The notes below the pieces were generated by a model. The model made no database searches, had not been told where the DNA came from, and worked only from the letters and a program-made list of their open reading frames with translations. 49,644 nucleotides of DNA from a virus: IMG/VR virus record IMGVR_UViG_3300033571_004463, positions 1-49,644 of that record, one strand, 5' to 3'. Shown here in pieces: positions 1-49,644 of the stretch. The translations under genes were made by a program, and so were the position numbers. Numbering within the stretch: the first letter of the stretch is position 1; the number at the start of each line of letters is the position of its first letter.

Positions 1-50
1 TCACGTGCGCGCGGGGGGGAATCCCCACACCATAGATGCCTAATCCTTAT

Positions 51-58
51 TATCTTTG
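51..58 (+). promoter_or_regulatory. Bacteroidota -7 promoter box
   Basis: TATCTTTG fits the Bacteroidota -7 consensus TAnnTTTG and ends only three bases before the ATG at 62. I find no TTG or TTTG about 20 bases upstream. If used, the transcript would be nearly leaderless, as seems possible for the genes at 4587 and 27405. Confidence 0.5.
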
Positions 59-61
59 TGA

Positions 62-268
62 ATGCGTCCTAAGTTTTACACGGGTGGCTTAACGGTACAG
101 GATGGCCGTTTAGTTAACGATCGGATTGGCGATGGCATGACGGGCATTGGTATGGCTTGTCAGGTTTACAAAGCCAAGAAGACTGCTGAGAAAGAGGCTA
201 TGATTTCAAGGGCTATTATGTCCGCTGAGATGATGGAGTATTCTCTTGGCATGAAGAAGGAAGACTAA
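62..268 (+). CDS. Hypothetical small protein (68 aa)
   Basis: I do not recognise this protein. It is 68 residues with a glycine-rich N-terminal half (including GDGMTGIGMA) and a Met-, Lys- and Glu-rich probably helical C-terminal half. It has no signal peptide, membrane segment or Cys motif. A TAnnTTTG box sits just before the start and a strong intrinsic terminator follows the stop, so it looks like a stand-alone transcription unit. That isolated setting is the main support for it being a real gene. Confidence 0.6.
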   Translation: MRPKFYTGGLTVQDGRLVNDRIGDGMTGIGMACQVYKAKKTAEKEAMISRAIMSAEMMEYSLGMKKED

Positions 269-286
269 CTTCTTACACCAAAAGAG

Positions 287-310
287 AGAGGGGCATGTCC
301 CCTCTTTTTT
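287..310 (+). terminator. Rho-independent terminator
   Basis: A 7-bp perfect stem (AGAGGGG at 287-293, CCCCTCT at 299-305) with loop CATGT is followed by a T run to 310. It ends transcription of the 62-268 gene and insulates the region upstream of groEL. Confidence 0.85.
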
Positions 311-364
311 GTTTTCATCCCCTCCTAATCCCCCCCTCATAATCATCCCCATTCTCAACCTAAT

Positions 365-384
365 CCTACTCGTAAACGAGTAGG
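365..384. repeat. Inverted repeat, 9-bp arms
   Basis: CCTACTCGT (365-373) is the exact reverse complement of ACGAGTAGG (376-384), with a two-base AA spacer. No T run follows, so it is not a typical intrinsic terminator. It could be an operator, a cruciform-forming site or an origin element. Confidence 0.7.
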
Positions 385-442
385 GCTTACAAAGTTTTGT
401 AGTTTCTCATATTACTTAGTCTTTTAATATGGGCTATTTTTG

Positions 443-629
443 TGTCGTTTATTAAAATTTAGTGTCGATTAATGTCGATTTTAGTGTCGAAAATATTAGC
501 TTAACAATACTAAAAACGAAGAAATGTCGAAAATGTCGATTTTAAGTTCAGAATTTTGTGGAAGAAAAAATCCCACACGTTAAATAATAGAGAGAGAATA
601 AGGGAAATTTCAATTTTGACATTTGACAT
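443..629 (+). repeat. TGTCGA repeat module, copy 1
   Basis: TGTCG occurs at 443, 463, 473, 485, 525 and 534; all but the first are followed by A. Downstream, AGGGAAA lies 67 bases after the last copy and GAC triplets lie 84 and 91 bases after it. The same elements occur at the same distances in the module at 47682-47868, in the same orientation. Spacings of about 10, 20 and 40 bases would put many copies on one face of the helix. This is consistent with a repeated protein-binding site such as an origin or an early-gene control region. Confidence 0.75.
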
Positions 630-634
630 ACCAA

Positions 635-646
635 CCCACTTGTGGG
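635..646. repeat. Short inverted repeat before groEL promoter
   Basis: CCCAC (635-639) and GTGGG (642-646) form a 5-bp stem with a TT loop, ending 16 bases before the -33 box of the groEL promoter. It could be an operator. It does not match the CIRCE element of bacterial chaperonin operons. Confidence 0.4.
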
Positions 647-662
647 ATGGTATTTGAACATG

Positions 663-694
663 TTTGCAATTTCATTTTGTTCTTGGTATATTTG
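663..694 (+). promoter_or_regulatory. groEL operon promoter
   Basis: TTTG (663-666), a 20-base spacer and TATATTTG (687-694) match the Bacteroidota sigma-A promoter well. The start codon of groEL follows 19 bases later, leaving room for a short leader. No Shine-Dalgarno sequence is visible. Confidence 0.75.
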
Positions 695-713
695 TGACAT
701 CAAAATTTAATTT

Positions 714-2345
714 ATGGAATTTAAGTCAACAGGAATGTACAGTCCCAAGGACTTGACCTTGGGGGATGAAGGCAGAGCCCGACTGATGAATGGCATCAGG
801 AAGATGGCTTCTGCTGTGAAGAGTACTTTAGGGCCGAGTGGTAAGACGGTCTTGATTGAGGGCGCTGATGTGATTGGCGGATTGACGGTGACCAAGGATG
901 GTGTTACTGTTGCCAACTCGATTCAGTTGTTAGACCCGATTGAGAACCTTGCGGTTCGTATGTTACGTGAGGCGAGCAGCAAGACTGCATCATCTGCGGG
1001 TGATGGTACGACGACTGCTGTTGTGTTAGCCGAGGCGTTAGTTGCTTATGGCATGGAGATTTTGGAAGCGCATCCTGCGGTGAACCGCACGGAGGTGTTG
1101 CGCAAGTTGGTGGAGATAAGCAATGAGGTGGTGGAGGATTTGAGAAGGATGGCTCGCAAGCTTCGTAAGCGTGAGCTCTTGGACGTAGCCATTATCTCAG
1201 CGAACAATGACAAGGTGATTGGCAAGACGATTGCTGACGTGTACGGTAAGGTTGGCGCTGATGGCATTGTGATGGTTGAGAACTCTCAGACTCCTGACAC
1301 CTACTACGAGGTAACGAACGGATTGCGGATTGACAAGGGTTACTTGTCTCCTGTGTTTGTGACGGACATGAAGCGTGATGAGTGCGTGATGAATGACGTG
1401 TACGTATTGGTTGCTGACATGGAGATTGAGAACGTGTTGCAGATTGAGCGTGTGTTGAAGCACGTGATTGAGGCGAACAAGTCGCTGTTGATTATTGGGC
1501 CTTGTGGTCAGATGATGTTGAACACATTGGGTGCGAACAAGGTGAAGGGTCGCATTAAGGTTTGTGCTATTGACGCGCCGAGCTTTGGCTACCGTCAGAA
1601 TGAGTTGATGCAGGACATTGCTTTGAGCGTTGGTGCGAAGTACTTCAGCCACCGCACGGGTGATGACTTGAGCATCATTGGCCCTGAGGACTTGGGTTAT
1701 GTGAGCAAGGTGACTGTTGGTAATGACAAGACGGTGATGGTGGTGAGTGATGCCAATCGTGATGGTGAGGCAGTGGCTGAGCGCATTGAGCAGCTGCGTG
1801 GTGCTCACACTGAGGCGGTGAAAAAGGGCGATAAAGATTTTATCATGTCTCGCATTGCGATGTTATCGGGCAGCATTGGTGTTATCTTCGTTGGTGGTAA
1901 CACTGACCTTGAGCAGAAGGAATTGTACGACAGGATTGACGATGCCGTATGCGCTGTTCGCTCCGCTCTTGAGGAGGGCATTGTTGCGGGCGGCGGTAGT
2001 GCATTGTACTACGAAGCCCGTAGGCTTGAAAGGAAGCTCTCTGCTGAGACTTCTCCCACCTCGGCATACACTATTGCCACCAAGATGATTATGCACGCTC
2101 TACGCTCCCCATTTTTAACCCTCGTTGACAATGCGGGTTATGAGCCATCTACTCCTGACGAGCGTGTTGGTGAGTGGGGGTATGGATGGAACATGCGTGA
2201 CGGTTCGTTTGGTAACTTGTACGACATGGGTGTGATTGACCCGTTGAAGGTAACTCGCAGTGCGTTGCAGAATGCGGTGAGTGTTGCGGTGACGGTGTTG
2301 AGTACTGACGCGATTATTACATTAGCGAGAACATATGAGTCATAG
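714..2345 (+). CDS. groEL: Phage-encoded chaperonin GroEL (Cpn60)
   Basis: This is a 543-residue group I chaperonin subunit that would form the ring folding cage for phage or host proteins in the cytoplasm. The ATP-site signatures are present: TLGPSGK (38-44), KDGVTVA (61-67), LLDP with the D52 equivalent (72-75), GDGTTTA (96-102), and the catalytic-Asp region before EEGIVAGGG (420-428). KVTRSALQNA near the C-terminus is also typical. The apical domain is clearly divergent, and the Gly-Gly-Met tail of bacterial GroEL is absent, the protein ending in TLARTYES. The stop overlaps the next start. The order groEL then groES is opposite to the usual bacterial operon. The visible ATPase motifs suggest an active enzyme. 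Confidence 0.95.
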   Translation: MEFKSTGMYSPKDLTLGDEGRARLMNGIRKMASAVKSTLGPSGKTVLIEGADVIGGLTVTKDGVTVANSIQLLDPIENLAVRMLREASSKTASSAGDGTTTAVVLAEALVAYGMEILEAHPAVNRTEVLRKLVEISNEVVEDLRRMARKLRKRELLDVAIISANNDKVIGKTIADVYGKVGADGIVMVENSQTPDTYYEVTNGLRIDKGYLSPVFVTDMKRDECVMNDVYVLVADMEIENVLQIERVLKHVIEANKSLLIIGPCGQMMLNTLGANKVKGRIKVCAIDAPSFGYRQNELMQDIALSVGAKYFSHRTGDDLSIIGPEDLGYVSKVTVGNDKTVMVVSDANRDGEAVAERIEQLRGAHTEAVKKGDKDFIMSRIAMLSGSIGVIFVGGNTDLEQKELYDRIDDAVCAVRSALEEGIVAGGGSALYYEARRLERKLSAETSPTSAYTIATKMIMHALRSPFLTLVDNAGYEPSTPDERVGEWGYGWNMRDGSFGNLYDMGVIDPLKVTRSALQNAVSVAVTVLSTDAIITLARTYES

Positions 2346-2571
2346 GCTACACATAGAGAAGCGGGTGAGTTTGCCTCAGTTTGAGGCAGCTTGCCTTGGC
2401 GTTACCATGGATGGGGAGCGCAAGATTTATTCATGCAATGGCATTATTAAAATCCTTGAGCATGACGGATTATCGCTTGACGACGCAGTTGAGCATTTGT
2501 ATCAAAAAGTAATTCAGTATTGGGAGGGAACTAATGGCTCTCCTATATTTGTTTGGGAGGACGGAGAATGA
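2335..2571 (+). CDS. Unknown protein between groEL and groES (78 aa)
   Basis: I do not recognise this 78-residue protein. It overlaps the groEL stop by 11 bases and its own stop overlaps the groES start (ATGA), so the three genes look translationally coupled. It is mixed alpha/beta in appearance, with one central helix-like segment (LSLDDAVEHLYQKVIQYW) and two Cys residues, and no membrane segment. The position suggests a chaperonin accessory factor, but nothing in the sequence proves that. Confidence 0.75.
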   Translation: MSHRLHIEKRVSLPQFEAACLGVTMDGERKIYSCNGIIKILEHDGLSLDDAVEHLYQKVIQYWEGTNGSPIFVWEDGE

Positions 2572-2843
2572 AACCAATTGGAAAATATATTGTCAGTCAG
2601 TTGATTGACGAGGAGGTGGAGACAGCCTCAGGCTTGGTGTTATCGGGAGATGACGTTGACAACCTTCGGTATCGAAAAGCAACTATTGTGAAAGTAGGCT
2701 CTGACGTGAAGAATATCACGGATGGCAGTGTCATTTACTTTGACAAGGTGCAGAGCTTTACGATGGTGATTGACGGGAATCAGTACACTATTCTTCGTGA
2801 GACTGACGTAGTTCTTGTTCTAAGCGAAGGGTCTCCCGTTTAA
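2568..2843 (+). CDS. groES: Phage-encoded co-chaperonin GroES (Cpn10)
   Basis: This is a 91-residue Cpn10, the lid of the GroEL cage. It has the expected layout: an N-terminal strand with MKPIGKYIV, the mobile loop with ETASGLVLSG (the IVL-type hydrophobic anchor is LVL), the KATIVKVGSDV strand, and a C-terminal barrel with DGSVIYFDK and DVVLVL. An ATG at 2553 is in frame, but the start at 2568 gives the canonical N-terminus and overlaps the upstream stop as ATGA with GGAG just before it. The gene's end overlaps the end of the opposing wHTH gene by 56 bases. Confidence 0.88.
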   Translation: MKPIGKYIVSQLIDEEVETASGLVLSGDDVDNLRYRKATIVKVGSDVKNITDGSVIYFDKVQSFTMVIDGNQYTILRETDVVLVLSEGSPV

Positions 2844-3252
2844 TTTTAAATACGTACTCCCTCATGGAGTCGAAGCTTTTAGGGACTCGTTTTAGGCGTG
2901 CGGCTCTGTCGCAATCTGAGACGAGTCTTCTTCCTTCTAGCAGGCTGTAGAAGTATTGAACGACATTCTTACCCTTTTTTGAGATTTGGTATAGGGTCAA
3001 GTCAGGTTCAAAACATTTAAGCTTTTCATTTCGTTTCTTAACAACTTCGACGTATCCATTATCTCTGAGATAGGTGAGGGTTGAGGGATGGAAGTTATTC
3101 AGCTTACGCCACATGTCCATGCTCTTGTAGGAGAACACTCCTTCGGAGTAGATGAAGACGAGGCCGTCTAATAGGTGTGGCTTTTCAATATTGTATTTCA
3201 CGCGAACGTACTTGCGAAATACGTTATAGTATTTGAGGTAATCTGATTTCAT
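2788..3252 (-). CDS. Putative winged-helix (MarR-like) regulator
   Basis: This 154-residue protein is read leftward against its neighbours. The central part looks like a winged helix: a helix around LNNFHPSTLTYLRDNGYVEVV (recognition helix then wing strand), a beta hairpin, then LTLYQISKKGKNVVQYFYSLLEG, the motif that ends many MarR/PadR-like wHTH domains. The C-terminus is highly basic and helical. Its promoter overlaps that of the divergent endolysin gene, so autoregulation and control of the lysis and small-gene operon is a reasonable inference. The exact family is not certain. Confidence 0.65.
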   Translation of the reverse strand: MKSDYLKYYNVFRKYVRVKYNIEKPHLLDGLVFIYSEGVFSYKSMDMWRKLNNFHPSTLTYLRDNGYVEVVKKRNEKLKCFEPDLTLYQISKKGKNVVQYFYSLLEGRRLVSDCDRAARLKRVPKSFDSMREYVFKIKRETLRLEQELRQSHEE

Positions 3253-3262
3253 TTCTTTTTAG

Positions 3263-3305
3263 TAACTTTGTAGCAAAGTTAATTGATTGCATGCTAACGA
3301 CCAAA
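3263..3305. promoter_or_regulatory. Divergent promoter within a palindrome
   Basis: TAACTTTGTAGCAAAGTTA (3263-3281) is a perfect 8-bp inverted repeat with a TAG centre. Each arm is a TAnnTTTG -7 box, one per strand. The leftward promoter also has TTTG (CAAA on this strand at 3302-3305) with a 20-base spacer. The rightward one has no -33 box at the right distance and may need activation. One protein bound to the palindrome would cover both -7 boxes. Confidence 0.7.
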
Positions 3306-3758
3306 CAGATTATCGCCAAGTACGGCAAGCCTGACGATGATGGTAGTGACTATTTGGTTACGATTCAGTTGCCGTATCCTATGCGTTTGGCGTGGGACAC
3401 CAAGACGGTAGTGACCAAGATGCGTTGCCATACCATTGCGGCTGATAAGTTTTTGGCGGTATTCAATGAGCTCCTTACCACTTATGGCATTGACGAGATT
3501 AAGCGTTTGGGCATTGACCTGTTTGGTGGATGCTTCTCGTTTCGTAAGATGCGTGGTGGCAATGAGTACTCGCGCCATTGTTGGGGCATTGCTATTGACC
3601 TAGACCCATCGAGGAATACGTTAAAGCAGAGCAGCAAGACGGCGCAGTTCGCAAAGCCTGAGTACAAGAAGATGATTGACATTTTCTACAAGCATGGCTT
3701 TATCAACTACGGTCGTGAGCGTAATTTTGATTTTATGCACTTTGAATTGAAGAACTAA
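3291..3758 (+). CDS. Endolysin, M15-type L-Ala-D-Glu/D-Ala peptidase
   Basis: This 155-residue protein should cut the peptide part of peptidoglycan during lysis. The zinc site of the VanY/peptidase M15 group is visible: SRHCWGIAID at 94-103 (H96, D103) and FMHFE at 149-153 (H150, with E152). The length fits single-domain phage endopeptidases of the T5 type. There is no signal peptide, so it would need the holin to reach the wall. The holin and spanin candidates lie 4 kb downstream. Confidence 0.88.
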   Translation: MLTTKQIIAKYGKPDDDGSDYLVTIQLPYPMRLAWDTKTVVTKMRCHTIAADKFLAVFNELLTTYGIDEIKRLGIDLFGGCFSFRKMRGGNEYSRHCWGIAIDLDPSRNTLKQSSKTAQFAKPEYKKMIDIFYKHGFINYGRERNFDFMHFELKN

Positions 3759-3913
3759 TGGCTAAGGGTAATAAGATTTGCAAGGCGGGGATTGATTGGG
3801 CGAAGCGGACGTTTGACCGTTACCCATCTGCGTATGCCAACATGGCTGCGTCGAAATATTGCAAAGACCCGAACTATGCCAAGGGTAAGAAGACTGTTAA
3901 AAAGAAGAAGTGA
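3758..3913 (+). CDS. Small basic protein (51 aa)
   Basis: This gene starts at the ATG overlapping the endolysin stop (TAATG) and encodes 51 residues, very rich in lysine, ending in KKTVKKKK. The segment AYANMAASKYCKDPNYAK is typical of tiny basic proteins seen in several phage groups, function unknown. The charge suggests nucleic acid binding or a minor virion component. It is the first of a run of overlapping micro-genes. Confidence 0.65.
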   Translation: MAKGNKICKAGIDWAKRTFDRYPSAYANMAASKYCKDPNYAKGKKTVKKKK

Positions 3914-4167
3914 TGGGTGAGTTGAAGAAATGGCGGGATGAGAAGTGGGTTCGTATTGGGACGGGCGGAAAGATTATGGGGGAGTGTGGTACGAGTCCGA
4001 ACAAAAAGAATCCCGACCGTTGCTTACCTTTGAAGAAGGCTAAGGCGTTGTCACAGAGTGAGCGTGCTGCCACTGCTCGGCTGAAGAAGTCAAAGGGTGG
4101 TAGCGGCCGTCAGTTCGTGAGCAATACAAAAGAAGCAAAAGTAACCTCTAAATACACAAAGCGATGA
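3913..4167 (+). CDS. Small basic Cys-containing phage protein (84 aa)
   Basis: The ATG at 3913 overlaps the previous stop (TGATG); a GTG at 3910 is a less likely start. The 84-residue product has a W-V-R-I start strand, two Cys, then RCLPLKKAKALSQSERAA and a Ser/Lys-rich tail. This layout resembles a small basic protein family (DUF5872-like) found in marine and freshwater phages. The function is unknown. Its stop overlaps the next start. Confidence 0.7.
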   Translation: MGELKKWRDEKWVRIGTGGKIMGECGTSPNKKNPDRCLPLKKAKALSQSERAATARLKKSKGGSGRQFVSNTKEAKVTSKYTKR

Positions 4168-4280
4168 AAAAAATGATGATGTCCGAAAAAGCTTCCATGA
4201 AAAAGAACGGAGCTAAACCTATGGCGAAGAAAGCTATGGCGAAGAAGGCAGTGGCAAAGAAGATGTCTAAGTCCTGCTAA
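4164..4280 (+). CDS. Lys/Ala/Met-repeat peptide (38 aa)
   Basis: This 38-residue peptide is almost entirely K, A and M, with three tandem units of the type MAKKA/VAKKM and a terminal Cys. Its start overlaps the upstream stop (ATGA) and its stop overlaps the next start (TAATG), which supports translation. The composition resembles histone H1-like or DNA-compacting tails. It could be a DNA-condensing or packaged peptide, which is inference. Confidence 0.55.
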   Translation: MKKMMMSEKASMKKNGAKPMAKKAMAKKAVAKKMSKSC

Positions 4281-4570
4281 TGGCTGACAAGTCAAAGATG
4301 AAGTGCAATTCCCCTGTCAAGTCAGACCGACAGGGGAAGAAGCGCATGGTCAAGGCTTGCAGTGGAGGTACTGAAAAGCTAATCCACTATGGCGCAGAGG
4401 GTTATGGTAATAACTACTCACCTGCTGCGCGCAAGAGTTTCAAAGCTCGGCATAGTTGTGACACGGCTAACAACAAGTTAACTGCTAGGTATTGGTCATG
4501 CAAAGATTTATGGGGAGGTAAAGGTGGTCACACTACAGCTAACCCTAAAAATAGAAAAGGAAAGTATTGA
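4280..4570 (+). CDS. Conserved small basic phage protein (96 aa)
   Basis: This 96-residue, strongly basic protein has the order MKCNSP, GTEKLIHYGAEGYGNNYS, ARKSFKARHSCDTANNKLTARYWSCKDLWGG. The ARKSFKARHxCD...ARYWSCK block recurs in small proteins of many phages and giant viruses with no known function. Four Cys residues suggest metal binding or disulfides. It overlaps the preceding peptide gene by one base. Confidence 0.75.
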   Translation: MADKSKMKCNSPVKSDRQGKKRMVKACSGGTEKLIHYGAEGYGNNYSPAARKSFKARHSCDTANNKLTARYWSCKDLWGGKGGHTTANPKNRKGKY

Positions 4571-4571
4571 C

Positions 4572-4579
4572 TATCTTTG
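4572..4579 (+). promoter_or_regulatory. Bacteroidota -7 promoter box
   Basis: TATCTTTG lies seven bases before the ATG at 4587, directly after the previous stop. There is no clear -33 box. The short distance implies a leaderless or nearly leaderless transcript. Confidence 0.55.
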
Positions 4580-4586
4580 TGGTGTT

Positions 4587-4769
4587 ATGGCGAAAGTAAT
4601 AGTTACAGTCAACAAGAGTCGTGGCTTGGGTGATACCATTGCAAAGTTCACGCAAAAGACGGGCATTGATAAGATGGCTAAGAAGATGGCGCAGGCTGCA
4701 GGCTATGAGGACTGCGGTTGTGATGCTCGTCGTGATACGCTTAACAGAGTTTTTCCATACAGTAAATAA
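4587..4769 (+). CDS. Conserved small protein with CGC-RR motif (60 aa)
   Basis: The start at 4587 (MAKVIV) follows a promoter box and gives a 60-residue protein. Its signature is GLGDTIAKFTQKTGIDKMAKK followed by DCGCDARRDTLNRVFPYSK, a pattern I associate with small proteins beside fibre genes in Bacteroidota phages. The CxC and Arg pair may bind metal or nucleic acid, but no function is known. Confidence 0.75.
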   Translation: MAKVIVTVNKSRGLGDTIAKFTQKTGIDKMAKKMAQAAGYEDCGCDARRDTLNRVFPYSK

Positions 4770-4775
4770 TTAAAA

Positions 4776-5249
4776 ATGGGATATCAAAAATTACAAGGGC
4801 ATAGAGCTTTAAGGGTTGTTACATCAGATACGATTGACGTTCCTTCTGCTGCTACTAAGGCTGTGTCAGGAACTAATACTTCCACATCTGCTAACAACTT
4901 AGTTGACAACACTGTTGGAATTAATTTTCTTACGCTTCAGATTCGGATTGGGTCTATTGTTTACAATACAACTGATGGGAGTTGTGCGGTTGTAACTTCT
5001 GTTGCCGCCAATACTCTTGGCTTAAGTGCAAATATCTTCACAGGTACATCGAAGAATTATTCTATTTATGCAAACGCAGGGAATCCTTGTGTCTTGTATA
5101 TTGGAGGAGCGGGTAACGTGAGAGTTCTTACCGAAGGTGGTGATGACGTAACATTTAATGGAGCGCTTGCGGGTTCTTACTTCCCAATTCAGGTTTATAG
5201 GGTATTTGCATCAGGCACTACAGCTACGAACATTATAGCCATTTGGTAA
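4776..5249 (+). CDS. Probable virion surface or appendage protein (157 aa)
   Basis: This 157-residue beta-rich protein is dominated by T, S, N, G and A, with short alternating hydrophobic strands and a C-terminus of the form FPIQVYRVFASGTTATNIIAIW. That ending is common in small beta-sandwich structural proteins of Bacteroidota phages. It starts the fibre-like gene group. No catalytic motif is visible, and decoration or appendage function is inferred from composition and context. Confidence 0.6.
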   Translation: MGYQKLQGHRALRVVTSDTIDVPSAATKAVSGTNTSTSANNLVDNTVGINFLTLQIRIGSIVYNTTDGSCAVVTSVAANTLGLSANIFTGTSKNYSIYANAGNPCVLYIGGAGNVRVLTEGGDDVTFNGALAGSYFPIQVYRVFASGTTATNIIAIW

Positions 5250-5250
5250 T

Positions 5251-5412
5251 ATGTTAAACCTAGCAATTGGTATAACAATTAAGGGGTCTCCTGCGGGTGG
5301 CCCAACGCCGACAGGGCCTGTAGGGCCTGTTGTTGACAACCCATTGGTTACTCAGAATGGCGTTGACTTTATTGTTACTGAATTGGATGACCAAATAATC
5401 GCAGAATCATAA
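5251..5412 (+). CDS. Short collagen-like peptide (53 aa)
   Basis: This 53-residue gene lies between two structural genes, starts one base after the upstream stop and ends in TAATG overlapping the next start. It contains a proline- and glycine-rich segment (SPAGGPTPTGPVGPVV) and an acidic C-terminus. It could be a linker or a minor appendage protein, function unknown. Confidence 0.55.
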   Translation: MLNLAIGITIKGSPAGGPTPTGPVGPVVDNPLVTQNGVDFIVTELDDQIIAES

Positions 5413-6608
5413 TGGCAAATGTAAAATTTTCTCAGTTCACATCTGATACCCCTGATGCAAATTCATTTTTTGTTGGGTACAATAGTAATACCAACGCAAA
5501 TATGCGTTTCAGTTTAGCTCAGCTATCTACTGCATTAGGACTTAGTAGCTATGTTACAGTGGCTACAACTCAAACTATTTCGGGGAGTAAGAGATTCTCT
5601 TCTTCTCTGTTGGTTGGTGCAGCGCCTTCTGTTACTGTTACTTCCGACATTAATTTATACAGTACTTCTGATAGCTTGTCGAGATGGGTATTTAACTCAG
5701 GTACATCTAACGTTTTAAAAGCGATTTCATTTAGAGCGGGCGACTTACGTAGATGGGAGATTCATGTTGAGGGGGCTGAGTCGGGTGGCAATTCAGGTCA
5801 GAACCTTCACTTCGTAAGATTTGACGATGATGGTAATCAGATTGAGAACGCGCTGAATATTAACCGTAGCACAGGTCACGTCCGTGTGCATCAGGACTTG
5901 AGATTGGATGGAGACCTGATTTTGAACGCAGGAGCGATGACAATTACAAATGCTCAGCTTCAGTATTTAGATGGGCTATCATCTAACCTTCAAACTCAAT
6001 TGGGCGGAAAAGAGCCGACCATTACTGCAGGAACAGCGTCTCAGTTTTGGAAGGGCAACAAGAGTTGGGCGACATTGGTAGCAGGTGACATCCCATCGTT
6101 AGATGCTGCTAAGATTACTACAGGAACAATCACGCCATCTTTATTGCCTAAGATTACAAGGGCCGTATCTATGGCTGCAGGTGCAGTTAGTAATGGTAAT
6201 AATACAAATGAGGAGGTATTGCAGACTCTTACTATCCCTGCGAATACATTGTCGGTAGGTGACATCTTGAAGGTTGGCTACTTGTTCTCGTTTAACTTAA
6301 GTGGTGGAGGAAAAACCGTTCGTTTGAAGTACCCGAATATAGGCGGAACTTCGCTTCCTACTGCGGGTACTACTATTAATAATGCCACTGCAGCCTTACA
6401 GACTGAGTTCATTGCTACTGTTGTAAATTCAACTACGTTAAGATTTGGAGCAACAAGTAATGCGGGTGGTTATGGCTCATCAACCACTGCAGGTATTAAC
6501 TTAACTGTTGACTTAACTCAGTCTATTGTATTTGTAGTTACAGGACAGAAGGCTGTATCGGGAGATACTTGTACTTGCGAGACTGCATACGTAATTTTAA
6601 TTAGCTAA
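5412..6608 (+). CDS. Tail-fibre-like protein 1 (398 aa)
   Basis: This 398-residue protein starts MANVKFSQFTSDTPDANSFF, a probable virion-attachment segment. A middle region follows with ISGSKRF and RWEIHVEG strands, a repeat-like joint (LSSNLQTQLGGKEPTITAG, then QFWKGNKSWATL), and a C-terminal beta-rich domain (about 265-398), likely the receptor-binding tip. The next gene has the same architecture and similar sequence. Host recognition is inferred. Confidence 0.7.
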   Translation: MANVKFSQFTSDTPDANSFFVGYNSNTNANMRFSLAQLSTALGLSSYVTVATTQTISGSKRFSSSLLVGAAPSVTVTSDINLYSTSDSLSRWVFNSGTSNVLKAISFRAGDLRRWEIHVEGAESGGNSGQNLHFVRFDDDGNQIENALNINRSTGHVRVHQDLRLDGDLILNAGAMTITNAQLQYLDGLSSNLQTQLGGKEPTITAGTASQFWKGNKSWATLVAGDIPSLDAAKITTGTITPSLLPKITRAVSMAAGAVSNGNNTNEEVLQTLTIPANTLSVGDILKVGYLFSFNLSGGGKTVRLKYPNIGGTSLPTAGTTINNATAALQTEFIATVVNSTTLRFGATSNAGGYGSSTTAGINLTVDLTQSIVFVVTGQKAVSGDTCTCETAYVILIS

Positions 6609-6612
6609 TAAT

Positions 6613-7791
6613 ATGCCGAATATAAAGTTTTCTGATTTTACATTTGAAGCTCCAAATGGCACAGCCCAATTGGTTGGGTATAGGGGTACAGTAAACTTTA
6701 GAACTGATACTACTTCTTTGGCGAATAGCTTAGGGACTGCTGACCTTGTTGACTTAACATCAGAGCAAGAGGTTACGGGCAGTAAATTATTTACATCTAC
6801 TTTGATGCTAGGAGAATCTTCAGCGGCATCAATGTCGGGTGCAACATTGTATAGTAACTCAAGCGATACTTCCTATTGGGTTTTAAACTCTCGATTTGAT
6901 GATGATCTAAAGGCAATTTCTTTTAGGTCTAATAACTCAGCCCGATGGGAGATTGCTGTTGATGGCCTTTCTCAGGATTTGTCATTTAACTTCTACAATG
7001 ACGCGGGTGTCCTTCAGACTTCTGCTCTTTATCTAAGCAGATCGAATGGTCAGGTTCGTATGACTCAGTCATTGCGATTAGATGTGAACTTAAGGGTTGA
7101 CAATAACTCTGTTGTCATATCAAATGATGAGCTTCAGAGGCTTAGTGGTGTATCATCAAATATCCAAACTCAGATAGATTTAAAGCAGAATACCATTTTT
7201 ACTGATGGCGATACCACCAAGTTATTGGATGGAACTATCTCATTCAGAAATATAACCGATACAGATGTTCCTTCTTTGGGTGCAAGTAAATTCACTTCAG
7301 GGACTTTTAGTAAGGCTGTGATGCCACAAAGAGTTATTCCTTCTGCTAGGACTACAGCTTCAAATACAAATGCTTCAGTAACTTCAGAGGTTACGATAGG
7401 GTCAGTAACAATCCCATCAGGGTCTTTATCTATTGGAGATATTATTAAGGTTAATGCATTCTATTCATATTCAGGAGCTTTTGCAAAGAATATTAGGATT
7501 AGGGTTGGTTCAACAGTTGGTAATTCGGGAACTATTATTAATACTTCAACTTCTATTGGGGCTTCTGTAGCAGTTACTCAGTTTGAAGGAATGTATGTTA
7601 TAACAGGTAGCACTACAATGAGATTTATTGTAGTCCCACTTTCTTCTTATGGAACAAATAATGTTGCTGTATCTTCTGTTACAATACCAAATATTGCTTC
7701 ATCTAATATTGTTTTTTCTTTTAATGGAACTTCAAGTAATCCTACATCTTTTACATTGGAGTGTGCTTACGTTGAAATTATTAAACCATGA
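6613..7791 (+). CDS. Tail-fibre-like protein 2 (392 aa), paralogue
   Basis: This 392-residue tandem paralogue of the upstream protein matches it at the N-terminus (MPNIKFSDFTFEAPNG), at VTGSKLF, at LKAISFRSNNSARWEI, at the SSNIQTQIDLKQ joint and at DVPSLGASKFTSGTF. The C-terminal domain has diverged most. Its DNA looks AT-richer than copy 1, consistent with relaxed selection, exchange or diversification of the tip. The stop overlaps the next start (ATGA). Confidence 0.7.
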   Translation: MPNIKFSDFTFEAPNGTAQLVGYRGTVNFRTDTTSLANSLGTADLVDLTSEQEVTGSKLFTSTLMLGESSAASMSGATLYSNSSDTSYWVLNSRFDDDLKAISFRSNNSARWEIAVDGLSQDLSFNFYNDAGVLQTSALYLSRSNGQVRMTQSLRLDVNLRVDNNSVVISNDELQRLSGVSSNIQTQIDLKQNTIFTDGDTTKLLDGTISFRNITDTDVPSLGASKFTSGTFSKAVMPQRVIPSARTTASNTNASVTSEVTIGSVTIPSGSLSIGDIIKVNAFYSYSGAFAKNIRIRVGSTVGNSGTIINTSTSIGASVAVTQFEGMYVITGSTTMRFIVVPLSSYGTNNVAVSSVTIPNIASSNIVFSFNGTSSNPTSFTLECAYVEIIKP

Positions 7792-7940
7792 TATACGCTG
7801 TTAGTGATTTAGAAATGAATATGACGTATGGCTTGACATACGAAGAGGCGGTAGCTCTTATGAAAGAAGGGTATCGTCTTTGGGAATCAGATGGTAATGA
7901 GCCTTATAAAGAGATTCAGTATGAAGCAGTGGGTAATTAA
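7788..7940 (+). CDS. Hypothetical small protein (50 aa)
   Basis: This 50-residue acidic protein starts in the ATGA at the end of the second fibre gene and ends inside the holin gene (20-base overlap). It has a helical core (LTYEEAVALMKEGYRLWE). No family is recognised. Tight overlaps on both sides support expression. Confidence 0.55.
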   Translation: MIYAVSDLEMNMTYGLTYEEAVALMKEGYRLWESDGNEPYKEIQYEAVGN

Positions 7941-8307
7941 TATTCTCATTGGTGTTGGAGCTGTATTGTCGCCAATCGTTCCGTTGTTTGCTACAGTATG
8001 TATCTTGATTGCATGCGATTTTGTCTTTGGCTTGTACCGAGCGTACAAAACCAATCAAGAGATTTCATCTCGTAAGATGGGTCACACCATTTCAAAGGTA
8101 TTGTTGTACAATATAGCGGTGCTTACGGTCTTTATGATTGAGAAGTACGTGATGGATGGCAATGCTCCCTATGCCAAGATTATTGTTGGTGTGATTGCGA
8201 TGGTTGAGTTGAAGAGTATTGACGAAAGCTTCAAGCTAATCTTCGGATATAGCCTATATGATAGCTTCAAGGACAAGTTAAAGCGCGGAGCAAGCGAAAC
8301 AAAATGA
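7921..8307 (+). CDS. Holin (phage_holin_4 / PF05105-like)
   Basis: The product has 128 residues from MKQWVIN; longer in-frame starts at 7891 and 7897 would lie deeper inside the upstream gene. It has hydrophobic segments at about 4-36, 58-73 and 84-97, the short loop FGLYRAYKTNQEISSRKMGHTISKV, and a basic C-terminal tail. This matches toxin-secretion/phage-lysis holins of the PF05105 type, which open the inner membrane for the endolysin. The next gene is a probable spanin, overlapping by four bases. Confidence 0.8.
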   Translation: MKQWVINILIGVGAVLSPIVPLFATVCILIACDFVFGLYRAYKTNQEISSRKMGHTISKVLLYNIAVLTVFMIEKYVMDGNAPYAKIIVGVIAMVELKSIDESFKLIFGYSLYDSFKDKLKRGASETK

Positions 8308-8702
8308 AACATCTACTACTATTGTTGGTATTAACGGGGTGTTGTAAGAAGATTCACCTTCATGAGCCCATTGATGATAGCACAGGTACTGTGTATATGC
8401 AGTCAAGCCATGTTAATCTGCCTGTAGATGGATTGAGTACGCGTCAACAGGTGCGTTTGTCCAAGCAATTAATCAAACATGAGTACCGATACCTGCGTGA
8501 TTCAGTGAAAATCGTGACAAAAACCGTGTATGACACGGTAAGATTGCGTGAACAGACCATCCGACAGGTGCAAGAGGTGGTGACTAAGGGTGAAGTGAAG
8601 CAGAATAAGGACGATGAGGCGTGGAAGAAGTGGTTAATCTTCTCTGTTGTAGGGGGATTTGTACTTTTGGCTATTGTTGTTTTGGTTCTCAGAAAAATTT
8701 GA
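8304..8702 (+). CDS. Probable unimolecular spanin (u-spanin)
   Basis: This 132-residue protein has a lipoprotein signal at the N-terminus (KHLLLLLVLTGC, with lipobox LTGC and Cys13) and a C-terminal transmembrane segment (about 110-130, WLIFSVVGG then VLLAIVVLVL). Between them lies a charged, probably helical and beta periplasmic linker with REQTIRQVQEVV. Outer-membrane lipid anchor plus inner-membrane helix is the layout of T1-type u-spanins, which fuse the two membranes at the last step of lysis. Placement directly after the holin supports this. I see no sequence relationship to a known spanin. Confidence 0.65.
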   Translation: MKHLLLLLVLTGCCKKIHLHEPIDDSTGTVYMQSSHVNLPVDGLSTRQQVRLSKQLIKHEYRYLRDSVKIVTKTVYDTVRLREQTIRQVQEVVTKGEVKQNKDDEAWKKWLIFSVVGGFVLLAIVVLVLRKI

Positions 8703-8710
8703 TACCTTTG
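8681..8710 (+). promoter_or_regulatory. Promoter for the 8726 operon
   Basis: TTTG (8681-8684), an 18-base spacer and TACCTTTG (8703-8710) match the Bacteroidota promoter. The start codon at 8726 is 15 bases downstream. Confidence 0.6.
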
Positions 8711-8725
8711 TAAAAATAAAATCTC

Positions 8726-8959
8726 ATGACACACTTAACTGAACAAGAATTATCTCTATTGACCGAGTTGAACACCGAATTTGCCAAGGCAAAGATGGGA
8801 TTAGGTGACTTAGAGATTCAAAAGAGCATGTTGCTTAATGACATTTCTTCAATGAAGCGTGAGTTTGACGCTCAAGAAAAGAATCTTATTGAGAAGTACG
8901 GAGCAAATGCCATCATTAATTTAAAAACAGGTGAGATAACCTACGAGGATAAAGAGTAA
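8726..8959 (+). CDS. Small coiled-coil protein (77 aa)
   Basis: This 77-residue, mostly helical protein has the pattern LTEQELSLLTELNTEFAKAK, then LGDLEIQKSMLLNDISSMKREF, then a short tail KYGANAIINLKTGEITYEDKE. Similar small proteins occur beside structural genes in many phages with no assigned role. It has its own promoter. Its stop overlaps the next start by one base. Confidence 0.7.
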   Translation: MTHLTEQELSLLTELNTEFAKAKMGLGDLEIQKSMLLNDISSMKREFDAQEKNLIEKYGANAIINLKTGEITYEDKE

Positions 8960-9558
8960 TGGCAAATATTGGTTCATACCCTATTGACGGGACAATTTCA
9001 GGTGGCGATAAGTTAATTGGTACTGATGTATCTAATAATAATGCGACCAAGAACTTCACTGTTTCTGACTTAGCTAGCTATATTGCTGATGAAGTTCCTG
9101 CACCAACATTAGAGGAGGTTACTGCTGCAGGTAATGTTACATTAAGTGACATTGTTGTTAGTGGTGAGATGGAGTCTGATAGCATTTTGAATAATGGTGC
9201 TATGGTTACTCAGACAGCTCAGGTTAATGGGGCATGTAGCGTTGGCAGCTTATCTTCTTCAGGTGCTGTATCAGGAACTACAGGGTCTTTCACAGGATTG
9301 GTGTCAACAACAGGAGGGCTTCGCTTTATCGGAGATATGAATATTGGTGGCGGGAATAGCGCTTTTACTTTTACAAGCGATGTTGTAGAGCAGGATGGGT
9401 TAGACTTCGTTGGACGAACTGAGATTAAGACTGAGTTGATTAATGTAATCAATATTCCTCAGTTTCCTGACAGTCAAACTGCGGATTCGGGCGGATTAGT
9501 CGCAGGAGATATTTATTACAACACTACATTTGGTGGCATTTCAGTAGTATTACCGTAA
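8959..9558 (+). CDS. Fibre-like appendage protein (199 aa)
   Basis: This 199-residue, low-complexity beta-rich protein begins MANIGSYPIDGTISGGDKLIG and continues TDVSNNNATKNFTVSDLASYI, an N-terminus frequent in short fibre or base proteins of Bacteroidota phages. The middle is a run of S, G, T and V repeats typical of trimeric fibres. The C-terminus (GLVAGDIYYNTTFGGISVVLP) resembles an end-cap. Its role in the virion is inferred. Confidence 0.6.
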   Translation: MANIGSYPIDGTISGGDKLIGTDVSNNNATKNFTVSDLASYIADEVPAPTLEEVTAAGNVTLSDIVVSGEMESDSILNNGAMVTQTAQVNGACSVGSLSSSGAVSGTTGSFTGLVSTTGGLRFIGDMNIGGGNSAFTFTSDVVEQDGLDFVGRTEIKTELINVINIPQFPDSQTADSGGLVAGDIYYNTTFGGISVVLP

Positions 9559-9785
9559 TGAATATCAGGAAGATAGCTATTGGGCCTGACTACAAGAGTG
9601 GTGCGATGCATTACATTATGGGTCAGAAGGTGCTTGATAGCTCTCATGAGATTCATTTGATAAAGTTCCATGCCTTGAAAAATTCTTTTGAGGTGTATGT
9701 TATAAACAGCAATCAAGAAGTATTTTTGTGGAAGGAATTTACGCAGACGATGCCTATTGTAGTTGAGTATAACATAAACTTTTAA
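9558..9785 (+). CDS. Hypothetical protein (75 aa)
   Basis: This 75-residue alpha/beta protein has MHYIMGQKVLDSSHEIHLIKF and a beta-rich second half. No motif is recognised. It overlaps the upstream stop by one base (TAATG) and abuts the next gene, so it belongs to this operon. Confidence 0.6.
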   Translation: MNIRKIAIGPDYKSGAMHYIMGQKVLDSSHEIHLIKFHALKNSFEVYVINSNQEVFLWKEFTQTMPIVVEYNINF

Positions 9786-10352
9786 ATGAAATCACCATTC
9801 TATTTTATCGTAAAGCCATTAAATGGCAAGCGCTATGACAATGAGAAATCTATTGGTGGCGTTGATGTTATCTTGTCTTCTTCGGAAGAAGATTTCAAAG
9901 TGTCTAACCGTAAGGCAGTAGTTGTATCTACGCCATTAGGGTACGATGGGCCGATTGCAGAGGGTGACCTATTGTTGGTTCACCACAATGTATTCAAGTT
10001 CTACAATGACATGAAGGGAAGACGCAGGAGCGGGCGTAGTTATCTATTTGATGACATGTTCTTTGTTGACGTTGAACAATTCTTTATGTATTGCAAGAAT
10101 GATGTGTGGTATGCGCATAGTAAATACTGCTTTGTGTCACCAACAAAAGTTGATGAGGGTATGTCGTTAGTTAACTCAAGCAGCATCAGTGACTTCGTTG
10201 GTGTAATGGAATATCCCAATGATTATTTGACTAGCAATGGGATTAATAAAGGTGATTTAATTACATTTACTCCTGATAGCGAATACGAATTTTATTTGGA
10301 CGATAAGAAAATGTATCGTATATTTGACCATCAAATCACAATGAAGCTATGA
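9786..10352 (+). CDS. GroES-like (Cpn10-fold) protein (188 aa)
   Basis: The order of elements follows Cpn10: FYFIVKPLNGKRY (first strand), then IGGVDVILSSSEED (mobile-loop-like, with VIL in place of IVL), NRKAVVVSTPLGYDGPIAEGDLLLVHHNVFKF (barrel and dome), and MFFVDVEQFFMY. A second barrel-like stretch follows: GVMEYPNDYL, GINKGDLITFTPDSEYEF, KMYRIFDHQITMKL. It is about twice the length of a normal GroES. It could be a second, T4 gp31-like co-chaperonin dedicated to capsid folding, or an unrelated barrel protein. The assignment is by eye. Confidence 0.5.
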   Translation: MKSPFYFIVKPLNGKRYDNEKSIGGVDVILSSSEEDFKVSNRKAVVVSTPLGYDGPIAEGDLLLVHHNVFKFYNDMKGRRRSGRSYLFDDMFFVDVEQFFMYCKNDVWYAHSKYCFVSPTKVDEGMSLVNSSSISDFVGVMEYPNDYLTSNGINKGDLITFTPDSEYEFYLDDKKMYRIFDHQITMKL

Positions 10353-10561
10353 GCAAGTACTTGAAACCAAATGATGCCGAAGATGTTGAAGCATTCAATT
10401 GGAAACTCAAGCTTCTTGAATCTCAGTTGACAGGTGAATTGAGCGATGAGCAGTTTAATATTCAAGCTGAGATTGGGGATATTAAGCGTTTGCTTGCAAG
10501 CGTTGGAGCTCCTGAAAAGCCGAATGACTCTCCGTATGAGTGCTTCGGTTGTGGAAGTTAA
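10349..10561 (+). CDS. Hypothetical small protein (70 aa)
   Basis: This 70-residue protein has two predicted helices (VEAFNWKLKLLESQLTGELS and EQFNIQAEIGDIKRLLASV) and a short tail with CFGC. It starts within the previous stop (ATGA). It could pair with the GroES-like protein upstream; function unknown. A terminator follows 40 bases later, closing the operon. Confidence 0.6.
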   Translation: MSKYLKPNDAEDVEAFNWKLKLLESQLTGELSDEQFNIQAEIGDIKRLLASVGAPEKPNDSPYECFGCGS

Positions 10562-10602
10562 AAGTTTTCTGTTTTCTATATTGTTTGTTTTTGGTTAGAC
10601 TG

Positions 10603-10635
10603 AAACCCGTCTGTTGTGAAACATGCGGGTTTTTT
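10603..10635 (+). terminator. Rho-independent terminator
   Basis: AAACCCG (10603-10609) pairs with CGGGTTT (10626-10632), followed by a continuous T run to 10635. It ends the 8726-10561 operon. The next promoter (TATATTTG, 10639) starts almost on its tail. Confidence 0.75.
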
Positions 10636-10638
10636 ATT

Positions 10639-10646
10639 TATATTTG
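10639..10646 (+). promoter_or_regulatory. Bacteroidota -7 promoter box for terminase operon
   Basis: TATATTTG ends five bases before the ATG at 10652. A TTG at 10614-10616, inside the terminator loop, gives a 22-base spacer. It is likely the start of the packaging and structural transcript. Confidence 0.55.
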
Positions 10647-10651
10647 CAAAC

Positions 10652-11035
10652 ATGAGCGTAATCGCAGGTAATCTTGCAGAGATAAAGTTCTTATTATTAT
10701 GCACTGAGAAAGGACATATTGTCTCTAAGCCAATCATGGATGGATGCAACTATGACTTCATTGTTGATAGGGCAGGTGTCGTTAGTCGTGTTCAGGTAAA
10801 GTCTACTAATTGCTTCATGCCACAGGACAATAGTTACGTGGTTAATATCAATCATGGAACTAAGCATGAGAAGAGATATAGTAAGAATTCAGTTGACGAG
10901 ATTGCAGTGTACGTGTTTGACTATGATGCATGGTATTTGATACCTGTTGTTGGAGATAAGTTTACTACTTATGTGAGGGTATCTCCTAACAACCCATTGG
11001 CAAAAGGGAAGTATGAAAAATTTAGAATCAAATGA
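10652..11035 (+). CDS. PD-(D/E)XK endonuclease, group I intron-endonuclease-like
   Basis: The product has 127 residues from MSVIAGNL; an in-frame ATG at 10616 lies within a terminator and before the promoter box. The N-terminus has GNLAEIKFLLLCTEKGHIVSKP (E10), then DGCNYDFIVDR (D35) and VQVKSTN (Q48, K50), the PD-(D/E)XK core as in PF11645, with Gln in place of the usual acid. It could be a resolvase-like nuclease acting before packaging or a former homing enzyme. Its position immediately before the terminase genes favours a DNA-processing role in packaging. Confidence 0.7.
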   Translation: MSVIAGNLAEIKFLLLCTEKGHIVSKPIMDGCNYDFIVDRAGVVSRVQVKSTNCFMPQDNSYVVNINHGTKHEKRYSKNSVDEIAVYVFDYDAWYLIPVVGDKFTTYVRVSPNNPLAKGKYEKFRIK

Positions 11036-11325
11036 GAAATAAGGTAGAAATTAAATCAAAGATTATTGAGGCGGGGTATGCCGCTGTCAATGAATTAATC
11101 GAGGTAGCGCGTGATAAGATTATCAATAACAGCGATGAAGATTTGTCTGCTGATAAGTTGAAGAACGCTGCGGCTACTAAGAAGTTGGCATTGTTTGATG
11201 CCTTCGAGATATTGAACAGGCTTCAGAGTGAAGAGGAAGCTATTGAGATGGAACGTAAAGGAATAAGTTATGAAGACTCAAAGCAAGGCTTTGCCGAAAG
11301 ACGAGCTGATAAAAACAATAAGTAA
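11032..11325 (+). CDS. terS: Putative terminase small subunit
   Basis: This 97-residue, almost fully helical protein overlaps terL by 56 bases. It contains IIEAGYAAVNELIEVARDKI and LSADKLKNAAATKKLALFDAFEILNRLQ. Size, helical content and position immediately before the large terminase point to the DNA-recognition subunit of the packaging motor. No classical HTH is obvious, so the call rests mainly on context. Confidence 0.6.
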   Translation: MRNKVEIKSKIIEAGYAAVNELIEVARDKIINNSDEDLSADKLKNAAATKKLALFDAFEILNRLQSEEEAIEMERKGISYEDSKQGFAERRADKNNK

Positions 11326-13531
11326 CTACGTTCCCGATAAGGTAATCCAAAAAAAGAATAAATTTCGCAGTTGGAAGTACGGATACAACGAGGACTACGA
11401 CATGGTCGTTATATCGAAGACAGGTTGTATCGGTGAGATTGTCAATATCAGGGGATTAGCTATTGCTCTTCCTGAAGTTCCCAAGGAAGTAGACCGTAGG
11501 TCATCTACGCCATCTGAGCAGTATTGGGAGCGCCGTCAGTTACCTAAGGAGTTAACACGCATTCAGTCTATCTTCCAATGGAATGATTTGCCATCTGAGT
11601 TCAAGTCAAGATGGGTGGGGTATATTGAGCGAGAGTTTGATTACCGTGAGCTCGGCTATTGGTTCATGAACAACGGAGTTCCGACGTATATCACAGGGTC
11701 TCATTACATGTACTTGCAATGGGCGAGTATTGACGTTGGATACCCTGACTATCGTGAAGCCAATAGAATCCTTTGGATATTTTGGGAGGCGTGTAAGGCA
11801 GACCATAGGTGTTTCGGTATGGTGTATCTAAAGATTCGTCGTTCAGGGTTCTCATATATGTCAGCATCAGAGTCTGTTAATGTAGGCACTATCTCTAAGA
11901 ATGCAAGGATTGGTGTGCTATCTAAGAAGGGTGATGATGCCAAGAAGTTATTCACTGATAAGATTGTTCCTATCAATGGCAAGATGCCATTCTTCTTCCG
12001 TCCTATCATGGATGGTATGGACAAGCCGAAGACTGAGCTTGCTTATCGTATTCCTGCGTCGAAGATTACACGTAAGAACATGACGACGATAAATGATGAC
12101 GATGTAATTGATGGATTGAATACCACGATAGATTGGAAGAACACGGACGATAACGCTTATGACGGGGAGAAGCTCAAGCTTTTGGTTCATGATGAATCAG
12201 GTAAATGGTTGAAGCCTAATAGTATTGAGAACAATTGGCGTGTAACGAAGACGTGTCTTAGGATTGGTAGTAAGATTATTGGCAAGTGTATGATGGGTTC
12301 TACCTGTAATGCATTGGCCAAAGGTGGTAATAACTTCAAGGACTTGTACTACGATTCAAATGTCAGTTTAAGAAATGGCAATGGTCAGACCAAGAGTGGA
12401 CTGTACTCTTTGTTTATTCCAATGGAGTGGAATATGGAGGGGTTCATTGATAGGTATGGTATGCCTGTGCTCAGAAAGCCTGAGACATTTATCATGGGTG
12501 TTGATGGTGAGAAGATTACTAATGGCGCTATTGATTATTGGGAGGCTGAGGTTGAGTCTTTAAAGAACGACGCTGATGCTTTGAATGAGCACTATCGTCA
12601 GTTCCCACGTACTGAGTCTCATGCGTTTAGGGATGAGAGTAAGACGGCATTGTTTAGTTTGACTAAGATTTATCAACAGGTTGACTTCAACGAGTCAAGG
12701 ATTGAAGCTCAACACTTGACCCGTGGAAGTTTCAGTTGGAAGGGAGGGAAGCCTGATAGTGAAGTTATCTTCACGCCTGACCAAAGGGGTAGGTTCTTAA
12801 TCTCTTGGTTTCCTCCTGCGGGGTATCAGAACAGAATGATTGTGAGGAATGGAATGAAGTATCCTGCAAATGAACACATGGGGTCATTTGGGTGCGACTC
12901 TTACGACATCTCTGCTGTCACAGACGGACGTGGTTCAAATGGGTCGCTGCATGGGATGACTAAATTCCACATGGATGAAGGGCCGATTAATCATTTCTTC
13001 TTAGAGTATATCGCTCGTCCTCAGACTGCAGAGATATTCTTTGAAGAGGTACTTATGGCATTGGTATTCTATGGTATGCCTATCCTCGCTGAGAACAATA
13101 AGCCTCGACTCTTATACCACTTGAAGAACAGGGGATACCGTGGGTACTCCATGAATAGACCTGACAAACCGATTGCAAAATTATCGGTTACTGAGCGTGA
13201 GCTTGGTGGGATTCCAAACTCATCAGAAGATGTGCGCCAAGCACATGCAGCTGCAATTGAATCGTACATAGAACAGTATGTTGGGTTTGACCTCTCAGGC
13301 AAATATAGAGATCCTGCTGAAATTGGAGACATGCCGTTCATGAGGACTCTTGAGGATTGGGCCAAGTTTGATATTAACAACAGGACGAAGTATGATGCTT
13401 CTATTAGTTCGGGATTGGCGATTATGGCCAACCAAAAACACCTGTATCAAGCCGAGAAAAAAGATAAGAAATTAGTTCTTAACTTTGCAAGGTATAGTAA
13501 TGATGGCAATACAAGCCAATTGATTCGATGA
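11270..13531 (+). CDS. terL: Terminase large subunit
   Basis: This 753-residue packaging ATPase-nuclease pumps DNA through the portal and cuts it. The ATPase has a variant Walker A (KIRRSGFS, 188-195), as seen in phages with K/R-rich P-loops, and a Walker B LLVHDE with D308 and E309. A probable coupling segment (MMGSTCNA) follows. The C-terminal half holds the RNase H-like nuclease region, with candidate acids in FGCDSYDISAV. The protein is longer than the 450-600 residues common for TerL, with an N-terminal extension of about 130 residues. Its stop overlaps the portal start. Confidence 0.88.
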   Translation: MKTQSKALPKDELIKTISNYVPDKVIQKKNKFRSWKYGYNEDYDMVVISKTGCIGEIVNIRGLAIALPEVPKEVDRRSSTPSEQYWERRQLPKELTRIQSIFQWNDLPSEFKSRWVGYIEREFDYRELGYWFMNNGVPTYITGSHYMYLQWASIDVGYPDYREANRILWIFWEACKADHRCFGMVYLKIRRSGFSYMSASESVNVGTISKNARIGVLSKKGDDAKKLFTDKIVPINGKMPFFFRPIMDGMDKPKTELAYRIPASKITRKNMTTINDDDVIDGLNTTIDWKNTDDNAYDGEKLKLLVHDESGKWLKPNSIENNWRVTKTCLRIGSKIIGKCMMGSTCNALAKGGNNFKDLYYDSNVSLRNGNGQTKSGLYSLFIPMEWNMEGFIDRYGMPVLRKPETFIMGVDGEKITNGAIDYWEAEVESLKNDADALNEHYRQFPRTESHAFRDESKTALFSLTKIYQQVDFNESRIEAQHLTRGSFSWKGGKPDSEVIFTPDQRGRFLISWFPPAGYQNRMIVRNGMKYPANEHMGSFGCDSYDISAVTDGRGSNGSLHGMTKFHMDEGPINHFFLEYIARPQTAEIFFEEVLMALVFYGMPILAENNKPRLLYHLKNRGYRGYSMNRPDKPIAKLSVTERELGGIPNSSEDVRQAHAAAIESYIEQYVGFDLSGKYRDPAEIGDMPFMRTLEDWAKFDINNRTKYDASISSGLAIMANQKHLYQAEKKDKKLVLNFARYSNDGNTSQLIR

Positions 13532-15966
13532 AGGAAGTTAAGATTAATATAGCTCAGTCTACTTTTCCAAATCAGTTCGTTCCTGATTCGGTAAAGAATA
13601 CCGAAGAGTTCGGGTTGCAAGTTGGTCAAGCCATTCAGTATGAGTGGTTCAAGAGAGATAGTTCTACAAGCGGTAGGTTCTACAGCCGATGGAGAGATTA
13701 TCACCACAGAAGATTATATGCACGCGGAGAACAGCCTGTTGGTAAGTATAAGAACGAGCTTGCTATTGATGGTGACTTATCGTATTTGAATCTTGATTGG
13801 ACTCCTGTTCCTGTCATTCCTAAGTTTGTTGATATTGTTGTCAATGGTATGTCTGACCGTATGTTCAAGGTTAAGGCCAGTGCCCAAGATGCCATGTCAC
13901 AATCAAAGCGTAACAAATATCAAGAGATGATTGAGACGCAGATGGCGGGTAAAGAAATTTTATCTATGGTTCAGCAGAAGACAGGCTTCGACCCGTTTAT
14001 GATGAACCCTGATGAGTTGCCTAACAATGACGAGGAGTTGTCGTTGTACATGCAGCTTAACTACAAGCCTGCTATTGAGATTGCAGAGGAAGAGGCTATC
14101 AATACTATTTTAGAAGAGAATCATTACTACGACTTGCGCAAGCAAATTGACTATGACCTGACTGTGTTAGGCATTGGCGTTGCTAAGCATGAGTTCTTGA
14201 AGGGGTCAGGAGTTGAGCTATCTTATGTTGACCCTGCGAATTTGGTTTACAGCTACACTGAAGACCCTTACTTTAGAGATTGCTTTTATTGGGGTGAGAT
14301 TAAAACCATTCCCATTGCTGAGTTAGTTAAGATTGACCCGACCATTACTCCTGAGCAGATGGAGGAAGTGTCTAAGTACAGTCAATCTTGGTATGACTAC
14401 TTTAACGTAGCTCAGTTTTATCAGGATAGCTTGTTCTATCGTGACACTTGTACGCTTATGTACTTCAATTACAAGACCACTAAGAAGATTGTTTACAAGA
14501 AAAAGAATCTTGAAAATGGTGGTGCTCGTGTAATTGAGAAGGAAGATACATTCAATCCGCCTGTAGAGAAAATGCAGGAGGGTAATTTCGAGAAAGTTGA
14601 GAAGCGCATTGAGGTATGGTACGAAGGTATCATGGTGATGGGCACGAATATTATTTTGAAGTGGGAGATGATGAAGAATATGGTTCGTCCTAAGTCTTCG
14701 GCTCAACATGCCATTCCAAACTATGTGGCTGTTGCTCCACGTATGTACAAGGGTAGCATTGATTCATTGGTTAGAAGGATGATTCCTTTTGCTGACTTGA
14801 TTCAGATTACTCACTTGAAGTTACAGCAGGTTATCTCTCGTGTTGTCCCTGATGGGGTATTCATTGACGCTGATGGATTGAACGAAGTTGATTTAGGTAA
14901 TGGCGCAGCCTATACTCCTGAGGATGCTCTTCGTTTGTATTTCCAAACGGGTAGTGTTGTTGGCCGTAGCTATACGCAAGACGGTGAGTTTAATAATGCA
15001 CGCGTTCCTATTCAAGAGCTGAACTCTAACTCAGGGGCTTCTAAAACTCAGATGTTGATTGCTAACTACAATCACTACCTAGAGATGATTAGAACCGTTA
15101 CAGGTCTCAATGAGGCTCGTGATGGTAGTACACCTGACCCGAACTCTTTGGTGGGCTTACAGAAGCTCGCAGCACTTAATTCAAACACTGCAACTCGTCA
15201 CATCTTAGATGGCTCTTTGTTTATGTTCAGAACATTATCAGAGGCATTGACCTATCGCGTTGCTGACATTTTAGAGTATTCCGACTTTAAAGAAGACTTC
15301 GTAAATAAGATTGGTAAGTATAACGTATCTATCCTTAATGAGATTAAGGAGTTGTATATCTATGACTTTGGAATCTTTATTGAGGTATCTCCTGATGAAG
15401 AGGATAAGGCTAAGCTTGAAGCCAACATTCAAATGGCATTGTCGAAAGGTGACATCAATCTTGAGGACGCTATTGACATTCGTGAGTTGAAGAACTTGAA
15501 GCTTGCCAATCAGTTGTTGAAGGTGAAGCGTGTTCGTACTCAGGAGAAGCGTGAGCAGATGGAAATGCAGAAGCAGGCGATGATGTCTCAGCAGCAGCTG
15601 AAGAGTCAGGAGCTTGCAGCGCAGACTGCGATGCAGAAGATGCAGATGGAGATGCAGACCAAGGCGAAGCTTGTTGAGATTCAAGCTCAGGCTGACATTG
15701 CTAGAATGAATGCCGAGGTAGAAGCTAAGCGTATGTTGATGGCTGAAGAGTTCAATTACAATATGCAATTGAAAGGTGTTGATGCTGACTTATTGATGAA
15801 GCGTGAGGACAAGAAGGAGAAAGCTAAGGATGAGCGTATCAGTAAGCAGAATACTCAGCAGTCTGAGTTGATTAATCAGCGGAAGAATAACCTTCCTCCG
15901 TTGAACTTTGAGTCAACTGAGGATACGTTGGATGGATTCTCATTAGAGGCATTCGGGCCGAAATAA
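13528..15966 (+). CDS. Portal protein with long C-terminal coiled coil
   Basis: This 812-residue portal subunit is the dodecameric DNA channel at the capsid vertex. The central region has the expected mix of wing strands, clip and long helices (IPFADLIQITHLKLQQVISRV, then NEARDGSTPDPNSLVGLQK, a typical portal helix). From about residue 650 to 770 it becomes a Gln/Met/Lys/Glu-rich coiled coil, followed by a short acidic tail. Size and tail resemble crAss-like and P22-like portals. It sits between terL and the scaffold gene, with a four-base overlap with terL. Confidence 0.88.
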   Translation: MKEVKINIAQSTFPNQFVPDSVKNTEEFGLQVGQAIQYEWFKRDSSTSGRFYSRWRDYHHRRLYARGEQPVGKYKNELAIDGDLSYLNLDWTPVPVIPKFVDIVVNGMSDRMFKVKASAQDAMSQSKRNKYQEMIETQMAGKEILSMVQQKTGFDPFMMNPDELPNNDEELSLYMQLNYKPAIEIAEEEAINTILEENHYYDLRKQIDYDLTVLGIGVAKHEFLKGSGVELSYVDPANLVYSYTEDPYFRDCFYWGEIKTIPIAELVKIDPTITPEQMEEVSKYSQSWYDYFNVAQFYQDSLFYRDTCTLMYFNYKTTKKIVYKKKNLENGGARVIEKEDTFNPPVEKMQEGNFEKVEKRIEVWYEGIMVMGTNIILKWEMMKNMVRPKSSAQHAIPNYVAVAPRMYKGSIDSLVRRMIPFADLIQITHLKLQQVISRVVPDGVFIDADGLNEVDLGNGAAYTPEDALRLYFQTGSVVGRSYTQDGEFNNARVPIQELNSNSGASKTQMLIANYNHYLEMIRTVTGLNEARDGSTPDPNSLVGLQKLAALNSNTATRHILDGSLFMFRTLSEALTYRVADILEYSDFKEDFVNKIGKYNVSILNEIKELYIYDFGIFIEVSPDEEDKAKLEANIQMALSKGDINLEDAIDIRELKNLKLANQLLKVKRVRTQEKREQMEMQKQAMMSQQQLKSQELAAQTAMQKMQMEMQTKAKLVEIQAQADIARMNAEVEAKRMLMAEEFNYNMQLKGVDADLLMKREDKKEKAKDERISKQNTQQSELINQRKNNLPPLNFESTEDTLDGFSLEAFGPK

Positions 15967-15976
15967 AAAAAAGTAT

Positions 15977-15984
15977 TAACTTTG
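15977..15984 (+). promoter_or_regulatory. Bacteroidota -7 promoter box for scaffold and capsid
   Basis: TAACTTTG lies 15 bases before the scaffold ATG at 16000, in the short gap after the portal gene. No good -33 box is visible. It could raise transcription of the scaffold and major capsid genes. Confidence 0.5.
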
Positions 15985-15999
15985 TAAAAATTTAATTCA

Positions 16000-17100
16000 A
16001 TGGAAATGAAAGTGAGAGTCCTTGATGGGCAAGAAAAATCTCTTCAAGAAAAGGAGCAGGAGATTTTAGCTCAGCACGAAGCTACCCAAGCAGCTGAAGC
16101 AGCAGTAAGGGCAGCTCAGTTAGAGCAAGAGTCACAGGCGGCAGCGTCCGCCGCATCGGAGCAAGATTCATTTGATCTTGATGACGAGAAAGTTCTTTCA
16201 TATCTTGGTAAGAAGTACAACAAGGATTTGACATCATTCGATGATTTAGTTGCTGAGCGTAAAGACTCTGAGCCGCTACCTGAAGATGTGTCAGCATTCT
16301 TGAAGTACAAAAAAGAAACGGGTCGCGGAATCGAAGACTTCTTAAAACTTAATAAGGACTTTGAAACAGCAGACCCCGACCAACTCCTTCGAGAGTATTA
16401 CTTAGCTACAGAAGATGGCATTGATGCAGATGATGTTGATGTGCTTATGGCTGAGTTCTCTTATGATGAAGATTACGATGATGACTCTTCAGTAAAGAAG
16501 GCCAAGTTGGCAAAGAAAAAAGCTATTGTTGAGGCAAAGAAATTTTTCAACGAGCAGAAGGAAATGTATAAGATTCCCCTTGAGTCAAGAGGAGTTGGCA
16601 TCCCTGATGCGGAGAGGGAAGAGTTCAATGCCTATAAGCAATATATCAATCAGGCTAAGACCTATGAGGAGGAGGCCAACCGTAAGCGTGATTGGTTTTT
16701 TAAAAAGACTGACGAAGTATTTGGAGGTGATTTCAAAGGTTTTGAATTTAATCTCGGAGAAAAGTCTCTTCATTATAAACCCAATGAGGCTGCTGAGCTA
16801 AAGAAGATTCAAATGAATCCTGAGAACTTTATCAATAAGTTTGTGGATGAAAGCGGATTGATTAGTGATGCGGTTGGATATCACAAGTCTTTGGCTATCG
16901 CAATGAATCCTGAGAAGTTTGCTCAGTTTTTTTACGAGCAGGGTAAAGCAGATGCTGTCGGCAGTCTTGACAAAAAGATTAAGAACATCGATATGTCGGC
17001 AAATAATGCTACTGCAATTAGTGGTAATAGCGATGCGCCAAAGATTCGTGCACTGAATCCTGATAGTGGAAATGGCCTAAAAATTAAGGTTAAACGATAA
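16000..17100 (+). CDS. Scaffold protein
   Basis: This 366-residue, very acidic, mostly helical protein lies directly before the major capsid gene. The N-terminus is Gln/Ala/Glu-rich coiled coil (about 10-55), the middle is Asp/Glu-rich (FSYDEDYDDDSS), and the C-terminus ends in a short basic segment (LKIKVKR), a common scaffold capsid-contact feature. The gene order portal, scaffold, capsid matches many tailed phages. It is not itself a protease by any motif I can see. Confidence 0.78.
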   Translation: MEMKVRVLDGQEKSLQEKEQEILAQHEATQAAEAAVRAAQLEQESQAAASAASEQDSFDLDDEKVLSYLGKKYNKDLTSFDDLVAERKDSEPLPEDVSAFLKYKKETGRGIEDFLKLNKDFETADPDQLLREYYLATEDGIDADDVDVLMAEFSYDEDYDDDSSVKKAKLAKKKAIVEAKKFFNEQKEMYKIPLESRGVGIPDAEREEFNAYKQYINQAKTYEEEANRKRDWFFKKTDEVFGGDFKGFEFNLGEKSLHYKPNEAAELKKIQMNPENFINKFVDESGLISDAVGYHKSLAIAMNPEKFAQFFYEQGKADAVGSLDKKIKNIDMSANNATAISGNSDAPKIRALNPDSGNGLKIKVKR

Positions 17101-17112
17101 ACATTTAAAACT

Positions 17113-18573
17113 ATGGCAGGTATTGAATCTACCCCCACGTTTGCATTACAACCGTCAAGCAAACAGGTTGCTTTGTCAACCAACTACATTACTAACTTCG
17201 ACTTCTTGAATCAGTATCTTCCTGATACTTATGAGAAAGAATTTGAGCGTTATGGTAATCGTTCTGTATCATCCTTCCTTCGTATGGTTGGTGCTGAGAT
17301 GCCTTCTATTTCTGACAAAATCATTTGGGCAGAACAAGGCCGCTTGCACATCAAGTACACTGATTGTACCACTGGCGCTGCAGGCCCTATCACTACAGCT
17401 ACATTTACTATCAATGATACCTTTTTGTTGCCACAAAAAGGAAGCACTGCTCAGAGTACAAAGCCAATTGCAATCCGAGTAGGACAAACTGTTGCTATTA
17501 CTCCTTCTGCTGCGCCTGCAGGGACAGGCACAAGTTCAATGACTAAGGCTGTTGTTACTTCAGTAGTAGTAGGATCAACTGCAGGAGCAGGTACTGCTGC
17601 TACTATCACTGTGGCTTTCTACTCTCCATTTACCAATGGTAATGCTGCTAACAAGTTCACTATCTTCATCTACGGTTCTGAGTTTCAGAAAGGTAAAGAA
17701 GGAATGGTAGGTTCTTTAACTCCTGAAGATTTGATTTTCGACAACAAGCCTATTATCTTGAAAGATAAGTATGCTGTTAGTGGTTCTGAAATGGCTCAAA
17801 TCGGATGGATTGAAGTAACTACCGAGAACGGTGCTTCAGGATACTTGTGGTATTTGAAAGCTGAGCACGAGACTCGTCTTCGTTTTGATGACTATTTGGA
17901 AACCTCTATGTTGGAAGCTGTTCCTGCTGCTGACTCTTCAGGTGCTGCTACTGCAGGATTCTTAGGTTCTCGTGGGGTATTCAACCAAGTTGAAACCTAT
18001 GGTAACATCTTCACAGGAGATATTTCTAGCTTGGGAGACTTTGATGAAATCGTAAAACGATTGGATAAGCAAGGCGCTATTGAAGAGAACGTATTGTTCT
18101 TGAATAGAACTACAAGCTTCCAAATCGACGACATGTTGGCGGCTCAGAACTCTTATGGTCAAGATGGTACTTCATACGGTTTGTTCGATAATGCTAAAGA
18201 CATGGCTTTGAATCTTGGATTCTCAGGCTTCCGTCGTGGTTATGACTTCTACAAAACCGATTGGAAATACTTGAACGACCCAACTATGCGTGGCGATATC
18301 CAAATTTCTGAGGCTCAAGTAAATGGTCTTCTTGTTCCTGCAGGTTCTACTTCCGTGTATGACCAAATCATGGGTAAGAACGCTAAGCGTCCTTTCTTGC
18401 ACGTTCGTTACCGCGCTTCTGAATCTGAAGATCGCCGCTACAAGACTTGGATTACAGGTTCTGCAGGTGGTGCAGCTACTAGCGACTTAGATGCTATGGA
18501 GGTTAACTTCCTATCTGAGCGTTGCGTATGTGTTCTTGGTGCTAACAACTTCGTATTGTTCAAAGGAGCATAA
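17113..18573 (+). CDS. Major capsid protein (HK97-fold, crAss-like)
   Basis: This 486-residue protein is the main shell protein. IIWAEQGRLHIKY near residue 70-82, an inserted Thr/Ala/Gly-rich beta domain (about 90-195) ending IYGSEFQKGKEG, and a C-terminal P-domain-like part (GGAATSDLDAMEVNFLSERCVCVLGANNFVLFKG) resemble capsid proteins of crAss-like phages. Codon choice is regular, as in a highly expressed gene, and a strong terminator follows. The family assignment is by eye; the capsid role is well supported by context. Confidence 0.85.
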   Translation: MAGIESTPTFALQPSSKQVALSTNYITNFDFLNQYLPDTYEKEFERYGNRSVSSFLRMVGAEMPSISDKIIWAEQGRLHIKYTDCTTGAAGPITTATFTINDTFLLPQKGSTAQSTKPIAIRVGQTVAITPSAAPAGTGTSSMTKAVVTSVVVGSTAGAGTAATITVAFYSPFTNGNAANKFTIFIYGSEFQKGKEGMVGSLTPEDLIFDNKPIILKDKYAVSGSEMAQIGWIEVTTENGASGYLWYLKAEHETRLRFDDYLETSMLEAVPAADSSGAATAGFLGSRGVFNQVETYGNIFTGDISSLGDFDEIVKRLDKQGAIEENVLFLNRTTSFQIDDMLAAQNSYGQDGTSYGLFDNAKDMALNLGFSGFRRGYDFYKTDWKYLNDPTMRGDIQISEAQVNGLLVPAGSTSVYDQIMGKNAKRPFLHVRYRASESEDRRYKTWITGSAGGAATSDLDAMEVNFLSERCVCVLGANNFVLFKGA

Positions 18574-18585
18574 ACTGTTTAACAT

Positions 18586-18615
18586 GTGAGGGGTGTCAAA
18601 GCCCCTCACTTTTTT
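18586..18615 (+). terminator. Rho-independent terminator after capsid gene
   Basis: An 8-bp perfect stem (GTGAGGGG at 18586-18593, CCCCTCAC at 18602-18609) with an 8-base loop is followed by six Ts. It sits 12 bases after the capsid stop. Confidence 0.88.
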
Positions 18616-18629
18616 AAAATTTAATTACA

Positions 18630-19379
18630 ATGAAATCACAAGACAAAGCTTACCGATTAATTAATGGGCTATGCCCGCTAACCTACACCATCCAATCACG
18701 AAGCACTCGTGCAAAAGCGTTGCTTTGGTATGATGAGGTCAACAATGTAAACCGACCACTTCGTTATGCTCGTAATCAGAAGAGTCCATTCGAGGATGAG
18801 CAGGATGGAAATGCAATCTTAGAGCCAATCGTATTTGAAGATGGAATGCTTTTCGTTCCAAAAACAAATCCTGTGCTTCAACATTTCTTAAGCCTTCACC
18901 CATCTAACAATGTGGTGTTTGCTGAGGTTGACAAAGAGAAAGAAGCTCAAGAAGAGATTGAGGACTTGAACGTTGAGGTTGATGCATTGATTAAAGCCAA
19001 GAGCTTAACGATGCCTGAAGTTGAGAATATCATTCGAGTGGTATTTAATGTTGACCCAAGCAAGATGACGAGCTCTGAATTGAAGCGTGACATTTTGGTG
19101 TATGCAAAAACAAATCCATACGAGTTTATGGAAGTTGTTTCTGACTCATCATTGGCGTTCAAATCAAAAGTGCATAATCTATTCTCCCTAGGATACCTTT
19201 CATTTAGAAAGAACAATACTGAAATCTTCTTTAACTTGAAGAATAACAAGAGTAAGATGATTAACGTATCGTATGGCCAAGACCCTTATGATGCTGCAAT
19301 ATTGTACTTTGAAACCGACGAAGGTCTTCCTGTGTTTAATATGCTCAACAAGTTGTTGGAAGCAGAGACAGGAGAGTAA
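18630..19379 (+). CDS. Probable head-tail or head protein (249 aa)
   Basis: I do not recognise a fold in this 249-residue protein. It has a basic N-terminus, a central acidic coiled coil (DKEKEAQEEIEDLNVEVDAL), a helical pair (MPEVENIIRVVFNVD and SSELKRDILVYA, SAP/LEM-like in look), and a mixed C-terminal part. It is isolated by terminators on both sides, between capsid and collar genes. A structural or assembly role is inferred from position. Confidence 0.65.
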   Translation: MKSQDKAYRLINGLCPLTYTIQSRSTRAKALLWYDEVNNVNRPLRYARNQKSPFEDEQDGNAILEPIVFEDGMLFVPKTNPVLQHFLSLHPSNNVVFAEVDKEKEAQEEIEDLNVEVDALIKAKSLTMPEVENIIRVVFNVDPSKMTSSELKRDILVYAKTNPYEFMEVVSDSSLAFKSKVHNLFSLGYLSFRKNNTEIFFNLKNNKSKMINVSYGQDPYDAAILYFETDEGLPVFNMLNKLLEAETGE

Positions 19380-19395
19380 CTTAATATACTTTAAG

Positions 19396-19421
19396 AGTGG
19401 GGTTTAGCCCCACTTTTTTTT
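19396..19421 (+). terminator. Rho-independent terminator
   Basis: A 7-bp perfect stem (AGTGGGG at 19396-19402, CCCCACT at 19408-19414) with loop TTTAG is followed by a long T run. It separates the 18630 gene from the collar genes. Confidence 0.88.
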
Positions 19422-19424
19422 ATG

Positions 19425-19432
19425 TATCTTTG
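19425..19432 (+). promoter_or_regulatory. Bacteroidota -7 promoter box for collar and tail genes
   Basis: TATCTTTG directly follows the terminator and precedes the ATG at 19447 by 14 bases. No -33 box is visible, but the terminator-promoter order suggests that the tail operon is newly initiated here. Confidence 0.6.
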
Positions 19433-19446
19433 TAAAAAAGAACGTA

Positions 19447-20190
19447 ATGATAAACTCAGTTAGGAATACTGTACTTGCGATTCTCAATAAGAATAACTAC
19501 GGCTACCTCTCACCATCTGACTTCAATTTGTTTGCGAAGCAAGCTCAGTTAGATATTTTTGAGCAATACTTTATTGACTACAATACGCAGATTAATAGAG
19601 AGAATGCTCGTGTATCGGGGACTGAGTATGCAGATATTCGTAAGGGAATAGAAGAGGCGATGGAGGTATTCTTTGAAATCAAAGATTTAACTCAGGATAC
19701 TGAGAACAAGTTCTTCTTGCCATCTCAAGGTACTACGGGTGATGATTACTTTATGGTCAACAAGATTCTTTGTTACGACGTTGATGACGAAGATGTTAGA
19801 ACTTTCCGTGGTGAAGCTGAGAAGGTGACTCACAGTAAGATTACTATGCTTGTCAATTCAAACCTGACTCAGCCAACGAAATCATTCCCTGCATATTCTC
19901 AGGGCTATGATTCTATATCTGTGTACCCTGTATCATTCCAAGATGGAGCTGTTGAGTGTCATTACTTTAGATACCCGACAGATCCTAAGTGGACATATAT
20001 GTCTCTTTCTAATGGAGAGCCTATCTTCAACCAATCGCAGCCTGACTATCAGGACTTTGAGCTGCCTATTGAGGATGAGCCAAGACTTGTTGCTAAGATA
20101 TTGCAATATGCAGGCATCTCTATCCGTGAGGCAGAGGTATTTCAGTTTGGTAAAATTGAGGAAGGGGCAACTCAACCTCAGCAACAATAA
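19447..20190 (+). CDS. Collar/ring (head-tail connector) protein (247 aa)
   Basis: This 247-residue protein starts with INSVRNTVLAILNKNNYGYLSPSDFNLFAKQAQLDIFEQYF. That helical pattern is frequent in connector or ring proteins of Bacteroidota podoviruses, followed by beta-rich segments. The next gene has a similar connector look. Gene order after the capsid and before the nozzle supports a role in the collar between portal and tail. Confidence 0.65.
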   Translation: MINSVRNTVLAILNKNNYGYLSPSDFNLFAKQAQLDIFEQYFIDYNTQINRENARVSGTEYADIRKGIEEAMEVFFEIKDLTQDTENKFFLPSQGTTGDDYFMVNKILCYDVDDEDVRTFRGEAEKVTHSKITMLVNSNLTQPTKSFPAYSQGYDSISVYPVSFQDGAVECHYFRYPTDPKWTYMSLSNGEPIFNQSQPDYQDFELPIEDEPRLVAKILQYAGISIREAEVFQFGKIEEGATQPQQQ

Positions 20191-20193
20191 TAA

Positions 20194-21120
20194 TTGATGG
20201 CGTATTTATCTCAATACCAATACTATGCCAATGAAGGCAACGCTCCCGAAGATGCTAATTGGGGGTCATATCAGTATGTATCACTAGCTGACATCGTCAA
20301 CAACTTTATGTTGATGTATGCGGGCAACCATTCATTGGTAAATAATGAAGAGCGATTTAAGGTTTTATTCCATGCGAAGCGTGCTATCCAAGAGCTCAAC
20401 TATGATGCGTTCAAAGAAATTAAAGTCCTTGAACTTAATGTTGATGATAGGCTTAGATTTATATTGCCTAGTGATTACGTTAATTGGGTTCGCATTTCAT
20501 TGTACAAAGATGGATATATTCGTCCTTTGACGGAGAACATTCAGATTATGAGTGCAAATGCCTATCTTCAAGATAACGCAGGGCGCATCCTATTTGACCA
20601 AGAAGGAAATATCTTAAGACCTGAGGATTCAAATCTTGACTACGACAGAATTATTGGCTCTCAGAAGAGTATCTACCTAAATAGGAACAGCCAATTTGAT
20701 GGATTTGAGGGATACTTTGTTGATGGCAATTGGTACTTTGATTATGCCATTGGTGCAAGGTTCGGGCTTAATACTGAGACGGCTAACTTCAATCCTACAT
20801 TTAAGGTTGATAGCAAGAAAGGCGTTATCAACTTCAGCTCAGACATGGCAGGAGAGGTTTGTCTTCTTGAGTACATCTCTGATGGCATGGAGAGTGGTGA
20901 CGATAGCCTGATTACGGTAAACAAATTATTCGAGGCGTTCATCTACGCGTATATCAGATATGAGATTTTGAATAGTAAGTTTGGCGTTCAAGAATACGTT
21001 GTTAGTAGAGCAAGAAAAGAAAAGTCAGCGCTATTGCGCAATGCAAGAATTAGAATTAGCAATATCAAGGCAGGTCACTTGTTGATGAACTTACGTGGAC
21101 GCGATAAATGGATTAAGTAA
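20194..21120 (+). CDS. Collar/ring protein 2 (308 aa)
   Basis: The annotated start gives 308 residues; MAYLSQYQYY, one codon later, is equally plausible. It has the connector signature FKVLFHAKRAIQELNYDAF, LELNVDDRLRFILPSDYVNWVRISLY and a C-terminal helical segment ending in a basic tail. This layout is shared by tail tubular A-like and crAss-like ring proteins. Its stop overlaps the start of the nozzle gene by one base. Confidence 0.72.
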   Translation: MMAYLSQYQYYANEGNAPEDANWGSYQYVSLADIVNNFMLMYAGNHSLVNNEERFKVLFHAKRAIQELNYDAFKEIKVLELNVDDRLRFILPSDYVNWVRISLYKDGYIRPLTENIQIMSANAYLQDNAGRILFDQEGNILRPEDSNLDYDRIIGSQKSIYLNRNSQFDGFEGYFVDGNWYFDYAIGARFGLNTETANFNPTFKVDSKKGVINFSSDMAGEVCLLEYISDGMESGDDSLITVNKLFEAFIYAYIRYEILNSKFGVQEYVVSRARKEKSALLRNARIRISNIKAGHLLMNLRGRDKWIK

Positions 21121-24100
21121 TGGCGAATCTGTCTAGGAATTTTATTCAGGGTAGGATGAACAAATCCCTCGATGAGAGGGTTATCCCTAATGGTGAGTAC
21201 ATTGATGCGCTTAATATCAGGATGGGCTCTACTGAGTTATCTGAGGTTGGCGTTATTGAGAACTCAAGAGGGAATACTCAGCTTACTCAGATTGTTTACG
21301 ATGCAGTGCCATTGTCAGAAAATGCCGTAACTATTGGTACTTATGCGGATGCGGCACGAGAAACCATCTATTGGTTTATTACTGACTCATCTTGGGGTGG
21401 TAAAATTGATATGATTGTGTCATTGAATGTACTGTCAAATGACTTTACATTTCACGTTGTATCTAAAAGTGTATTAGCTTTTGATGCCCAATATCCTATG
21501 CTGTCAATTGATATGATTGACGATTTGCTATTCTTTACAGACAATTTCAATCCTCCTAGGTTTATTAACGTCAAGCGCTCATATCCTTTGCCAATTAGTG
21601 GCAATGACCAAATTACAGCAGAGGAGTTGATGGTAATTAAGCGACCACCTATTACTGCTCCTACTTTCAATTTGTTTCAGAGTCCTAGCAAAGATAACTT
21701 CTTAGAGGAGCGATTCATTTGTTTCGCTTACAGATACAGATATGCTGATGGCGAGTTCTCTGCTACCTCTCAGTTCAGTGAGCCTGCGTTCTTGCCGAAG
21801 TCATTTGACTTCAGCTTGAGCAGTTACTTGAATGAGGGTATGATTAATGCCTTCAATGCTGTCAATGTTATTTATGACTCAGGCGGCCCGCTTGTAAAGA
21901 GCATTCAGTTACTATTCAAAGAGGCGGGAGGAAATATCATTCGTGTTATTGAGACATTGGATAAAGCTCAGTTGGGATTGTCTAACAGTACAACTTACAC
22001 CTATGAGTTTAACAGCAGTAAAATATTTACAATTTTACCTGAGTCTGAATTACTAAGGCTTTATGATAACGTGCCTATCAAGGCGGCGGCTCAGACAATC
22101 ATGAGCAATCGCTTGATGTATGCCAACTATGAGGAGGGATATGATTTAGTTAATCTTGAATCAGGGAATCCTGTTAAGCTTAGATTAGACTACTCTACTA
22201 CATTATCCTCTGCACCTTTAATTGGTGAAGCTATTGTTCCCACAATAGAATCGTCTACTTATACCATTGATGTAACTACGGCCATTGATGAATCTAAGAT
22301 TGTCATTGATTTAGGTGGCATCGCTTTGAGTGATGGCAATGTACTAAACATCTTCTTTTCGTTTCAACACTCTGAGTTTTCAAATGACGCTGTATTTGGT
22401 GAATCAAATTTAGGTGGCAATGTGTCATTTGAGTTTAGGATGAATAGAAACTATGACTCAGTATATGACTTGGTTACAAGTGCTGAGTTCCAAAGTGCTA
22501 TTGGTATCACATCAAATATTCAAGACCCTCAAGATGCTTGTGATGGGAATACCACCACTGACTCGGTCAACTGCTTGATTAATGACTTGGTTGGTATTGG
22601 AGCTGTAACTACTTGGTATAAATATGCGAGTGGCATCTCTGCTGTTAACGAGGGGATTGGCATTAGTGCATCTGTTGGTAGCACATCATTCTCTCTTCAG
22701 ATTATTGCTATGAAATTTGTTGATGACCTAGATACGCCTACTCAATTTGAGTACGAGTATTACACGGTTACATCAGCATCTTGCAATATCGGCGCTACGT
22801 CATACCCTAAGAGCTTGCACAGCAATCGTAACTACGAGGTGGGTATCATTTATATGGATGAGTTCAATCGTTCGTCTACGGCGCTCGTATCGTCAAATAA
22901 CACGGTGTATGTTCCATGCACTTCGTCTGACAAACGCAATCAGATTATTGTCAATATCCCTCCAACACAAAAGCCACCATATTGGGCGAAGCGATATAAG
23001 TTTGCTATTAAAGCTGACAGAGAAGGGTATGAGACTATCTATGTTAACTATGCCATTCAAGATGCTGACGGGTTGTTCTATTACTTCTTAGTTGAGGGGG
23101 AGAACGCTCGTAAGGTTGTTGAGGGTGATAGACTTACTGTTAAGTCAGATGCCAATGGCGTAGTCAAAAGTTGCACTTATGCTACTGTGCTTGAGAAAGC
23201 TGCTCAGCTTAGTAACTTCTTGGGTGAAGCTATTACATCTCCTGCAGGAGTGTATATTAAAATCGACGCTAAAGATATTTCAATCAGTAGCGGTGGGGTG
23301 TTAGAATTTACTAACGGAAGAGTTGGAGAGACCACGTCAGCCCCAAATCAAAATGTTTATTATACTGTAAATAATTACAATGGAACTTCTTACGATGATT
23401 TCATCATATATACAGGAGCTCAGATTAAGATTAAGATAACAGCAAAGAGAAGGTCTGATTGGATTTGCGGCAGCAGTCGAGATGAGAAGTCTTATGTATT
23501 CGACAAATCATTTACAGCTTCAAGGGAATATGCCAACTTTAAAGAGTGGTGGGATGGAGATGCGGCTTACAATGCATTATCAAATGCAGATGTAGTTCAA
23601 TCCCCATGCGATGGGTGTACAACATTCCCAATCAATTACAATAGCACTATTGCGGGCTCTATGACAATTAGCCCAAATGCTTGTGGTTTAAATTTCCAAT
23701 TCTACCGAAATGGAACAAACAACCAATTGATATTAATGATATCTAGCTTAGCAAATCCTTTAGGGGCGCTTGCTGAGTTTACATTGTTTGCTACTATTGA
23801 GATTCAGAATGGTCAGAACTTAGTGGTATTTGAGACTGAGCCATCTGATACGTTGCCTGACGTGTTCTATGAGTCTGATGAATCGTATCCTATTACAGAT
23901 GGATTTCACGTTGGTAATGTGCAGACGCAGACATCTTCTCAAGATGCCATCATCAATACAGGGTTCTTCAATTGCTACACGTTTGGTAATGGCGTTGAGT
24001 CCTATAAGGTACGTGACTCTATTGTTGCTAAGACATTTGGATTGGGCAACCGAGTATATACTACCTCGGCGCAGGAGTATAAGCGTGCCATGCGATTCGC

Positions 24101-25661
24101 TGACATCACATACAGTGGTATCTATAACAATGAATCAAACATCAACAGACTGAATGAGTTTAACTTGGGGCTTCTTAACTTCAAGAACCTTGAGCAATCG
24201 TTCGGGCCTATTCGTGTGATTGACTCACGTCAGACTGACGTATTGGTATTGCAAGAAGACCGCATCTCATACGTCCTTGCAGGAAAGAACTTACTTTCTG
24301 ACTCTGCAGCAGGCGGAGCGATTGCATCTGTTCCTGAAGTATTAGGAACGCAGATTGCCCGCTCTGAAAAGTATGGCATCAGTGATGAACCTCTTTCTTA
24401 TGTTCAGTGGGGGACGAATAGATTCTTCTCTGACTCTAAGCGAGGTGCTATCATCATGATGAATGATGCATCGCCTGCTGACATGAGTGGCAAAGAAACT
24501 TTAGTACCAATATCTGAGTTGGGCATGCGCTCTTGGTTCAGGGATTTGTTTAACGATTCAGTAGATACATTTAAGCTAGGAGGGTTTGACCCATACTTGA
24601 ATGAGTATGTGTTTACGTCTACAAACCGACTTAAGCCATCTCAGGATGTATGCTCTGACTGCGGTATCACTAAATTGTTCTCTTCTCCAATCACTGAGTA
24701 CTGTGTTACTCTTGGACAAACTACAGGTGAAGTGACAATAGATTATGCGCCAATCGGTGAAGTTGAAGAGTTCACTGTTACTGTTGTGTATGATGAAACA
24801 ACATATACAAGTGGCCCAACTTCTACGGCAGGTCAGATTGTATTTGAAAAGGATTTGGTAAATGATACAAAGTGCTTTGTTTCTATTGACCAAGGAAATG
24901 TTCAGTTTACTGCTAGCTGTGTTGATTCTAATCAAGTTAGTATTGTTCAAGTAGTTGTGTCTAACAATTCAAATGCGGGTCAGTTCCTTCATGTTCAATA
25001 CAATTATGAAAGTGGCTCATACATTTCTCCGTTGCAGACAACGTATGTTCAGCTTCAGCCGTTTACAGGAGTTGAGAATATTGTTTCTCTTTATGAGGTA
25101 AGAGAGCCTGCGTCTGAAGGAAGTGCGGGTGTACCTAATAATGGAGCTGATGTAAATATCATAATGAATAAGTTCAGCTCTGACAATTTTATTTTCTCGA
25201 CATCAGATAAAGTTAGATATTTCCAAAACGATTCATTATTCTCTGACTCTCCTGAAGATATTCAGGCCCTATTGAACGATTCAACTCCATTGTCACCTGC
25301 ATTTGTTGGAACAAACAAGAAAGTTGGTACATTTGAATATACTAGTGGCCAAAGCTACTTGTATTTAGTTTGGGATTTGCGTGGATACACATCTCACACA
25401 CTTTGCTACTCTGATGTAAGTGCAAGCGATGCATGTTGCGAATGTACTGTTTGTGGTGACGAAGAGACTTGTCCCAAGTTTACCATTCAAGCTCCTGACG
25501 AAGAAGCAACATCTTTCTACTACACTCCTTGTGGTGGTTCAATGGTATCATATAATTTGTCTGCGGGAGAAGAAGTAACTTTGTGCTCTGAGACATACCC
25601 TGCATTTGGCGAAGGCGATACAGGGACTGTAACATTTGTTCAATGTAATTGCGATTTATAA
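21120..25661 (+). CDS. Tail nozzle/muzzle protein (P22 gp10 or crAss muzzle type)
   Basis: This 1513-residue protein begins NFIQGRMNKSLDERVIPNGE, then YIDALNIRMGSTELSE and IENSRGN. That start is characteristic of the large beta-propeller nozzle proteins that close the tail tube after packaging. The body is beta-rich throughout. Late segments contain FGPIRVIDSRQTDVLVLQED and YAGKNLLS-like propeller strands. The C-terminus is Cys-rich (DACCECTVCGDEETC), probably a separate small domain. It is followed by tail-tip genes. Confidence 0.8.
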   Translation: MANLSRNFIQGRMNKSLDERVIPNGEYIDALNIRMGSTELSEVGVIENSRGNTQLTQIVYDAVPLSENAVTIGTYADAARETIYWFITDSSWGGKIDMIVSLNVLSNDFTFHVVSKSVLAFDAQYPMLSIDMIDDLLFFTDNFNPPRFINVKRSYPLPISGNDQITAEELMVIKRPPITAPTFNLFQSPSKDNFLEERFICFAYRYRYADGEFSATSQFSEPAFLPKSFDFSLSSYLNEGMINAFNAVNVIYDSGGPLVKSIQLLFKEAGGNIIRVIETLDKAQLGLSNSTTYTYEFNSSKIFTILPESELLRLYDNVPIKAAAQTIMSNRLMYANYEEGYDLVNLESGNPVKLRLDYSTTLSSAPLIGEAIVPTIESSTYTIDVTTAIDESKIVIDLGGIALSDGNVLNIFFSFQHSEFSNDAVFGESNLGGNVSFEFRMNRNYDSVYDLVTSAEFQSAIGITSNIQDPQDACDGNTTTDSVNCLINDLVGIGAVTTWYKYASGISAVNEGIGISASVGSTSFSLQIIAMKFVDDLDTPTQFEYEYYTVTSASCNIGATSYPKSLHSNRNYEVGIIYMDEFNRSSTALVSSNNTVYVPCTSSDKRNQIIVNIPPTQKPPYWAKRYKFAIKADREGYETIYVNYAIQDADGLFYYFLVEGENARKVVEGDRLTVKSDANGVVKSCTYATVLEKAAQLSNFLGEAITSPAGVYIKIDAKDISISSGGVLEFTNGRVGETTSAPNQNVYYTVNNYNGTSYDDFIIYTGAQIKIKITAKRRSDWICGSSRDEKSYVFDKSFTASREYANFKEWWDGDAAYNALSNADVVQSPCDGCTTFPINYNSTIAGSMTISPNACGLNFQFYRNGTNNQLILMISSLANPLGALAEFTLFATIEIQNGQNLVVFETEPSDTLPDVFYESDESYPITDGFHVGNVQTQTSSQDAIINTGFFNCYTFGNGVESYKVRDSIVAKTFGLGNRVYTTSAQEYKRAMRFADITYSGIYNNESNINRLNEFNLGLLNFKNLEQSFGPIRVIDSRQTDVLVLQEDRISYVLAGKNLLSDSAAGGAIASVPEVLGTQIARSEKYGISDEPLSYVQWGTNRFFSDSKRGAIIMMNDASPADMSGKETLVPISELGMRSWFRDLFNDSVDTFKLGGFDPYLNEYVFTSTNRLKPSQDVCSDCGITKLFSSPITEYCVTLGQTTGEVTIDYAPIGEVEEFTVTVVYDETTYTSGPTSTAGQIVFEKDLVNDTKCFVSIDQGNVQFTASCVDSNQVSIVQVVVSNNSNAGQFLHVQYNYESGSYISPLQTTYVQLQPFTGVENIVSLYEVREPASEGSAGVPNNGADVNIIMNKFSSDNFIFSTSDKVRYFQNDSLFSDSPEDIQALLNDSTPLSPAFVGTNKKVGTFEYTSGQSYLYLVWDLRGYTSHTLCYSDVSASDACCECTVCGDEETCPKFTIQAPDEEATSFYYTPCGGSMVSYNLSAGEEVTLCSETYPAFGEGDTGTVTFVQCNCDL

Positions 25662-25662
25662 T

Positions 25663-26589
25663 ATGGCACTAAGCACAAATTTTTTTTATGACGGGGCTAA
25701 TCTACAATCATCTACCAAGATTTTTTTGGACAAGCTTGGATTAATCCCTGCTCCTAATGGTTTCTATAAAGAGGGTGGGGTGGTTCGTGAGTATGTAGAT
25801 GGGGCGTTTGTTAGCAATGACTTTTGCGACTGTCCAAATCCCTGCGACTTTATATTCACAACTACGAGCGAGACTCGTAGCGTATATGATGCAACATTAC
25901 CTGTCGGAACAGACACGGGTGCTATTGTTTTTAGGTTAAGTGTTTCTGAAAAGAATGCGGGCATCTCTGCTACTTATGATTCAGTGAACTACAAGAATAC
26001 TTATATCCCAAGTGGCATGCTTACAACACCTAGAGATTTTGTCTTGTTTGGTGAGCCAACATTACCACCTTGTCCTAATATAGCTATTGATAACAGCTAT
26101 ACGGGAGTGTATAGATATGTAATGAGTGGTGGTGACTTTACAGTGCAGGCTACAAACTTATCTTTTACTGCGTATGCTAACCAAGTGTATAATACAGGAT
26201 TGCAAATGGGTATGTTGATTATCCCTAAGCCAAACGCTGCTCCTTCTACAGCTGACATAAGAATCTATGGGTTATGCCCATCTTTTGATTTTTTCTTAGA
26301 TGCTAATTGTGTTGAGCAGCCTACTCCAATTGAGTTGTATAGCGAGGCATATTCAACAGAAGGAGAAGTTTGTGCGGAATCACCGTCTTCTGCTATAGTT
26401 TTTTATTACATTAAAAGAGACCCATTAGAGATGTCATTTAACAGCGGAGATGTGTTTTTTGTTGACCAATATTGTCAGACTGCTATGCCTCAGGGGTACT
26501 ATATCATTGGGCAAGATGGGGGTAAGAATCAATATATTAATATTGGCAGCAATGGAGTTCTTTCGGGAGGCATTCAAACTTGTAAGTAA
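25663..26589 (+). CDS. Tail-tip or fibre protein with Cys-rich N-terminus (308 aa)
   Basis: The start at 25663 lies one base after the nozzle stop and gives MALSTNFFYDGANLQ; an in-frame ATG at 25636 would overlap the nozzle gene. Residues 53-62 contain CDCPNPC. The C-terminal part ends QGYYIIGQDGGKNQYINIGS and NGVLSGGIQTC, a repeat-like adhesin strand pattern seen in Bacteroidota phage tail proteins. It is mostly beta. Receptor or tip function is inferred. Confidence 0.65.
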   Translation: MALSTNFFYDGANLQSSTKIFLDKLGLIPAPNGFYKEGGVVREYVDGAFVSNDFCDCPNPCDFIFTTTSETRSVYDATLPVGTDTGAIVFRLSVSEKNAGISATYDSVNYKNTYIPSGMLTTPRDFVLFGEPTLPPCPNIAIDNSYTGVYRYVMSGGDFTVQATNLSFTAYANQVYNTGLQMGMLIIPKPNAAPSTADIRIYGLCPSFDFFLDANCVEQPTPIELYSEAYSTEGEVCAESPSSAIVFYYIKRDPLEMSFNSGDVFFVDQYCQTAMPQGYYIIGQDGGKNQYINIGSNGVLSGGIQTCK

Positions 26590-27383
26590 TGGAGTACACA
26601 TTAACATTTAGCGAGTCATCAAAAGGGTGGCCATCTTTTTACTCATTCATTCCTGATGCCATGTTAGGTATGAACAATTACTTCTATACATTCAAGGGAG
26701 GTAATCTGTATCGCCACAATACGAATGAGGTGCATAACAACTTCTACGGAACTCAGTACACATCTAAGATTAAGAGCGTGTTCAATGATGTGCCGCTTGA
26801 AAACAAGTTGTTCAAAACCATGAACCTTGAGGGTGATGCACGATGGAGTGCTACTTTGATGACTGATATTCAGACTACAGGTTACATTGAGTCTGATTGG
26901 TTTGAGAAGAAGGAGGGCACGTTCTATGCGTTCGTTCGTAACTCAGGTGAAGTTCCTGCCGAGGTTAATGAGTATGTTCTCCGCTCAGTGAATGGCATTG
27001 GTAATAGCAACTCTGTTGTCATTGATGGTACTACTACGACGTATAACTTCTCAATATCGCCATTGATTTCAATTGGCAGTATCATCAGCGTTGGTGACTA
27101 CCTGTACTACATTGAGGTTGGTGGCACAACTCTATTACTCGGTGGCGTTGTTACAGAGATTAATATTGATTTGCCAAATGGCATTAACAATTTGGTTGTT
27201 GATACATCTACTATTGGAGAGAACCCAACCACTGAGACTCCATTTGTTATGTATATCAAGAATGCTGTCGCTGAATCTCATGGCGTACTTGGACACTACT
27301 GCGTATTTGAGTTAGAGAACAACGATACCAATAAGGTTGAGCTGTTTGCTGCTGAGGCAGAGGTGATGAAAAGCTTCCCATAA
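26589..27383 (+). CDS. Conserved tail structural protein (264 aa)
   Basis: This 264-residue protein is recognised by KGWPSFYSFIPDAMLGMNNY, FYTFKGGNLYRHNTNE and NNFYGTQY, a block I associate with conserved tail proteins of Bacteroidota podoviruses. The rest is beta-rich with a barrel-like region (SIGSIISVGDYLYYIE). It overlaps the preceding stop (TAATG). It is likely a tail hub or adaptor; the exact position in the virion is unknown. Confidence 0.7.
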   Translation: MEYTLTFSESSKGWPSFYSFIPDAMLGMNNYFYTFKGGNLYRHNTNEVHNNFYGTQYTSKIKSVFNDVPLENKLFKTMNLEGDARWSATLMTDIQTTGYIESDWFEKKEGTFYAFVRNSGEVPAEVNEYVLRSVNGIGNSNSVVIDGTTTTYNFSISPLISIGSIISVGDYLYYIEVGGTTLLLGGVVTEINIDLPNGINNLVVDTSTIGENPTTETPFVMYIKNAVAESHGVLGHYCVFELENNDTNKVELFAAEAEVMKSFP

Positions 27384-27389
27384 AATTCA

Positions 27390-27397
27390 TATCTTTG
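27390..27397 (+). promoter_or_regulatory. Bacteroidota -7 promoter box
   Basis: TATCTTTG lies seven bases before the acetyltransferase ATG at 27405, in a 21-base gap. No -33 box is seen. The geometry is the same as at 4572, suggesting a leaderless transcript. Confidence 0.5.
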
Positions 27398-27404
27398 TGG
27401 TAGG

Positions 27405-27818
27405 ATGCAATTAAATATCAGGCCACTTAATTACGAAGATTACGACACCACTCTTTTAGGGTGGTGGAATGATTGGGGTTGGCAGGTCGCACCAAAGCGT
27501 GAGCTGTTGCCTGCTAATGGCATTGGTGGTGTGATGGTATATGATGGCGACGTACCTGTGTGCGCCGCTTTTTTATACACAACCAACTCAGGAATTGCTT
27601 GGATTGATTGGATTGTATCAAGTAAGACATATACCAATAAGGAGGGCCGTAAGATGGCTCTGAATATTTTGGTTGAGTCGTTAACGAATACTGCAAAAAA
27701 CTTAGGGTTTAACCTTGCTTACTCATTAAGTAAGAGTATCTTTACACAAAGAGTTTTTGCAGAAAATGGGTACGTGGTAAGTAACGCGTACAATGTTGAA
27801 ATGATAAAAGTATTTTGA
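27405..27818 (+). CDS. GNAT-family N-acetyltransferase
   Basis: This 137-residue compact GNAT-like protein runs LNIRPLNYEDYDTTLLGWW (first strand and helix), VMVYDGDVPVCAAFLYTTNSGIAWIDWIV (central strands), EGRKMALNILVESLTNTAKNLGF (acetyl-CoA-binding helix, weak RxxGxG) and FTQRVFAENGYV. It would transfer an acetyl or similar group from CoA. It sits alone among tail genes with its own promoter box. It may modify a virion or host protein; the substrate is unknown. Confidence 0.72.
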   Translation: MQLNIRPLNYEDYDTTLLGWWNDWGWQVAPKRELLPANGIGGVMVYDGDVPVCAAFLYTTNSGIAWIDWIVSSKTYTNKEGRKMALNILVESLTNTAKNLGFNLAYSLSKSIFTQRVFAENGYVVSNAYNVEMIKVF

Positions 27819-27819
27819 T

Positions 27820-28617
27820 ATGGCATTAGGAACAGCATTAACTGTGGCATCAGCCGCATCGTCAGCCATCGGAGCAGGTATGTCTTTTGCACAAGCCGCT
27901 CGTAATCGTAAGTTACAATTAGAAGCTGAGCAAGCTGCCGAAGAAGCAATGAGAGGCGCTAAGCGTGAGCTTGAGGTGAACTATTATGACCAACTTTCAT
28001 TGCCTATGCAGGCGTATGATTTTCAGCGTGACGCTAATCTAGCGGCAGGTGCTCAAGCAATTGAGGCGGGCAGGGAGTCAGAGCGTGGTGGCGTTGCTAC
28101 CGCAGGCCGCATTCAGATGGCAGCGCAAGATGCTCAGCAGAAGTTGGCAGGAACTATGGCCGATGAGCTGATGGGACTTGAGAAGTTGTCAGCTATGGAG
28201 GATGCTAGACTTGCAGGAGAACGTAAGAACTTGCAATTGGCAGAGGTAGAGGGAGCGCAGAAGGCTGCTGCTAGTGCTCAGCAAATGGCTGCTGCTTCAA
28301 TGCAGGGCGGATTTAATGCATTAAGTCAAGGTATAAAAACGGGTATTGACTACAAGAACTATCAGGATGGCTTATTGGCATTGTATGGTAAGGTGGGACA
28401 GCCTGCGGTAATGTCTACTCCTTCTCCATTGAACCCTAATTATCAAGCGCCTCCTGTAATGGGGACACCATATAATTATTTCAATTTCTTGAATCCTTCT
28501 CAAGGAGCATCTGCAGTGCCTACTGCTGCACCATTCCAACCTGTGAATGTATCTAACTTAGCGAATCCTACATACAATCGTAATCAGCAAGGTAACTTTT
28601 TGGGATTCCCATTTTAA
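27820..28617 (+). CDS. Internal virion (ejection-like) protein, Ala/Gln-rich
   Basis: This 265-residue protein has an N-terminal amphipathic or hydrophobic segment (LTVASAASSAIGAGMSFAQA), a long Ala/Gln/Glu-rich coiled coil (about 30-170) and a Pro/Asn-rich tail ending GFPF. It resembles small ejection proteins such as T7 gp14 or P22 gp7 in layout only. With the two following genes it likely forms the set of internal proteins that help DNA enter the cell. Confidence 0.6.
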   Translation: MALGTALTVASAASSAIGAGMSFAQAARNRKLQLEAEQAAEEAMRGAKRELEVNYYDQLSLPMQAYDFQRDANLAAGAQAIEAGRESERGGVATAGRIQMAAQDAQQKLAGTMADELMGLEKLSAMEDARLAGERKNLQLAEVEGAQKAAASAQQMAAASMQGGFNALSQGIKTGIDYKNYQDGLLALYGKVGQPAVMSTPSPLNPNYQAPPVMGTPYNYFNFLNPSQGASAVPTAAPFQPVNVSNLANPTYNRNQQGNFLGFPF

Positions 28618-28626
28618 TAAAAAGCA

Positions 28627-30519
28627 ATGGCAGTATTTTATAAATATGTAGATCGGCAAGTCAGTGACCAAATCAATTGGGCTGATATTTCAAAGTCATT
28701 ATCACAGACGTTTGACGCTGAGAGAGATGCTCGTGAGAAGAAGAAGTCTGAGATTGACCAAGCGACTCTTGAGTATGTTGAGAAGCTGCAGAGCCAACCG
28801 CAGACTGAGAGTAAAAGTCTTAATGACAGATTGGGTCAGTTCACTTCTGATGCATCAGCTATGTCAAAGACCATGCTTGATGATTTGAAAGCGGGTCGCA
28901 TCAATCTAAGAGACTACAGCATTCGTACTCAGAACTTAAAGAGTGATACCAATGTGGCATTGGACTTGGTTCAAACTTATGGCAAGAGGTATTCTGAGGT
29001 GATGAAGGGTATTAAAGGTGGTGAGTTGTCTGCCGCACAAGAAAGTTTCATGGCTAGGTTTGAAGGATTTGCAAACCTTGCAAATAACAGATTATATGTA
29101 GACCCAACGTCAGGGCGAGTATATGCTGCTAATGAAGTGACTGACCCTAAGACAGGCATAAAAAAGATGGGTAACAATATTCAGAACGTCGCTGCCATGA
29201 AGCAGATGATGGAACAGGATATTCCTCGTATAAATGTAAACTCAGAACTTGATGCAAGAGCTAAAGCTCTTGGCGGATTTATTACTGAGGACATTGTGAA
29301 GGGGAAGTATTATAGCACAGCCCAAGGAATTAAATTTGAAGATGCTACAAAGCAAGAGGCTTATGATAAGTCTTTGAGAAATATTGCCAATGAACTTGTT
29401 GGAGGTGAAGGTAATCCTAGAGCTGTTAGCTTCTTTGTAGATAACATGAGAATTTCTCCTGCTACATACGATAAGAATGGCAAAGTAATTAAAGAAGGAG
29501 CGCCATATAAACTTGTTTACTCAGAAGCAGATAGGAAGAGTCCAAGTGACATTCTTATGAAAGAGGGGGCAAGTGGCGTTTATTTCCCTGAGCTTACTCA
29601 AGAGCAAATCAATGATGCTCAAAAGTACATTCAAGTGGAAATGCGTCAGAAGATTAAGAGCTCAACAGAAAGAGATATGATTAATCTTCCTGAGCCAAGA
29701 GCAAAGACTGATGCTGAGAGAGAAGCTGAAGGTAAAGAGAAAGAGAAGAAAGATAAGATAACCTATATCATGCAATTGGCATTCCCTACAAGTGTAACTG
29801 ACCGTCAGACTGCGCTTGATTATATTAATGGTCTGCCTACAGCTGAAGGAGCTCCTACTGTCACGTATGACTTTACTCCAAGTGGTGACTTGCGTGCTAC
29901 ATATAACAACAATCCTAACAATACTAGGACATTTTCGATTAGGGATGGCATGACTAAAACTCAATGGGCTGCCATTACAAGTGGAATCCACGGAGTAACT
30001 GATGTTGGTAGGGTCTTGAGAGAGAATACATTCCCCACTTCTAAATCTGCAACAAAACCTAAAGTAGGTGAAGTTAAATCAGGGGTTACAAAAAATACGG
30101 GTGCTACTGTATTAAAGGAGAGATTGAAAAGCACTAATCCTGACCTAAATCAATTTGCGGGAAAAGGATTTATGGATAACGTCGACGAAGGAAGTGTTGC
30201 TGAGTTTATTAAAGGTGTTCTTGGTGATAGTGGATTTGAAGTAACAGGAACAGGAATTGGTAGTGATGCTATTACAATTACTCAAAATAAACAGATTGCT
30301 GAAGGAAAGAAATTAGTAAGGCCATCTAGGGAGTTTAATGTTGATAAGATTCGTACCAAAGAAGGATATGATGCTTTAATAAAAGAAGTTTCTGATTGGC
30401 TTAATCAAGAAGGTTCTGTTGATGAGGCAGCAGTTGTTAAATCTGAGCAAACTAGGAGTCGACAGGGTACTACAACACCTGCAGCTACACCATCAACTAT
30501 AAATACATCAAACTATTAA
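28627..30519 (+). CDS. Large internal virion protein (630 aa)
   Basis: This 630-residue helical protein starts MAVFYKYVDRQVSDQINWADI and continues with an amphipathic coiled coil of dense charged residues, then an alpha/beta middle region (QGIKFEDATKQEAYDKSL, NDAQKYIQVEMRQKI) and a Ser/Thr/Pro-rich tail. No enzyme motif is found. Position between the ejection-like protein and the giant polyvalent protein points to an internal cargo or ejection role. Confidence 0.6.
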   Translation: MAVFYKYVDRQVSDQINWADISKSLSQTFDAERDAREKKKSEIDQATLEYVEKLQSQPQTESKSLNDRLGQFTSDASAMSKTMLDDLKAGRINLRDYSIRTQNLKSDTNVALDLVQTYGKRYSEVMKGIKGGELSAAQESFMARFEGFANLANNRLYVDPTSGRVYAANEVTDPKTGIKKMGNNIQNVAAMKQMMEQDIPRINVNSELDARAKALGGFITEDIVKGKYYSTAQGIKFEDATKQEAYDKSLRNIANELVGGEGNPRAVSFFVDNMRISPATYDKNGKVIKEGAPYKLVYSEADRKSPSDILMKEGASGVYFPELTQEQINDAQKYIQVEMRQKIKSSTERDMINLPEPRAKTDAEREAEGKEKEKKDKITYIMQLAFPTSVTDRQTALDYINGLPTAEGAPTVTYDFTPSGDLRATYNNNPNNTRTFSIRDGMTKTQWAAITSGIHGVTDVGRVLRENTFPTSKSATKPKVGEVKSGVTKNTGATVLKERLKSTNPDLNQFAGKGFMDNVDEGSVAEFIKGVLGDSGFEVTGTGIGSDAITITQNKQIAEGKKLVRPSREFNVDKIRTKEGYDALIKEVSDWLNQEGSVDEAAVVKSEQTRSRQGTTTPAATPSTINTSNY

Positions 30520-30527
30520 TTAATAAT

Positions 30528-33500
30528 ATGAACGAACAAGCGATTAAAGACTCGTATGAATTGTTTAAAAGCGGCGGGTATAGCAAGTCAATTGATGAGT
30601 TTAAATCTCTGATAGCTTCTAATCCTCAGGCTCTAAATGATTCGTATGAATTATTTAAAAGTGGTGGGTATAGCAAGGATTTTGATTCTTATAAAGCGCT
30701 AATGGGCTTAACTGCTCAACCTGCGCCTGCTCAACCTGATAAAAAAAAAGTCGCTACGGCATTACCCTCGGCAGCGTCTTCATCGGAATCTGTTTCGACT
30801 AGACCAACAGAGCCAACAATCGCTACGAGAAAGCCTCAGACTACATCGTTTGGTACTTATGGCGTATCGAAGCCTCAGCCATCTACTGCTGCCTTTACGA
30901 AGCCTGTAGCGCCTGAGCCTGAGTCAATCTTAGGGCCTGTTGAGAAAGACGTGTCTGTTAAAAGAGACATCTCTGTCAATCCAAAACCGCTGCCTGCTGT
31001 TGCTCCAAAGACAACTGAGGTATCTAACTACTTCGATAAGTCACTTGACATTATTAATGAGGACTTGATGAACTCTGAAGAGAGTATGGTCGTACCTAAG
31101 CTGAACTACACGTTCGGGCAGTATGGCTTCAAGTTCTCTGAGGCAGGGCCAATGTTTGATGAGGTGAAAGTAATTTCGCCAAATGGGAAAGAGGAAGTGT
31201 TCAGCCTTGACAATTGGTTCAGCAGCTCAAGCTCTGAGGAAGCTGCTCGATTCAAGAAATTCATTAGCGAAAATAAGCCAACAAGTAAATTGTTAGAGGC
31301 TCGTGAAGGTCAATATGCTAAGCCAATCCTTAGTGAGGAGCAGTCAAAAGAAAATATCCTCAAGATAAATGCCGACACTGAATCTTTGAGCAAAGATATT
31401 AGTGAGTACACTCGTTTAGAAAATGAGCTGAATGCTCGGTTGAAAAACATTGAGTCGTTAACTCCTGAGCAGAAGACTGCATTGTTGCAATCAACATCAG
31501 CTTTGGAATTAAAAAGATTGGAAGTAATTCGTAAAGGAGAAGACATTCAGTCTCGTACCAAAATGCTCAATCAGGAGCTTGGTAATTATTCTAAGATGAA
31601 AGCCGAACAAGGAACTCCGATTGGTGCGCTTTGGAACTCAGTATTTGTTAATGGTATTGGCAGTGCTGTTAGTGGCCTTCTTAGAACATTAGGTGCATCG
31701 CAATCATTTGGCAATCCTGCCATGGAAACTGCGATGAAAGCTGCAGTTAAGCGAGGTGATTTTAATAAGCCACGTGAACTTCTTCAAGCTACGATTGGCG
31801 CAGAGTCAACGAGCAAAGAGTACATTGAAGATGTTAAGCAGAAGTCTTTCTTGGGCGGAGCTGTTTTGGGAGTTGCAGAGTCATTGCCTGCTATGTTAGC
31901 AGGGCCTGCGTCATTGCCTGCGCTTATATCTCAAGGCGCTGATGTGGTATATCAAGAGATTGATAAGAATCCTGATGCTCAAGATATGCCCGAATGGAAA
32001 AAGGCATTGTTTGCAACTACAATTGGTGCGGTAGCAGGTTACTTAGAGAATTTGGGTTTCTCGAATGCTATTGGGCAGAAGGGATTGCTTAATGGTCTTG
32101 TTGCCAAGTTCTTCGCACGTGGAGCTACAAATGTAAGTGGCAAAGCATTCAATGAGTTTGTTGACCAAGAGGTAAAAAGCTTGATTGCTAAGGGCGTTCT
32201 TAGAACTACTGCGGGGGGATTGGCCGAAGCTGAGACAGGGGTTCTTCAGGAGATTTCTGACGTTGGCTTAAAGGAAGTGTTTAATGCCATTGAAGGTAAT
32301 AAGACATTTGAAACGCCTGAGAGTGCGGGTCAATTTGCTTTGCAAGTTCTTGAGGCGGGAGCATCTGAGGCTGTTGGTGGTATTATCATGAACTCTGTCG
32401 GAGCTGTGAGCAAAGGATACCAAGAGAATAAGTTTGAGAATGTTCTTGATGAACAAGTTAATCTATTGCACCAAATCTCATCTGACCCTACGTTCATTGA
32501 TTCCTATAAGTTGAAGATTAAGGAAGCTGTTGCCGAGGGCAAGATGACTACTGAAGAAGGGGAAAATCAAAAGGCTTCATTTGATAAGATGATTGGGCAG
32601 CTACGCTCAATCCCAAGTGACATTTCTCCTGCGGGACAGAAGGAGGCACTTCGTCTATTGAAGGAAAGAGATGCGCTACAAGCTAAGATTGATAGCTCAG
32701 ACCCTGACTTAGTTACGAGAGAGAAAGCTCGCGTTGCCGAGATAAAAGAAAAGTTAAACAAAATATCTGAAGATTATGCCGTTCAAAAGCCAAGCACAGA
32801 GGAAAGCGTGTTACGCGATGAAGAGTCCCAAGTGGGATTGCAAGAAATGGGAGAAGGAAACGCCAAAGGGCAAGCCGCTCCCCAAGAAGATAAAGCCTAT
32901 GTCACAGCGCAAGAAGTAAATGATAACGTAGCAAAGGCAAATCCTGATGCTAGTGTATTGTTAACTCCTGATGGCGATAACTTGAGCCTGACTGCTGTTT
33001 ATATAGGCAAGGAGAATCGTGGCAAGGGCATAGGGACAAATGTCCTTAATACTGTAAAGTCAGAGGCTGATAGGGTAGGCAAAAAAATAGTTTTAGATGC
33101 CACAAATGAATTGGATTCTGAAACTGATTTAGAAAGATTAGGTAATTTTTACGAAAGGAATGGATTCAAAAGAGTTGGTGAAAACAAATTTGAATACGCC
33201 CCACAAGAAACTGTAGCCCAAGAAGAAGTAGCTGCCGAGCCGTTAGAGCAAAAGTCAAGTCGATTGCTTGATGCTATTGACACTGCACGTCAGGCAGGTA
33301 CTGATGGCATTGATGCTTTGAACAGCGCTTTGGCAAACCTTAGAGGCATTGCATCTGAGCGAGTGAAGCAGATTGGTAATAGGATTGATGACTTACAACA
33401 GAAGGTTCGTGACTTAACCAAGTCATCTACTGTTCCTTCTGCTACTCTATCCGACTTAGCAGGAACGCAAGTAAACTACAATGGAGAGTCAGGTACATTG

Positions 33501-36500
33501 AATGTATCTGAGGGTGGTGCTGTTACATTTGAAACGCCCAATCAGATCATTGAGATTGAGAATGCTACGCCAACATCAATGGCATCAGACTTCAATATCG
33601 CTGCGCCCAAGCCTGCTATGGAGATTACTCCGACTACCGACCGATTCATTGACAACGACAATGTAGTCATCAATAATATTGAGTATGGCATTCAAGCTGA
33701 TAACAATGGTAATGTTGTTGGCTTACAACTCAAGGACGGAAGCAATCAGGTATTGACCAACCCACAGCTTTTAGTTAAGGCAGAGGCCATCAGAAATACT
33801 GAGGGTAAAGTTGCTATTACAACTGAGACGACCATCACTCCTGAAGCTCAATCACAGATTGACGCACTTAATGGTCAGATTGATGCGCTTACAAATGAGC
33901 GTGGCAGAATTGAGCAAGCTACTGCTGAGCCTGTCACTGCTGAGGCTACGCCAACTGCAGCAGAGAAAAGATTTGCAGGGAATGTACTTGCTGCTACTCG
34001 TGTTGCAGCTGAAGATTTGGGCAAGTTGGTAGCAATACTAACCAAGGCAAATAAGAATGTAAAGGTTGTTACTGATAAGGCCAAGATGGTTGCCTTCCTT
34101 GTTAAGAAGGGCTTATCTCCTGAGCAGGCTAATCAAGTGAAGGGCGTTCGCGTTGGCGATACTGTTTACATCAACCCTGATTTGGCAACTGTTGACACAC
34201 CTATCCACGAGTTTGCGCACATTTGGGGTGAGCTTTGCAAGAAACAGCGTCCTGAGTTGTGGAAGCGTGGGCTATCCTTAATTACCAAGTCAAACTACTA
34301 CAAGGATTTGTTGGCGAAAATCAAGGCTGACCCTAATATGTCAAAGTTGTACCCTACTCCTGAGGCTATCAAGGAAGAGGCTTTGATTCAGGCTATTGGT
34401 GAGCGTGGTGCTGTCATCTTTGACGACAATAAGTTGCAGTTGTTGTGGAACAATTGGGTTGCTGCGTTTGATAACTTCGTGAAGAAGCTATTGGGACTTC
34501 CGATGACTGCCGACATCACGAAGATTAAGCTCAGCGAGTTCTTAGATATGGCTGCTACTGAGGTGTTGACAGGTAAAGGAACAGGTGTCGGTGGTGAGAT
34601 GACCATTGAGAAGACCAAGGCTGCGAAGGACTTTGAGTTTCAAGTTGAGGCTTGGCATGGTAGCCCACATAGATTTGACAAGTTCTCATTATCAAAGATG
34701 GGAACAGGAGAGGGAGTTCAAGCATTTGGTTGGGGGTTGTATTTCACTGACCTAAAGAATATTGCAGAAGGTTATGCTAAAAACCTAAGCCAAACTACCT
34801 TTGATGGTAAGCCATTAGACGAGTTAGATTTTTTTGAAAACCTTTTAGGCTCATTAGATGCAGAATCTGATGAGTTTTACAATTTAGATAAAGGCACAAT
34901 AACTAATCTTAAAAAATTTAAGGCGTACATTGATAATTCTGTTGAAAAATTGCAGCAAGATATCCTTAAGATAAATAAGGATAATGTTAAATATCAAAAT
35001 TTAGCAGATAAATACAGTTATCAGGATGTAAGTAAGGATAAATTAAAAGCAGATATTGAAATACATAACCAATTTAAGCAAGTAGCCAATGCTTCTTTGG
35101 ATAAAGAAGACATGGTTAATAAAGCTTTACCTACATTTAAAGCAAAAGCAGATGCTGCCCGTAAGATGATTATGGAAATAAATAAAGGTAAAAGCAACAG
35201 GGAAAATATACTGCAATCTATTCTTGATTATGATTACAGAAGAGCCAATAGTACGCTTAATTATTACAAATACATAAAAAACAACTTTGATAAGTTTAAT
35301 CTTTCACGTAATCTTTACAATGTATCACTTCATGAAGGCAAGACTCCTGACCAATACACTTTCTTGGAATGGGATAATTCTGTAAGCAAAAAAATTAAAG
35401 ATATTGTAAAAAATAAATTAACAGAAGAGCAGTACAAAGAAGGGTTTTATGATGTTATAAAATCACTTGATATTAGTGAGGAGAGATATATTAGAAACGG
35501 GGAAGATTTGTACAATGGTCTTGTGTTAGCATTGGGTTCGCAAGAGGCTGCATCAAAATTTCTTTTAGAAAACGGCATTGATGGCATCAAATATCCTGCT
35601 GAGTCAATCTCTCGTGGCGCTACATCAGACACAGCAAGAGGGTTTAACTATGTAGTGTTTGATGAGAATGCCGTTAAGATTCAGGAAGCTATTCAATTCC
35701 AAGCTCAGCAGTCAGCCAATGACCTCGCTAAGATTGTCAATGACGCTATCAAGGCTAAGCTAACAAAGACTCAGATTGTTGACATCTTGGTTAAGCGTGG
35801 TGGCTTAACAGCTACCGAGGCAAACCAAGTGTACAATGACGTTAAGGCTAAGAATCCTATCTCAATTGCAACAGCAGGCACAACTCCTGCCGCTACCACT
35901 ACCACTGTAAAGCCGAAGAGTAAGTTCGTTGACAACATCGCCAATGCTATTGAGCAAATGGCAGGTGGTAATGTAACCCCTGAGGTGAAGGACGCTATCG
36001 TTAAAGAGATTAACACCGCTCGTCAAGCCATCAAGAAAGCTCTCATGTCTGAGATGGCATTGAAAAAGCAACTCGCTTCTATCGTAAAATCACTTGGTGT
36101 CTCAAACAAAATCACTGCGACACAGGCCAAGTCAATCATCACTGCATTCAGTAAAGTGAATGTGATGAGCGATTCATCTGTCAATAATTTTATCGACAAG
36201 GTGATGGACATCTTTGATAAGGTAAATGCCAAGACAGAAGCTGAGAATCGTTCCTCGCTTATCAGCAGTATTGCTGACCTTGCTAAGAAGGCTGCCCGTT
36301 CTGCCGTTACATCTACAGGTAAGTCACGTGCTAAATCATTGGATGCCGTAGGACAAAGCTTCTTCAGGCAAGTAAGCAAGATTGTAACGCTTGCCGCGAA
36401 TAATGACATCAATGGCATGGCCGTTATCTCTAATGACTTGGCGAATGCTCAGAATGAAATCAATGATGCCGTTCAGAAGGAGCTTAATGGCGAGCAATTG

Positions 36501-39002
36501 ACAGCTGCCGAATCTGACTTGTTGGATTTGGTATATGCGTTCGATGCATTCGGTGATATTCTTAACATGTCCGAACAAGAACTGCAAGCATTGCTTGATG
36601 ATTTGAAAAATGCGAAGAGCACTTCCATCCAATCAATGAAAGCGTTCAGACATAAGCAGGCGTTGCAGAAGAAGGCCATCGTTGATGCCACTGATAACAA
36701 AGTGAAGCAACTAAACCCTGCTATGTTCAATGCTGATGGTTCTTTGAAAGGTGAAGAACAGCGCAAGCAGAATAGAAAAGCAATCCGCAATGAGCTGAAT
36801 AAGGGTAAGGTATTCAAGGCTCTGAAGATGTACATCAATTCATTTAATCTGAAAGGTATCAATGGTCTTATCAGGACATTGGCAAATACCATACAGAATA
36901 TTGAAACGATTTCTACCATCTTAGGCAAAGGCAAAGACAAGTTCTTCATCAAGAATATTTATGATAAGCTATTCGTAGCTGAAGAGAATCAGCGAAGAGG
37001 GTATCAGAAGAATATTAAATTGATGGAAACACTAGCAAAATCTGTTGGCTTCAAAAACTTTGATGCATTGGTTGATGCACTTACTACGGGTCGTCAATAT
37101 GAGTTTGAAGTGAATGGACAAAAGTCTTTCTACGACAAGGATGAGTTGATTAGAATGTATGCGCTGAGTAAGAATAAAGAGCAGAGAGCTAAGTTGAAAA
37201 AGCAGGGGATTGATGACAACGCTTTGGCAGAAATCAAAACAATCTTAGGCCCTCAGCTAATTTCATTTGCTGACAAGGTTGTAGATTACTTATCGACTAC
37301 CTATTATGACGAGACAAATTCAGTGTATGTTTCTGAGTACAACACAAGATTGCCGAGGATTGAAAATTACTTCCCTACAATTACTGAGAAGACTGATACT
37401 ACCGCTGACATTCTATCAGGCGATTTGTCTCGAATCTTTATGGCAGATACTGCATCTGCACTTAAGCAGCGTGTTGACAAGAACTCTGACATTATCCTAA
37501 GCTTTGGGTTTATCAATGCATTGGAGGGTCACTTCCAACAGATTGAGCGATTCAAAGCATACGCCCCTACTGTACGTGAGATAAACTCTACTTTCTCTTC
37601 ACCTGCATTCAGTGCATATTTGGATGAGACAGGAACTAAGAAGTTGTTTAAGTTCTTGGTAAGCAACGCCATCTCCCCTGATGCGGGTAATCCATTCCCA
37701 ACAACGAAGAGTTCTATCTTTGATAAGTACGCAGGCTTTGCATTGGCATTCAAGCTTATTCAAATCCCTAAGCAGGCAATCTCTGCAGTCGCTGCATTTG
37801 AGGATTACCAATTCAGAAAAGGTAAGTACACTCCTGCGCTTGAGCTAATCATGTTCACTAAAGACCTAGCTGTAACGATTGCCACTTTACCTAAGCAGGT
37901 GAAGAAGGCGCGTGAAATCTCAGCGTCATTCAATGAGCGATATGAAGAGGGAATGAAGGGTAACATTGCTAGTACAACATCAGGCCGTGGTGGCCTTCGT
38001 TCTTTGAAGCAGCGTAGTGGTATCTTGAGTAAGCTATACCGAAGATTCAAGTCACTTGCATCATTGCCAACCACATTTGGGGATACGCTATCCGTGATGG
38101 GGTACATGGCCGTTTACAATAGGAATATTAAGAATGGAATGGATCCTGAACAGGCAGCCATTCTGTTTAACAACTACAACAAGACGCTTCAATCTCGTAA
38201 TGCTGTTGATAGAACTGCCCTTCAGAACAATAAAGAACCTTTGTTGAAAGCGTTCACTATGTTCGGCAGTAGCGCATTTCTTCAGATGAATAAGGTGATG
38301 CAAAGCTCATCGGCAATCATCTCTAAGTCAGCTGAATACGTTAAGACAAGAGATGCATCTAAGTTACCAACTGTTAAGGAGTACCGAGCATTTATTCTTA
38401 ACTTAGGAGTAGCGAATGCTCTGTTTGCTTGGGCATCTTATGCGTTCAAGATTATGCTTGGTGATGACGAGGATAGAGAGAAGGCGTATGATGAGATGTT
38501 GAAGGCTATGCTTGGCTTAAACTTGCTCTATCAATTGCCACTATTGGGTGATGCCATTGAGCTAGTAAACGCTGCAATTGATGGCGATGAATTATCTCTT
38601 AAAGGTACAGGTCTAAACCCATATACTACCATTGCCGTGAAAGCAATCAAGGGTATTAAGAATGATGACTACACTCAGGCTGCTAAGCCTATCTTGGAAT
38701 TGGTTGCGGGTATGTCATTTGACCCATTCATTGGGTTGTACGAATACTTTGAGGGCTCTGAGCCAACTGAAGAGAGTTTGTATAAGGTATTTGGTATCTC
38801 TAAAACGTATCAGCCTGAGTCAAATGAACTTACTCAATCTGAAATTGAAGCCATGGAGGCTGAAGACAAGAAGGAGATGAAAGAGTTTGACCCATTCTTG
38901 TATGAGTCTATCTATGGTGAGCAAGAAAGGGAAGAGAAGAGGATTAAGGAAGAGCAGAAAGCGCTCGAAAAATTATATGGAGAAGAAGAAGAGGAGGATT
39001 AA
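30528..39002 (+). CDS. Giant polyvalent protein (2824 aa): GNAT, Zn-peptidase, ADP-ribosyltransferase
   Basis: This 2824-residue multidomain protein of the polyvalent class is probably packaged and injected. Visible parts: a 13-residue exact repeat DSYELFKSGGYSK at 8-20 and 38-50; hydrophobic segments at about 362-390, 440-467, 490-515 and 603-630; a GNAT domain (about 815-890, ENRGKGIGT as acetyl-CoA loop); a metallopeptidase-like site HEFAH at 1227-1231; an ADP-ribosyltransferase (WHGSPHRF at 1376, GWGLYF at about 1401-1406, closing NYVVFDE at about 1707-1713). A long AT-rich insert lies inside the transferase. The C-terminal kilobase codes for helical regions of the large polyvalent-associated type, two hydrophobic stretches (about 2620-2645, 2661-2687) and an acidic tail. 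Confidence 0.85.
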   Translation: MNEQAIKDSYELFKSGGYSKSIDEFKSLIASNPQALNDSYELFKSGGYSKDFDSYKALMGLTAQPAPAQPDKKKVATALPSAASSSESVSTRPTEPTIATRKPQTTSFGTYGVSKPQPSTAAFTKPVAPEPESILGPVEKDVSVKRDISVNPKPLPAVAPKTTEVSNYFDKSLDIINEDLMNSEESMVVPKLNYTFGQYGFKFSEAGPMFDEVKVISPNGKEEVFSLDNWFSSSSSEEAARFKKFISENKPTSKLLEAREGQYAKPILSEEQSKENILKINADTESLSKDISEYTRLENELNARLKNIESLTPEQKTALLQSTSALELKRLEVIRKGEDIQSRTKMLNQELGNYSKMKAEQGTPIGALWNSVFVNGIGSAVSGLLRTLGASQSFGNPAMETAMKAAVKRGDFNKPRELLQATIGAESTSKEYIEDVKQKSFLGGAVLGVAESLPAMLAGPASLPALISQGADVVYQEIDKNPDAQDMPEWKKALFATTIGAVAGYLENLGFSNAIGQKGLLNGLVAKFFARGATNVSGKAFNEFVDQEVKSLIAKGVLRTTAGGLAEAETGVLQEISDVGLKEVFNAIEGNKTFETPESAGQFALQVLEAGASEAVGGIIMNSVGAVSKGYQENKFENVLDEQVNLLHQISSDPTFIDSYKLKIKEAVAEGKMTTEEGENQKASFDKMIGQLRSIPSDISPAGQKEALRLLKERDALQAKIDSSDPDLVTREKARVAEIKEKLNKISEDYAVQKPSTEESVLRDEESQVGLQEMGEGNAKGQAAPQEDKAYVTAQEVNDNVAKANPDASVLLTPDGDNLSLTAVYIGKENRGKGIGTNVLNTVKSEADRVGKKIVLDATNELDSETDLERLGNFYERNGFKRVGENKFEYAPQETVAQEEVAAEPLEQKSSRLLDAIDTARQAGTDGIDALNSALANLRGIASERVKQIGNRIDDLQQKVRDLTKSSTVPSATLSDLAGTQVNYNGESGTLNVSEGGAVTFETPNQIIEIENATPTSMASDFNIAAPKPAMEITPTTDRFIDNDNVVINNIEYGIQADNNGNVVGLQLKDGSNQVLTNPQLLVKAEAIRNTEGKVAITTETTITPEAQSQIDALNGQIDALTNERGRIEQATAEPVTAEATPTAAEKRFAGNVLAATRVAAEDLGKLVAILTKANKNVKVVTDKAKMVAFLVKKGLSPEQANQVKGVRVGDTVYINPDLATVDTPIHEFAHIWGELCKKQRPELWKRGLSLITKSNYYKDLLAKIKADPNMSKLYPTPEAIKEEALIQAIGERGAVIFDDNKLQLLWNNWVAAFDNFVKKLLGLPMTADITKIKLSEFLDMAATEVLTGKGTGVGGEMTIEKTKAAKDFEFQVEAWHGSPHRFDKFSLSKMGTGEGVQAFGWGLYFTDLKNIAEGYAKNLSQTTFDGKPLDELDFFENLLGSLDAESDEFYNLDKGTITNLKKFKAYIDNSVEKLQQDILKINKDNVKYQNLADKYSYQDVSKDKLKADIEIHNQFKQVANASLDKEDMVNKALPTFKAKADAARKMIMEINKGKSNRENILQSILDYDYRRANSTLNYYKYIKNNFDKFNLSRNLYNVSLHEGKTPDQYTFLEWDNSVSKKIKDIVKNKLTEEQYKEGFYDVIKSLDISEERYIRNGEDLYNGLVLALGSQEAASKFLLENGIDGIKYPAESISRGATSDTARGFNYVVFDENAVKIQEAIQFQAQQSANDLAKIVNDAIKAKLTKTQIVDILVKRGGLTATEANQVYNDVKAKNPISIATAGTTPAATTTTVKPKSKFVDNIANAIEQMAGGNVTPEVKDAIVKEINTARQAIKKALMSEMALKKQLASIVKSLGVSNKITATQAKSIITAFSKVNVMSDSSVNNFIDKVMDIFDKVNAKTEAENRSSLISSIADLAKKAARSAVTSTGKSRAKSLDAVGQSFFRQVSKIVTLAANNDINGMAVISNDLANAQNEINDAVQKELNGEQLTAAESDLLDLVYAFDAFGDILNMSEQELQALLDDLKNAKSTSIQSMKAFRHKQALQKKAIVDATDNKVKQLNPAMFNADGSLKGEEQRKQNRKAIRNELNKGKVFKALKMYINSFNLKGINGLIRTLANTIQNIETISTILGKGKDKFFIKNIYDKLFVAEENQRRGYQKNIKLMETLAKSVGFKNFDALVDALTTGRQYEFEVNGQKSFYDKDELIRMYALSKNKEQRAKLKKQGIDDNALAEIKTILGPQLISFADKVVDYLSTTYYDETNSVYVSEYNTRLPRIENYFPTITEKTDTTADILSGDLSRIFMADTASALKQRVDKNSDIILSFGFINALEGHFQQIERFKAYAPTVREINSTFSSPAFSAYLDETGTKKLFKFLVSNAISPDAGNPFPTTKSSIFDKYAGFALAFKLIQIPKQAISAVAAFEDYQFRKGKYTPALELIMFTKDLAVTIATLPKQVKKAREISASFNERYEEGMKGNIASTTSGRGGLRSLKQRSGILSKLYRRFKSLASLPTTFGDTLSVMGYMAVYNRNIKNGMDPEQAAILFNNYNKTLQSRNAVDRTALQNNKEPLLKAFTMFGSSAFLQMNKVMQSSSAIISKSAEYVKTRDASKLPTVKEYRAFILNLGVANALFAWASYAFKIMLGDDEDREKAYDEMLKAMLGLNLLYQLPLLGDAIELVNAAIDGDELSLKGTGLNPYTTIAVKAIKGIKNDDYTQAAKPILELVAGMSFDPFIGLYEYFEGSEPTEESLYKVFGISKTYQPESNELTQSEIEAMEAEDKKEMKEFDPFLYESIYGEQEREEKRIKEEQKALEKLYGEEEEED

Positions 39003-39409
39003 TAGCGAATGTATCGCAATCCCTTCTGCTTATCGAAGTAGCACATCATCTCAAGGTCGTTTGCAGCTCCTACACGGGGCTGCATTCCGCCGTACTTGAC
39101 GATGCCTTCGAGCTCTTCTACTTTCCCATAGATGATGCCATCCTCACAGGCCCAAATCAACATGGGGTTTAGCCGCTTGGCCATAAGGTTCGCGACCTTC
39201 TTCACTGCAACAGGTAAAGGGTAGGCGTTTCGCATTGTGCGATTCCTACCCTTCACTTCAACGTATGCTAGTGGAATATTATTGTCGTCAACAATCTTAA
39301 AGTCAATGTCCATCGCACCTAGCTTGACAGCCTTGCCGCCGAAGACCTTGGTGTATAGTTCAATTGCTTTGAGTTCTCGCAGCCTGTCCTGCTCAGTCTC
39401 GAAAATCAT
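38999..39409 (-). CDS. PD-(D/E)XK nuclease (136 aa)
   Basis: This 136-residue protein has the core GAMDIDFKIVDDNNIPLAYVEVKG, with D34/D36 before the strand and E51-V-K53, the PD-(D/E)XK catalytic set. A helical N-terminus (EQDRLRELKAIELYTKVFGG) fits. It is the most downstream gene of the leftward block, and its last four bases overlap the end of the giant rightward gene. It is probably a recombination or replication nuclease. Confidence 0.68.
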   Translation of the reverse strand: MIFETEQDRLRELKAIELYTKVFGGKAVKLGAMDIDFKIVDDNNIPLAYVEVKGRNRTMRNAYPLPVAVKKVANLMAKRLNPMLIWACEDGIIYGKVEELEGIVKYGGMQPRVGAANDLEMMCYFDKQKGLRYIRY

Positions 39410-39575
39410 CGTCGATATTTTTCAGTAAGTACCGCAGCTCCTCCATAAGTTCAAATACCTTTTCTTTAGCAACGTCTATCTCGTTATCGCAGACGTGCTC
39501 ATAAATGCAAGTGACAATGTCATGCATATCTGAGGTAATGAAACCTATCTCTTTTGCTTTTGCGGCTCTACTCAT
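39393..39575 (-). CDS. Hypothetical helical protein (60 aa)
   Basis: This 60-residue acidic protein is essentially one or two helices (SDMHDIVTCIYEHVCDNEIDVA, KEKVFELMEELRYLLKNID). It overlaps the downstream gene by 17 bases and the upstream one by four. It could be an adaptor for either neighbour; no family is recognised. Confidence 0.6.
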   Translation of the reverse strand: MSRAAKAKEIGFITSDMHDIVTCIYEHVCDNEIDVAKEKVFELMEELRYLLKNIDDDFRD

Positions 39576-40111
39576 AAGCTGAATCTGCGTGCCGTCTGTA
39601 ACATCTTCTTTACAAAGAAATCTTTCTCATTATTTGGGACACTTGTCTCAATCTCTGTAAGAAGCTCTTCGTATTTTCGTCCGATTGCAACGATGGCTTT
39701 GTTCTTCTCTTTCCACAAAGATAACAGCTTAATTTCTTCCTGCAATAGGAGGATGGTATTTTTTAATTGCTTATTCTCAGCGTCTTCCATGTCCTGAATG
39801 GGAGTATGGAACGCAGTTGAAACAATCTCAAACTTTTTTCTGACATTCCTATCCATATTCATGTACGATTCAATCGCACTTAAATGGTATATGATTGTGG
39901 TATGGTCGTACCCCATCTTGTTTCCAATCTGCTTGAGCGTGTGACCGCATGAGCGAAGAATGAATGATGATATCATCTTGGCTTCAGATACCAATCGCTC
40001 TCTTGTCCGTCGAGTGATGTCTGCGCCAATGGTTGTCTTGCAGATAAATACCAATCTCTCGTATTGATAATCAATATCCTCTAAATACTTCAGTTCTAAT
40101 TCCGTGTTCAT
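39572..40111 (-). CDS. Stand-alone DnaA domain IV-like DNA-binding protein
   Basis: In this 179-residue protein, residues 36-85 resemble the C-terminal DNA-binding domain of DnaA: SEAKMISSFILRSCGHTLKQ, then IGNKMGYDHTTIIYHLSAIE. DHTTIIYH (69-76) matches the DnaA signature DHSTVIHA. There is no AAA+ domain. The rest is a charged coiled coil (about 110-155) and a basic C-terminus. It could bind phage origin repeats or compete with host DnaA. The two TGTCGA modules in this window are candidate targets, untested. Confidence 0.75.
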   Translation of the reverse strand: MNTELELKYLEDIDYQYERLVFICKTTIGADITRRTRERLVSEAKMISSFILRSCGHTLKQIGNKMGYDHTTIIYHLSAIESYMNMDRNVRKKFEIVSTAFHTPIQDMEDAENKQLKNTILLLQEEIKLLSLWKEKNKAIVAIGRKYEELLTEIETSVPNNEKDFFVKKMLQTARRFSL

Positions 40112-40313
40112 TTAATTCTTTTATTCTAAATTCTTGTAACTTTGATAGCTTCCCATCGGGCCGTTTCACTTCGCAGAATAGCACGTCGCTATCCTTTGGT
40201 ATGGCGAGCAGGTCAGGGATGCCATTCTTATTTGTTCTAATGAGCTTGATAACGTAGTAGCCCTGCGCCTCAAGCTCTTTGATTCTCTTTGATTGTATCT
40301 GTTGCTCAGTCAT
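40071..40313 (-). CDS. VRR-NUC domain nuclease (80 aa)
   Basis: This is a minimal 80-residue VRR-NUC (PD-(D/E)XK) enzyme. The active-site set is visible: E14, GIPDLLAI with D34, CEVK with E48 and K50, and KLQEFRIKELNEHGI with Q60. Phage stand-alone VRR-NUC proteins act as structure-specific nucleases and often sit next to an SF2 helicase, as here. It overlaps the helicase stop by eight bases and the next gene by 41. Confidence 0.85.
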   Translation of the reverse strand: MTEQQIQSKRIKELEAQGYYVIKLIRTNKNGIPDLLAIPKDSDVLFCEVKRPDGKLSKLQEFRIKELNEHGIRTEVFRGY

Positions 40314-41751
40314 AGAAGTTCTTTTTAAAGTGGGCTAAGGTAAAGTCCTTCTTCTTTCTGACAGTCTTGTATATCTCGTGCTCAATGCCGTCCTTTGAGA
40401 ATACCCAATAGACATTGTTCTCAAGGCGTTCCTTGGTGGTCATCCTATCTCTCGACTGCCAATAGCTTGTGGCACTGAAGTCAATGTTGTAGTACACCAA
40501 TGCCTCGGCATTGCGCAAGGAGATTCCCTCTCGGCCGCTGACAATCTGAAGGGCGATAACCCGTTTGCCTGCGTCAAATTCAGTGAGGTCGTCCGTCATC
40601 TCATCGCCGAACACCGCCTTCAATGCCTTGAACTCTTCCTTGAATTTGTAGAAGATGCCGATGCGCTTGTCAGCGAAGTGCTCTTTAATGAACTGCGCCT
40701 TGGTGTCGTCGATAATCATTGAGTCACCGCTCTCGAACTTAATCGTACCCGAATACAATTGATGCATCTTCGACATCAGCTTGACGGGAGTGTCTGCCAA
40801 GATGGTATTCACTGCGCCCTCAATAACCAAGTCCTTCTTCAGCCTGTCAATCAGCTTGTATGTTGATGGCTTCATCTCTACCTCAAGCACGTGCTCCTCA
40901 ATCTCTACATTGAAGCCTGCTTCTGACTGCGTGTAGTTGATAGTATAGGGAGACATCGCGTCAATGATGTCCTTCTTCCCATTGCTGTAGTCATTGATGA
41001 ACATACCATTGATGCGCTTCTGTCCTACGTTGACGTAGTCGTGGCAGAACTTGTAGAAGTTAATGTACTTAGCGAACGGGTTGTTAGGGATGCCATACAC
41101 TTGGTGGTACATCTGAGAGTACGACTCAGGCGTTGGCGTTCCTGACATAAGGATAACGTATGGTGCGTTGCGAGCGATAACATTCTTCACCGCAAGGGCT
41201 CGATTGCTTGGCTTAGCAAATGCTCCTAACGAGTGCGCCTCGTCAACAACAATAGCGTCCCACTTTTTATTATGCTCTACCAAATGCAACGACTCGTAGT
41301 TAATAACCGTTAAGTCAAAGCTTGGATTGAGTAATCGATAGTCATTGGTGATACTGCCCATGGCTTTCTTCTTGGTGATGAATAGCACGTTCTCAACGGG
41401 CAACTCATCTAAGATGCCCAAACTAGTGAGCGTCTTGCCTGTTCTTACCTCCATCGCTAGGTAGATGAACCGATGTATGTTCATGATAGCAACACCCTTG
41501 GCGATGATGTGCTGCTGATAATCTCTGAACTCGACTGAACTGTATTTCTTTCCCATCTCGTTTTCGTATAGCTGTTTGTAGTGTTCGTAACTCTTCTCAA
41601 TTGAATCGTTAATTGATGCGGAGCTCCTGTATTTATTGGATACGACACCCTTATCGTCGGCTTTGGACGACGTTATAATCTTGCGCAGGGTGTCGCAGTA
41701 CTCAACCATCATCTTGTTGGAGTACATCGGCCTGCGTTCGATGATAGTCAT
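40306..41751 (-). CDS. SF2 helicase, SNF2/DEAH-type
   Basis: This 481-residue ATP-dependent DNA translocase or helicase has Walker A MEVRTGKT (about 101-108), a DEAH box VVDEAH (about 168-173), motif III LMSGTPTP (about 199-206), and motif VI YWQSRDRM (about 430-437). The N-terminal 80 residues precede the FRDYQQHII Q-motif region. It is short for a full SNF2 remodeller but typical for phage SNF2-like helicases. It probably works with the adjacent VRR-NUC nuclease in replication or recombination. Confidence 0.88.
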   Translation of the reverse strand: MTIIERRPMYSNKMMVEYCDTLRKIITSSKADDKGVVSNKYRSSASINDSIEKSYEHYKQLYENEMGKKYSSVEFRDYQQHIIAKGVAIMNIHRFIYLAMEVRTGKTLTSLGILDELPVENVLFITKKKAMGSITNDYRLLNPSFDLTVINYESLHLVEHNKKWDAIVVDEAHSLGAFAKPSNRALAVKNVIARNAPYVILMSGTPTPESYSQMYHQVYGIPNNPFAKYINFYKFCHDYVNVGQKRINGMFINDYSNGKKDIIDAMSPYTINYTQSEAGFNVEIEEHVLEVEMKPSTYKLIDRLKKDLVIEGAVNTILADTPVKLMSKMHQLYSGTIKFESGDSMIIDDTKAQFIKEHFADKRIGIFYKFKEEFKALKAVFGDEMTDDLTEFDAGKRVIALQIVSGREGISLRNAEALVYYNIDFSATSYWQSRDRMTTKERLENNVYWVFSKDGIEHEIYKTVRKKKDFTLAHFKKNFYD

Positions 41752-41921
41752 GGCTCGATTGTATGTCCTAGATGGATGAGGATATCTTTGATGAGCGTCA
41801 GCTTGTCGCCTGTGTATTCAAAGTCTTTGTCATTAACTCGAATGACTGTGTGATACTTGGATACCATCCCGCTTTGGCATAGCTCCTTTCTCTTATGTAT
41901 TTTTACCGACCGTGTACTCAT
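41748..41921 (-). CDS. Hypothetical small protein (57 aa)
   Basis: This is a 57-residue protein whose stop overlaps the helicase start (ATGA) and whose start overlaps the upstream gene by 29 bases. A shorter start (MVSKYH, at 41867) is possible. The N-terminus is basic (STRSVKIHKRKELC); the rest is alpha/beta (YHTVIRVNDKDFEYTGDKL, TLIKDILIHLG). No family is recognised. It fills what would otherwise be the one gap in this packed operon. Confidence 0.6.
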   Translation of the reverse strand: MSTRSVKIHKRKELCQSGMVSKYHTVIRVNDKDFEYTGDKLTLIKDILIHLGHTIEP

Positions 41922-42111
41922 ATAATACTTTTAATTCTTCCAATTTAATTTTCGCCACCTTTAAGCTGTCCTCAGCGTCGAGCATATCGTCACGTGTGTA
42001 ACGCTTTTCTTTTTGACTTTTGTACTGCTTATAATACCAATACGAAATCTCTTTGAGATTCGCTTCACGATTGGCGACCGCCTTCTCTGCTTTCTTTATT
42101 TCCTCAATCAT
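41893..42111 (-). CDS. Hypothetical coiled-coil protein (72 aa)
   Basis: This 72-residue protein is almost entirely helical and charged (IEEIKKAEKAVANREANLKE, then AEDSLKVAKIKLEELKVLYEY), with the look of a small antiparallel coiled coil. It overlaps its upstream neighbour by eight bases. The function is unknown. Confidence 0.6.
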   Translation of the reverse strand: MIEEIKKAEKAVANREANLKEISYWYYKQYKSQKEKRYTRDDMLDAEDSLKVAKIKLEELKVLYEYTVGKNT

Positions 42112-42298
42112 CTGACATTTCAGTTACCCAATCGGCAATTACTTCGTTGATGAGCTCCATCTCATATTGAGTGGGTTCATATTCTCTTTTGTTTACTTCG
42201 ATTGCCGACTGTTCCCAACCGTCAGCACTATACTCCATAAGAATAAAGATGTCGTGGTCTTCGGCTTCTACCTTGACCCAATATTTTTTAGGGTTCAT
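42104..42298 (-). CDS. Hypothetical acidic protein (64 aa)
   Basis: This 64-residue, very acidic protein has two N-terminal strands (YWVKVEAEDHDIFILMEYS) and a C-terminal helix (YEMELINEVIADWVTEMSDD). Small acidic early proteins like this often mimic DNA or bind host proteins, but nothing specific is recognised. It overlaps both neighbours by 4-8 bases. Confidence 0.6.
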   Translation of the reverse strand: MNPKKYWVKVEAEDHDIFILMEYSADGWEQSAIEVNKREYEPTQYEMELINEVIADWVTEMSDD

Positions 42299-42621
42299 AT
42301 CTCAGTGATTAAAGGTTTGTTGCAAAGGTGGCATTCAATGGTGCTTCCGTAGTGGTCAAACACAGGGTATTCGCATTCGCACATGGGGACTTTTTCATCT
42401 AGCAGGTCGATGATTTCACGCAGTTCAGCGCAGAACTCATACATCTCTTTGTCCTCGAAGTAATTAAGCACTCGTGTTATCTCATGTGTATCTACTTCTC
42501 CGCCAACCTCATGGCCAAATACGCCCATGCCTGCTTCCATTACCTCGGTAACAGTGCTGCGAGAGGTCATTACATTGAATGAGTTCATCATGGCAATATG
42601 CCTAATCGTTTCGTTCTTCAT
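42295..42621 (-). CDS. Small protein with C-terminal Cys cluster (108 aa)
   Basis: This 108-residue protein has a helical middle (ITRVLNYFEDKEMYEFCAELREIIDLL) followed by CECEYPVFDHYGSTIECHLC, a CxC and CxxC pair that could hold zinc. There is no known family. Its start overlaps the next upstream gene by 20 bases. Confidence 0.6.
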   Translation of the reverse strand: MKNETIRHIAMMNSFNVMTSRSTVTEVMEAGMGVFGHEVGGEVDTHEITRVLNYFEDKEMYEFCAELREIIDLLDEKVPMCECEYPVFDHYGSTIECHLCNKPLITEI

Positions 42622-42964
42622 AGTTTGACATTAAAACTTTAAGATACACCGCAAAATCCAATGCCTCTTCATAAGCGTGTTGCATCCATTGTTTATTACT
42701 TAGGTTAGCCTTGTCAACTGTTGTGCCATATTTTTTAAATCCCATTGCTTCTCGCTCAACAAGGTCAGAGATAATCCTCCGATAGGTTTGACCCATTGGG
42801 TATTCATCTTTGAACTCCTGAATGATTTCACGGGCAGCACCTGCCTTGGCTAATCCTGTGTGTTCGAGCGTACCACCCTGTTCTTTGTACTCAGTGAACT
42901 CTTTAACCCACTTCGATACCTTGCTCTCGGCTATCGCTATCAGTTGCGCTTTGCTCGTATTCAT
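42602..42964 (-). CDS. MazG-like or conserved phage helical protein (120 aa)
   Basis: This 120-residue, all-helical protein contains EREAMGFKKYGTTVDKANLS, then NKQWMQHAYEEALDFAVYLKVLM. That last block resembles the EEALD helix of MazG-like phage proteins, with the R..G..KYGTT pattern. Catalytic ExxE/ExxD spacing is not complete, so enzymatic activity is uncertain. It overlaps the upstream gene by 62 bases. Confidence 0.6.
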   Translation of the reverse strand: MNTSKAQLIAIAESKVSKWVKEFTEYKEQGGTLEHTGLAKAGAAREIIQEFKDEYPMGQTYRRIISDLVEREAMGFKKYGTTVDKANLSNKQWMQHAYEEALDFAVYLKVLMSNYEERND

Positions 42965-43274
42965 TGTATTTATCTCTTATGTTTTGAATCATCATAGGAT
43001 ACGAAGCAATCACTGCGGGTGAGTCCTTTACTAAAGACTCGGTGATAGCGTCAATTGATTGGCTCATGTGCATCATCAGCTCCTCGTCACGTCCGTACAG
43101 GTCGGTGATGGTGTTGTTGATGTCAGCAATCATAGCCTGCTGTAATGTGTTGGCCATACTCTTAACTCGGTGTCTGTAGAATGGCGTACCTTTCAGGTCA
43201 TCAATCGCTTCAATCAGTGCTTGCGATAAGATGTGCGTCCTGAAAATGGCTAGGTCGATTTGTTCTCTCGTCAT
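42903..43274 (-). CDS. Hypothetical helical protein (123 aa)
   Basis: This 123-residue helical protein (RTHILSQALIEAIDDLKGTP, MANTLQQAMIADINNTITDLY, MHMSQSIDAITESLV) has a Ser/Asp/Glu-rich tail. It begins an operon segment with its own near-consensus promoter. No family is recognised. Confidence 0.65.
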   Translation of the reverse strand: MTREQIDLAIFRTHILSQALIEAIDDLKGTPFYRHRVKSMANTLQQAMIADINNTITDLYGRDEELMMHMSQSIDAITESLVKDSPAVIASYPMMIQNIRDKYNEYEQSATDSDSREQGIEVG

Positions 43275-43280
43275 AGTTCA

Positions 43281-43311
43281 CAAATTTATAACACCTATTC
43301 TTTCGGTGCAA
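43281..43311 (-). promoter_or_regulatory. Leftward promoter for 43274 operon
   Basis: On the minus strand, TTG (43309-43311), an exact 20-base spacer and TAAATTTG (43281-43288) match the Bacteroidota consensus, with the ATG six bases after the -7 box. The -33 part lies inside the end of the upstream AP2-like gene. It is the best promoter in the leftward block. Confidence 0.65.
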
Positions 43312-43510
43312 GTCTTTTTAAAATATTTATTGGCTCTCTGCCATTTGAGATAAGCGTTCTGTCTACGGACAATGCCGCTTCGCGCTCTGTCTTAAACAGC
43401 TGTCGGTACTGATGGCCGTTAACCATGACTGCCGCTTGGTAGTATAGCATGCCGTTGTTCTTTACGGGCATTACATTCTTGTACTGTGATTTAAATCCTG
43501 CTGACTTCAT
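43295..43510 (-). CDS. AP2-like DNA-binding domain protein
   Basis: The product has 71 residues from MKSAGFK; an earlier in-frame ATG at 43543 gives 82 residues but overlaps the neighbour more. SQYKNVMPVKNNGMLYYQAA, then VMVNGHQYRQLFKTEREAAL and SVDRTLISNGREPINIL, follow the three strands and one helix of an AP2/ERF-like domain (YxGV...W.A.I...GK...LG.F.TEEEAA.A.D). Such domains occur in phage homing endonucleases; here the nuclease part is absent. It may be a small DNA-binding regulator. Confidence 0.62.
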   Translation of the reverse strand: MKSAGFKSQYKNVMPVKNNGMLYYQAAVMVNGHQYRQLFKTEREAALSVDRTLISNGREPINILKRLAPKE

Positions 43511-43748
43511 ATAATTCAAATTTACTTTCCCACGGTTGAACATTCCCTATGCCTTTGTTTTGGTATCTGATAATACCGATGTAAGGGATTTTCACTTGGC
43601 AATCATACCGCTCAATCTCTCCTCTGTCTGCTTGGTCGGGATACCCGCAGAACTCATCCAAGAACTCAATCACTTTTTCAAGTGAGTCACTGACACACAT
43701 GGGCTCATGCGTATCATCTGCGTCTATTGCTACATACATATCTTTCAT
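43491..43748 (-). CDS. Hypothetical protein (85 aa)
   Basis: This 85-residue protein has KDMYVAIDADDTHEPMCVSD, a helix (SLEKVIEFLDEFCGYP) and a beta-rich end. I see no family. The first part resembles small phage proteins that respond to acids and metals only superficially. Tight overlap with both neighbours supports translation. Confidence 0.6.
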   Translation of the reverse strand: MKDMYVAIDADDTHEPMCVSDSLEKVIEFLDEFCGYPDQADRGEIERYDCQVKIPYIGIIRYQNKGIGNVQPWESKFELYEVSRI

Positions 43749-43975
43749 TTATTACCTCCGTAAGTTTCTTGGTAGTATTGTTCTGCTGTTAAATCTGCAT
43801 CGTCATCTAAATAATCATTTGCAAACTTTATTATCTGCTCCTTCTCCATTGCTTTGGCTTCTTTAATCAAATCAAATTGAATTGTACTCATTTGGCTAAC
43901 CTCGTTTAATACCCTTTGCCAATCCTTAGATTTTTGCAAATGGCTAATCAACCACTCTACTGCTGTCTGTTTCAT
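43745..43975 (-). CDS. Small helical protein, tandem copy B (76 aa)
   Basis: This 76-residue protein starts MKQTAVEWLISHLQ, contains KEAKAMEKEQIIKFANDYL and ends AEQYYQETYGGNK. It is a paralogue of the gene immediately upstream. This MKQTAVEW...AKxMEKE...YYxE pattern recurs in short proteins of Bacteroidota phages and prophages; function unknown. Confidence 0.72.
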   Translation of the reverse strand: MKQTAVEWLISHLQKSKDWQRVLNEVSQMSTIQFDLIKEAKAMEKEQIIKFANDYLDDDADLTAEQYYQETYGGNK

Positions 43976-44211
43976 TTTCCAAAAGCTTCTTTATAGTATT
44001 GTTTAAATGTATAATAATTTTCTTCAGCAATGCCTTTGCCTTCAAATCTACCTGTTTGATGTGCTGCATCCCAAGTTTCTTCGTGTGCTTCTTTCTCCAT
44101 TTCTTTGGCTTGCAAAACTATATTCCTAATCATATCCCATTTGTCCAAAGGAATAAAATCTATCTTTTGATTTAGTTGCTCAACAAACCATTCTACTGCT
44201 GTCTGTTTCAT
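43972..44211 (-). CDS. Small helical protein, tandem copy A (79 aa)
   Basis: This 79-residue protein starts MKQTAVEWFVEQLNQKID, contains LQAKEMEKEAHEETW and ends NYYTFKQYYKEAFGK. It has the same plan as the next gene downstream (43745), so the two form a recent-looking tandem duplication. Overlaps of four bases with both neighbours. Confidence 0.72.
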   Translation of the reverse strand: MKQTAVEWFVEQLNQKIDFIPLDKWDMIRNIVLQAKEMEKEAHEETWDAAHQTGRFEGKGIAEENYYTFKQYYKEAFGK

Positions 44212-44444
44212 AGCTTTTCAATTTCTTGTTTTACTTCCTGCCAATAGAGAACTTTCATATTATCAATTAAGAGTCTACAATTTTGTTTTTCATAAAACTT
44301 GACTACTGTCAGTATCTCATCAACTGCAATTAATGCACATTGTTTAGCGAACTCTGCCATTGATACTCCTTTAGTAAAGTCTTTGCCTAATTGCTCGTAC
44401 TTATTGTACAGCTCTACTGCTTTTTCTTTTGGTGTCATATTCAT
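44208..44444 (-). CDS. Small phage protein, MTPKEKA type (78 aa)
   Basis: This 78-residue helical protein has TPKEKAVELYNKYEQLGKDF, then FAKQCALIAVDEIL and YWQEVKQEIEKL. The pattern is common in short Bacteroidota phage and prophage proteins next to the MKQTAVEW type; function unknown. The start could also be two codons later (MTPKEK). Confidence 0.72.
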   Translation of the reverse strand: MNMTPKEKAVELYNKYEQLGKDFTKGVSMAEFAKQCALIAVDEILTVVKFYEKQNCRLLIDNMKVLYWQEVKQEIEKL

Positions 44445-44728
44445 TTGCTTGAGTCTTCAACTACATCAATAATATTCCATACGAACAAAGTAAGTCCGCA
44501 GAAAATCCATACCCAATGGCGAAAGCCATAGTGAAGCGTAGGTTCATGAGCCCCACGTTGCCCATAATCACATCCATCCACGGTATAGACTTGATTTTTG
44601 TATGCTTCGATATTAACAGTCCCACCCTGACATTCCCAATCCCCGAATAAATCGGGGATTAATTCAGGAATGAATGATACTAAGAACACAATAGCAAAGC
44701 CTAATACAATTCTTACCTTTCTGTTCAT
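44441..44728 (-). CDS. Small membrane protein (95 aa)
   Basis: This 95-residue protein has two hydrophobic segments (about 5-22, RIVLGFAIVFLVSFIPELI, and about 70-90, HWVWIFCGLTLFVWNIIDVV) separated by a polar loop with two Cys. It could alter the inner membrane during infection. A 9-bp inverted repeat lies inside the gene (44638-44660). No family is recognised. Confidence 0.65.
   Translation of the reverse strand: MNRKVRIVLGFAIVFLVSFIPELIPDLFGDWECQGGTVNIEAYKNQVYTVDGCDYGQRGAHEPTLHYGFRHWVWIFCGLTLFVWNIIDVVEDSSK
44638..44660. repeat. Inverted repeat inside membrane-protein gene
   Basis: AATCCCCGA (44638-44646) and TCGGGGATT (44652-44660) form a perfect 9-bp stem with loop ATAAA, within the coding sequence. 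A stem this strong in an AT-rich gene is unusual. It could be an RNA hairpin that affects translation or mRNA stability. Confidence 0.6.
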
Positions 44729-44729
44729 G

Positions 44730-45119
44730 TCAATATGTTTTGCCGTGTAAGCGTGGACGACTTCGGTTGTAATTCAACTTGGCATTGATATGGAAGTTGA
44801 TGTCAATCCCCAATCCGCCACTCATGTCAAGCAATCGAATGATAGCGTCAGCAATCTCATCCTCAAATGTGTCCTTGATGTTCTCCTTAAATGCAATGTT
44901 CTCGTCTGACTCATCGAACCCTGCCGTGGCAATGAACTTGTAGTCATCAAGCTTCGCATTCCTATCCTTGCGGTGTGCCTCAATGGCCTCACCCAATTCG
45001 CTAACAACTAACATAAGCATCTCACCTACGTTGCGCTCGCTATCCCAAAATCCCTTGGCTAAATTATCCAAGTAGATCATCTTGGCCGACTCCGTCAGCC
45101 CCGTTACAATTTGTTTCAT
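44730..45119 (-). CDS. MazG-like NTP pyrophosphohydrolase
   Basis: This 129-residue all-alpha NTP-PPase has catalytic acids ELGE (E41, E44) and DEIADAIIR (E88, D91), then the typical ending INAKLNYNRSRPRLHGKTY. It would hydrolyse nucleoside triphosphates to monophosphates and pyrophosphate, for example to clear altered dNTPs or (p)ppGpp. The position just downstream of the primase-helicase fits a nucleotide-metabolism role in replication. Confidence 0.82.
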   Translation of the reverse strand: MKQIVTGLTESAKMIYLDNLAKGFWDSERNVGEMLMLVVSELGEAIEAHRKDRNAKLDDYKFIATAGFDESDENIAFKENIKDTFEDEIADAIIRLLDMSGGLGIDINFHINAKLNYNRSRPRLHGKTY

Positions 45120-45270
45120 ATTTAAAATTTATTAAGTAATTACATTTCTCTCCATCAAACGGCGTGTCATCAAAGAACCGCATCATCTTTTTAATCGGCC
45201 CTTGAAACCGATAACAGTTGTGCCTGAATGGGCATCCAATCCCCAAGCACATAGTTAAATCATTTGTCAT
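45064..45270 (-). CDS. Small Cys-rich protein (68 aa)
   Basis: This 68-residue protein has Cys at CLGIGC, C19, GEKC and TNC, in the layout CxxxxCPxRxxCYRF...PFDGEKCNYL. This resembles short zinc-binding proteins of Bacteroidota phages, usually uncharacterised. It overlaps the MazG-like gene by 56 bases and the primase-helicase by four. Confidence 0.65.
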   Translation of the reverse strand: MTNDLTMCLGIGCPFRHNCYRFQGPIKKMMRFFDDTPFDGEKCNYLINFKYETNCNGADGVGQDDLLG

Positions 45271-47672
45271 AGCTCCATCTCTGTTTGCTTATCAACCAAT
45301 TTCTTCCATCGAATCCAACGGCCGAGGCTGTCACGCCCCTCGTCGGCAGGGATGCCGTACTTAAAGATGGCATACGACTGCAACCATTTGTAGAACTTAG
45401 TCCTGCTAATAGTCATCCTCGCTTTCGGGCCGTAGTCAGGGTACTCCTCAATGAATGAATTGTACAAGTCCATCTTGTAGATAATCCCCTCCATCGCTAG
45501 CTCCCTGTTCTGCTCCATCCCTTCAACCAATCCACACCACTCGATAAACTCATGGCATGTCTCAGCGCTCAGCTGTCTCACGTTCAAGTTAACGAACCTG
45601 CTCTTCACTAATCCCGTGTTCAAGTATCCCTGCAAGCAACCAATCATATAGTTGTCAAACTCACACCAATCGTCATCGTTCCAATCGCTGAATAACAACT
45701 TACCAAACTCATCAAGCGGAGTGAATGTCTTGCTGTAATACTGATGCAGCTCAAGCTCCCACTTACGGCGGGCGAATGAGTTACCGCTACCCCTGATGGC
45801 ATAGTTCGTAGTGATGGCAATCTTCGGTGACTTGCTGAATGGTATCTTGATGGCATCCTTGTTCTTCTTCTCAAGCGTCAAGCCCTCCGTTACTACGCTG
45901 AACAAACGCTCGAAGTCAAAGTGTCTCTTCACGTCATCAAAGCAAAGTATCTGAGTGTCTGCTGATACGAGTTGATACGCAAAGCTACGCTCAAAAGCGA
46001 ATGACTTACCGTCAATCACCACTAATTTTTTCATCTGCGACAAGGCGTTCATGAAGATACCCTTACCTGTACCACCCTCAGGGTTATCACTTATCACCTC
46101 GTCGTTTAAGATAACGGCAGGACAGAACGATAAGTTCTTGTGAGCGTGAAGCATGTACCCTATCGTGCTCTCCATTGAACGGACACGCTGCTCGTCATTA
46201 CCGCAGATGTTCCATACAAAGCGTCGGTAGTCACACGCATCAGACCAACCACACATGGTAAAGTTGCGGTCAATCACGTGGTCTTTCCACACATACCCAC
46301 CTAAGTCCAAGTAGTCAATCGGAATAATCTCAGATGCGGTAATCTTCACCGCACAATTGCGGTAATAAAGATAGGCCGCCTCCTTGCTGTCCTCGATGAA
46401 GTAGATGTCAACCGTTGACAACAGCGATAAGAACTCCTCCTTGAAGAATCTCGTTTGGTCAGCGAAGTAATTGTACACCGACATATCGCCGAGGTCAAGC
46501 AGGTAGTCAAGCACGTAGTCCTTTATCTCCTTCTCACTCGTGTGGTCAATCAAGTTGTTCGTCACCTTTACGAACACGTAGTTCTTACTACCCTCAGGGC
46601 AGTACTTGTAAAAGCCGTTGTCCTCTAAGAACTGTTTGAACAGTACGTGGACAATCTTAATCATACCCTTGTCGTTCTTCGACCAATACACCTGCTTGGC
46701 ATTCTCTTCCTCAATTCGCTCAATCACCGACTCCGCTGTCTCGTGGTCTAACGCATTATCCATGAGCAATGACTTGACCTCAGCACGGGATGCGCCACGT
46801 CTCAGTTTCAGCCGAGCTTGATTTAAGCGCTCCTCGTCCTCGTAGTAACGCGTTCCATGCGAAGCGGTGTCTTGGTATGCCGAGTCAATCGTTCGTCCAA
46901 TCTCGGTCAAATTAAAGCTTCCATCGGCGTAGCTACCCAACACGTAAGAGGCAAGGCTCTTGTTGACACCAAAGTCATTGAACGCACGGGCTAAGATGTA
47001 GCAGTTATGATTGCGCTGTCCTTCGACCATTGGGTACTTCTTCTCCCACCACTTGATAAGAATCTCAACAATCTTATTCTCGTCCGTGATAGGGATGGTA
47101 GGTCTGTCCCTGTACTTGCTCTTCTCTTGGTACTCAGTCTCGTCAATCTGTGTCCATACCGAAGCGGTAGGGTTAACGTAGATGAGCGGGTCATACGACT
47201 CGTAGCAAACACGTGATAAGTTCTTGCTCGTCTTGTCAAAGTACGGAGAGTTGAAGTGCTTCTCAAGTGAATTGAAATAGTTCACGTGGTTGTCAGCATC
47301 GGCAGGTACTTTAACCAATACCTTCAAGCCATTGCCCGATGGTGAAACGAAGACCGAGTAAACAAACTTGTTCTTCGATAGGCGCTCCTTCTCCTGAAGC
47401 ATCTCCTTCTGCTTGGTGTATCCATCAAAGTCCAAACAGATTAGTCCGCTGTGCTCCATCAAAGAGGAGTCAGCACGTTTATTGAAAGTCCCGCTGAAAC
47501 AAATGGCAGGTAACTGCTTCTTTAGTTCGTTGCGGTCTGTCTTATCCTTCTCATTGCGGATTCGTAATACCAAATCCTTTGACGTACCATTGCGGATACG
47601 GTCGAAGATAACTGTAACGTCCCTAAAGAACGGTGCATCAGTATCTTTTATGCTCTTGAATATCGTTACCAT
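45267..47672 (-). CDS. Primase-helicase, BT4734-like N-terminus plus SF3 ATPase
   Basis: This 801-residue replication protein has an N-terminal BT4734/VirE-like region (about 1-190, with GLICLDFDGYTK and SPSGNGLKVLVKV), then a PriCT-like helical part (about 195-290). A third region is followed by an SF3-type ATPase with Walker A GGTGKG (about 535) and Walker B ILCFDD (about 575), then TTNYAIRGSGNSFARRKWELEL, the arginine-finger region. The domain order matches phage and plasmid primase-helicases of Bacteroidota. The start codon is ten bases from the nearest TGTCGA repeat. It probably drives DNA synthesis, though no polymerase is visible here. Confidence 0.88.
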   Translation of the reverse strand: MVTIFKSIKDTDAPFFRDVTVIFDRIRNGTSKDLVLRIRNEKDKTDRNELKKQLPAICFSGTFNKRADSSLMEHSGLICLDFDGYTKQKEMLQEKERLSKNKFVYSVFVSPSGNGLKVLVKVPADADNHVNYFNSLEKHFNSPYFDKTSKNLSRVCYESYDPLIYVNPTASVWTQIDETEYQEKSKYRDRPTIPITDENKIVEILIKWWEKKYPMVEGQRNHNCYILARAFNDFGVNKSLASYVLGSYADGSFNLTEIGRTIDSAYQDTASHGTRYYEDEERLNQARLKLRRGASRAEVKSLLMDNALDHETAESVIERIEEENAKQVYWSKNDKGMIKIVHVLFKQFLEDNGFYKYCPEGSKNYVFVKVTNNLIDHTSEKEIKDYVLDYLLDLGDMSVYNYFADQTRFFKEEFLSLLSTVDIYFIEDSKEAAYLYYRNCAVKITASEIIPIDYLDLGGYVWKDHVIDRNFTMCGWSDACDYRRFVWNICGNDEQRVRSMESTIGYMLHAHKNLSFCPAVILNDEVISDNPEGGTGKGIFMNALSQMKKLVVIDGKSFAFERSFAYQLVSADTQILCFDDVKRHFDFERLFSVVTEGLTLEKKNKDAIKIPFSKSPKIAITTNYAIRGSGNSFARRKWELELHQYYSKTFTPLDEFGKLLFSDWNDDDWCEFDNYMIGCLQGYLNTGLVKSRFVNLNVRQLSAETCHEFIEWCGLVEGMEQNRELAMEGIIYKMDLYNSFIEEYPDYGPKARMTISRTKFYKWLQSYAIFKYGIPADEGRDSLGRWIRWKKLVDKQTEMEL

Positions 47673-47681
47673 AATTAATTG

Positions 47682-47868
47682 TGTCGAGCTGTGTCGATTT
47701 TGATTCTTGAATGTCGATTTTTATGTCGATAAATTTTTGTAACTAACTGAGTATTAATATCAGTGTCGATAATGTCGTTTTTAAGTTCAAATTCTAGTGG
47801 GAAAAAATAATAAGAGTAATAAATAGTAGAGAGAGAGTAAGGGAAACCATAAAATTGACACACGACAT
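47682..47868 (+). repeat. TGTCGA repeat module, copy 2
   Basis: TGTCG occurs at 47682, 47692, 47712, 47724, 47764 and 47773; all but the last are followed by A. As in copy 1, the last copy is followed by TTTTAAGTTCA, AGGGAAA 67 bases later, and GAC triplets at 84 and 91 bases. Only the order of the first two spacings differs (10 then 20, against 20 then 10 in copy 1). It lies directly upstream of the leftward primase-helicase gene. Confidence 0.75.
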
Positions 47869-47873
47869 GGGAT

Positions 47874-47897
47874 AAAAAGAGGGTGCAAGCACCCTCT
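47874..47897 (-). terminator. Rho-independent terminator (leftward)
   Basis: GAGGGTGC (47879-47886) pairs with GCACCCTC (47889-47896) around an AA loop; the minus strand then reads TTTTT (A run at 47874-47878). It ends transcription of the annealase-exonuclease-SSB operon 25 bases after its last stop. Confidence 0.85.
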
Positions 47898-47921
47898 CCT
47901 AACAACCAATATGATTTGAGA

Positions 47922-48188
47922 TTAAAATCCCAAGTCATCTTCTTGAACTGCCTTACGTGGACTCTCGTTGGTGGCATTACCTTTTGGCTCGTACTCGTCA
48001 AGCTCAAGGTAAGGGTTGCCACTACGGCCATACTTGGCATCAAGGTTAACCCATCCGTTCTTAGCATGCTTCTTCAAGAAAGCAATAGCATCTTCTACCT
48101 TGATAGAGATACGGCCAATAACAAATTCAGGTGCATCTTCACGACGCTTGAAGGAAAATCCTTCTGCAAAAATTCTCTCTTTGCTCAT
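47922..48188 (-). CDS. SSB-like protein with acidic C-terminal tip (88 aa)
   Basis: This 88-residue protein has a single beta-rich part (FSFKRREDAPEFVIGRISIK, GWVNLDAKYGRSGNPYLELDEYEP) and a C-terminus ending EDDLGF. That tail resembles the DDDIPF tip by which bacterial SSBs recruit partners. The folded part does not show a classical full-length OB pattern. It follows the annealase and exonuclease genes, so a single-strand-binding role is a reasonable inference. Confidence 0.62.
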   Translation of the reverse strand: MSKERIFAEGFSFKRREDAPEFVIGRISIKVEDAIAFLKKHAKNGWVNLDAKYGRSGNPYLELDEYEPKGNATNESPRKAVQEDDLGF

Positions 48189-48199
48189 AATAAAAAAGT

Positions 48200-48934
48200 T
48201 TAAAGTGTTTCGTTAATGTAAAAATTTTCAATGTCCTCCGTTTTATTCGGGCCGAAGAACCGATTCCATACCTGAATGGCTTGTTCGACTTTCTCCTCAC
48301 CCCGACGGATGAACTCATCTGTTGGCGTATAGACACCGAGCTGAGCTGTACCCTTGTCAATGACATAGAACACAAGAGGTTTGCCAAATAGCTGTTGGTA
48401 GATGTATGCCTGTGAGTCGTAGCCGTAGGCGTTGGCCGAGTGCCTGAACTTCTTGATGTCGCTCGTTGTCTTCAAGTCAATGATACTATCATGAGTTAAT
48501 ATGTCAGACTTGCCTTTGAATGGCATGCCCTTAATCGTCCCAATCATTGGCTCTTCAAACTTATTACCATCTCGGTACAGCTCATCGTAGAAGATGATGT
48601 TGCCCTTGATGGTGCTAACCAACATCTCAATGTGCTCCTTCTCAGACTTGAGCAAGGCTACCTCTAAGTAATTCTCAGCGAGGTAATCCTTGTACTTGTT
48701 GGTCAGGCGGGATGATGCGTCAACGAATGGCACATGCATCGCCTTCTCAGGCTCAAGGAGAAGTTGATGGAAGTAGCGACCCTCGGCGAAGTTCTTATTG
48801 TCATCTCTCGAAACCCCATACATCTTGGGGTTTGAGAGAAGAACGCCGATGTCAGAGTTCGACATGTACTGCTTGCCGACACCTGAGTAGTACTCGAAGT
48901 CATCACGTAACTTGGTGATTACCTCTTGGCTCAT
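48200..48934 (-). CDS. RecE/YqaJ-like PD-(D/E)XK exonuclease
   Basis: In this 244-residue protein the exonuclease core is visible: FAEGRYFHQLL (H56), EEPMIGTIKGMPFKGKSDI (D144), IIDLKTT (D153, K155) and SQAYIYQ (Q175). This is the RecE/DUF3799-like branch of the PD-(D/E)XK fold, which degrades one strand of double-stranded DNA for recombination. It overlaps the annealase gene by four bases, the classical RecE-RecT type pairing. Confidence 0.82.
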   Translation of the reverse strand: MSQEVITKLRDDFEYYSGVGKQYMSNSDIGVLLSNPKMYGVSRDDNKNFAEGRYFHQLLLEPEKAMHVPFVDASSRLTNKYKDYLAENYLEVALLKSEKEHIEMLVSTIKGNIIFYDELYRDGNKFEEPMIGTIKGMPFKGKSDILTHDSIIDLKTTSDIKKFRHSANAYGYDSQAYIYQQLFGKPLVFYVIDKGTAQLGVYTPTDEFIRRGEEKVEQAIQVWNRFFGPNKTEDIENFYINETL

Positions 48935-49533
48935 GACTCAACGGCTTGCTTGATGGCATCCTTAACCTCAGGAGTCATGCTGTACTTGCGCACCAACTGC
49001 TGACCAATCTTGGCTAGGCCGAGGCTCTTGTTAGCGGCGATGTATTTGAGAACCTTGTCCCAATTCTCGTCGCCGATGTTCAGCTCAATGTGAGCAGGAG
49101 CAGCTTTGGCTTCAGCCTTAGCGGTCTTGTCAGCGCTGTCCATCAAATCCTCTCCTGTCCACAAGGATAGACCTAAGCCATGCATGGCAATAGCTTTTGC
49201 TGTCGAGCGTTGGATGGTCTTGTTCACATCGAACGATGTCACCTTCTCTACGTCGATAGGATAGTTCTTGTGGTTCATGATTGGCAGATAGTCAATGTGC
49301 TCAATGCCACTGACAGTGATGCCGACTTTCACCCACGCTGTACGTCCATCGGAGAAGTAGTTCCAACCCGTAGCAGGATCTTCATACACACGACGGGTAG
49401 CGTCAGGGCAGTTAGACAATAGCTCAGCCCATGCATAAGCCCATGATAGGTAGTCGAGACCACCTTTCTTCTCAACTTTGTCACGAACATTCAGTCCGTA
49501 TAGTGTTGAGAACACACTTGATTTGTTTGACAT
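48931..49533 (-). CDS. DUF1071/Sak-like single-strand annealing protein
   Basis: This 200-residue protein matches the DUF1071 annealase group of the Rad52-like superfamily: LDYLSWAYAWAELLSNCPDA, YFSDGRTAWVKVGITVSGIE, FDVNKTIQRSTAKAIAMHGL and GLSLWTGEDL. It anneals single strands during phage recombination. The Ala/Lys linker and C-terminal helical domain (about 145-200) are usual. It is paired with the exonuclease downstream. Confidence 0.85.
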   Translation of the reverse strand: MSNKSSVFSTLYGLNVRDKVEKKGGLDYLSWAYAWAELLSNCPDATRRVYEDPATGWNYFSDGRTAWVKVGITVSGIEHIDYLPIMNHKNYPIDVEKVTSFDVNKTIQRSTAKAIAMHGLGLSLWTGEDLMDSADKTAKAEAKAAPAHIELNIGDENWDKVLKYIAANKSLGLAKIGQQLVRKYSMTPEVKDAIKQAVES

Positions 49534-49554
49534 ATAATTGAATTTAAATGTTTG

Positions 49555-49644
49555 TAGTCAGGACAGGAATCGAACCTGCTCTCTCCCATTTGGATGCCTA
49601 CTCCACTTTCGCGTCTCGGACTTGGTGCGTCTACCAATACGCCA
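49555..49644 (-). tRNA. Partial class II tRNA-like sequence (Leu-like), cut by window edge
   Basis: The minus strand shows a T arm (GCAGG-TTCGATT-CCTGT, 49563-49579), a 3' acceptor half CCTGACT (49556-49562) and a D arm GGCG...TTGGTAGACGC as in tRNA-Leu. A long region between them would be a variable arm. The 5' acceptor half lies outside the window. I could not fold any canonical 5-bp anticodon stem with a 7-base loop, so no anticodon is assigned. It could be a decayed or unusual tRNA. Confidence 0.5.

Follow-up and report, generated by a model that had tools for sequence, protein, structure and literature searches.

The stretch of viral DNA analysed here (the window; 49,644 nucleotides, IMG/VR record IMGVR_UViG_3300033571_004463) carries two modules of repeated boxes, M1 and M2. 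As a preliminary description of the sequence had stated, M1 precedes groEL and M2 precedes the primase-helicase gene (Table 1). All box starts of the six-copy arrays that it reported, in one orientation, were recovered on the plus strand. They lie at 443, 463, 473, 485, 525 and 534 in M1 (spacings 20, 10, 12, 40 and 9) and at 47682, 47692, 47712, 47724, 47764 and 47773 in M2 (spacings 10, 20, 12, 40 and 9). Each of these boxes reads TGTCG, but the longer TGTCGA is found in only five of the six boxes per module, the first box of M1 and the last box of M2 being TGTCGT. Relative to the last copy, AGGGAAA at +67 and GAC at +84 and +91 are present in both modules, as claimed. The modules had also been described as alike in geometry with diverged bases between the boxes. 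The geometry holds, but the modules are homologous as well, since they align with 75% identity over 137 nt; 136 of 260 positions are identical in register. An RNA element was considered as well, but an Rfam search of the window gave no match at the gathering score.

Table 1. Features of the two modules and of selected genes in the window.
Feature	Position	Strand	Remark
Terminator-like hairpin with T run, directly upstream of M1	285-311	+	read from sequence
M1 forward boxes, six TGTCG	443-538	+	sequence
M1 AT-rich stretch, TAATAGAGAGAGAATA at its end	539-600	+	sequence; common to both modules
M1 AGGGAAA block and two inverted boxes (TGACA at 617, 624)	601-628	+	
groEL, first gene of rightward operon past M1	714-2345	+	
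DnaA domain-IV-like protein, 179 aa	39572-40111	-	considered as box binder, not supported
Primase-helicase, 801 aa: PF08800 N-terminus, PF19263 with SF3-type motifs, winged-helix C-terminus	45267-47672	-	candidate box-binding initiator
Predicted winged-helix domain (~residues 697-790)	45303-45584	-	K733 codon 45474-45476
M2 forward boxes, six TGTCG	47682-47777	+	sequence
M2 core separating box groups, IHF-type	47740-47763	+	2 mismatches to YAANNNNTTGATW in window
M2 AT-rich stretch, TAGTAGAGAGAGAGTA at its end	47778-47839	+	
M2 AGGGAAA block and two inverted boxes (TGACA 47857, CGACA 47863)	47840-47867	+	
Terminator-like hairpin of upstream leftward gene, bordering M2	47879-47897	-	read from sequence
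Exonuclease (PHROG exonuclease VIII / DUF3799)	48200-48934	-	M1 side of M2
Sak-type single-strand annealing protein	48931-49533	-	M1 side of M2

Neither TGTCG (68 observed, 67.9 expected) nor TGTCGA (20 observed, 20.9 expected) is in excess in the window as a whole. More than four TGTCG copies per 110 nt occurred in none of 200 dinucleotide shuffles of the window, and six copies were reached in none of 2000 local shuffles of either module. Chance clustering of the boxes was therefore rejected, and the concern that the motif might simply be common at random did not materialize.

The phages that bear these modules form a large uncultured group, with hosts probably among the Bacteroidota. Of 35 phage records, the window included, 33 proved to have two same-strand modules in a profile search at E<0.02, and 31 did so at the stricter E<0.001. 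Because M2 regions had been used to build the profile, only the recovery of M1 is independent evidence. The two modules are 8.7-15.3 kb apart in the 27 records that have both on one stretch. These counts comprise main-strand matches; three opposite-strand matches (G016, G017 and G022), at most about 250 nt from the M1 match, were dropped. Outside the module regions no match was found at E<0.02, save a copy in the repeated end of the circular G006. M1 is present in L365, where the M2 array is absent, and in L343, where one box is left at M2. Neither module was found in G025 and L335, in which the C-terminal domain of the primase-helicase is still present. Among 20 further records, M1 was not found in L277, L279, L281, L285, L287 and L335; in those of them whose stretch presupposed circularity or stopped at the record end, it may simply lie outside. 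The M1 candidates of L283 and L284 come from a looser word scan, and pattern matches in L004 and L005 were discarded as not being modules.

Across the family, the distances between boxes follow the DNA helix. Upstream of 73 primase genes, which are related and hence not independent, 155 pairwise distances between TGTCG copies were compared with ten periods, and 10.25 bp did best with a phase coherence of 0.83. What the family conserves of the selected spacing proposed earlier is thus a helical ladder and not a single fixed pattern. Past the forward boxes the AT fraction rises to 0.83 in M2 and 0.77 in M1, compared to a genome mean of 0.61 (33 genomes), and iteron sets lie on both sides of this AT-rich region. 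Forward arrays are combined with inverted distal boxes in 61/77 and 28/41 M2, and an inverted distal box is found in 29 of 33 M1, a count without shuffle control. For M2, 119 distal inverted boxes were observed against 51 (sd 7) in mononucleotide shuffles. This distal set is short and tracks box type (Fisher p 2e-7); the same distal region holds forward boxes as well in 24/77 and 19/41 genomes. The family's M2 cores approach YAANNNNTTGATW, which we take to be an IHF site, and the exact IHF-type core is found in 13/33 M2 and 20/33 M1, compared to 1% of shuffles. Forward boxes, frequent IHF-type core, AT-rich stretch and inverted boxes together seem to resemble the origins of SaPI/PICI elements. 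The box words vary by lineage (TGTCG, TGTTG, TGTTA, TGTGAC and TACCTAC) and tend to change together, although M1 and M2 differ in box type in MW, G013, G015 and G018 (Spearman 0.52, n=26).

In the primase-helicase, a Pfam scan at E<=0.01 detects PF08800 and PF19263 only, and a winged-helix topology is predicted for the C-terminus. Fold matches of this C-terminal domain include 1ka8, the P4 origin-binding domain (Z 5.2 over 72 residues), which is tied with a large number of winged helices. When this domain was searched by itself, Foldseek found nothing below E 0.001. The full-length model matches AsfvPrimPol, the SaPI5 primase-helicase and MPXV E5, its best matches being AEP-type, and a profile search of PDB sequences with the primase alignment returned one weak, irrelevant match and did not recover SaPI5.

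The box sequence covaries with this C-terminal domain. Alignment columns were drawn from three candidate proteins, the primase-helicase and a short and a long DnaA-like protein. For box base 4, the top three of 1,045 columns lie in the C-terminus of the primase-helicase, in a test that excluded nine of the 118 typed records because they were mixed and whose T class still includes mixed arrays; with majority box typing the top four of 1,038 columns do so. K733 scores 0.72 in the 1,045-column test and ranks first of 490 columns in a tree-aware test. By strict typing, K is found at this position in 41/41 all-TGTC and 2/29 all-TGTT genomes, by majority typing in 77/78 C-type and 8/40 T-type genomes. 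G035 and L359 keep K733 with all-TGTT arrays, and natural relatives of the protein carry M or L there. A change at K733 coincides with four of ten inferred box switches; among the six others, MW and G035 become mixed once M1 is included, L088 has no array, and L286 and L346 have few typable boxes. Shared ancestry confounds much of the covariation, because primase-helicase columns outside the C-terminus (before residue 715) also score, making up 11 of the top 20 in the 1,045-column test and 13 of 20 in the 1,038-column test. Associations are weak for box bases 5, 6 and 9. Base 7 associates with residues 743, 758 and 761, with a C class of only seven genomes and columns outside the C-terminus scoring nearly as high. 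From this pattern of covariation, the primase-helicase appears to recognise the module repeats.

A DnaA-like or wHTH protein had been suggested as the binder, and small DnaA-domain-IV proteins might bind the boxes and load a replisome as in oriC. PF08299 matches at E<=0.01 are indeed found in 35/36 and 20/20 records (above the curated cut-off in 27 and 16). Such a system would also fit the IHF-type core, the TAG/TAC triplet runs that adjoin some M1, and the agreement at 7 of 9 positions between the reverse complement of TGTCGATTA and TTATCCACA, which we take to be the DnaA box. However, residues of both DnaA-like proteins fail to track box base 4: neither contributes to the top 20 of 1,038 columns, and their best scores are 0.34 (short) and 0.31 (long), compared to 0.72 for K733. 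These scores are lower in part because the proteins are found in fewer genomes and are more variable. Moreover, G001 has canonical boxes even though its short protein no longer contains the usual recognition sequence. DnaA-like columns do occur among the top 20 for bases 5, 6 and 9 (14, 5 and 11, respectively), where the signals are weak. These proteins are not supported as the main reader, and we consider a DnaA-like system very unlikely, but they may have an auxiliary role.

The position of the modules invites another reading, in which the arrays are operators of the primase and groEL/late operons instead of origins, with a repressor or the primase-helicase bound to them. Each module of the window has a terminator-like hairpin on one side and the first gene of an operon on the other, M2 begins only 10 nt from the primase-helicase start codon, and initiators commonly autoregulate. 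However, module orientation is constant while the operons that follow run in opposite directions, the best-tracking protein is the primase-helicase rather than a regulator, and an AT-rich stretch between forward and inverted boxes suits an origin better. A purely regulatory function is thus unlikely, but an operator role may coexist with an origin role because M2 lies so close to the start codon. We give hardly any credence to a partition, packaging or other protein-binding site unrelated to the start of replication. Phased direct repeats occur in centromere-like sites too, but here the boxes covary with the primase-helicase, and M2 of the window adjoins primase, exonuclease and annealing genes. 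None of our observations pointed to packaging.

Strand composition had been proposed as a check for an origin. In 23 of 32 genomes (p 0.009), leftward genes of the M2-M1 interval have a greater four-fold-site skew than those to the left of M2, but gene content and gene direction confound this difference, and we do not use GC skew as proof of an origin. Leftward ORFs right of M1 give a larger difference (18/19); spurious ORFs may be among them, and they were set aside.

Among the earlier readings, paired origins thus fit best. M1 and M2 are probably paired replication origins whose boxes would be bound by a self-loading primase-helicase; recognition would resemble that by SaPI Rep or P4 alpha, and the layout that of SPP1 oriL/oriR. 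Module anatomy, conservation as pairs, phasing, the tendency of boxes to change together, the covariation of residues with boxes and the predicted fold are results of computation, and from them we infer DNA binding, unwinding, origin activity and a division of labour as follows. The winged-helix C-terminus would bind the boxes, all on one face of the helix, with forward and inverted boxes flanking an AT-rich stretch that would unwind. There the helicase would load itself and the primase would start synthesis, a single protein reading both modules. By analogy to SPP1, one origin might be used early, and the other might either follow later or stall forks, and stalled forks could lead to recombination-dependent replication with the exonuclease and Sak genes encoded between the modules. 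All eight records tested for the Sak gene have it, at 1.4-1.9 kb from M2 towards M1, which favours this reading.

A bipartite origin, with one module as the start site and the other as an obligatory distant cis-activator, overlaps with paired origins and has the recognition part in common. P4, in which ori and crr are two distant cis sites, offers a likeness to the two modules here. Frequent pairing, constant orientation and the retention of M1 without the M2 array in L365 are consistent with it, as is K733, which goes with M1 and not with M2 where the modules of MW and G013 differ. However, both modules have the full anatomy, including the AT-rich stretch and the inverted boxes, and we give this arrangement a minor though real chance.

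Extended to the family, the paired-origin reading becomes a bolder proposal, to which we assign slightly less than even confidence. Widespread uncultured phages may replicate from two SaPI-like origins that one self-loading primase-helicase reads. On several occasions the DNA specificity of its winged helix would have switched, and both origins would have followed to new words, their inverted boxes along with the forward ones. A natural code for this specificity would lie in residue 733 and the beginning of the recognition helix, and the second origin would serve as a circular-to-concatemer switch. Our literature searches listed no publication on replication origins in these phages, and we found no cultured close member of the group. 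For a large phage group, the analysis maps at sequence level where replication probably begins, points to the protein and residues that are likely readers of the origin site, and supplies natural variants for studying joint changes of specificity in an initiator and its origins. In a system for which a single initiator protein is proposed, the paired layout also makes it testable why a phage needs two origins.

Among phages, Elemovirus (Flavobacterium phage elemoE 6-9C) has leftward early genes with an exonuclease and annealing protein, and groEL, terminase and portal genes. It differs in having a separate annotated replication initiation protein and a TOPRIM primase/helicase, and its primase matches the phage primase only over residues 2-283. 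No module was found in its record, which is labelled partial. With a similar layout, a differing primase and no module, we count it in favour of paired origins. The motifs and fold matches of the primase-helicase, with its predicted C-terminal winged helix, fit a D5-type helicase. According to the available text of PMC4234260, P4 alpha combines primase and helicase and uses a winged-helix domain to bind the repeats of its origin, and its primase is bacterial and TOPRIM-type. The phage protein may resemble it in its predicted C-terminal winged helix, with 1ka8 among the matches, but has a PF08800 N-terminus, AEP-type fold matches and no TOPRIM-type domain in the Pfam scan. For SaPI5, the available text of PMC7581432 gives Rep primase and helicase domains, with iterons recognised by the SaPI Rep C-terminal domain; that of PMC6092414 places two iteron sets around an AT-rich region, and both sources place the SaPI/PICI origin directly downstream of rep. 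The likeness lies in the iteron sets around an AT-rich region and in the SaPI5 structure among the fold matches. In contrast, the phages have two modules about 10 kb apart, with M2 upstream of the primase-helicase gene, and the profile found no match elsewhere. In layout, the two modules can be likened to SPP1 oriL and oriR with gp38. SPP1 has two origins with repeats and an AT-rich element that one protein binds, and the two modules show such an anatomy, with a single binding protein proposed. An exonuclease and an annealing protein act there in a proposed switch to concatemers, according to the available portions of PMC6316719 and PMC3485210. SPP1, however, uses a separate initiator, a loader, a DnaB-family helicase and the host primase, whereas in the phages described here the primase-helicase is of another type, and reader, helicase and primase are proposed to be one chain.

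When the window was re-read, the positions, box spacings, span and downstream offsets of its two intergenic modules, M1 (before groEL) and M2 (before the primase-helicase gene), were all as the preliminary description had given them. The TGTCG word of the short repeats (boxes) occurs in the window at chance level, but its clustering is beyond chance: more than four copies within 110 nt were seen in none of 200 shuffles of the whole window, and six copies in none of 2000 local shuffles, for M1 and M2 alike. Alignment of the modules bears out their matching geometry but not a mere likeness of spacing, since 75% identity over 137 nt indicates that they are related copies rather than like-spaced sites. 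Each is bordered by a terminator-like hairpin on one side and by the next operon on the other. A GC-skew check was run but says nothing about the proposed origins, since genes switch direction at that very point.

The element is real, deeply conserved and usually paired. The window spans an entire virus record (49,644 nt), which is probably incomplete, since its near relative G001 (60,151 nt) extends about 10 kb further beyond the two modules. The six-copy pattern, sought in related genomes, recurs with identical spacings in both modules of G001, and M1 is present in the short contig L003. Other relatives mostly carry variants: from at least 572 stretches encoding primase-helicase relatives (among at least 600 matched) the best 80 were kept, and array variants were found in most of the 74 upstream regions inspected. 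TGTCG is absent from 6 of the upstream regions scanned for that word, and one locus (L088) has no box array upstream of the primase-helicase. A module profile made from 73 upstream (M2) regions, including that of the window, was searched against a set of 35 records, comprising the window, G001, MW202828 and 32 others; M2 matches are thus partly obtained by construction, whereas M1 matches are not. Of the 35 records, 33 have two same-strand modules at E<0.02; at the stricter E<0.001 the number is 31. M1 matches are weakest in G024 (0.014) and G026 (0.0017). The 47.5-kb record G034 has one module by profile and G025 none (E<0.02). With both strands counted, the sole match at E<0.02 outside module regions lies in the repeated end of the circular record G006. 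M2 and M1 are 8.7 to 15.3 kb apart (27 records with both on one stretch); predicted ORFs run mostly leftward left of M2 and between the modules, and mostly rightward right of M1. In a further 20 records, M1 was recovered in 12 by profile (E below 0.001) and in 2 more by a looser scan. Locus L365 has kept M1 and lost M2, L343 has kept M1 with one box remaining at M2, and in G025 and L335 neither module was found, though the C-terminal domain of the primase-helicase is retained. Such relatives imply that the pair is dispensable in parts of the group, or that the boxes have changed beyond recognition. On the G025/L335 branch, the primase-helicase start and the gene upstream are only a short box-free stretch apart, and no array was found.

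In many genomes the forward boxes read TGTCGATTTTA. Pairwise TGTCG distances fall into the classes 9-12, 20-22, 30-32, 39-42, 49-53, 60-63, 72, 81-82 and 91, with empty gaps between them, and their phase coherence (155 distances, 73 related loci) is highest, at 0.83, for 10.25 bp, among ten periods tried. The box groups are separated by a core resembling TAACTnATTGATTATTAATACTAA, which we take to fit the IHF consensus. That consensus is matched exactly in 13 of 33 M2 and 20 of 33 M1 modules, compared to about 1% in mononucleotide shuffles; in the window the M2 core has two mismatches and the M1 core is poor. The last forward boxes are followed by an AT-rich stretch (mean AT 0.83 in M2 and 0.77 in M1; genome 0.61), 3' of which come GAGAGA/AGGGAAA-like blocks and then inverted boxes. 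In the distal 90 nt of M2, 118 typed genomes contain 119 inverted boxes, versus 51 (sd 7) in mononucleotide shuffles. By box base 4, 77 of these genomes are C-type and 41 T-type; at least one distal inverted box is present in 61/77 and 28/41, and a forward box in 24/77 and 19/41, respectively. Distal M1 has an inverted box in 29/33 and a forward box in 8/33, these counts being without a shuffle control.

Several other sequences adjoin M1. Between it and groEL (663-695, plus strand), TTTG and TATATTTG lie 21 nt apart and presumably resemble a Bacteroidota promoter; similar words occur in L003. TAG/TAC triplet runs adjoin M1 in L399, L373, L377, L384 and L386 (loci L415, L419, L418, L413 and L414), which in our view recall DnaA-trio elements, and the same genomes encode DnaA-like proteins. 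Directly upstream of M1, tRNA-like sequence is found in several relatives (L413, L414, L418, L419). The window itself ends (49560-49644, minus strand) in a stretch that by eye resembles a cut-off tRNA, where no gene was called.

Box words differ between lineages and tend to change together. Across 161 distinct upstream regions the word varies with lineage and, in many of them, recurs (TGTTGATTT, TGTTGACTTT, TGTCGACTTT, TGTGCTTACTTT and others). Often M1 and M2 use the same word, as in G023 (TGTTA), G026 (TGTTG), L308/L312 (TGTTG/TGTTA), L373 (TGTCG) and L286 (TACCTACTTT); in G024, TGTGAC words are common to both modules, and M2 still has two TGTCG. The C/T fractions of M1 and M2 are correlated (Spearman 0.52, p 0.006; 26 genomes with enough boxes, ancestry uncorrected), and box type differs between the modules in MW202828, G013, G015 and G018. 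Inverted boxes also track type: in C-type genomes 77 are of C form and 8 of T form, and in T-type genomes the numbers are 15 and 19 (Fisher p 2e-7). An extreme word change is seen in L286, where both modules (M2 of L286 and the one near 6100-6250 of L407) have TACCTACTTT repeated in place of TGTCGATTTT; its M2 also contains TGCCGACTTT.

Which protein reads the box was addressed by covariation of three candidates with box base 4: the primase-helicase (785 columns, 108 genomes) and the short (96 columns, 92 genomes) and long (164 columns, 83 genomes) DnaA domain-IV-like proteins. When the 9 mixed genomes among the 118 typed are left out, the top three columns are primase-helicase residues 733, 772 and 732, with K at 733 in 74/74 C-type versus 4/34 T-type genomes. 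Under majority typing the top four are residues 772, 733, 769 and 732 (K733 in 77/78 C-type and 8/40 T-type). DnaA-like proteins had been proposed as binders, and these phages encode one or two, rarely three, small HTH proteins resembling DnaA domain IV (PF08299 at E<=0.01 in 35/36 and 20/20 records). This proposal is not borne out: under majority typing none of their columns, from proteins more variable and found in fewer genomes than the primase-helicase, is among the top 20.

DnaA domain-IV-like genes in the window and in its near relative G001
Feature	Position	Strand	Type
DnaA domain-IV-like protein, window	39572-40111	-	DnaA domain-IV-like HTH
Short paralogue, G001	53095-53208	-	DnaA domain-IV-like HTH

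Ancestry carries part of the signal, since 13 (majority typing) or 11 (mixed genomes omitted) of the top 20 are primase-helicase columns outside the C-terminus. Relatedness was allowed for by means of a tree of residues 1-700, omitting the C-terminus. Of 490 columns scored on it, K733 ranks first (0.57; runner-up 0.42), and 4 of the 5 changes at residue 733 occur on branches with a box switch, of which there are 10. Among uniform arrays, K733 is found in 41/41 all-C genomes and, of 29 all-T genomes, in just two, G035 and L359. Box base 7 is associated with residues 743, 758 and 761, its C class comprising 7 genomes only. Covariation thus points to the C-terminus of the primase-helicase as the putative reading domain.

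The C-terminal 187 residues, modelled with 59 sequences (mean pLDDT 73.7, pTM 0.53; last domain in blocks of 79 to 93), end in a domain with the predicted helix-strand-helix-helix-strand-strand order of winged helices, in which K733 would start the motif's second helix and the third would contain residues 758 and 761. VIA-align matches it to many winged-helix proteins, including parts of RFX, ORC and Cdt1 and the P4 origin-binding domain 1ka8 (Z 5.2, 72 residues, 3.3 A); the Z values are tied and at most indicate the fold. Foldseek gave no match to this domain under E 0.001. In the full-length model, mean pLDDT is 73.3 and pTM 0.44, and parts of the helicase fall below 50. It gives matches to AsfvPrimPol (best E 8.6e-8), the SaPI5 primase-helicase 7ola (1.6e-4) and MPXV E5 (3e-4), with the low TM-scores expected of a loosely placed multidomain model. 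The conserved stretches GGTGKG, ILCFDDV and ITTN of the protein we take to fit the SF3 Walker A, Walker B and motif C.

Among 23 phage-collection records matching the primase-helicase, only MW202828 does so over most of its length and no close cultured member was found. Most other matches derive from Flavobacteriia phages or fecal samples, which suggests Bacteroidota hosts. The window also encodes a 2824-aa protein (30528-39002, plus strand) that matches acetyltransferase and DUF3990/ART-like domains and may be a polyvalent protein that is delivered along with the DNA.

By analogy with known replicons, M1 and M2 are most likely a pair of origins that the primase-helicase would bind and open. 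In published work, SaPI Rep recognises iterons through its C-terminal domain (PMC7581432), PICI origins have an AT-rich region flanked by two iteron sets (PMC6092414), and the winged helix of P4 alpha binds origin repeats, after which unwinding and priming follow (PMC4234260). SPP1 has one protein that binds two repeat-bearing origins 12-13 kb apart, the second of which is thought to stall forks and set off the synthesis of concatemers, in which an exonuclease and an annealing protein take part (PMC6316719, PMC3485210). In the window, Sak annealing protein and exonuclease genes both map to the M1 side of M2, and in 8 of 8 records tested the Sak gene is on that side, always 1.4-1.9 kb from M2. 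The modules are most likely a variant of initiator-bound iteron origins; what is new compared to these systems is that paired modules go with a fused D5-type initiator, and that covariation points to its reading domain.

Follow-up and report, generated by a model that had tools for sequence, protein, structure and literature searches.

A phage chaperonin operon with groEL ahead of groES, a variable slot at their junction and a conserved convergent gene

Introduction

The co-chaperonin gp31 of phage T4 lacks roof loops, and the wider opening that results is thought to aid the folding of the large capsid protein gp23; its flexible loops have also been reported to be longer than those of GroES (22 versus 16 residues; PMC6318259). 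Chaperonins of phages infecting Bacteroidota were already known before this study as well, with Nishimura et al. (2017, PMC5332604) having reported GroEL from 36 genomes assigned to putative Flavobacteriaceae phages.

The deposited genome closest to the one analyzed here is Caudoviricetes sp. ctfjg026 (MW202828), whose GroEL, GroES and terminase are 53%, 51% and 75% identical, respectively. It has the same convergent gene, annotated as 'repressor protein', but is devoid of the gene that lies between groEL and groES in our phage. The Elemovirus isolates, which are phages of Flavobacterium sp. BAL314, share with our phage a related large terminase, a groEL that is directly followed by groES, and a convergent gene behind groES, which encodes the MarR-like gp45 (E = 1e-32). 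However, their groEL/groES junction is empty, and their GroEL is only 34% identical to the one described here. Cellulophaga phage Calle_1 (Pervagoviridae), another phage of Bacteroidota, encodes Cpn10 and GroEL with a small gene in between but does so in the canonical order, Cpn10 followed by GroEL. The gene in between (positions 2226-2498 of Calle_1, L287) is hypothetical and different from that of our phage, and a search for a MarR-like gene near the Calle_1 chaperonins did not identify one.

Here, we describe the chaperonin locus of the IMG/VR virus record IMGVR_UViG_3300033571_004463, for which the whole stretch of 49,644 nucleotides (hereafter, the window) was analyzed. The locus is a phage chaperonin operon of a known kind in a lineage-specific form.

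Results

Organization of the locus

The following features were assigned to the locus:

663-694, plus strand: Bacteroidota-type promoter, TTTG-N20-TATATTTG, ahead of groEL (pattern match)
714-2345, plus strand: groEL, 543 aa (Pfam PF00118, PHROG groEL, residue check against E. coli GroEL, tree)
2335-2571, plus strand: 78-aa slot gene, diverged member of the family phrog_13182 (profile matches, AlphaFold model)
2568-2843, plus strand: groES, 91 aa (Pfam PF00166 Cpn10, AlphaFold model, roof-loop gap in the alignment)
2788-3252, minus strand: probable MarR-like winged-helix gene, 154 aa, convergent to groES and overlapping its 3' end

A preceding sequence-only reading of the window had described groEL, the 78-aa open reading frame (ORF) and groES as overlapping translationally behind a single promoter, and our coordinates agree with this description. 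An overlap of 11 nt leads from groEL into the 78-aa ORF and one of 4 nt (ATGA) from there into groES, an arrangement that may couple the translation of all three genes. The start codon of groES is most likely the ATG at position 2568, with the program-assigned TTG at position 2553 being less likely. Since approximately 0.9 matches per strand to the promoter pattern are expected by chance after mononucleotide shuffling of the window, the weight of this assignment rests on the position of the element and on its conservation, as it is preserved in the two nearest relatives, L005 and L006. Purifying selection was detected for all three genes when the window was compared with its three nearest relatives, with dN/dS values of 0.08-0.24 for groEL and 0.03-0.28 for groES, the latter being based on low counts. 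For the 78-aa ORF, dN/dS ranges from 0.13 to 0.32 (low counts), and both its frame and its overlaps are common to four genomes. Therefore, we consider it a real gene. Elsewhere in the window, two very long ORFs (21120-25661, 1,513 aa; 30528-39002, 2,824 aa) were observed downstream of the genes for terminase and portal.

The phage GroEL and its roofless GroES

The groEL product matches Cpn60_TCP1 (PF00118) over residues 32-536 (E = 6e-61) as well as the PHROG groEL family (E = 2e-131). Two features that had been noted from the sequence alone were corroborated by the comparison with E. coli GroEL: the ATPase motifs are intact, including D52, D87 and D398 (E. coli numbering), the T30-P33 loop and the GDGTTT loop, and the GGM tail, a common but not required trait of group I chaperonins, is missing, with the C-terminus reading ...LARTYES. 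The aligned viral clade lacks the GGM repeats likewise. The divergence of the apical domain, which had also been pointed out, is real yet only mild, with 33% identity to E. coli GroEL compared to 40% in the equatorial domain. On the apical face, the position corresponding to L234 of E. coli is occupied by glutamate in all ten members of the viral clade that were checked, including the window, but not in the bacterial copy L202 or the GroELs of Elemovirus and Calle_1; positions Y199, F204, L237 and L259 are still hydrophobic. With 430.8 bits, the protein scores below the NCBI cut-off of 582 bits for TIGR02348, the equivalog model of bacterial GroEL, but passes the wider subfamily models PRK12849 and PRK00013. 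These model scores thus characterize it as a group I chaperonin that does not appear to be a standard bacterial GroEL. The ring-ring contact residues R452, E461, S463 and V464 are poorly conserved among phage GroELs, which we did not accept as evidence for a single-ring GroEL.

The groES product matches PF00166 (Cpn10, E = 2e-9), and its AlphaFold model (pLDDT 91) adopts the Cpn10 fold, aligning with Thermus Cpn10 (4v4o) at a Z-score of 11.2 (rmsd 2.0 over 84 residues) and with T4 gp31 at a Z-score of 8.8. While the hydrophobic segment of the mobile loop is retained (SGLVL, aligning to GGIVL), the roof loop, which is typical of but not required for Cpn10 co-chaperonins, is deleted in the window and in the aligned relatives when compared to E. 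coli and Thermus Cpn10. A co-chaperonin fold without a roof loop is thus common to this protein and T4 gp31, but gp31 pairs with the GroEL of its host, whereas the GroES of the window is accompanied by a phage GroEL of its own. By analogy, the roofless GroES of this phage may serve a gp31-like purpose.

Gene order and phylogenetic position

The sequence-only reading had drawn attention to the order of the two chaperonin genes, which is reversed with respect to bacterial operons. We found groEL ahead of groES in 109 of 109 non-redundant viral loci of this GroEL clade showing both genes, a set in which viral contigs identified by GroEL similarity were pooled with chaperonin loci from a scan for the phrog_13182 family. 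Given that the same order is present in the deposited Elemovirus isolates from Flavobacterium, it is a lineage trait already represented among deposited genomes. Thus, the reversed order is real and fixed within this phage lineage, but it is not peculiar to this phage. Immutovirus and Pervagoviridae run in the opposite order, with groES followed by groEL.

The large terminase is closest to that of MW202828, and the next matches are exclusively phages of Flavobacterium, Cellulophaga, Tenacibaculum and Maribacter. Together with the Bacteroidota-type promoter, these relatives indicate Bacteroidota hosts, as would be expected if the cassette had lately been acquired from a host operon and rearranged afterwards. 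However, in the phylogenetic analysis that had been proposed for the chaperonin, the window GroEL groups with viral copies in a clade of 110 rows with a support of 100, well apart from the bacterial GroELs that the tree contained, and it is 53-73% identical to other viral copies compared to about 35-40% to bacterial ones. On the basis of this tree, in which bacteria were represented by a few GroELs only, we regard a recent host origin as very improbable.

The 78-residue protein

A Pfam search with the 78-aa ORF and a PDB sequence search with its product returned no match, and the best match among the PADLOC models for anti-phage defence was partial (E = 0.045), with none for its relatives. Close copies of the protein, with 77-90% identity, are encoded in three contigs. 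The protein itself matches the profile of phrog_13182 weakly (E = 5e-6), and a profile-profile comparison of its small clade with this family (hhalign) yielded an E-value of 4e-10 and a probability of 97% over 66 columns. Furthermore, the homologue from L009 matches the family with E = 4e-7, and the slot proteins of other relatives do so with E-values of 1e-18 to 1e-21. Most members of phrog_13182 contain the motifs DGFDxAxxG and GAYVGExTP, which in the window copy read PQFEAACLG and YWEGTNGSP with the spacing retained. The window copy, a very long branch in the family tree, has the family sequence and predicted fold without the GFDDAIIG and GAYVGE signatures. As the profile match holds in spite of the diverged signature letters, we filed the protein under phrog_13182 as a diverged member of this widespread small phage family. 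Shewanella phage Thanatos-1 was considered as a source of a further relative, but the match (E = 0.3 over 41 residues, without the family signature) was attributed to chance.

Structure prediction, which had been suggested as a way to characterize the protein, resulted in an AlphaFold model with a pLDDT of 83, whose matches in BFVD (E = 1e-4) are uncharacterised proteins of phages. Against PDB folds, Foldseek returned no match with an E-value below 0.8, and a second comparison gave Z-scores of at most 3.8. While the model thus connects the protein to other phage proteins, nothing solid was found in the PDB, so that its function cannot be derived from its fold.

More than 500 stretches of the phrog_13182 family were detected in viral contigs, and 44 isolate phages, mostly Bacillus Herelleviridae, carry a member. 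In the isolate phages sampled, its neighbors are not chaperonins, and it adjoins Cro-like regulators; in phage DSL-LC04, it is located between primase and helicase. Among 49 phrog_13182-bearing records, which were picked because there is no chaperonin within 3 kb of the family gene, 48 were found to be devoid of Cpn60 when the whole record was checked. Away from chaperonins, most neighbors with a recognizable identity are primase/helicase, DnaB or recombinase genes.

A variable slot between groEL and groES

Across 166 unique loci, the junction between groEL and groES is empty in 95 and filled in 71, the latter by genes from 41 unrelated clusters. The junction is thus a variable slot, either empty or holding one of many unrelated small genes, and the occupants that can be named include PhoH, Tad2-like (anti-Thoeris), GldL_N, RyR-domain, crAss001_48-like and Zn-ribbon proteins. 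The Tad2-like (Thoeris anti-defence 2) gene fills the slot of L132 (4124-4375), showing that the slot is able to carry anti-defence cargo. In L149, a PhoH-like ATPase is encoded in the slot (4077-4733), and its cluster is represented in five slot loci. L126 has a RyR-domain protein at this place (3659-4006), with a similar protein in the slot of L259 (3040-3390), and the slot gene of L154 (4036-4431) carries, in a phage, the N-terminal domain of GldL, which belongs to a gliding motility family.

The commonest single occupant is phrog_13182, which was found in 24 loci from several separate lineages, a count that is inflated since two of the scans were seeded with this family. In three differently seeded samples, it occupies the slot in 8 of 23, 7 of 77 (GroEL-seeded scan) and 3 of 76 loci (MarR-seeded scan). 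An estimate that about a quarter of the slots hold phrog_13182 was rejected in view of the latter two values, because the early samples had been seeded by phrog_13182 or by the nearest kin of the window. The trio of genes, for which a search in other phages had been suggested, hence recurs in several lineages but in a minority of loci.

Linkage of the 78-residue protein to the chaperonin

The sequence-only reading had proposed that the 78-aa protein may be a new chaperonin partner, and had named in advance, as the observation that would speak against this, the lack of the gene from relatives that keep groEL and groES. The gene is indeed absent from most such relatives, and its family is a common one that mostly occurs without chaperonins, so that the proposal of a dedicated partner finds no support here. 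It is kept partly alive by the placement of the family within chaperonin-bearing contigs: when 77 GroEL contigs were searched over their whole length, 13 were found to carry phrog_13182, and in 11 of these 13 it is located in the slot, with one further copy just downstream and one approximately 12 kb away. By our own rough estimate, random placement would put fewer than one copy in the slot. About seven lineages remain if obvious near-copies are counted once. Moreover, the slot state changed at least 12 times on a quick GroEL tree, and the slot members do not form one clade on the phrog_13182 tree (AU test, p = 0.014, from 85 columns with long branches). The family is thus drawn to, or kept at, the groEL/groES junction above chance, yet it is optional.

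These observations can be read in different ways. If the 78-aa protein were a modulator or an obligate client of the chaperonin, repeatedly recruited to the junction so that it is produced in step with it, one would expect the positional preference described above, which is reproduced in a separately seeded sample (slot location in 7 of 7 contigs with both genes). In the surveyed loci, phrog_13182 was encountered upstream of groEL in no case and downstream of groES once, and the rejection of a single slot clade as well as the purifying selection on the 78-aa gene are in line with such a role. However, the many members without any chaperonin, the low occupancy among groEL-groES loci and the many unrelated genes in the same slot make this reading unlikely. 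We would give equally little credence to the broader proposal that phrog_13182 members, which elsewhere act as general early-gene proteins of phages, have repeatedly been recruited as modulators of the phage's own chaperonin to the junction of a cassette whose constant core comprises groEL, a groES without roof loop and a MarR-like regulator in convergent orientation.

Somewhat less doubtful, though still not what we would expect, is that the junction is neutral and simply tolerates insertions, with phrog_13182 being present as an abundant and mobile small gene that gains no benefit in expression. The 41 unrelated occupant clusters and 95 empty slots fit this reading, as does the abundance of the family, whose members are often tightly packed between genes (34 of 80 loci) and can have primase/helicase neighbors. 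On the other hand, phrog_13182 is the commonest occupant, even if its count is partly inflated by the family-seeded searches, and it is nearly absent from other junctions in the same loci. Such a neutral junction would be a stricter form of the explanation that we favor, according to which the 78-aa protein is exchangeable cargo drawn from a family that is widespread among phages; a true chaperonin link has a minority chance.

A convergent, probably MarR-like gene accompanies the cassette

Of the 109 groEL-groES loci that could be assessed, 106 have a homologue of the convergent gene close to groES. In 87 of these 106, the gene is encoded on the opposite strand, mostly tail-to-tail with groES and with a median overlap of about 34 nt, while in a sister clade (19 loci) it is located downstream on the same strand. 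A reciprocal picture emerged when the search started from the MarR-like gene: a convergent groES was present in 77 of 78 assessable loci, with groEL behind it in all but one, although these loci derive from the best 80 matches, i.e., those closest to a chaperonin-linked member, and more distant members may exist elsewhere. The MarR-like gene is therefore a constant third gene of the cassette that the sequence-only reading had missed. Its conservation greatly exceeds that of the 78-aa gene, and by this measure the label of a partner fits the convergent gene.

All 16 aligned members match phrog_17028, and eight of the 16 match a PHROG family of transcriptional regulators. While no Pfam family is consistent across members, the best PDB profile matches are MarR regulators. 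With an E-value of 0.006, these matches make a MarR-like winged helix the likely, though unproven, identity of the product. Its position and likely fold suggest that it may regulate the operon.

Discussion

Taken together, the locus probably represents a phage-borne group I chaperonin operon that is characteristic of one lineage among the phages of Bacteroidota, with a variable slot that in this phage is occupied by a phrog_13182 member as a non-constitutive accessory. According to this explanation, GroEL and the roofless GroES would assist the folding of phage proteins in the course of infection, capsid proteins being an example, and the MarR-like protein would regulate or bound the operon. 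The 78-aa protein would be an accessory infection protein that makes use of the expression of the operon without being a constitutive part of the chaperonin.

What is added here to the known chaperonins of these phages is the anatomy of the module: the gene order is reversed and fixed, the co-chaperonin has no roof, a slot for cargo separates the two chaperonin genes, and a convergent gene is almost always present. In the literature that we searched, a limited set of open papers that was not directed at the convergent gene, we did not come across descriptions of the slot or of this gene. In the light of our results, a chaperonin partner should be sought in the product of the MarR-like gene and no longer in the 78-aa protein. 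Furthermore, this anatomy, whose convergent regulator-like gene is also present in the cultured Elemovirus, offers an experimental handle on how a phage may control its own folding machine.
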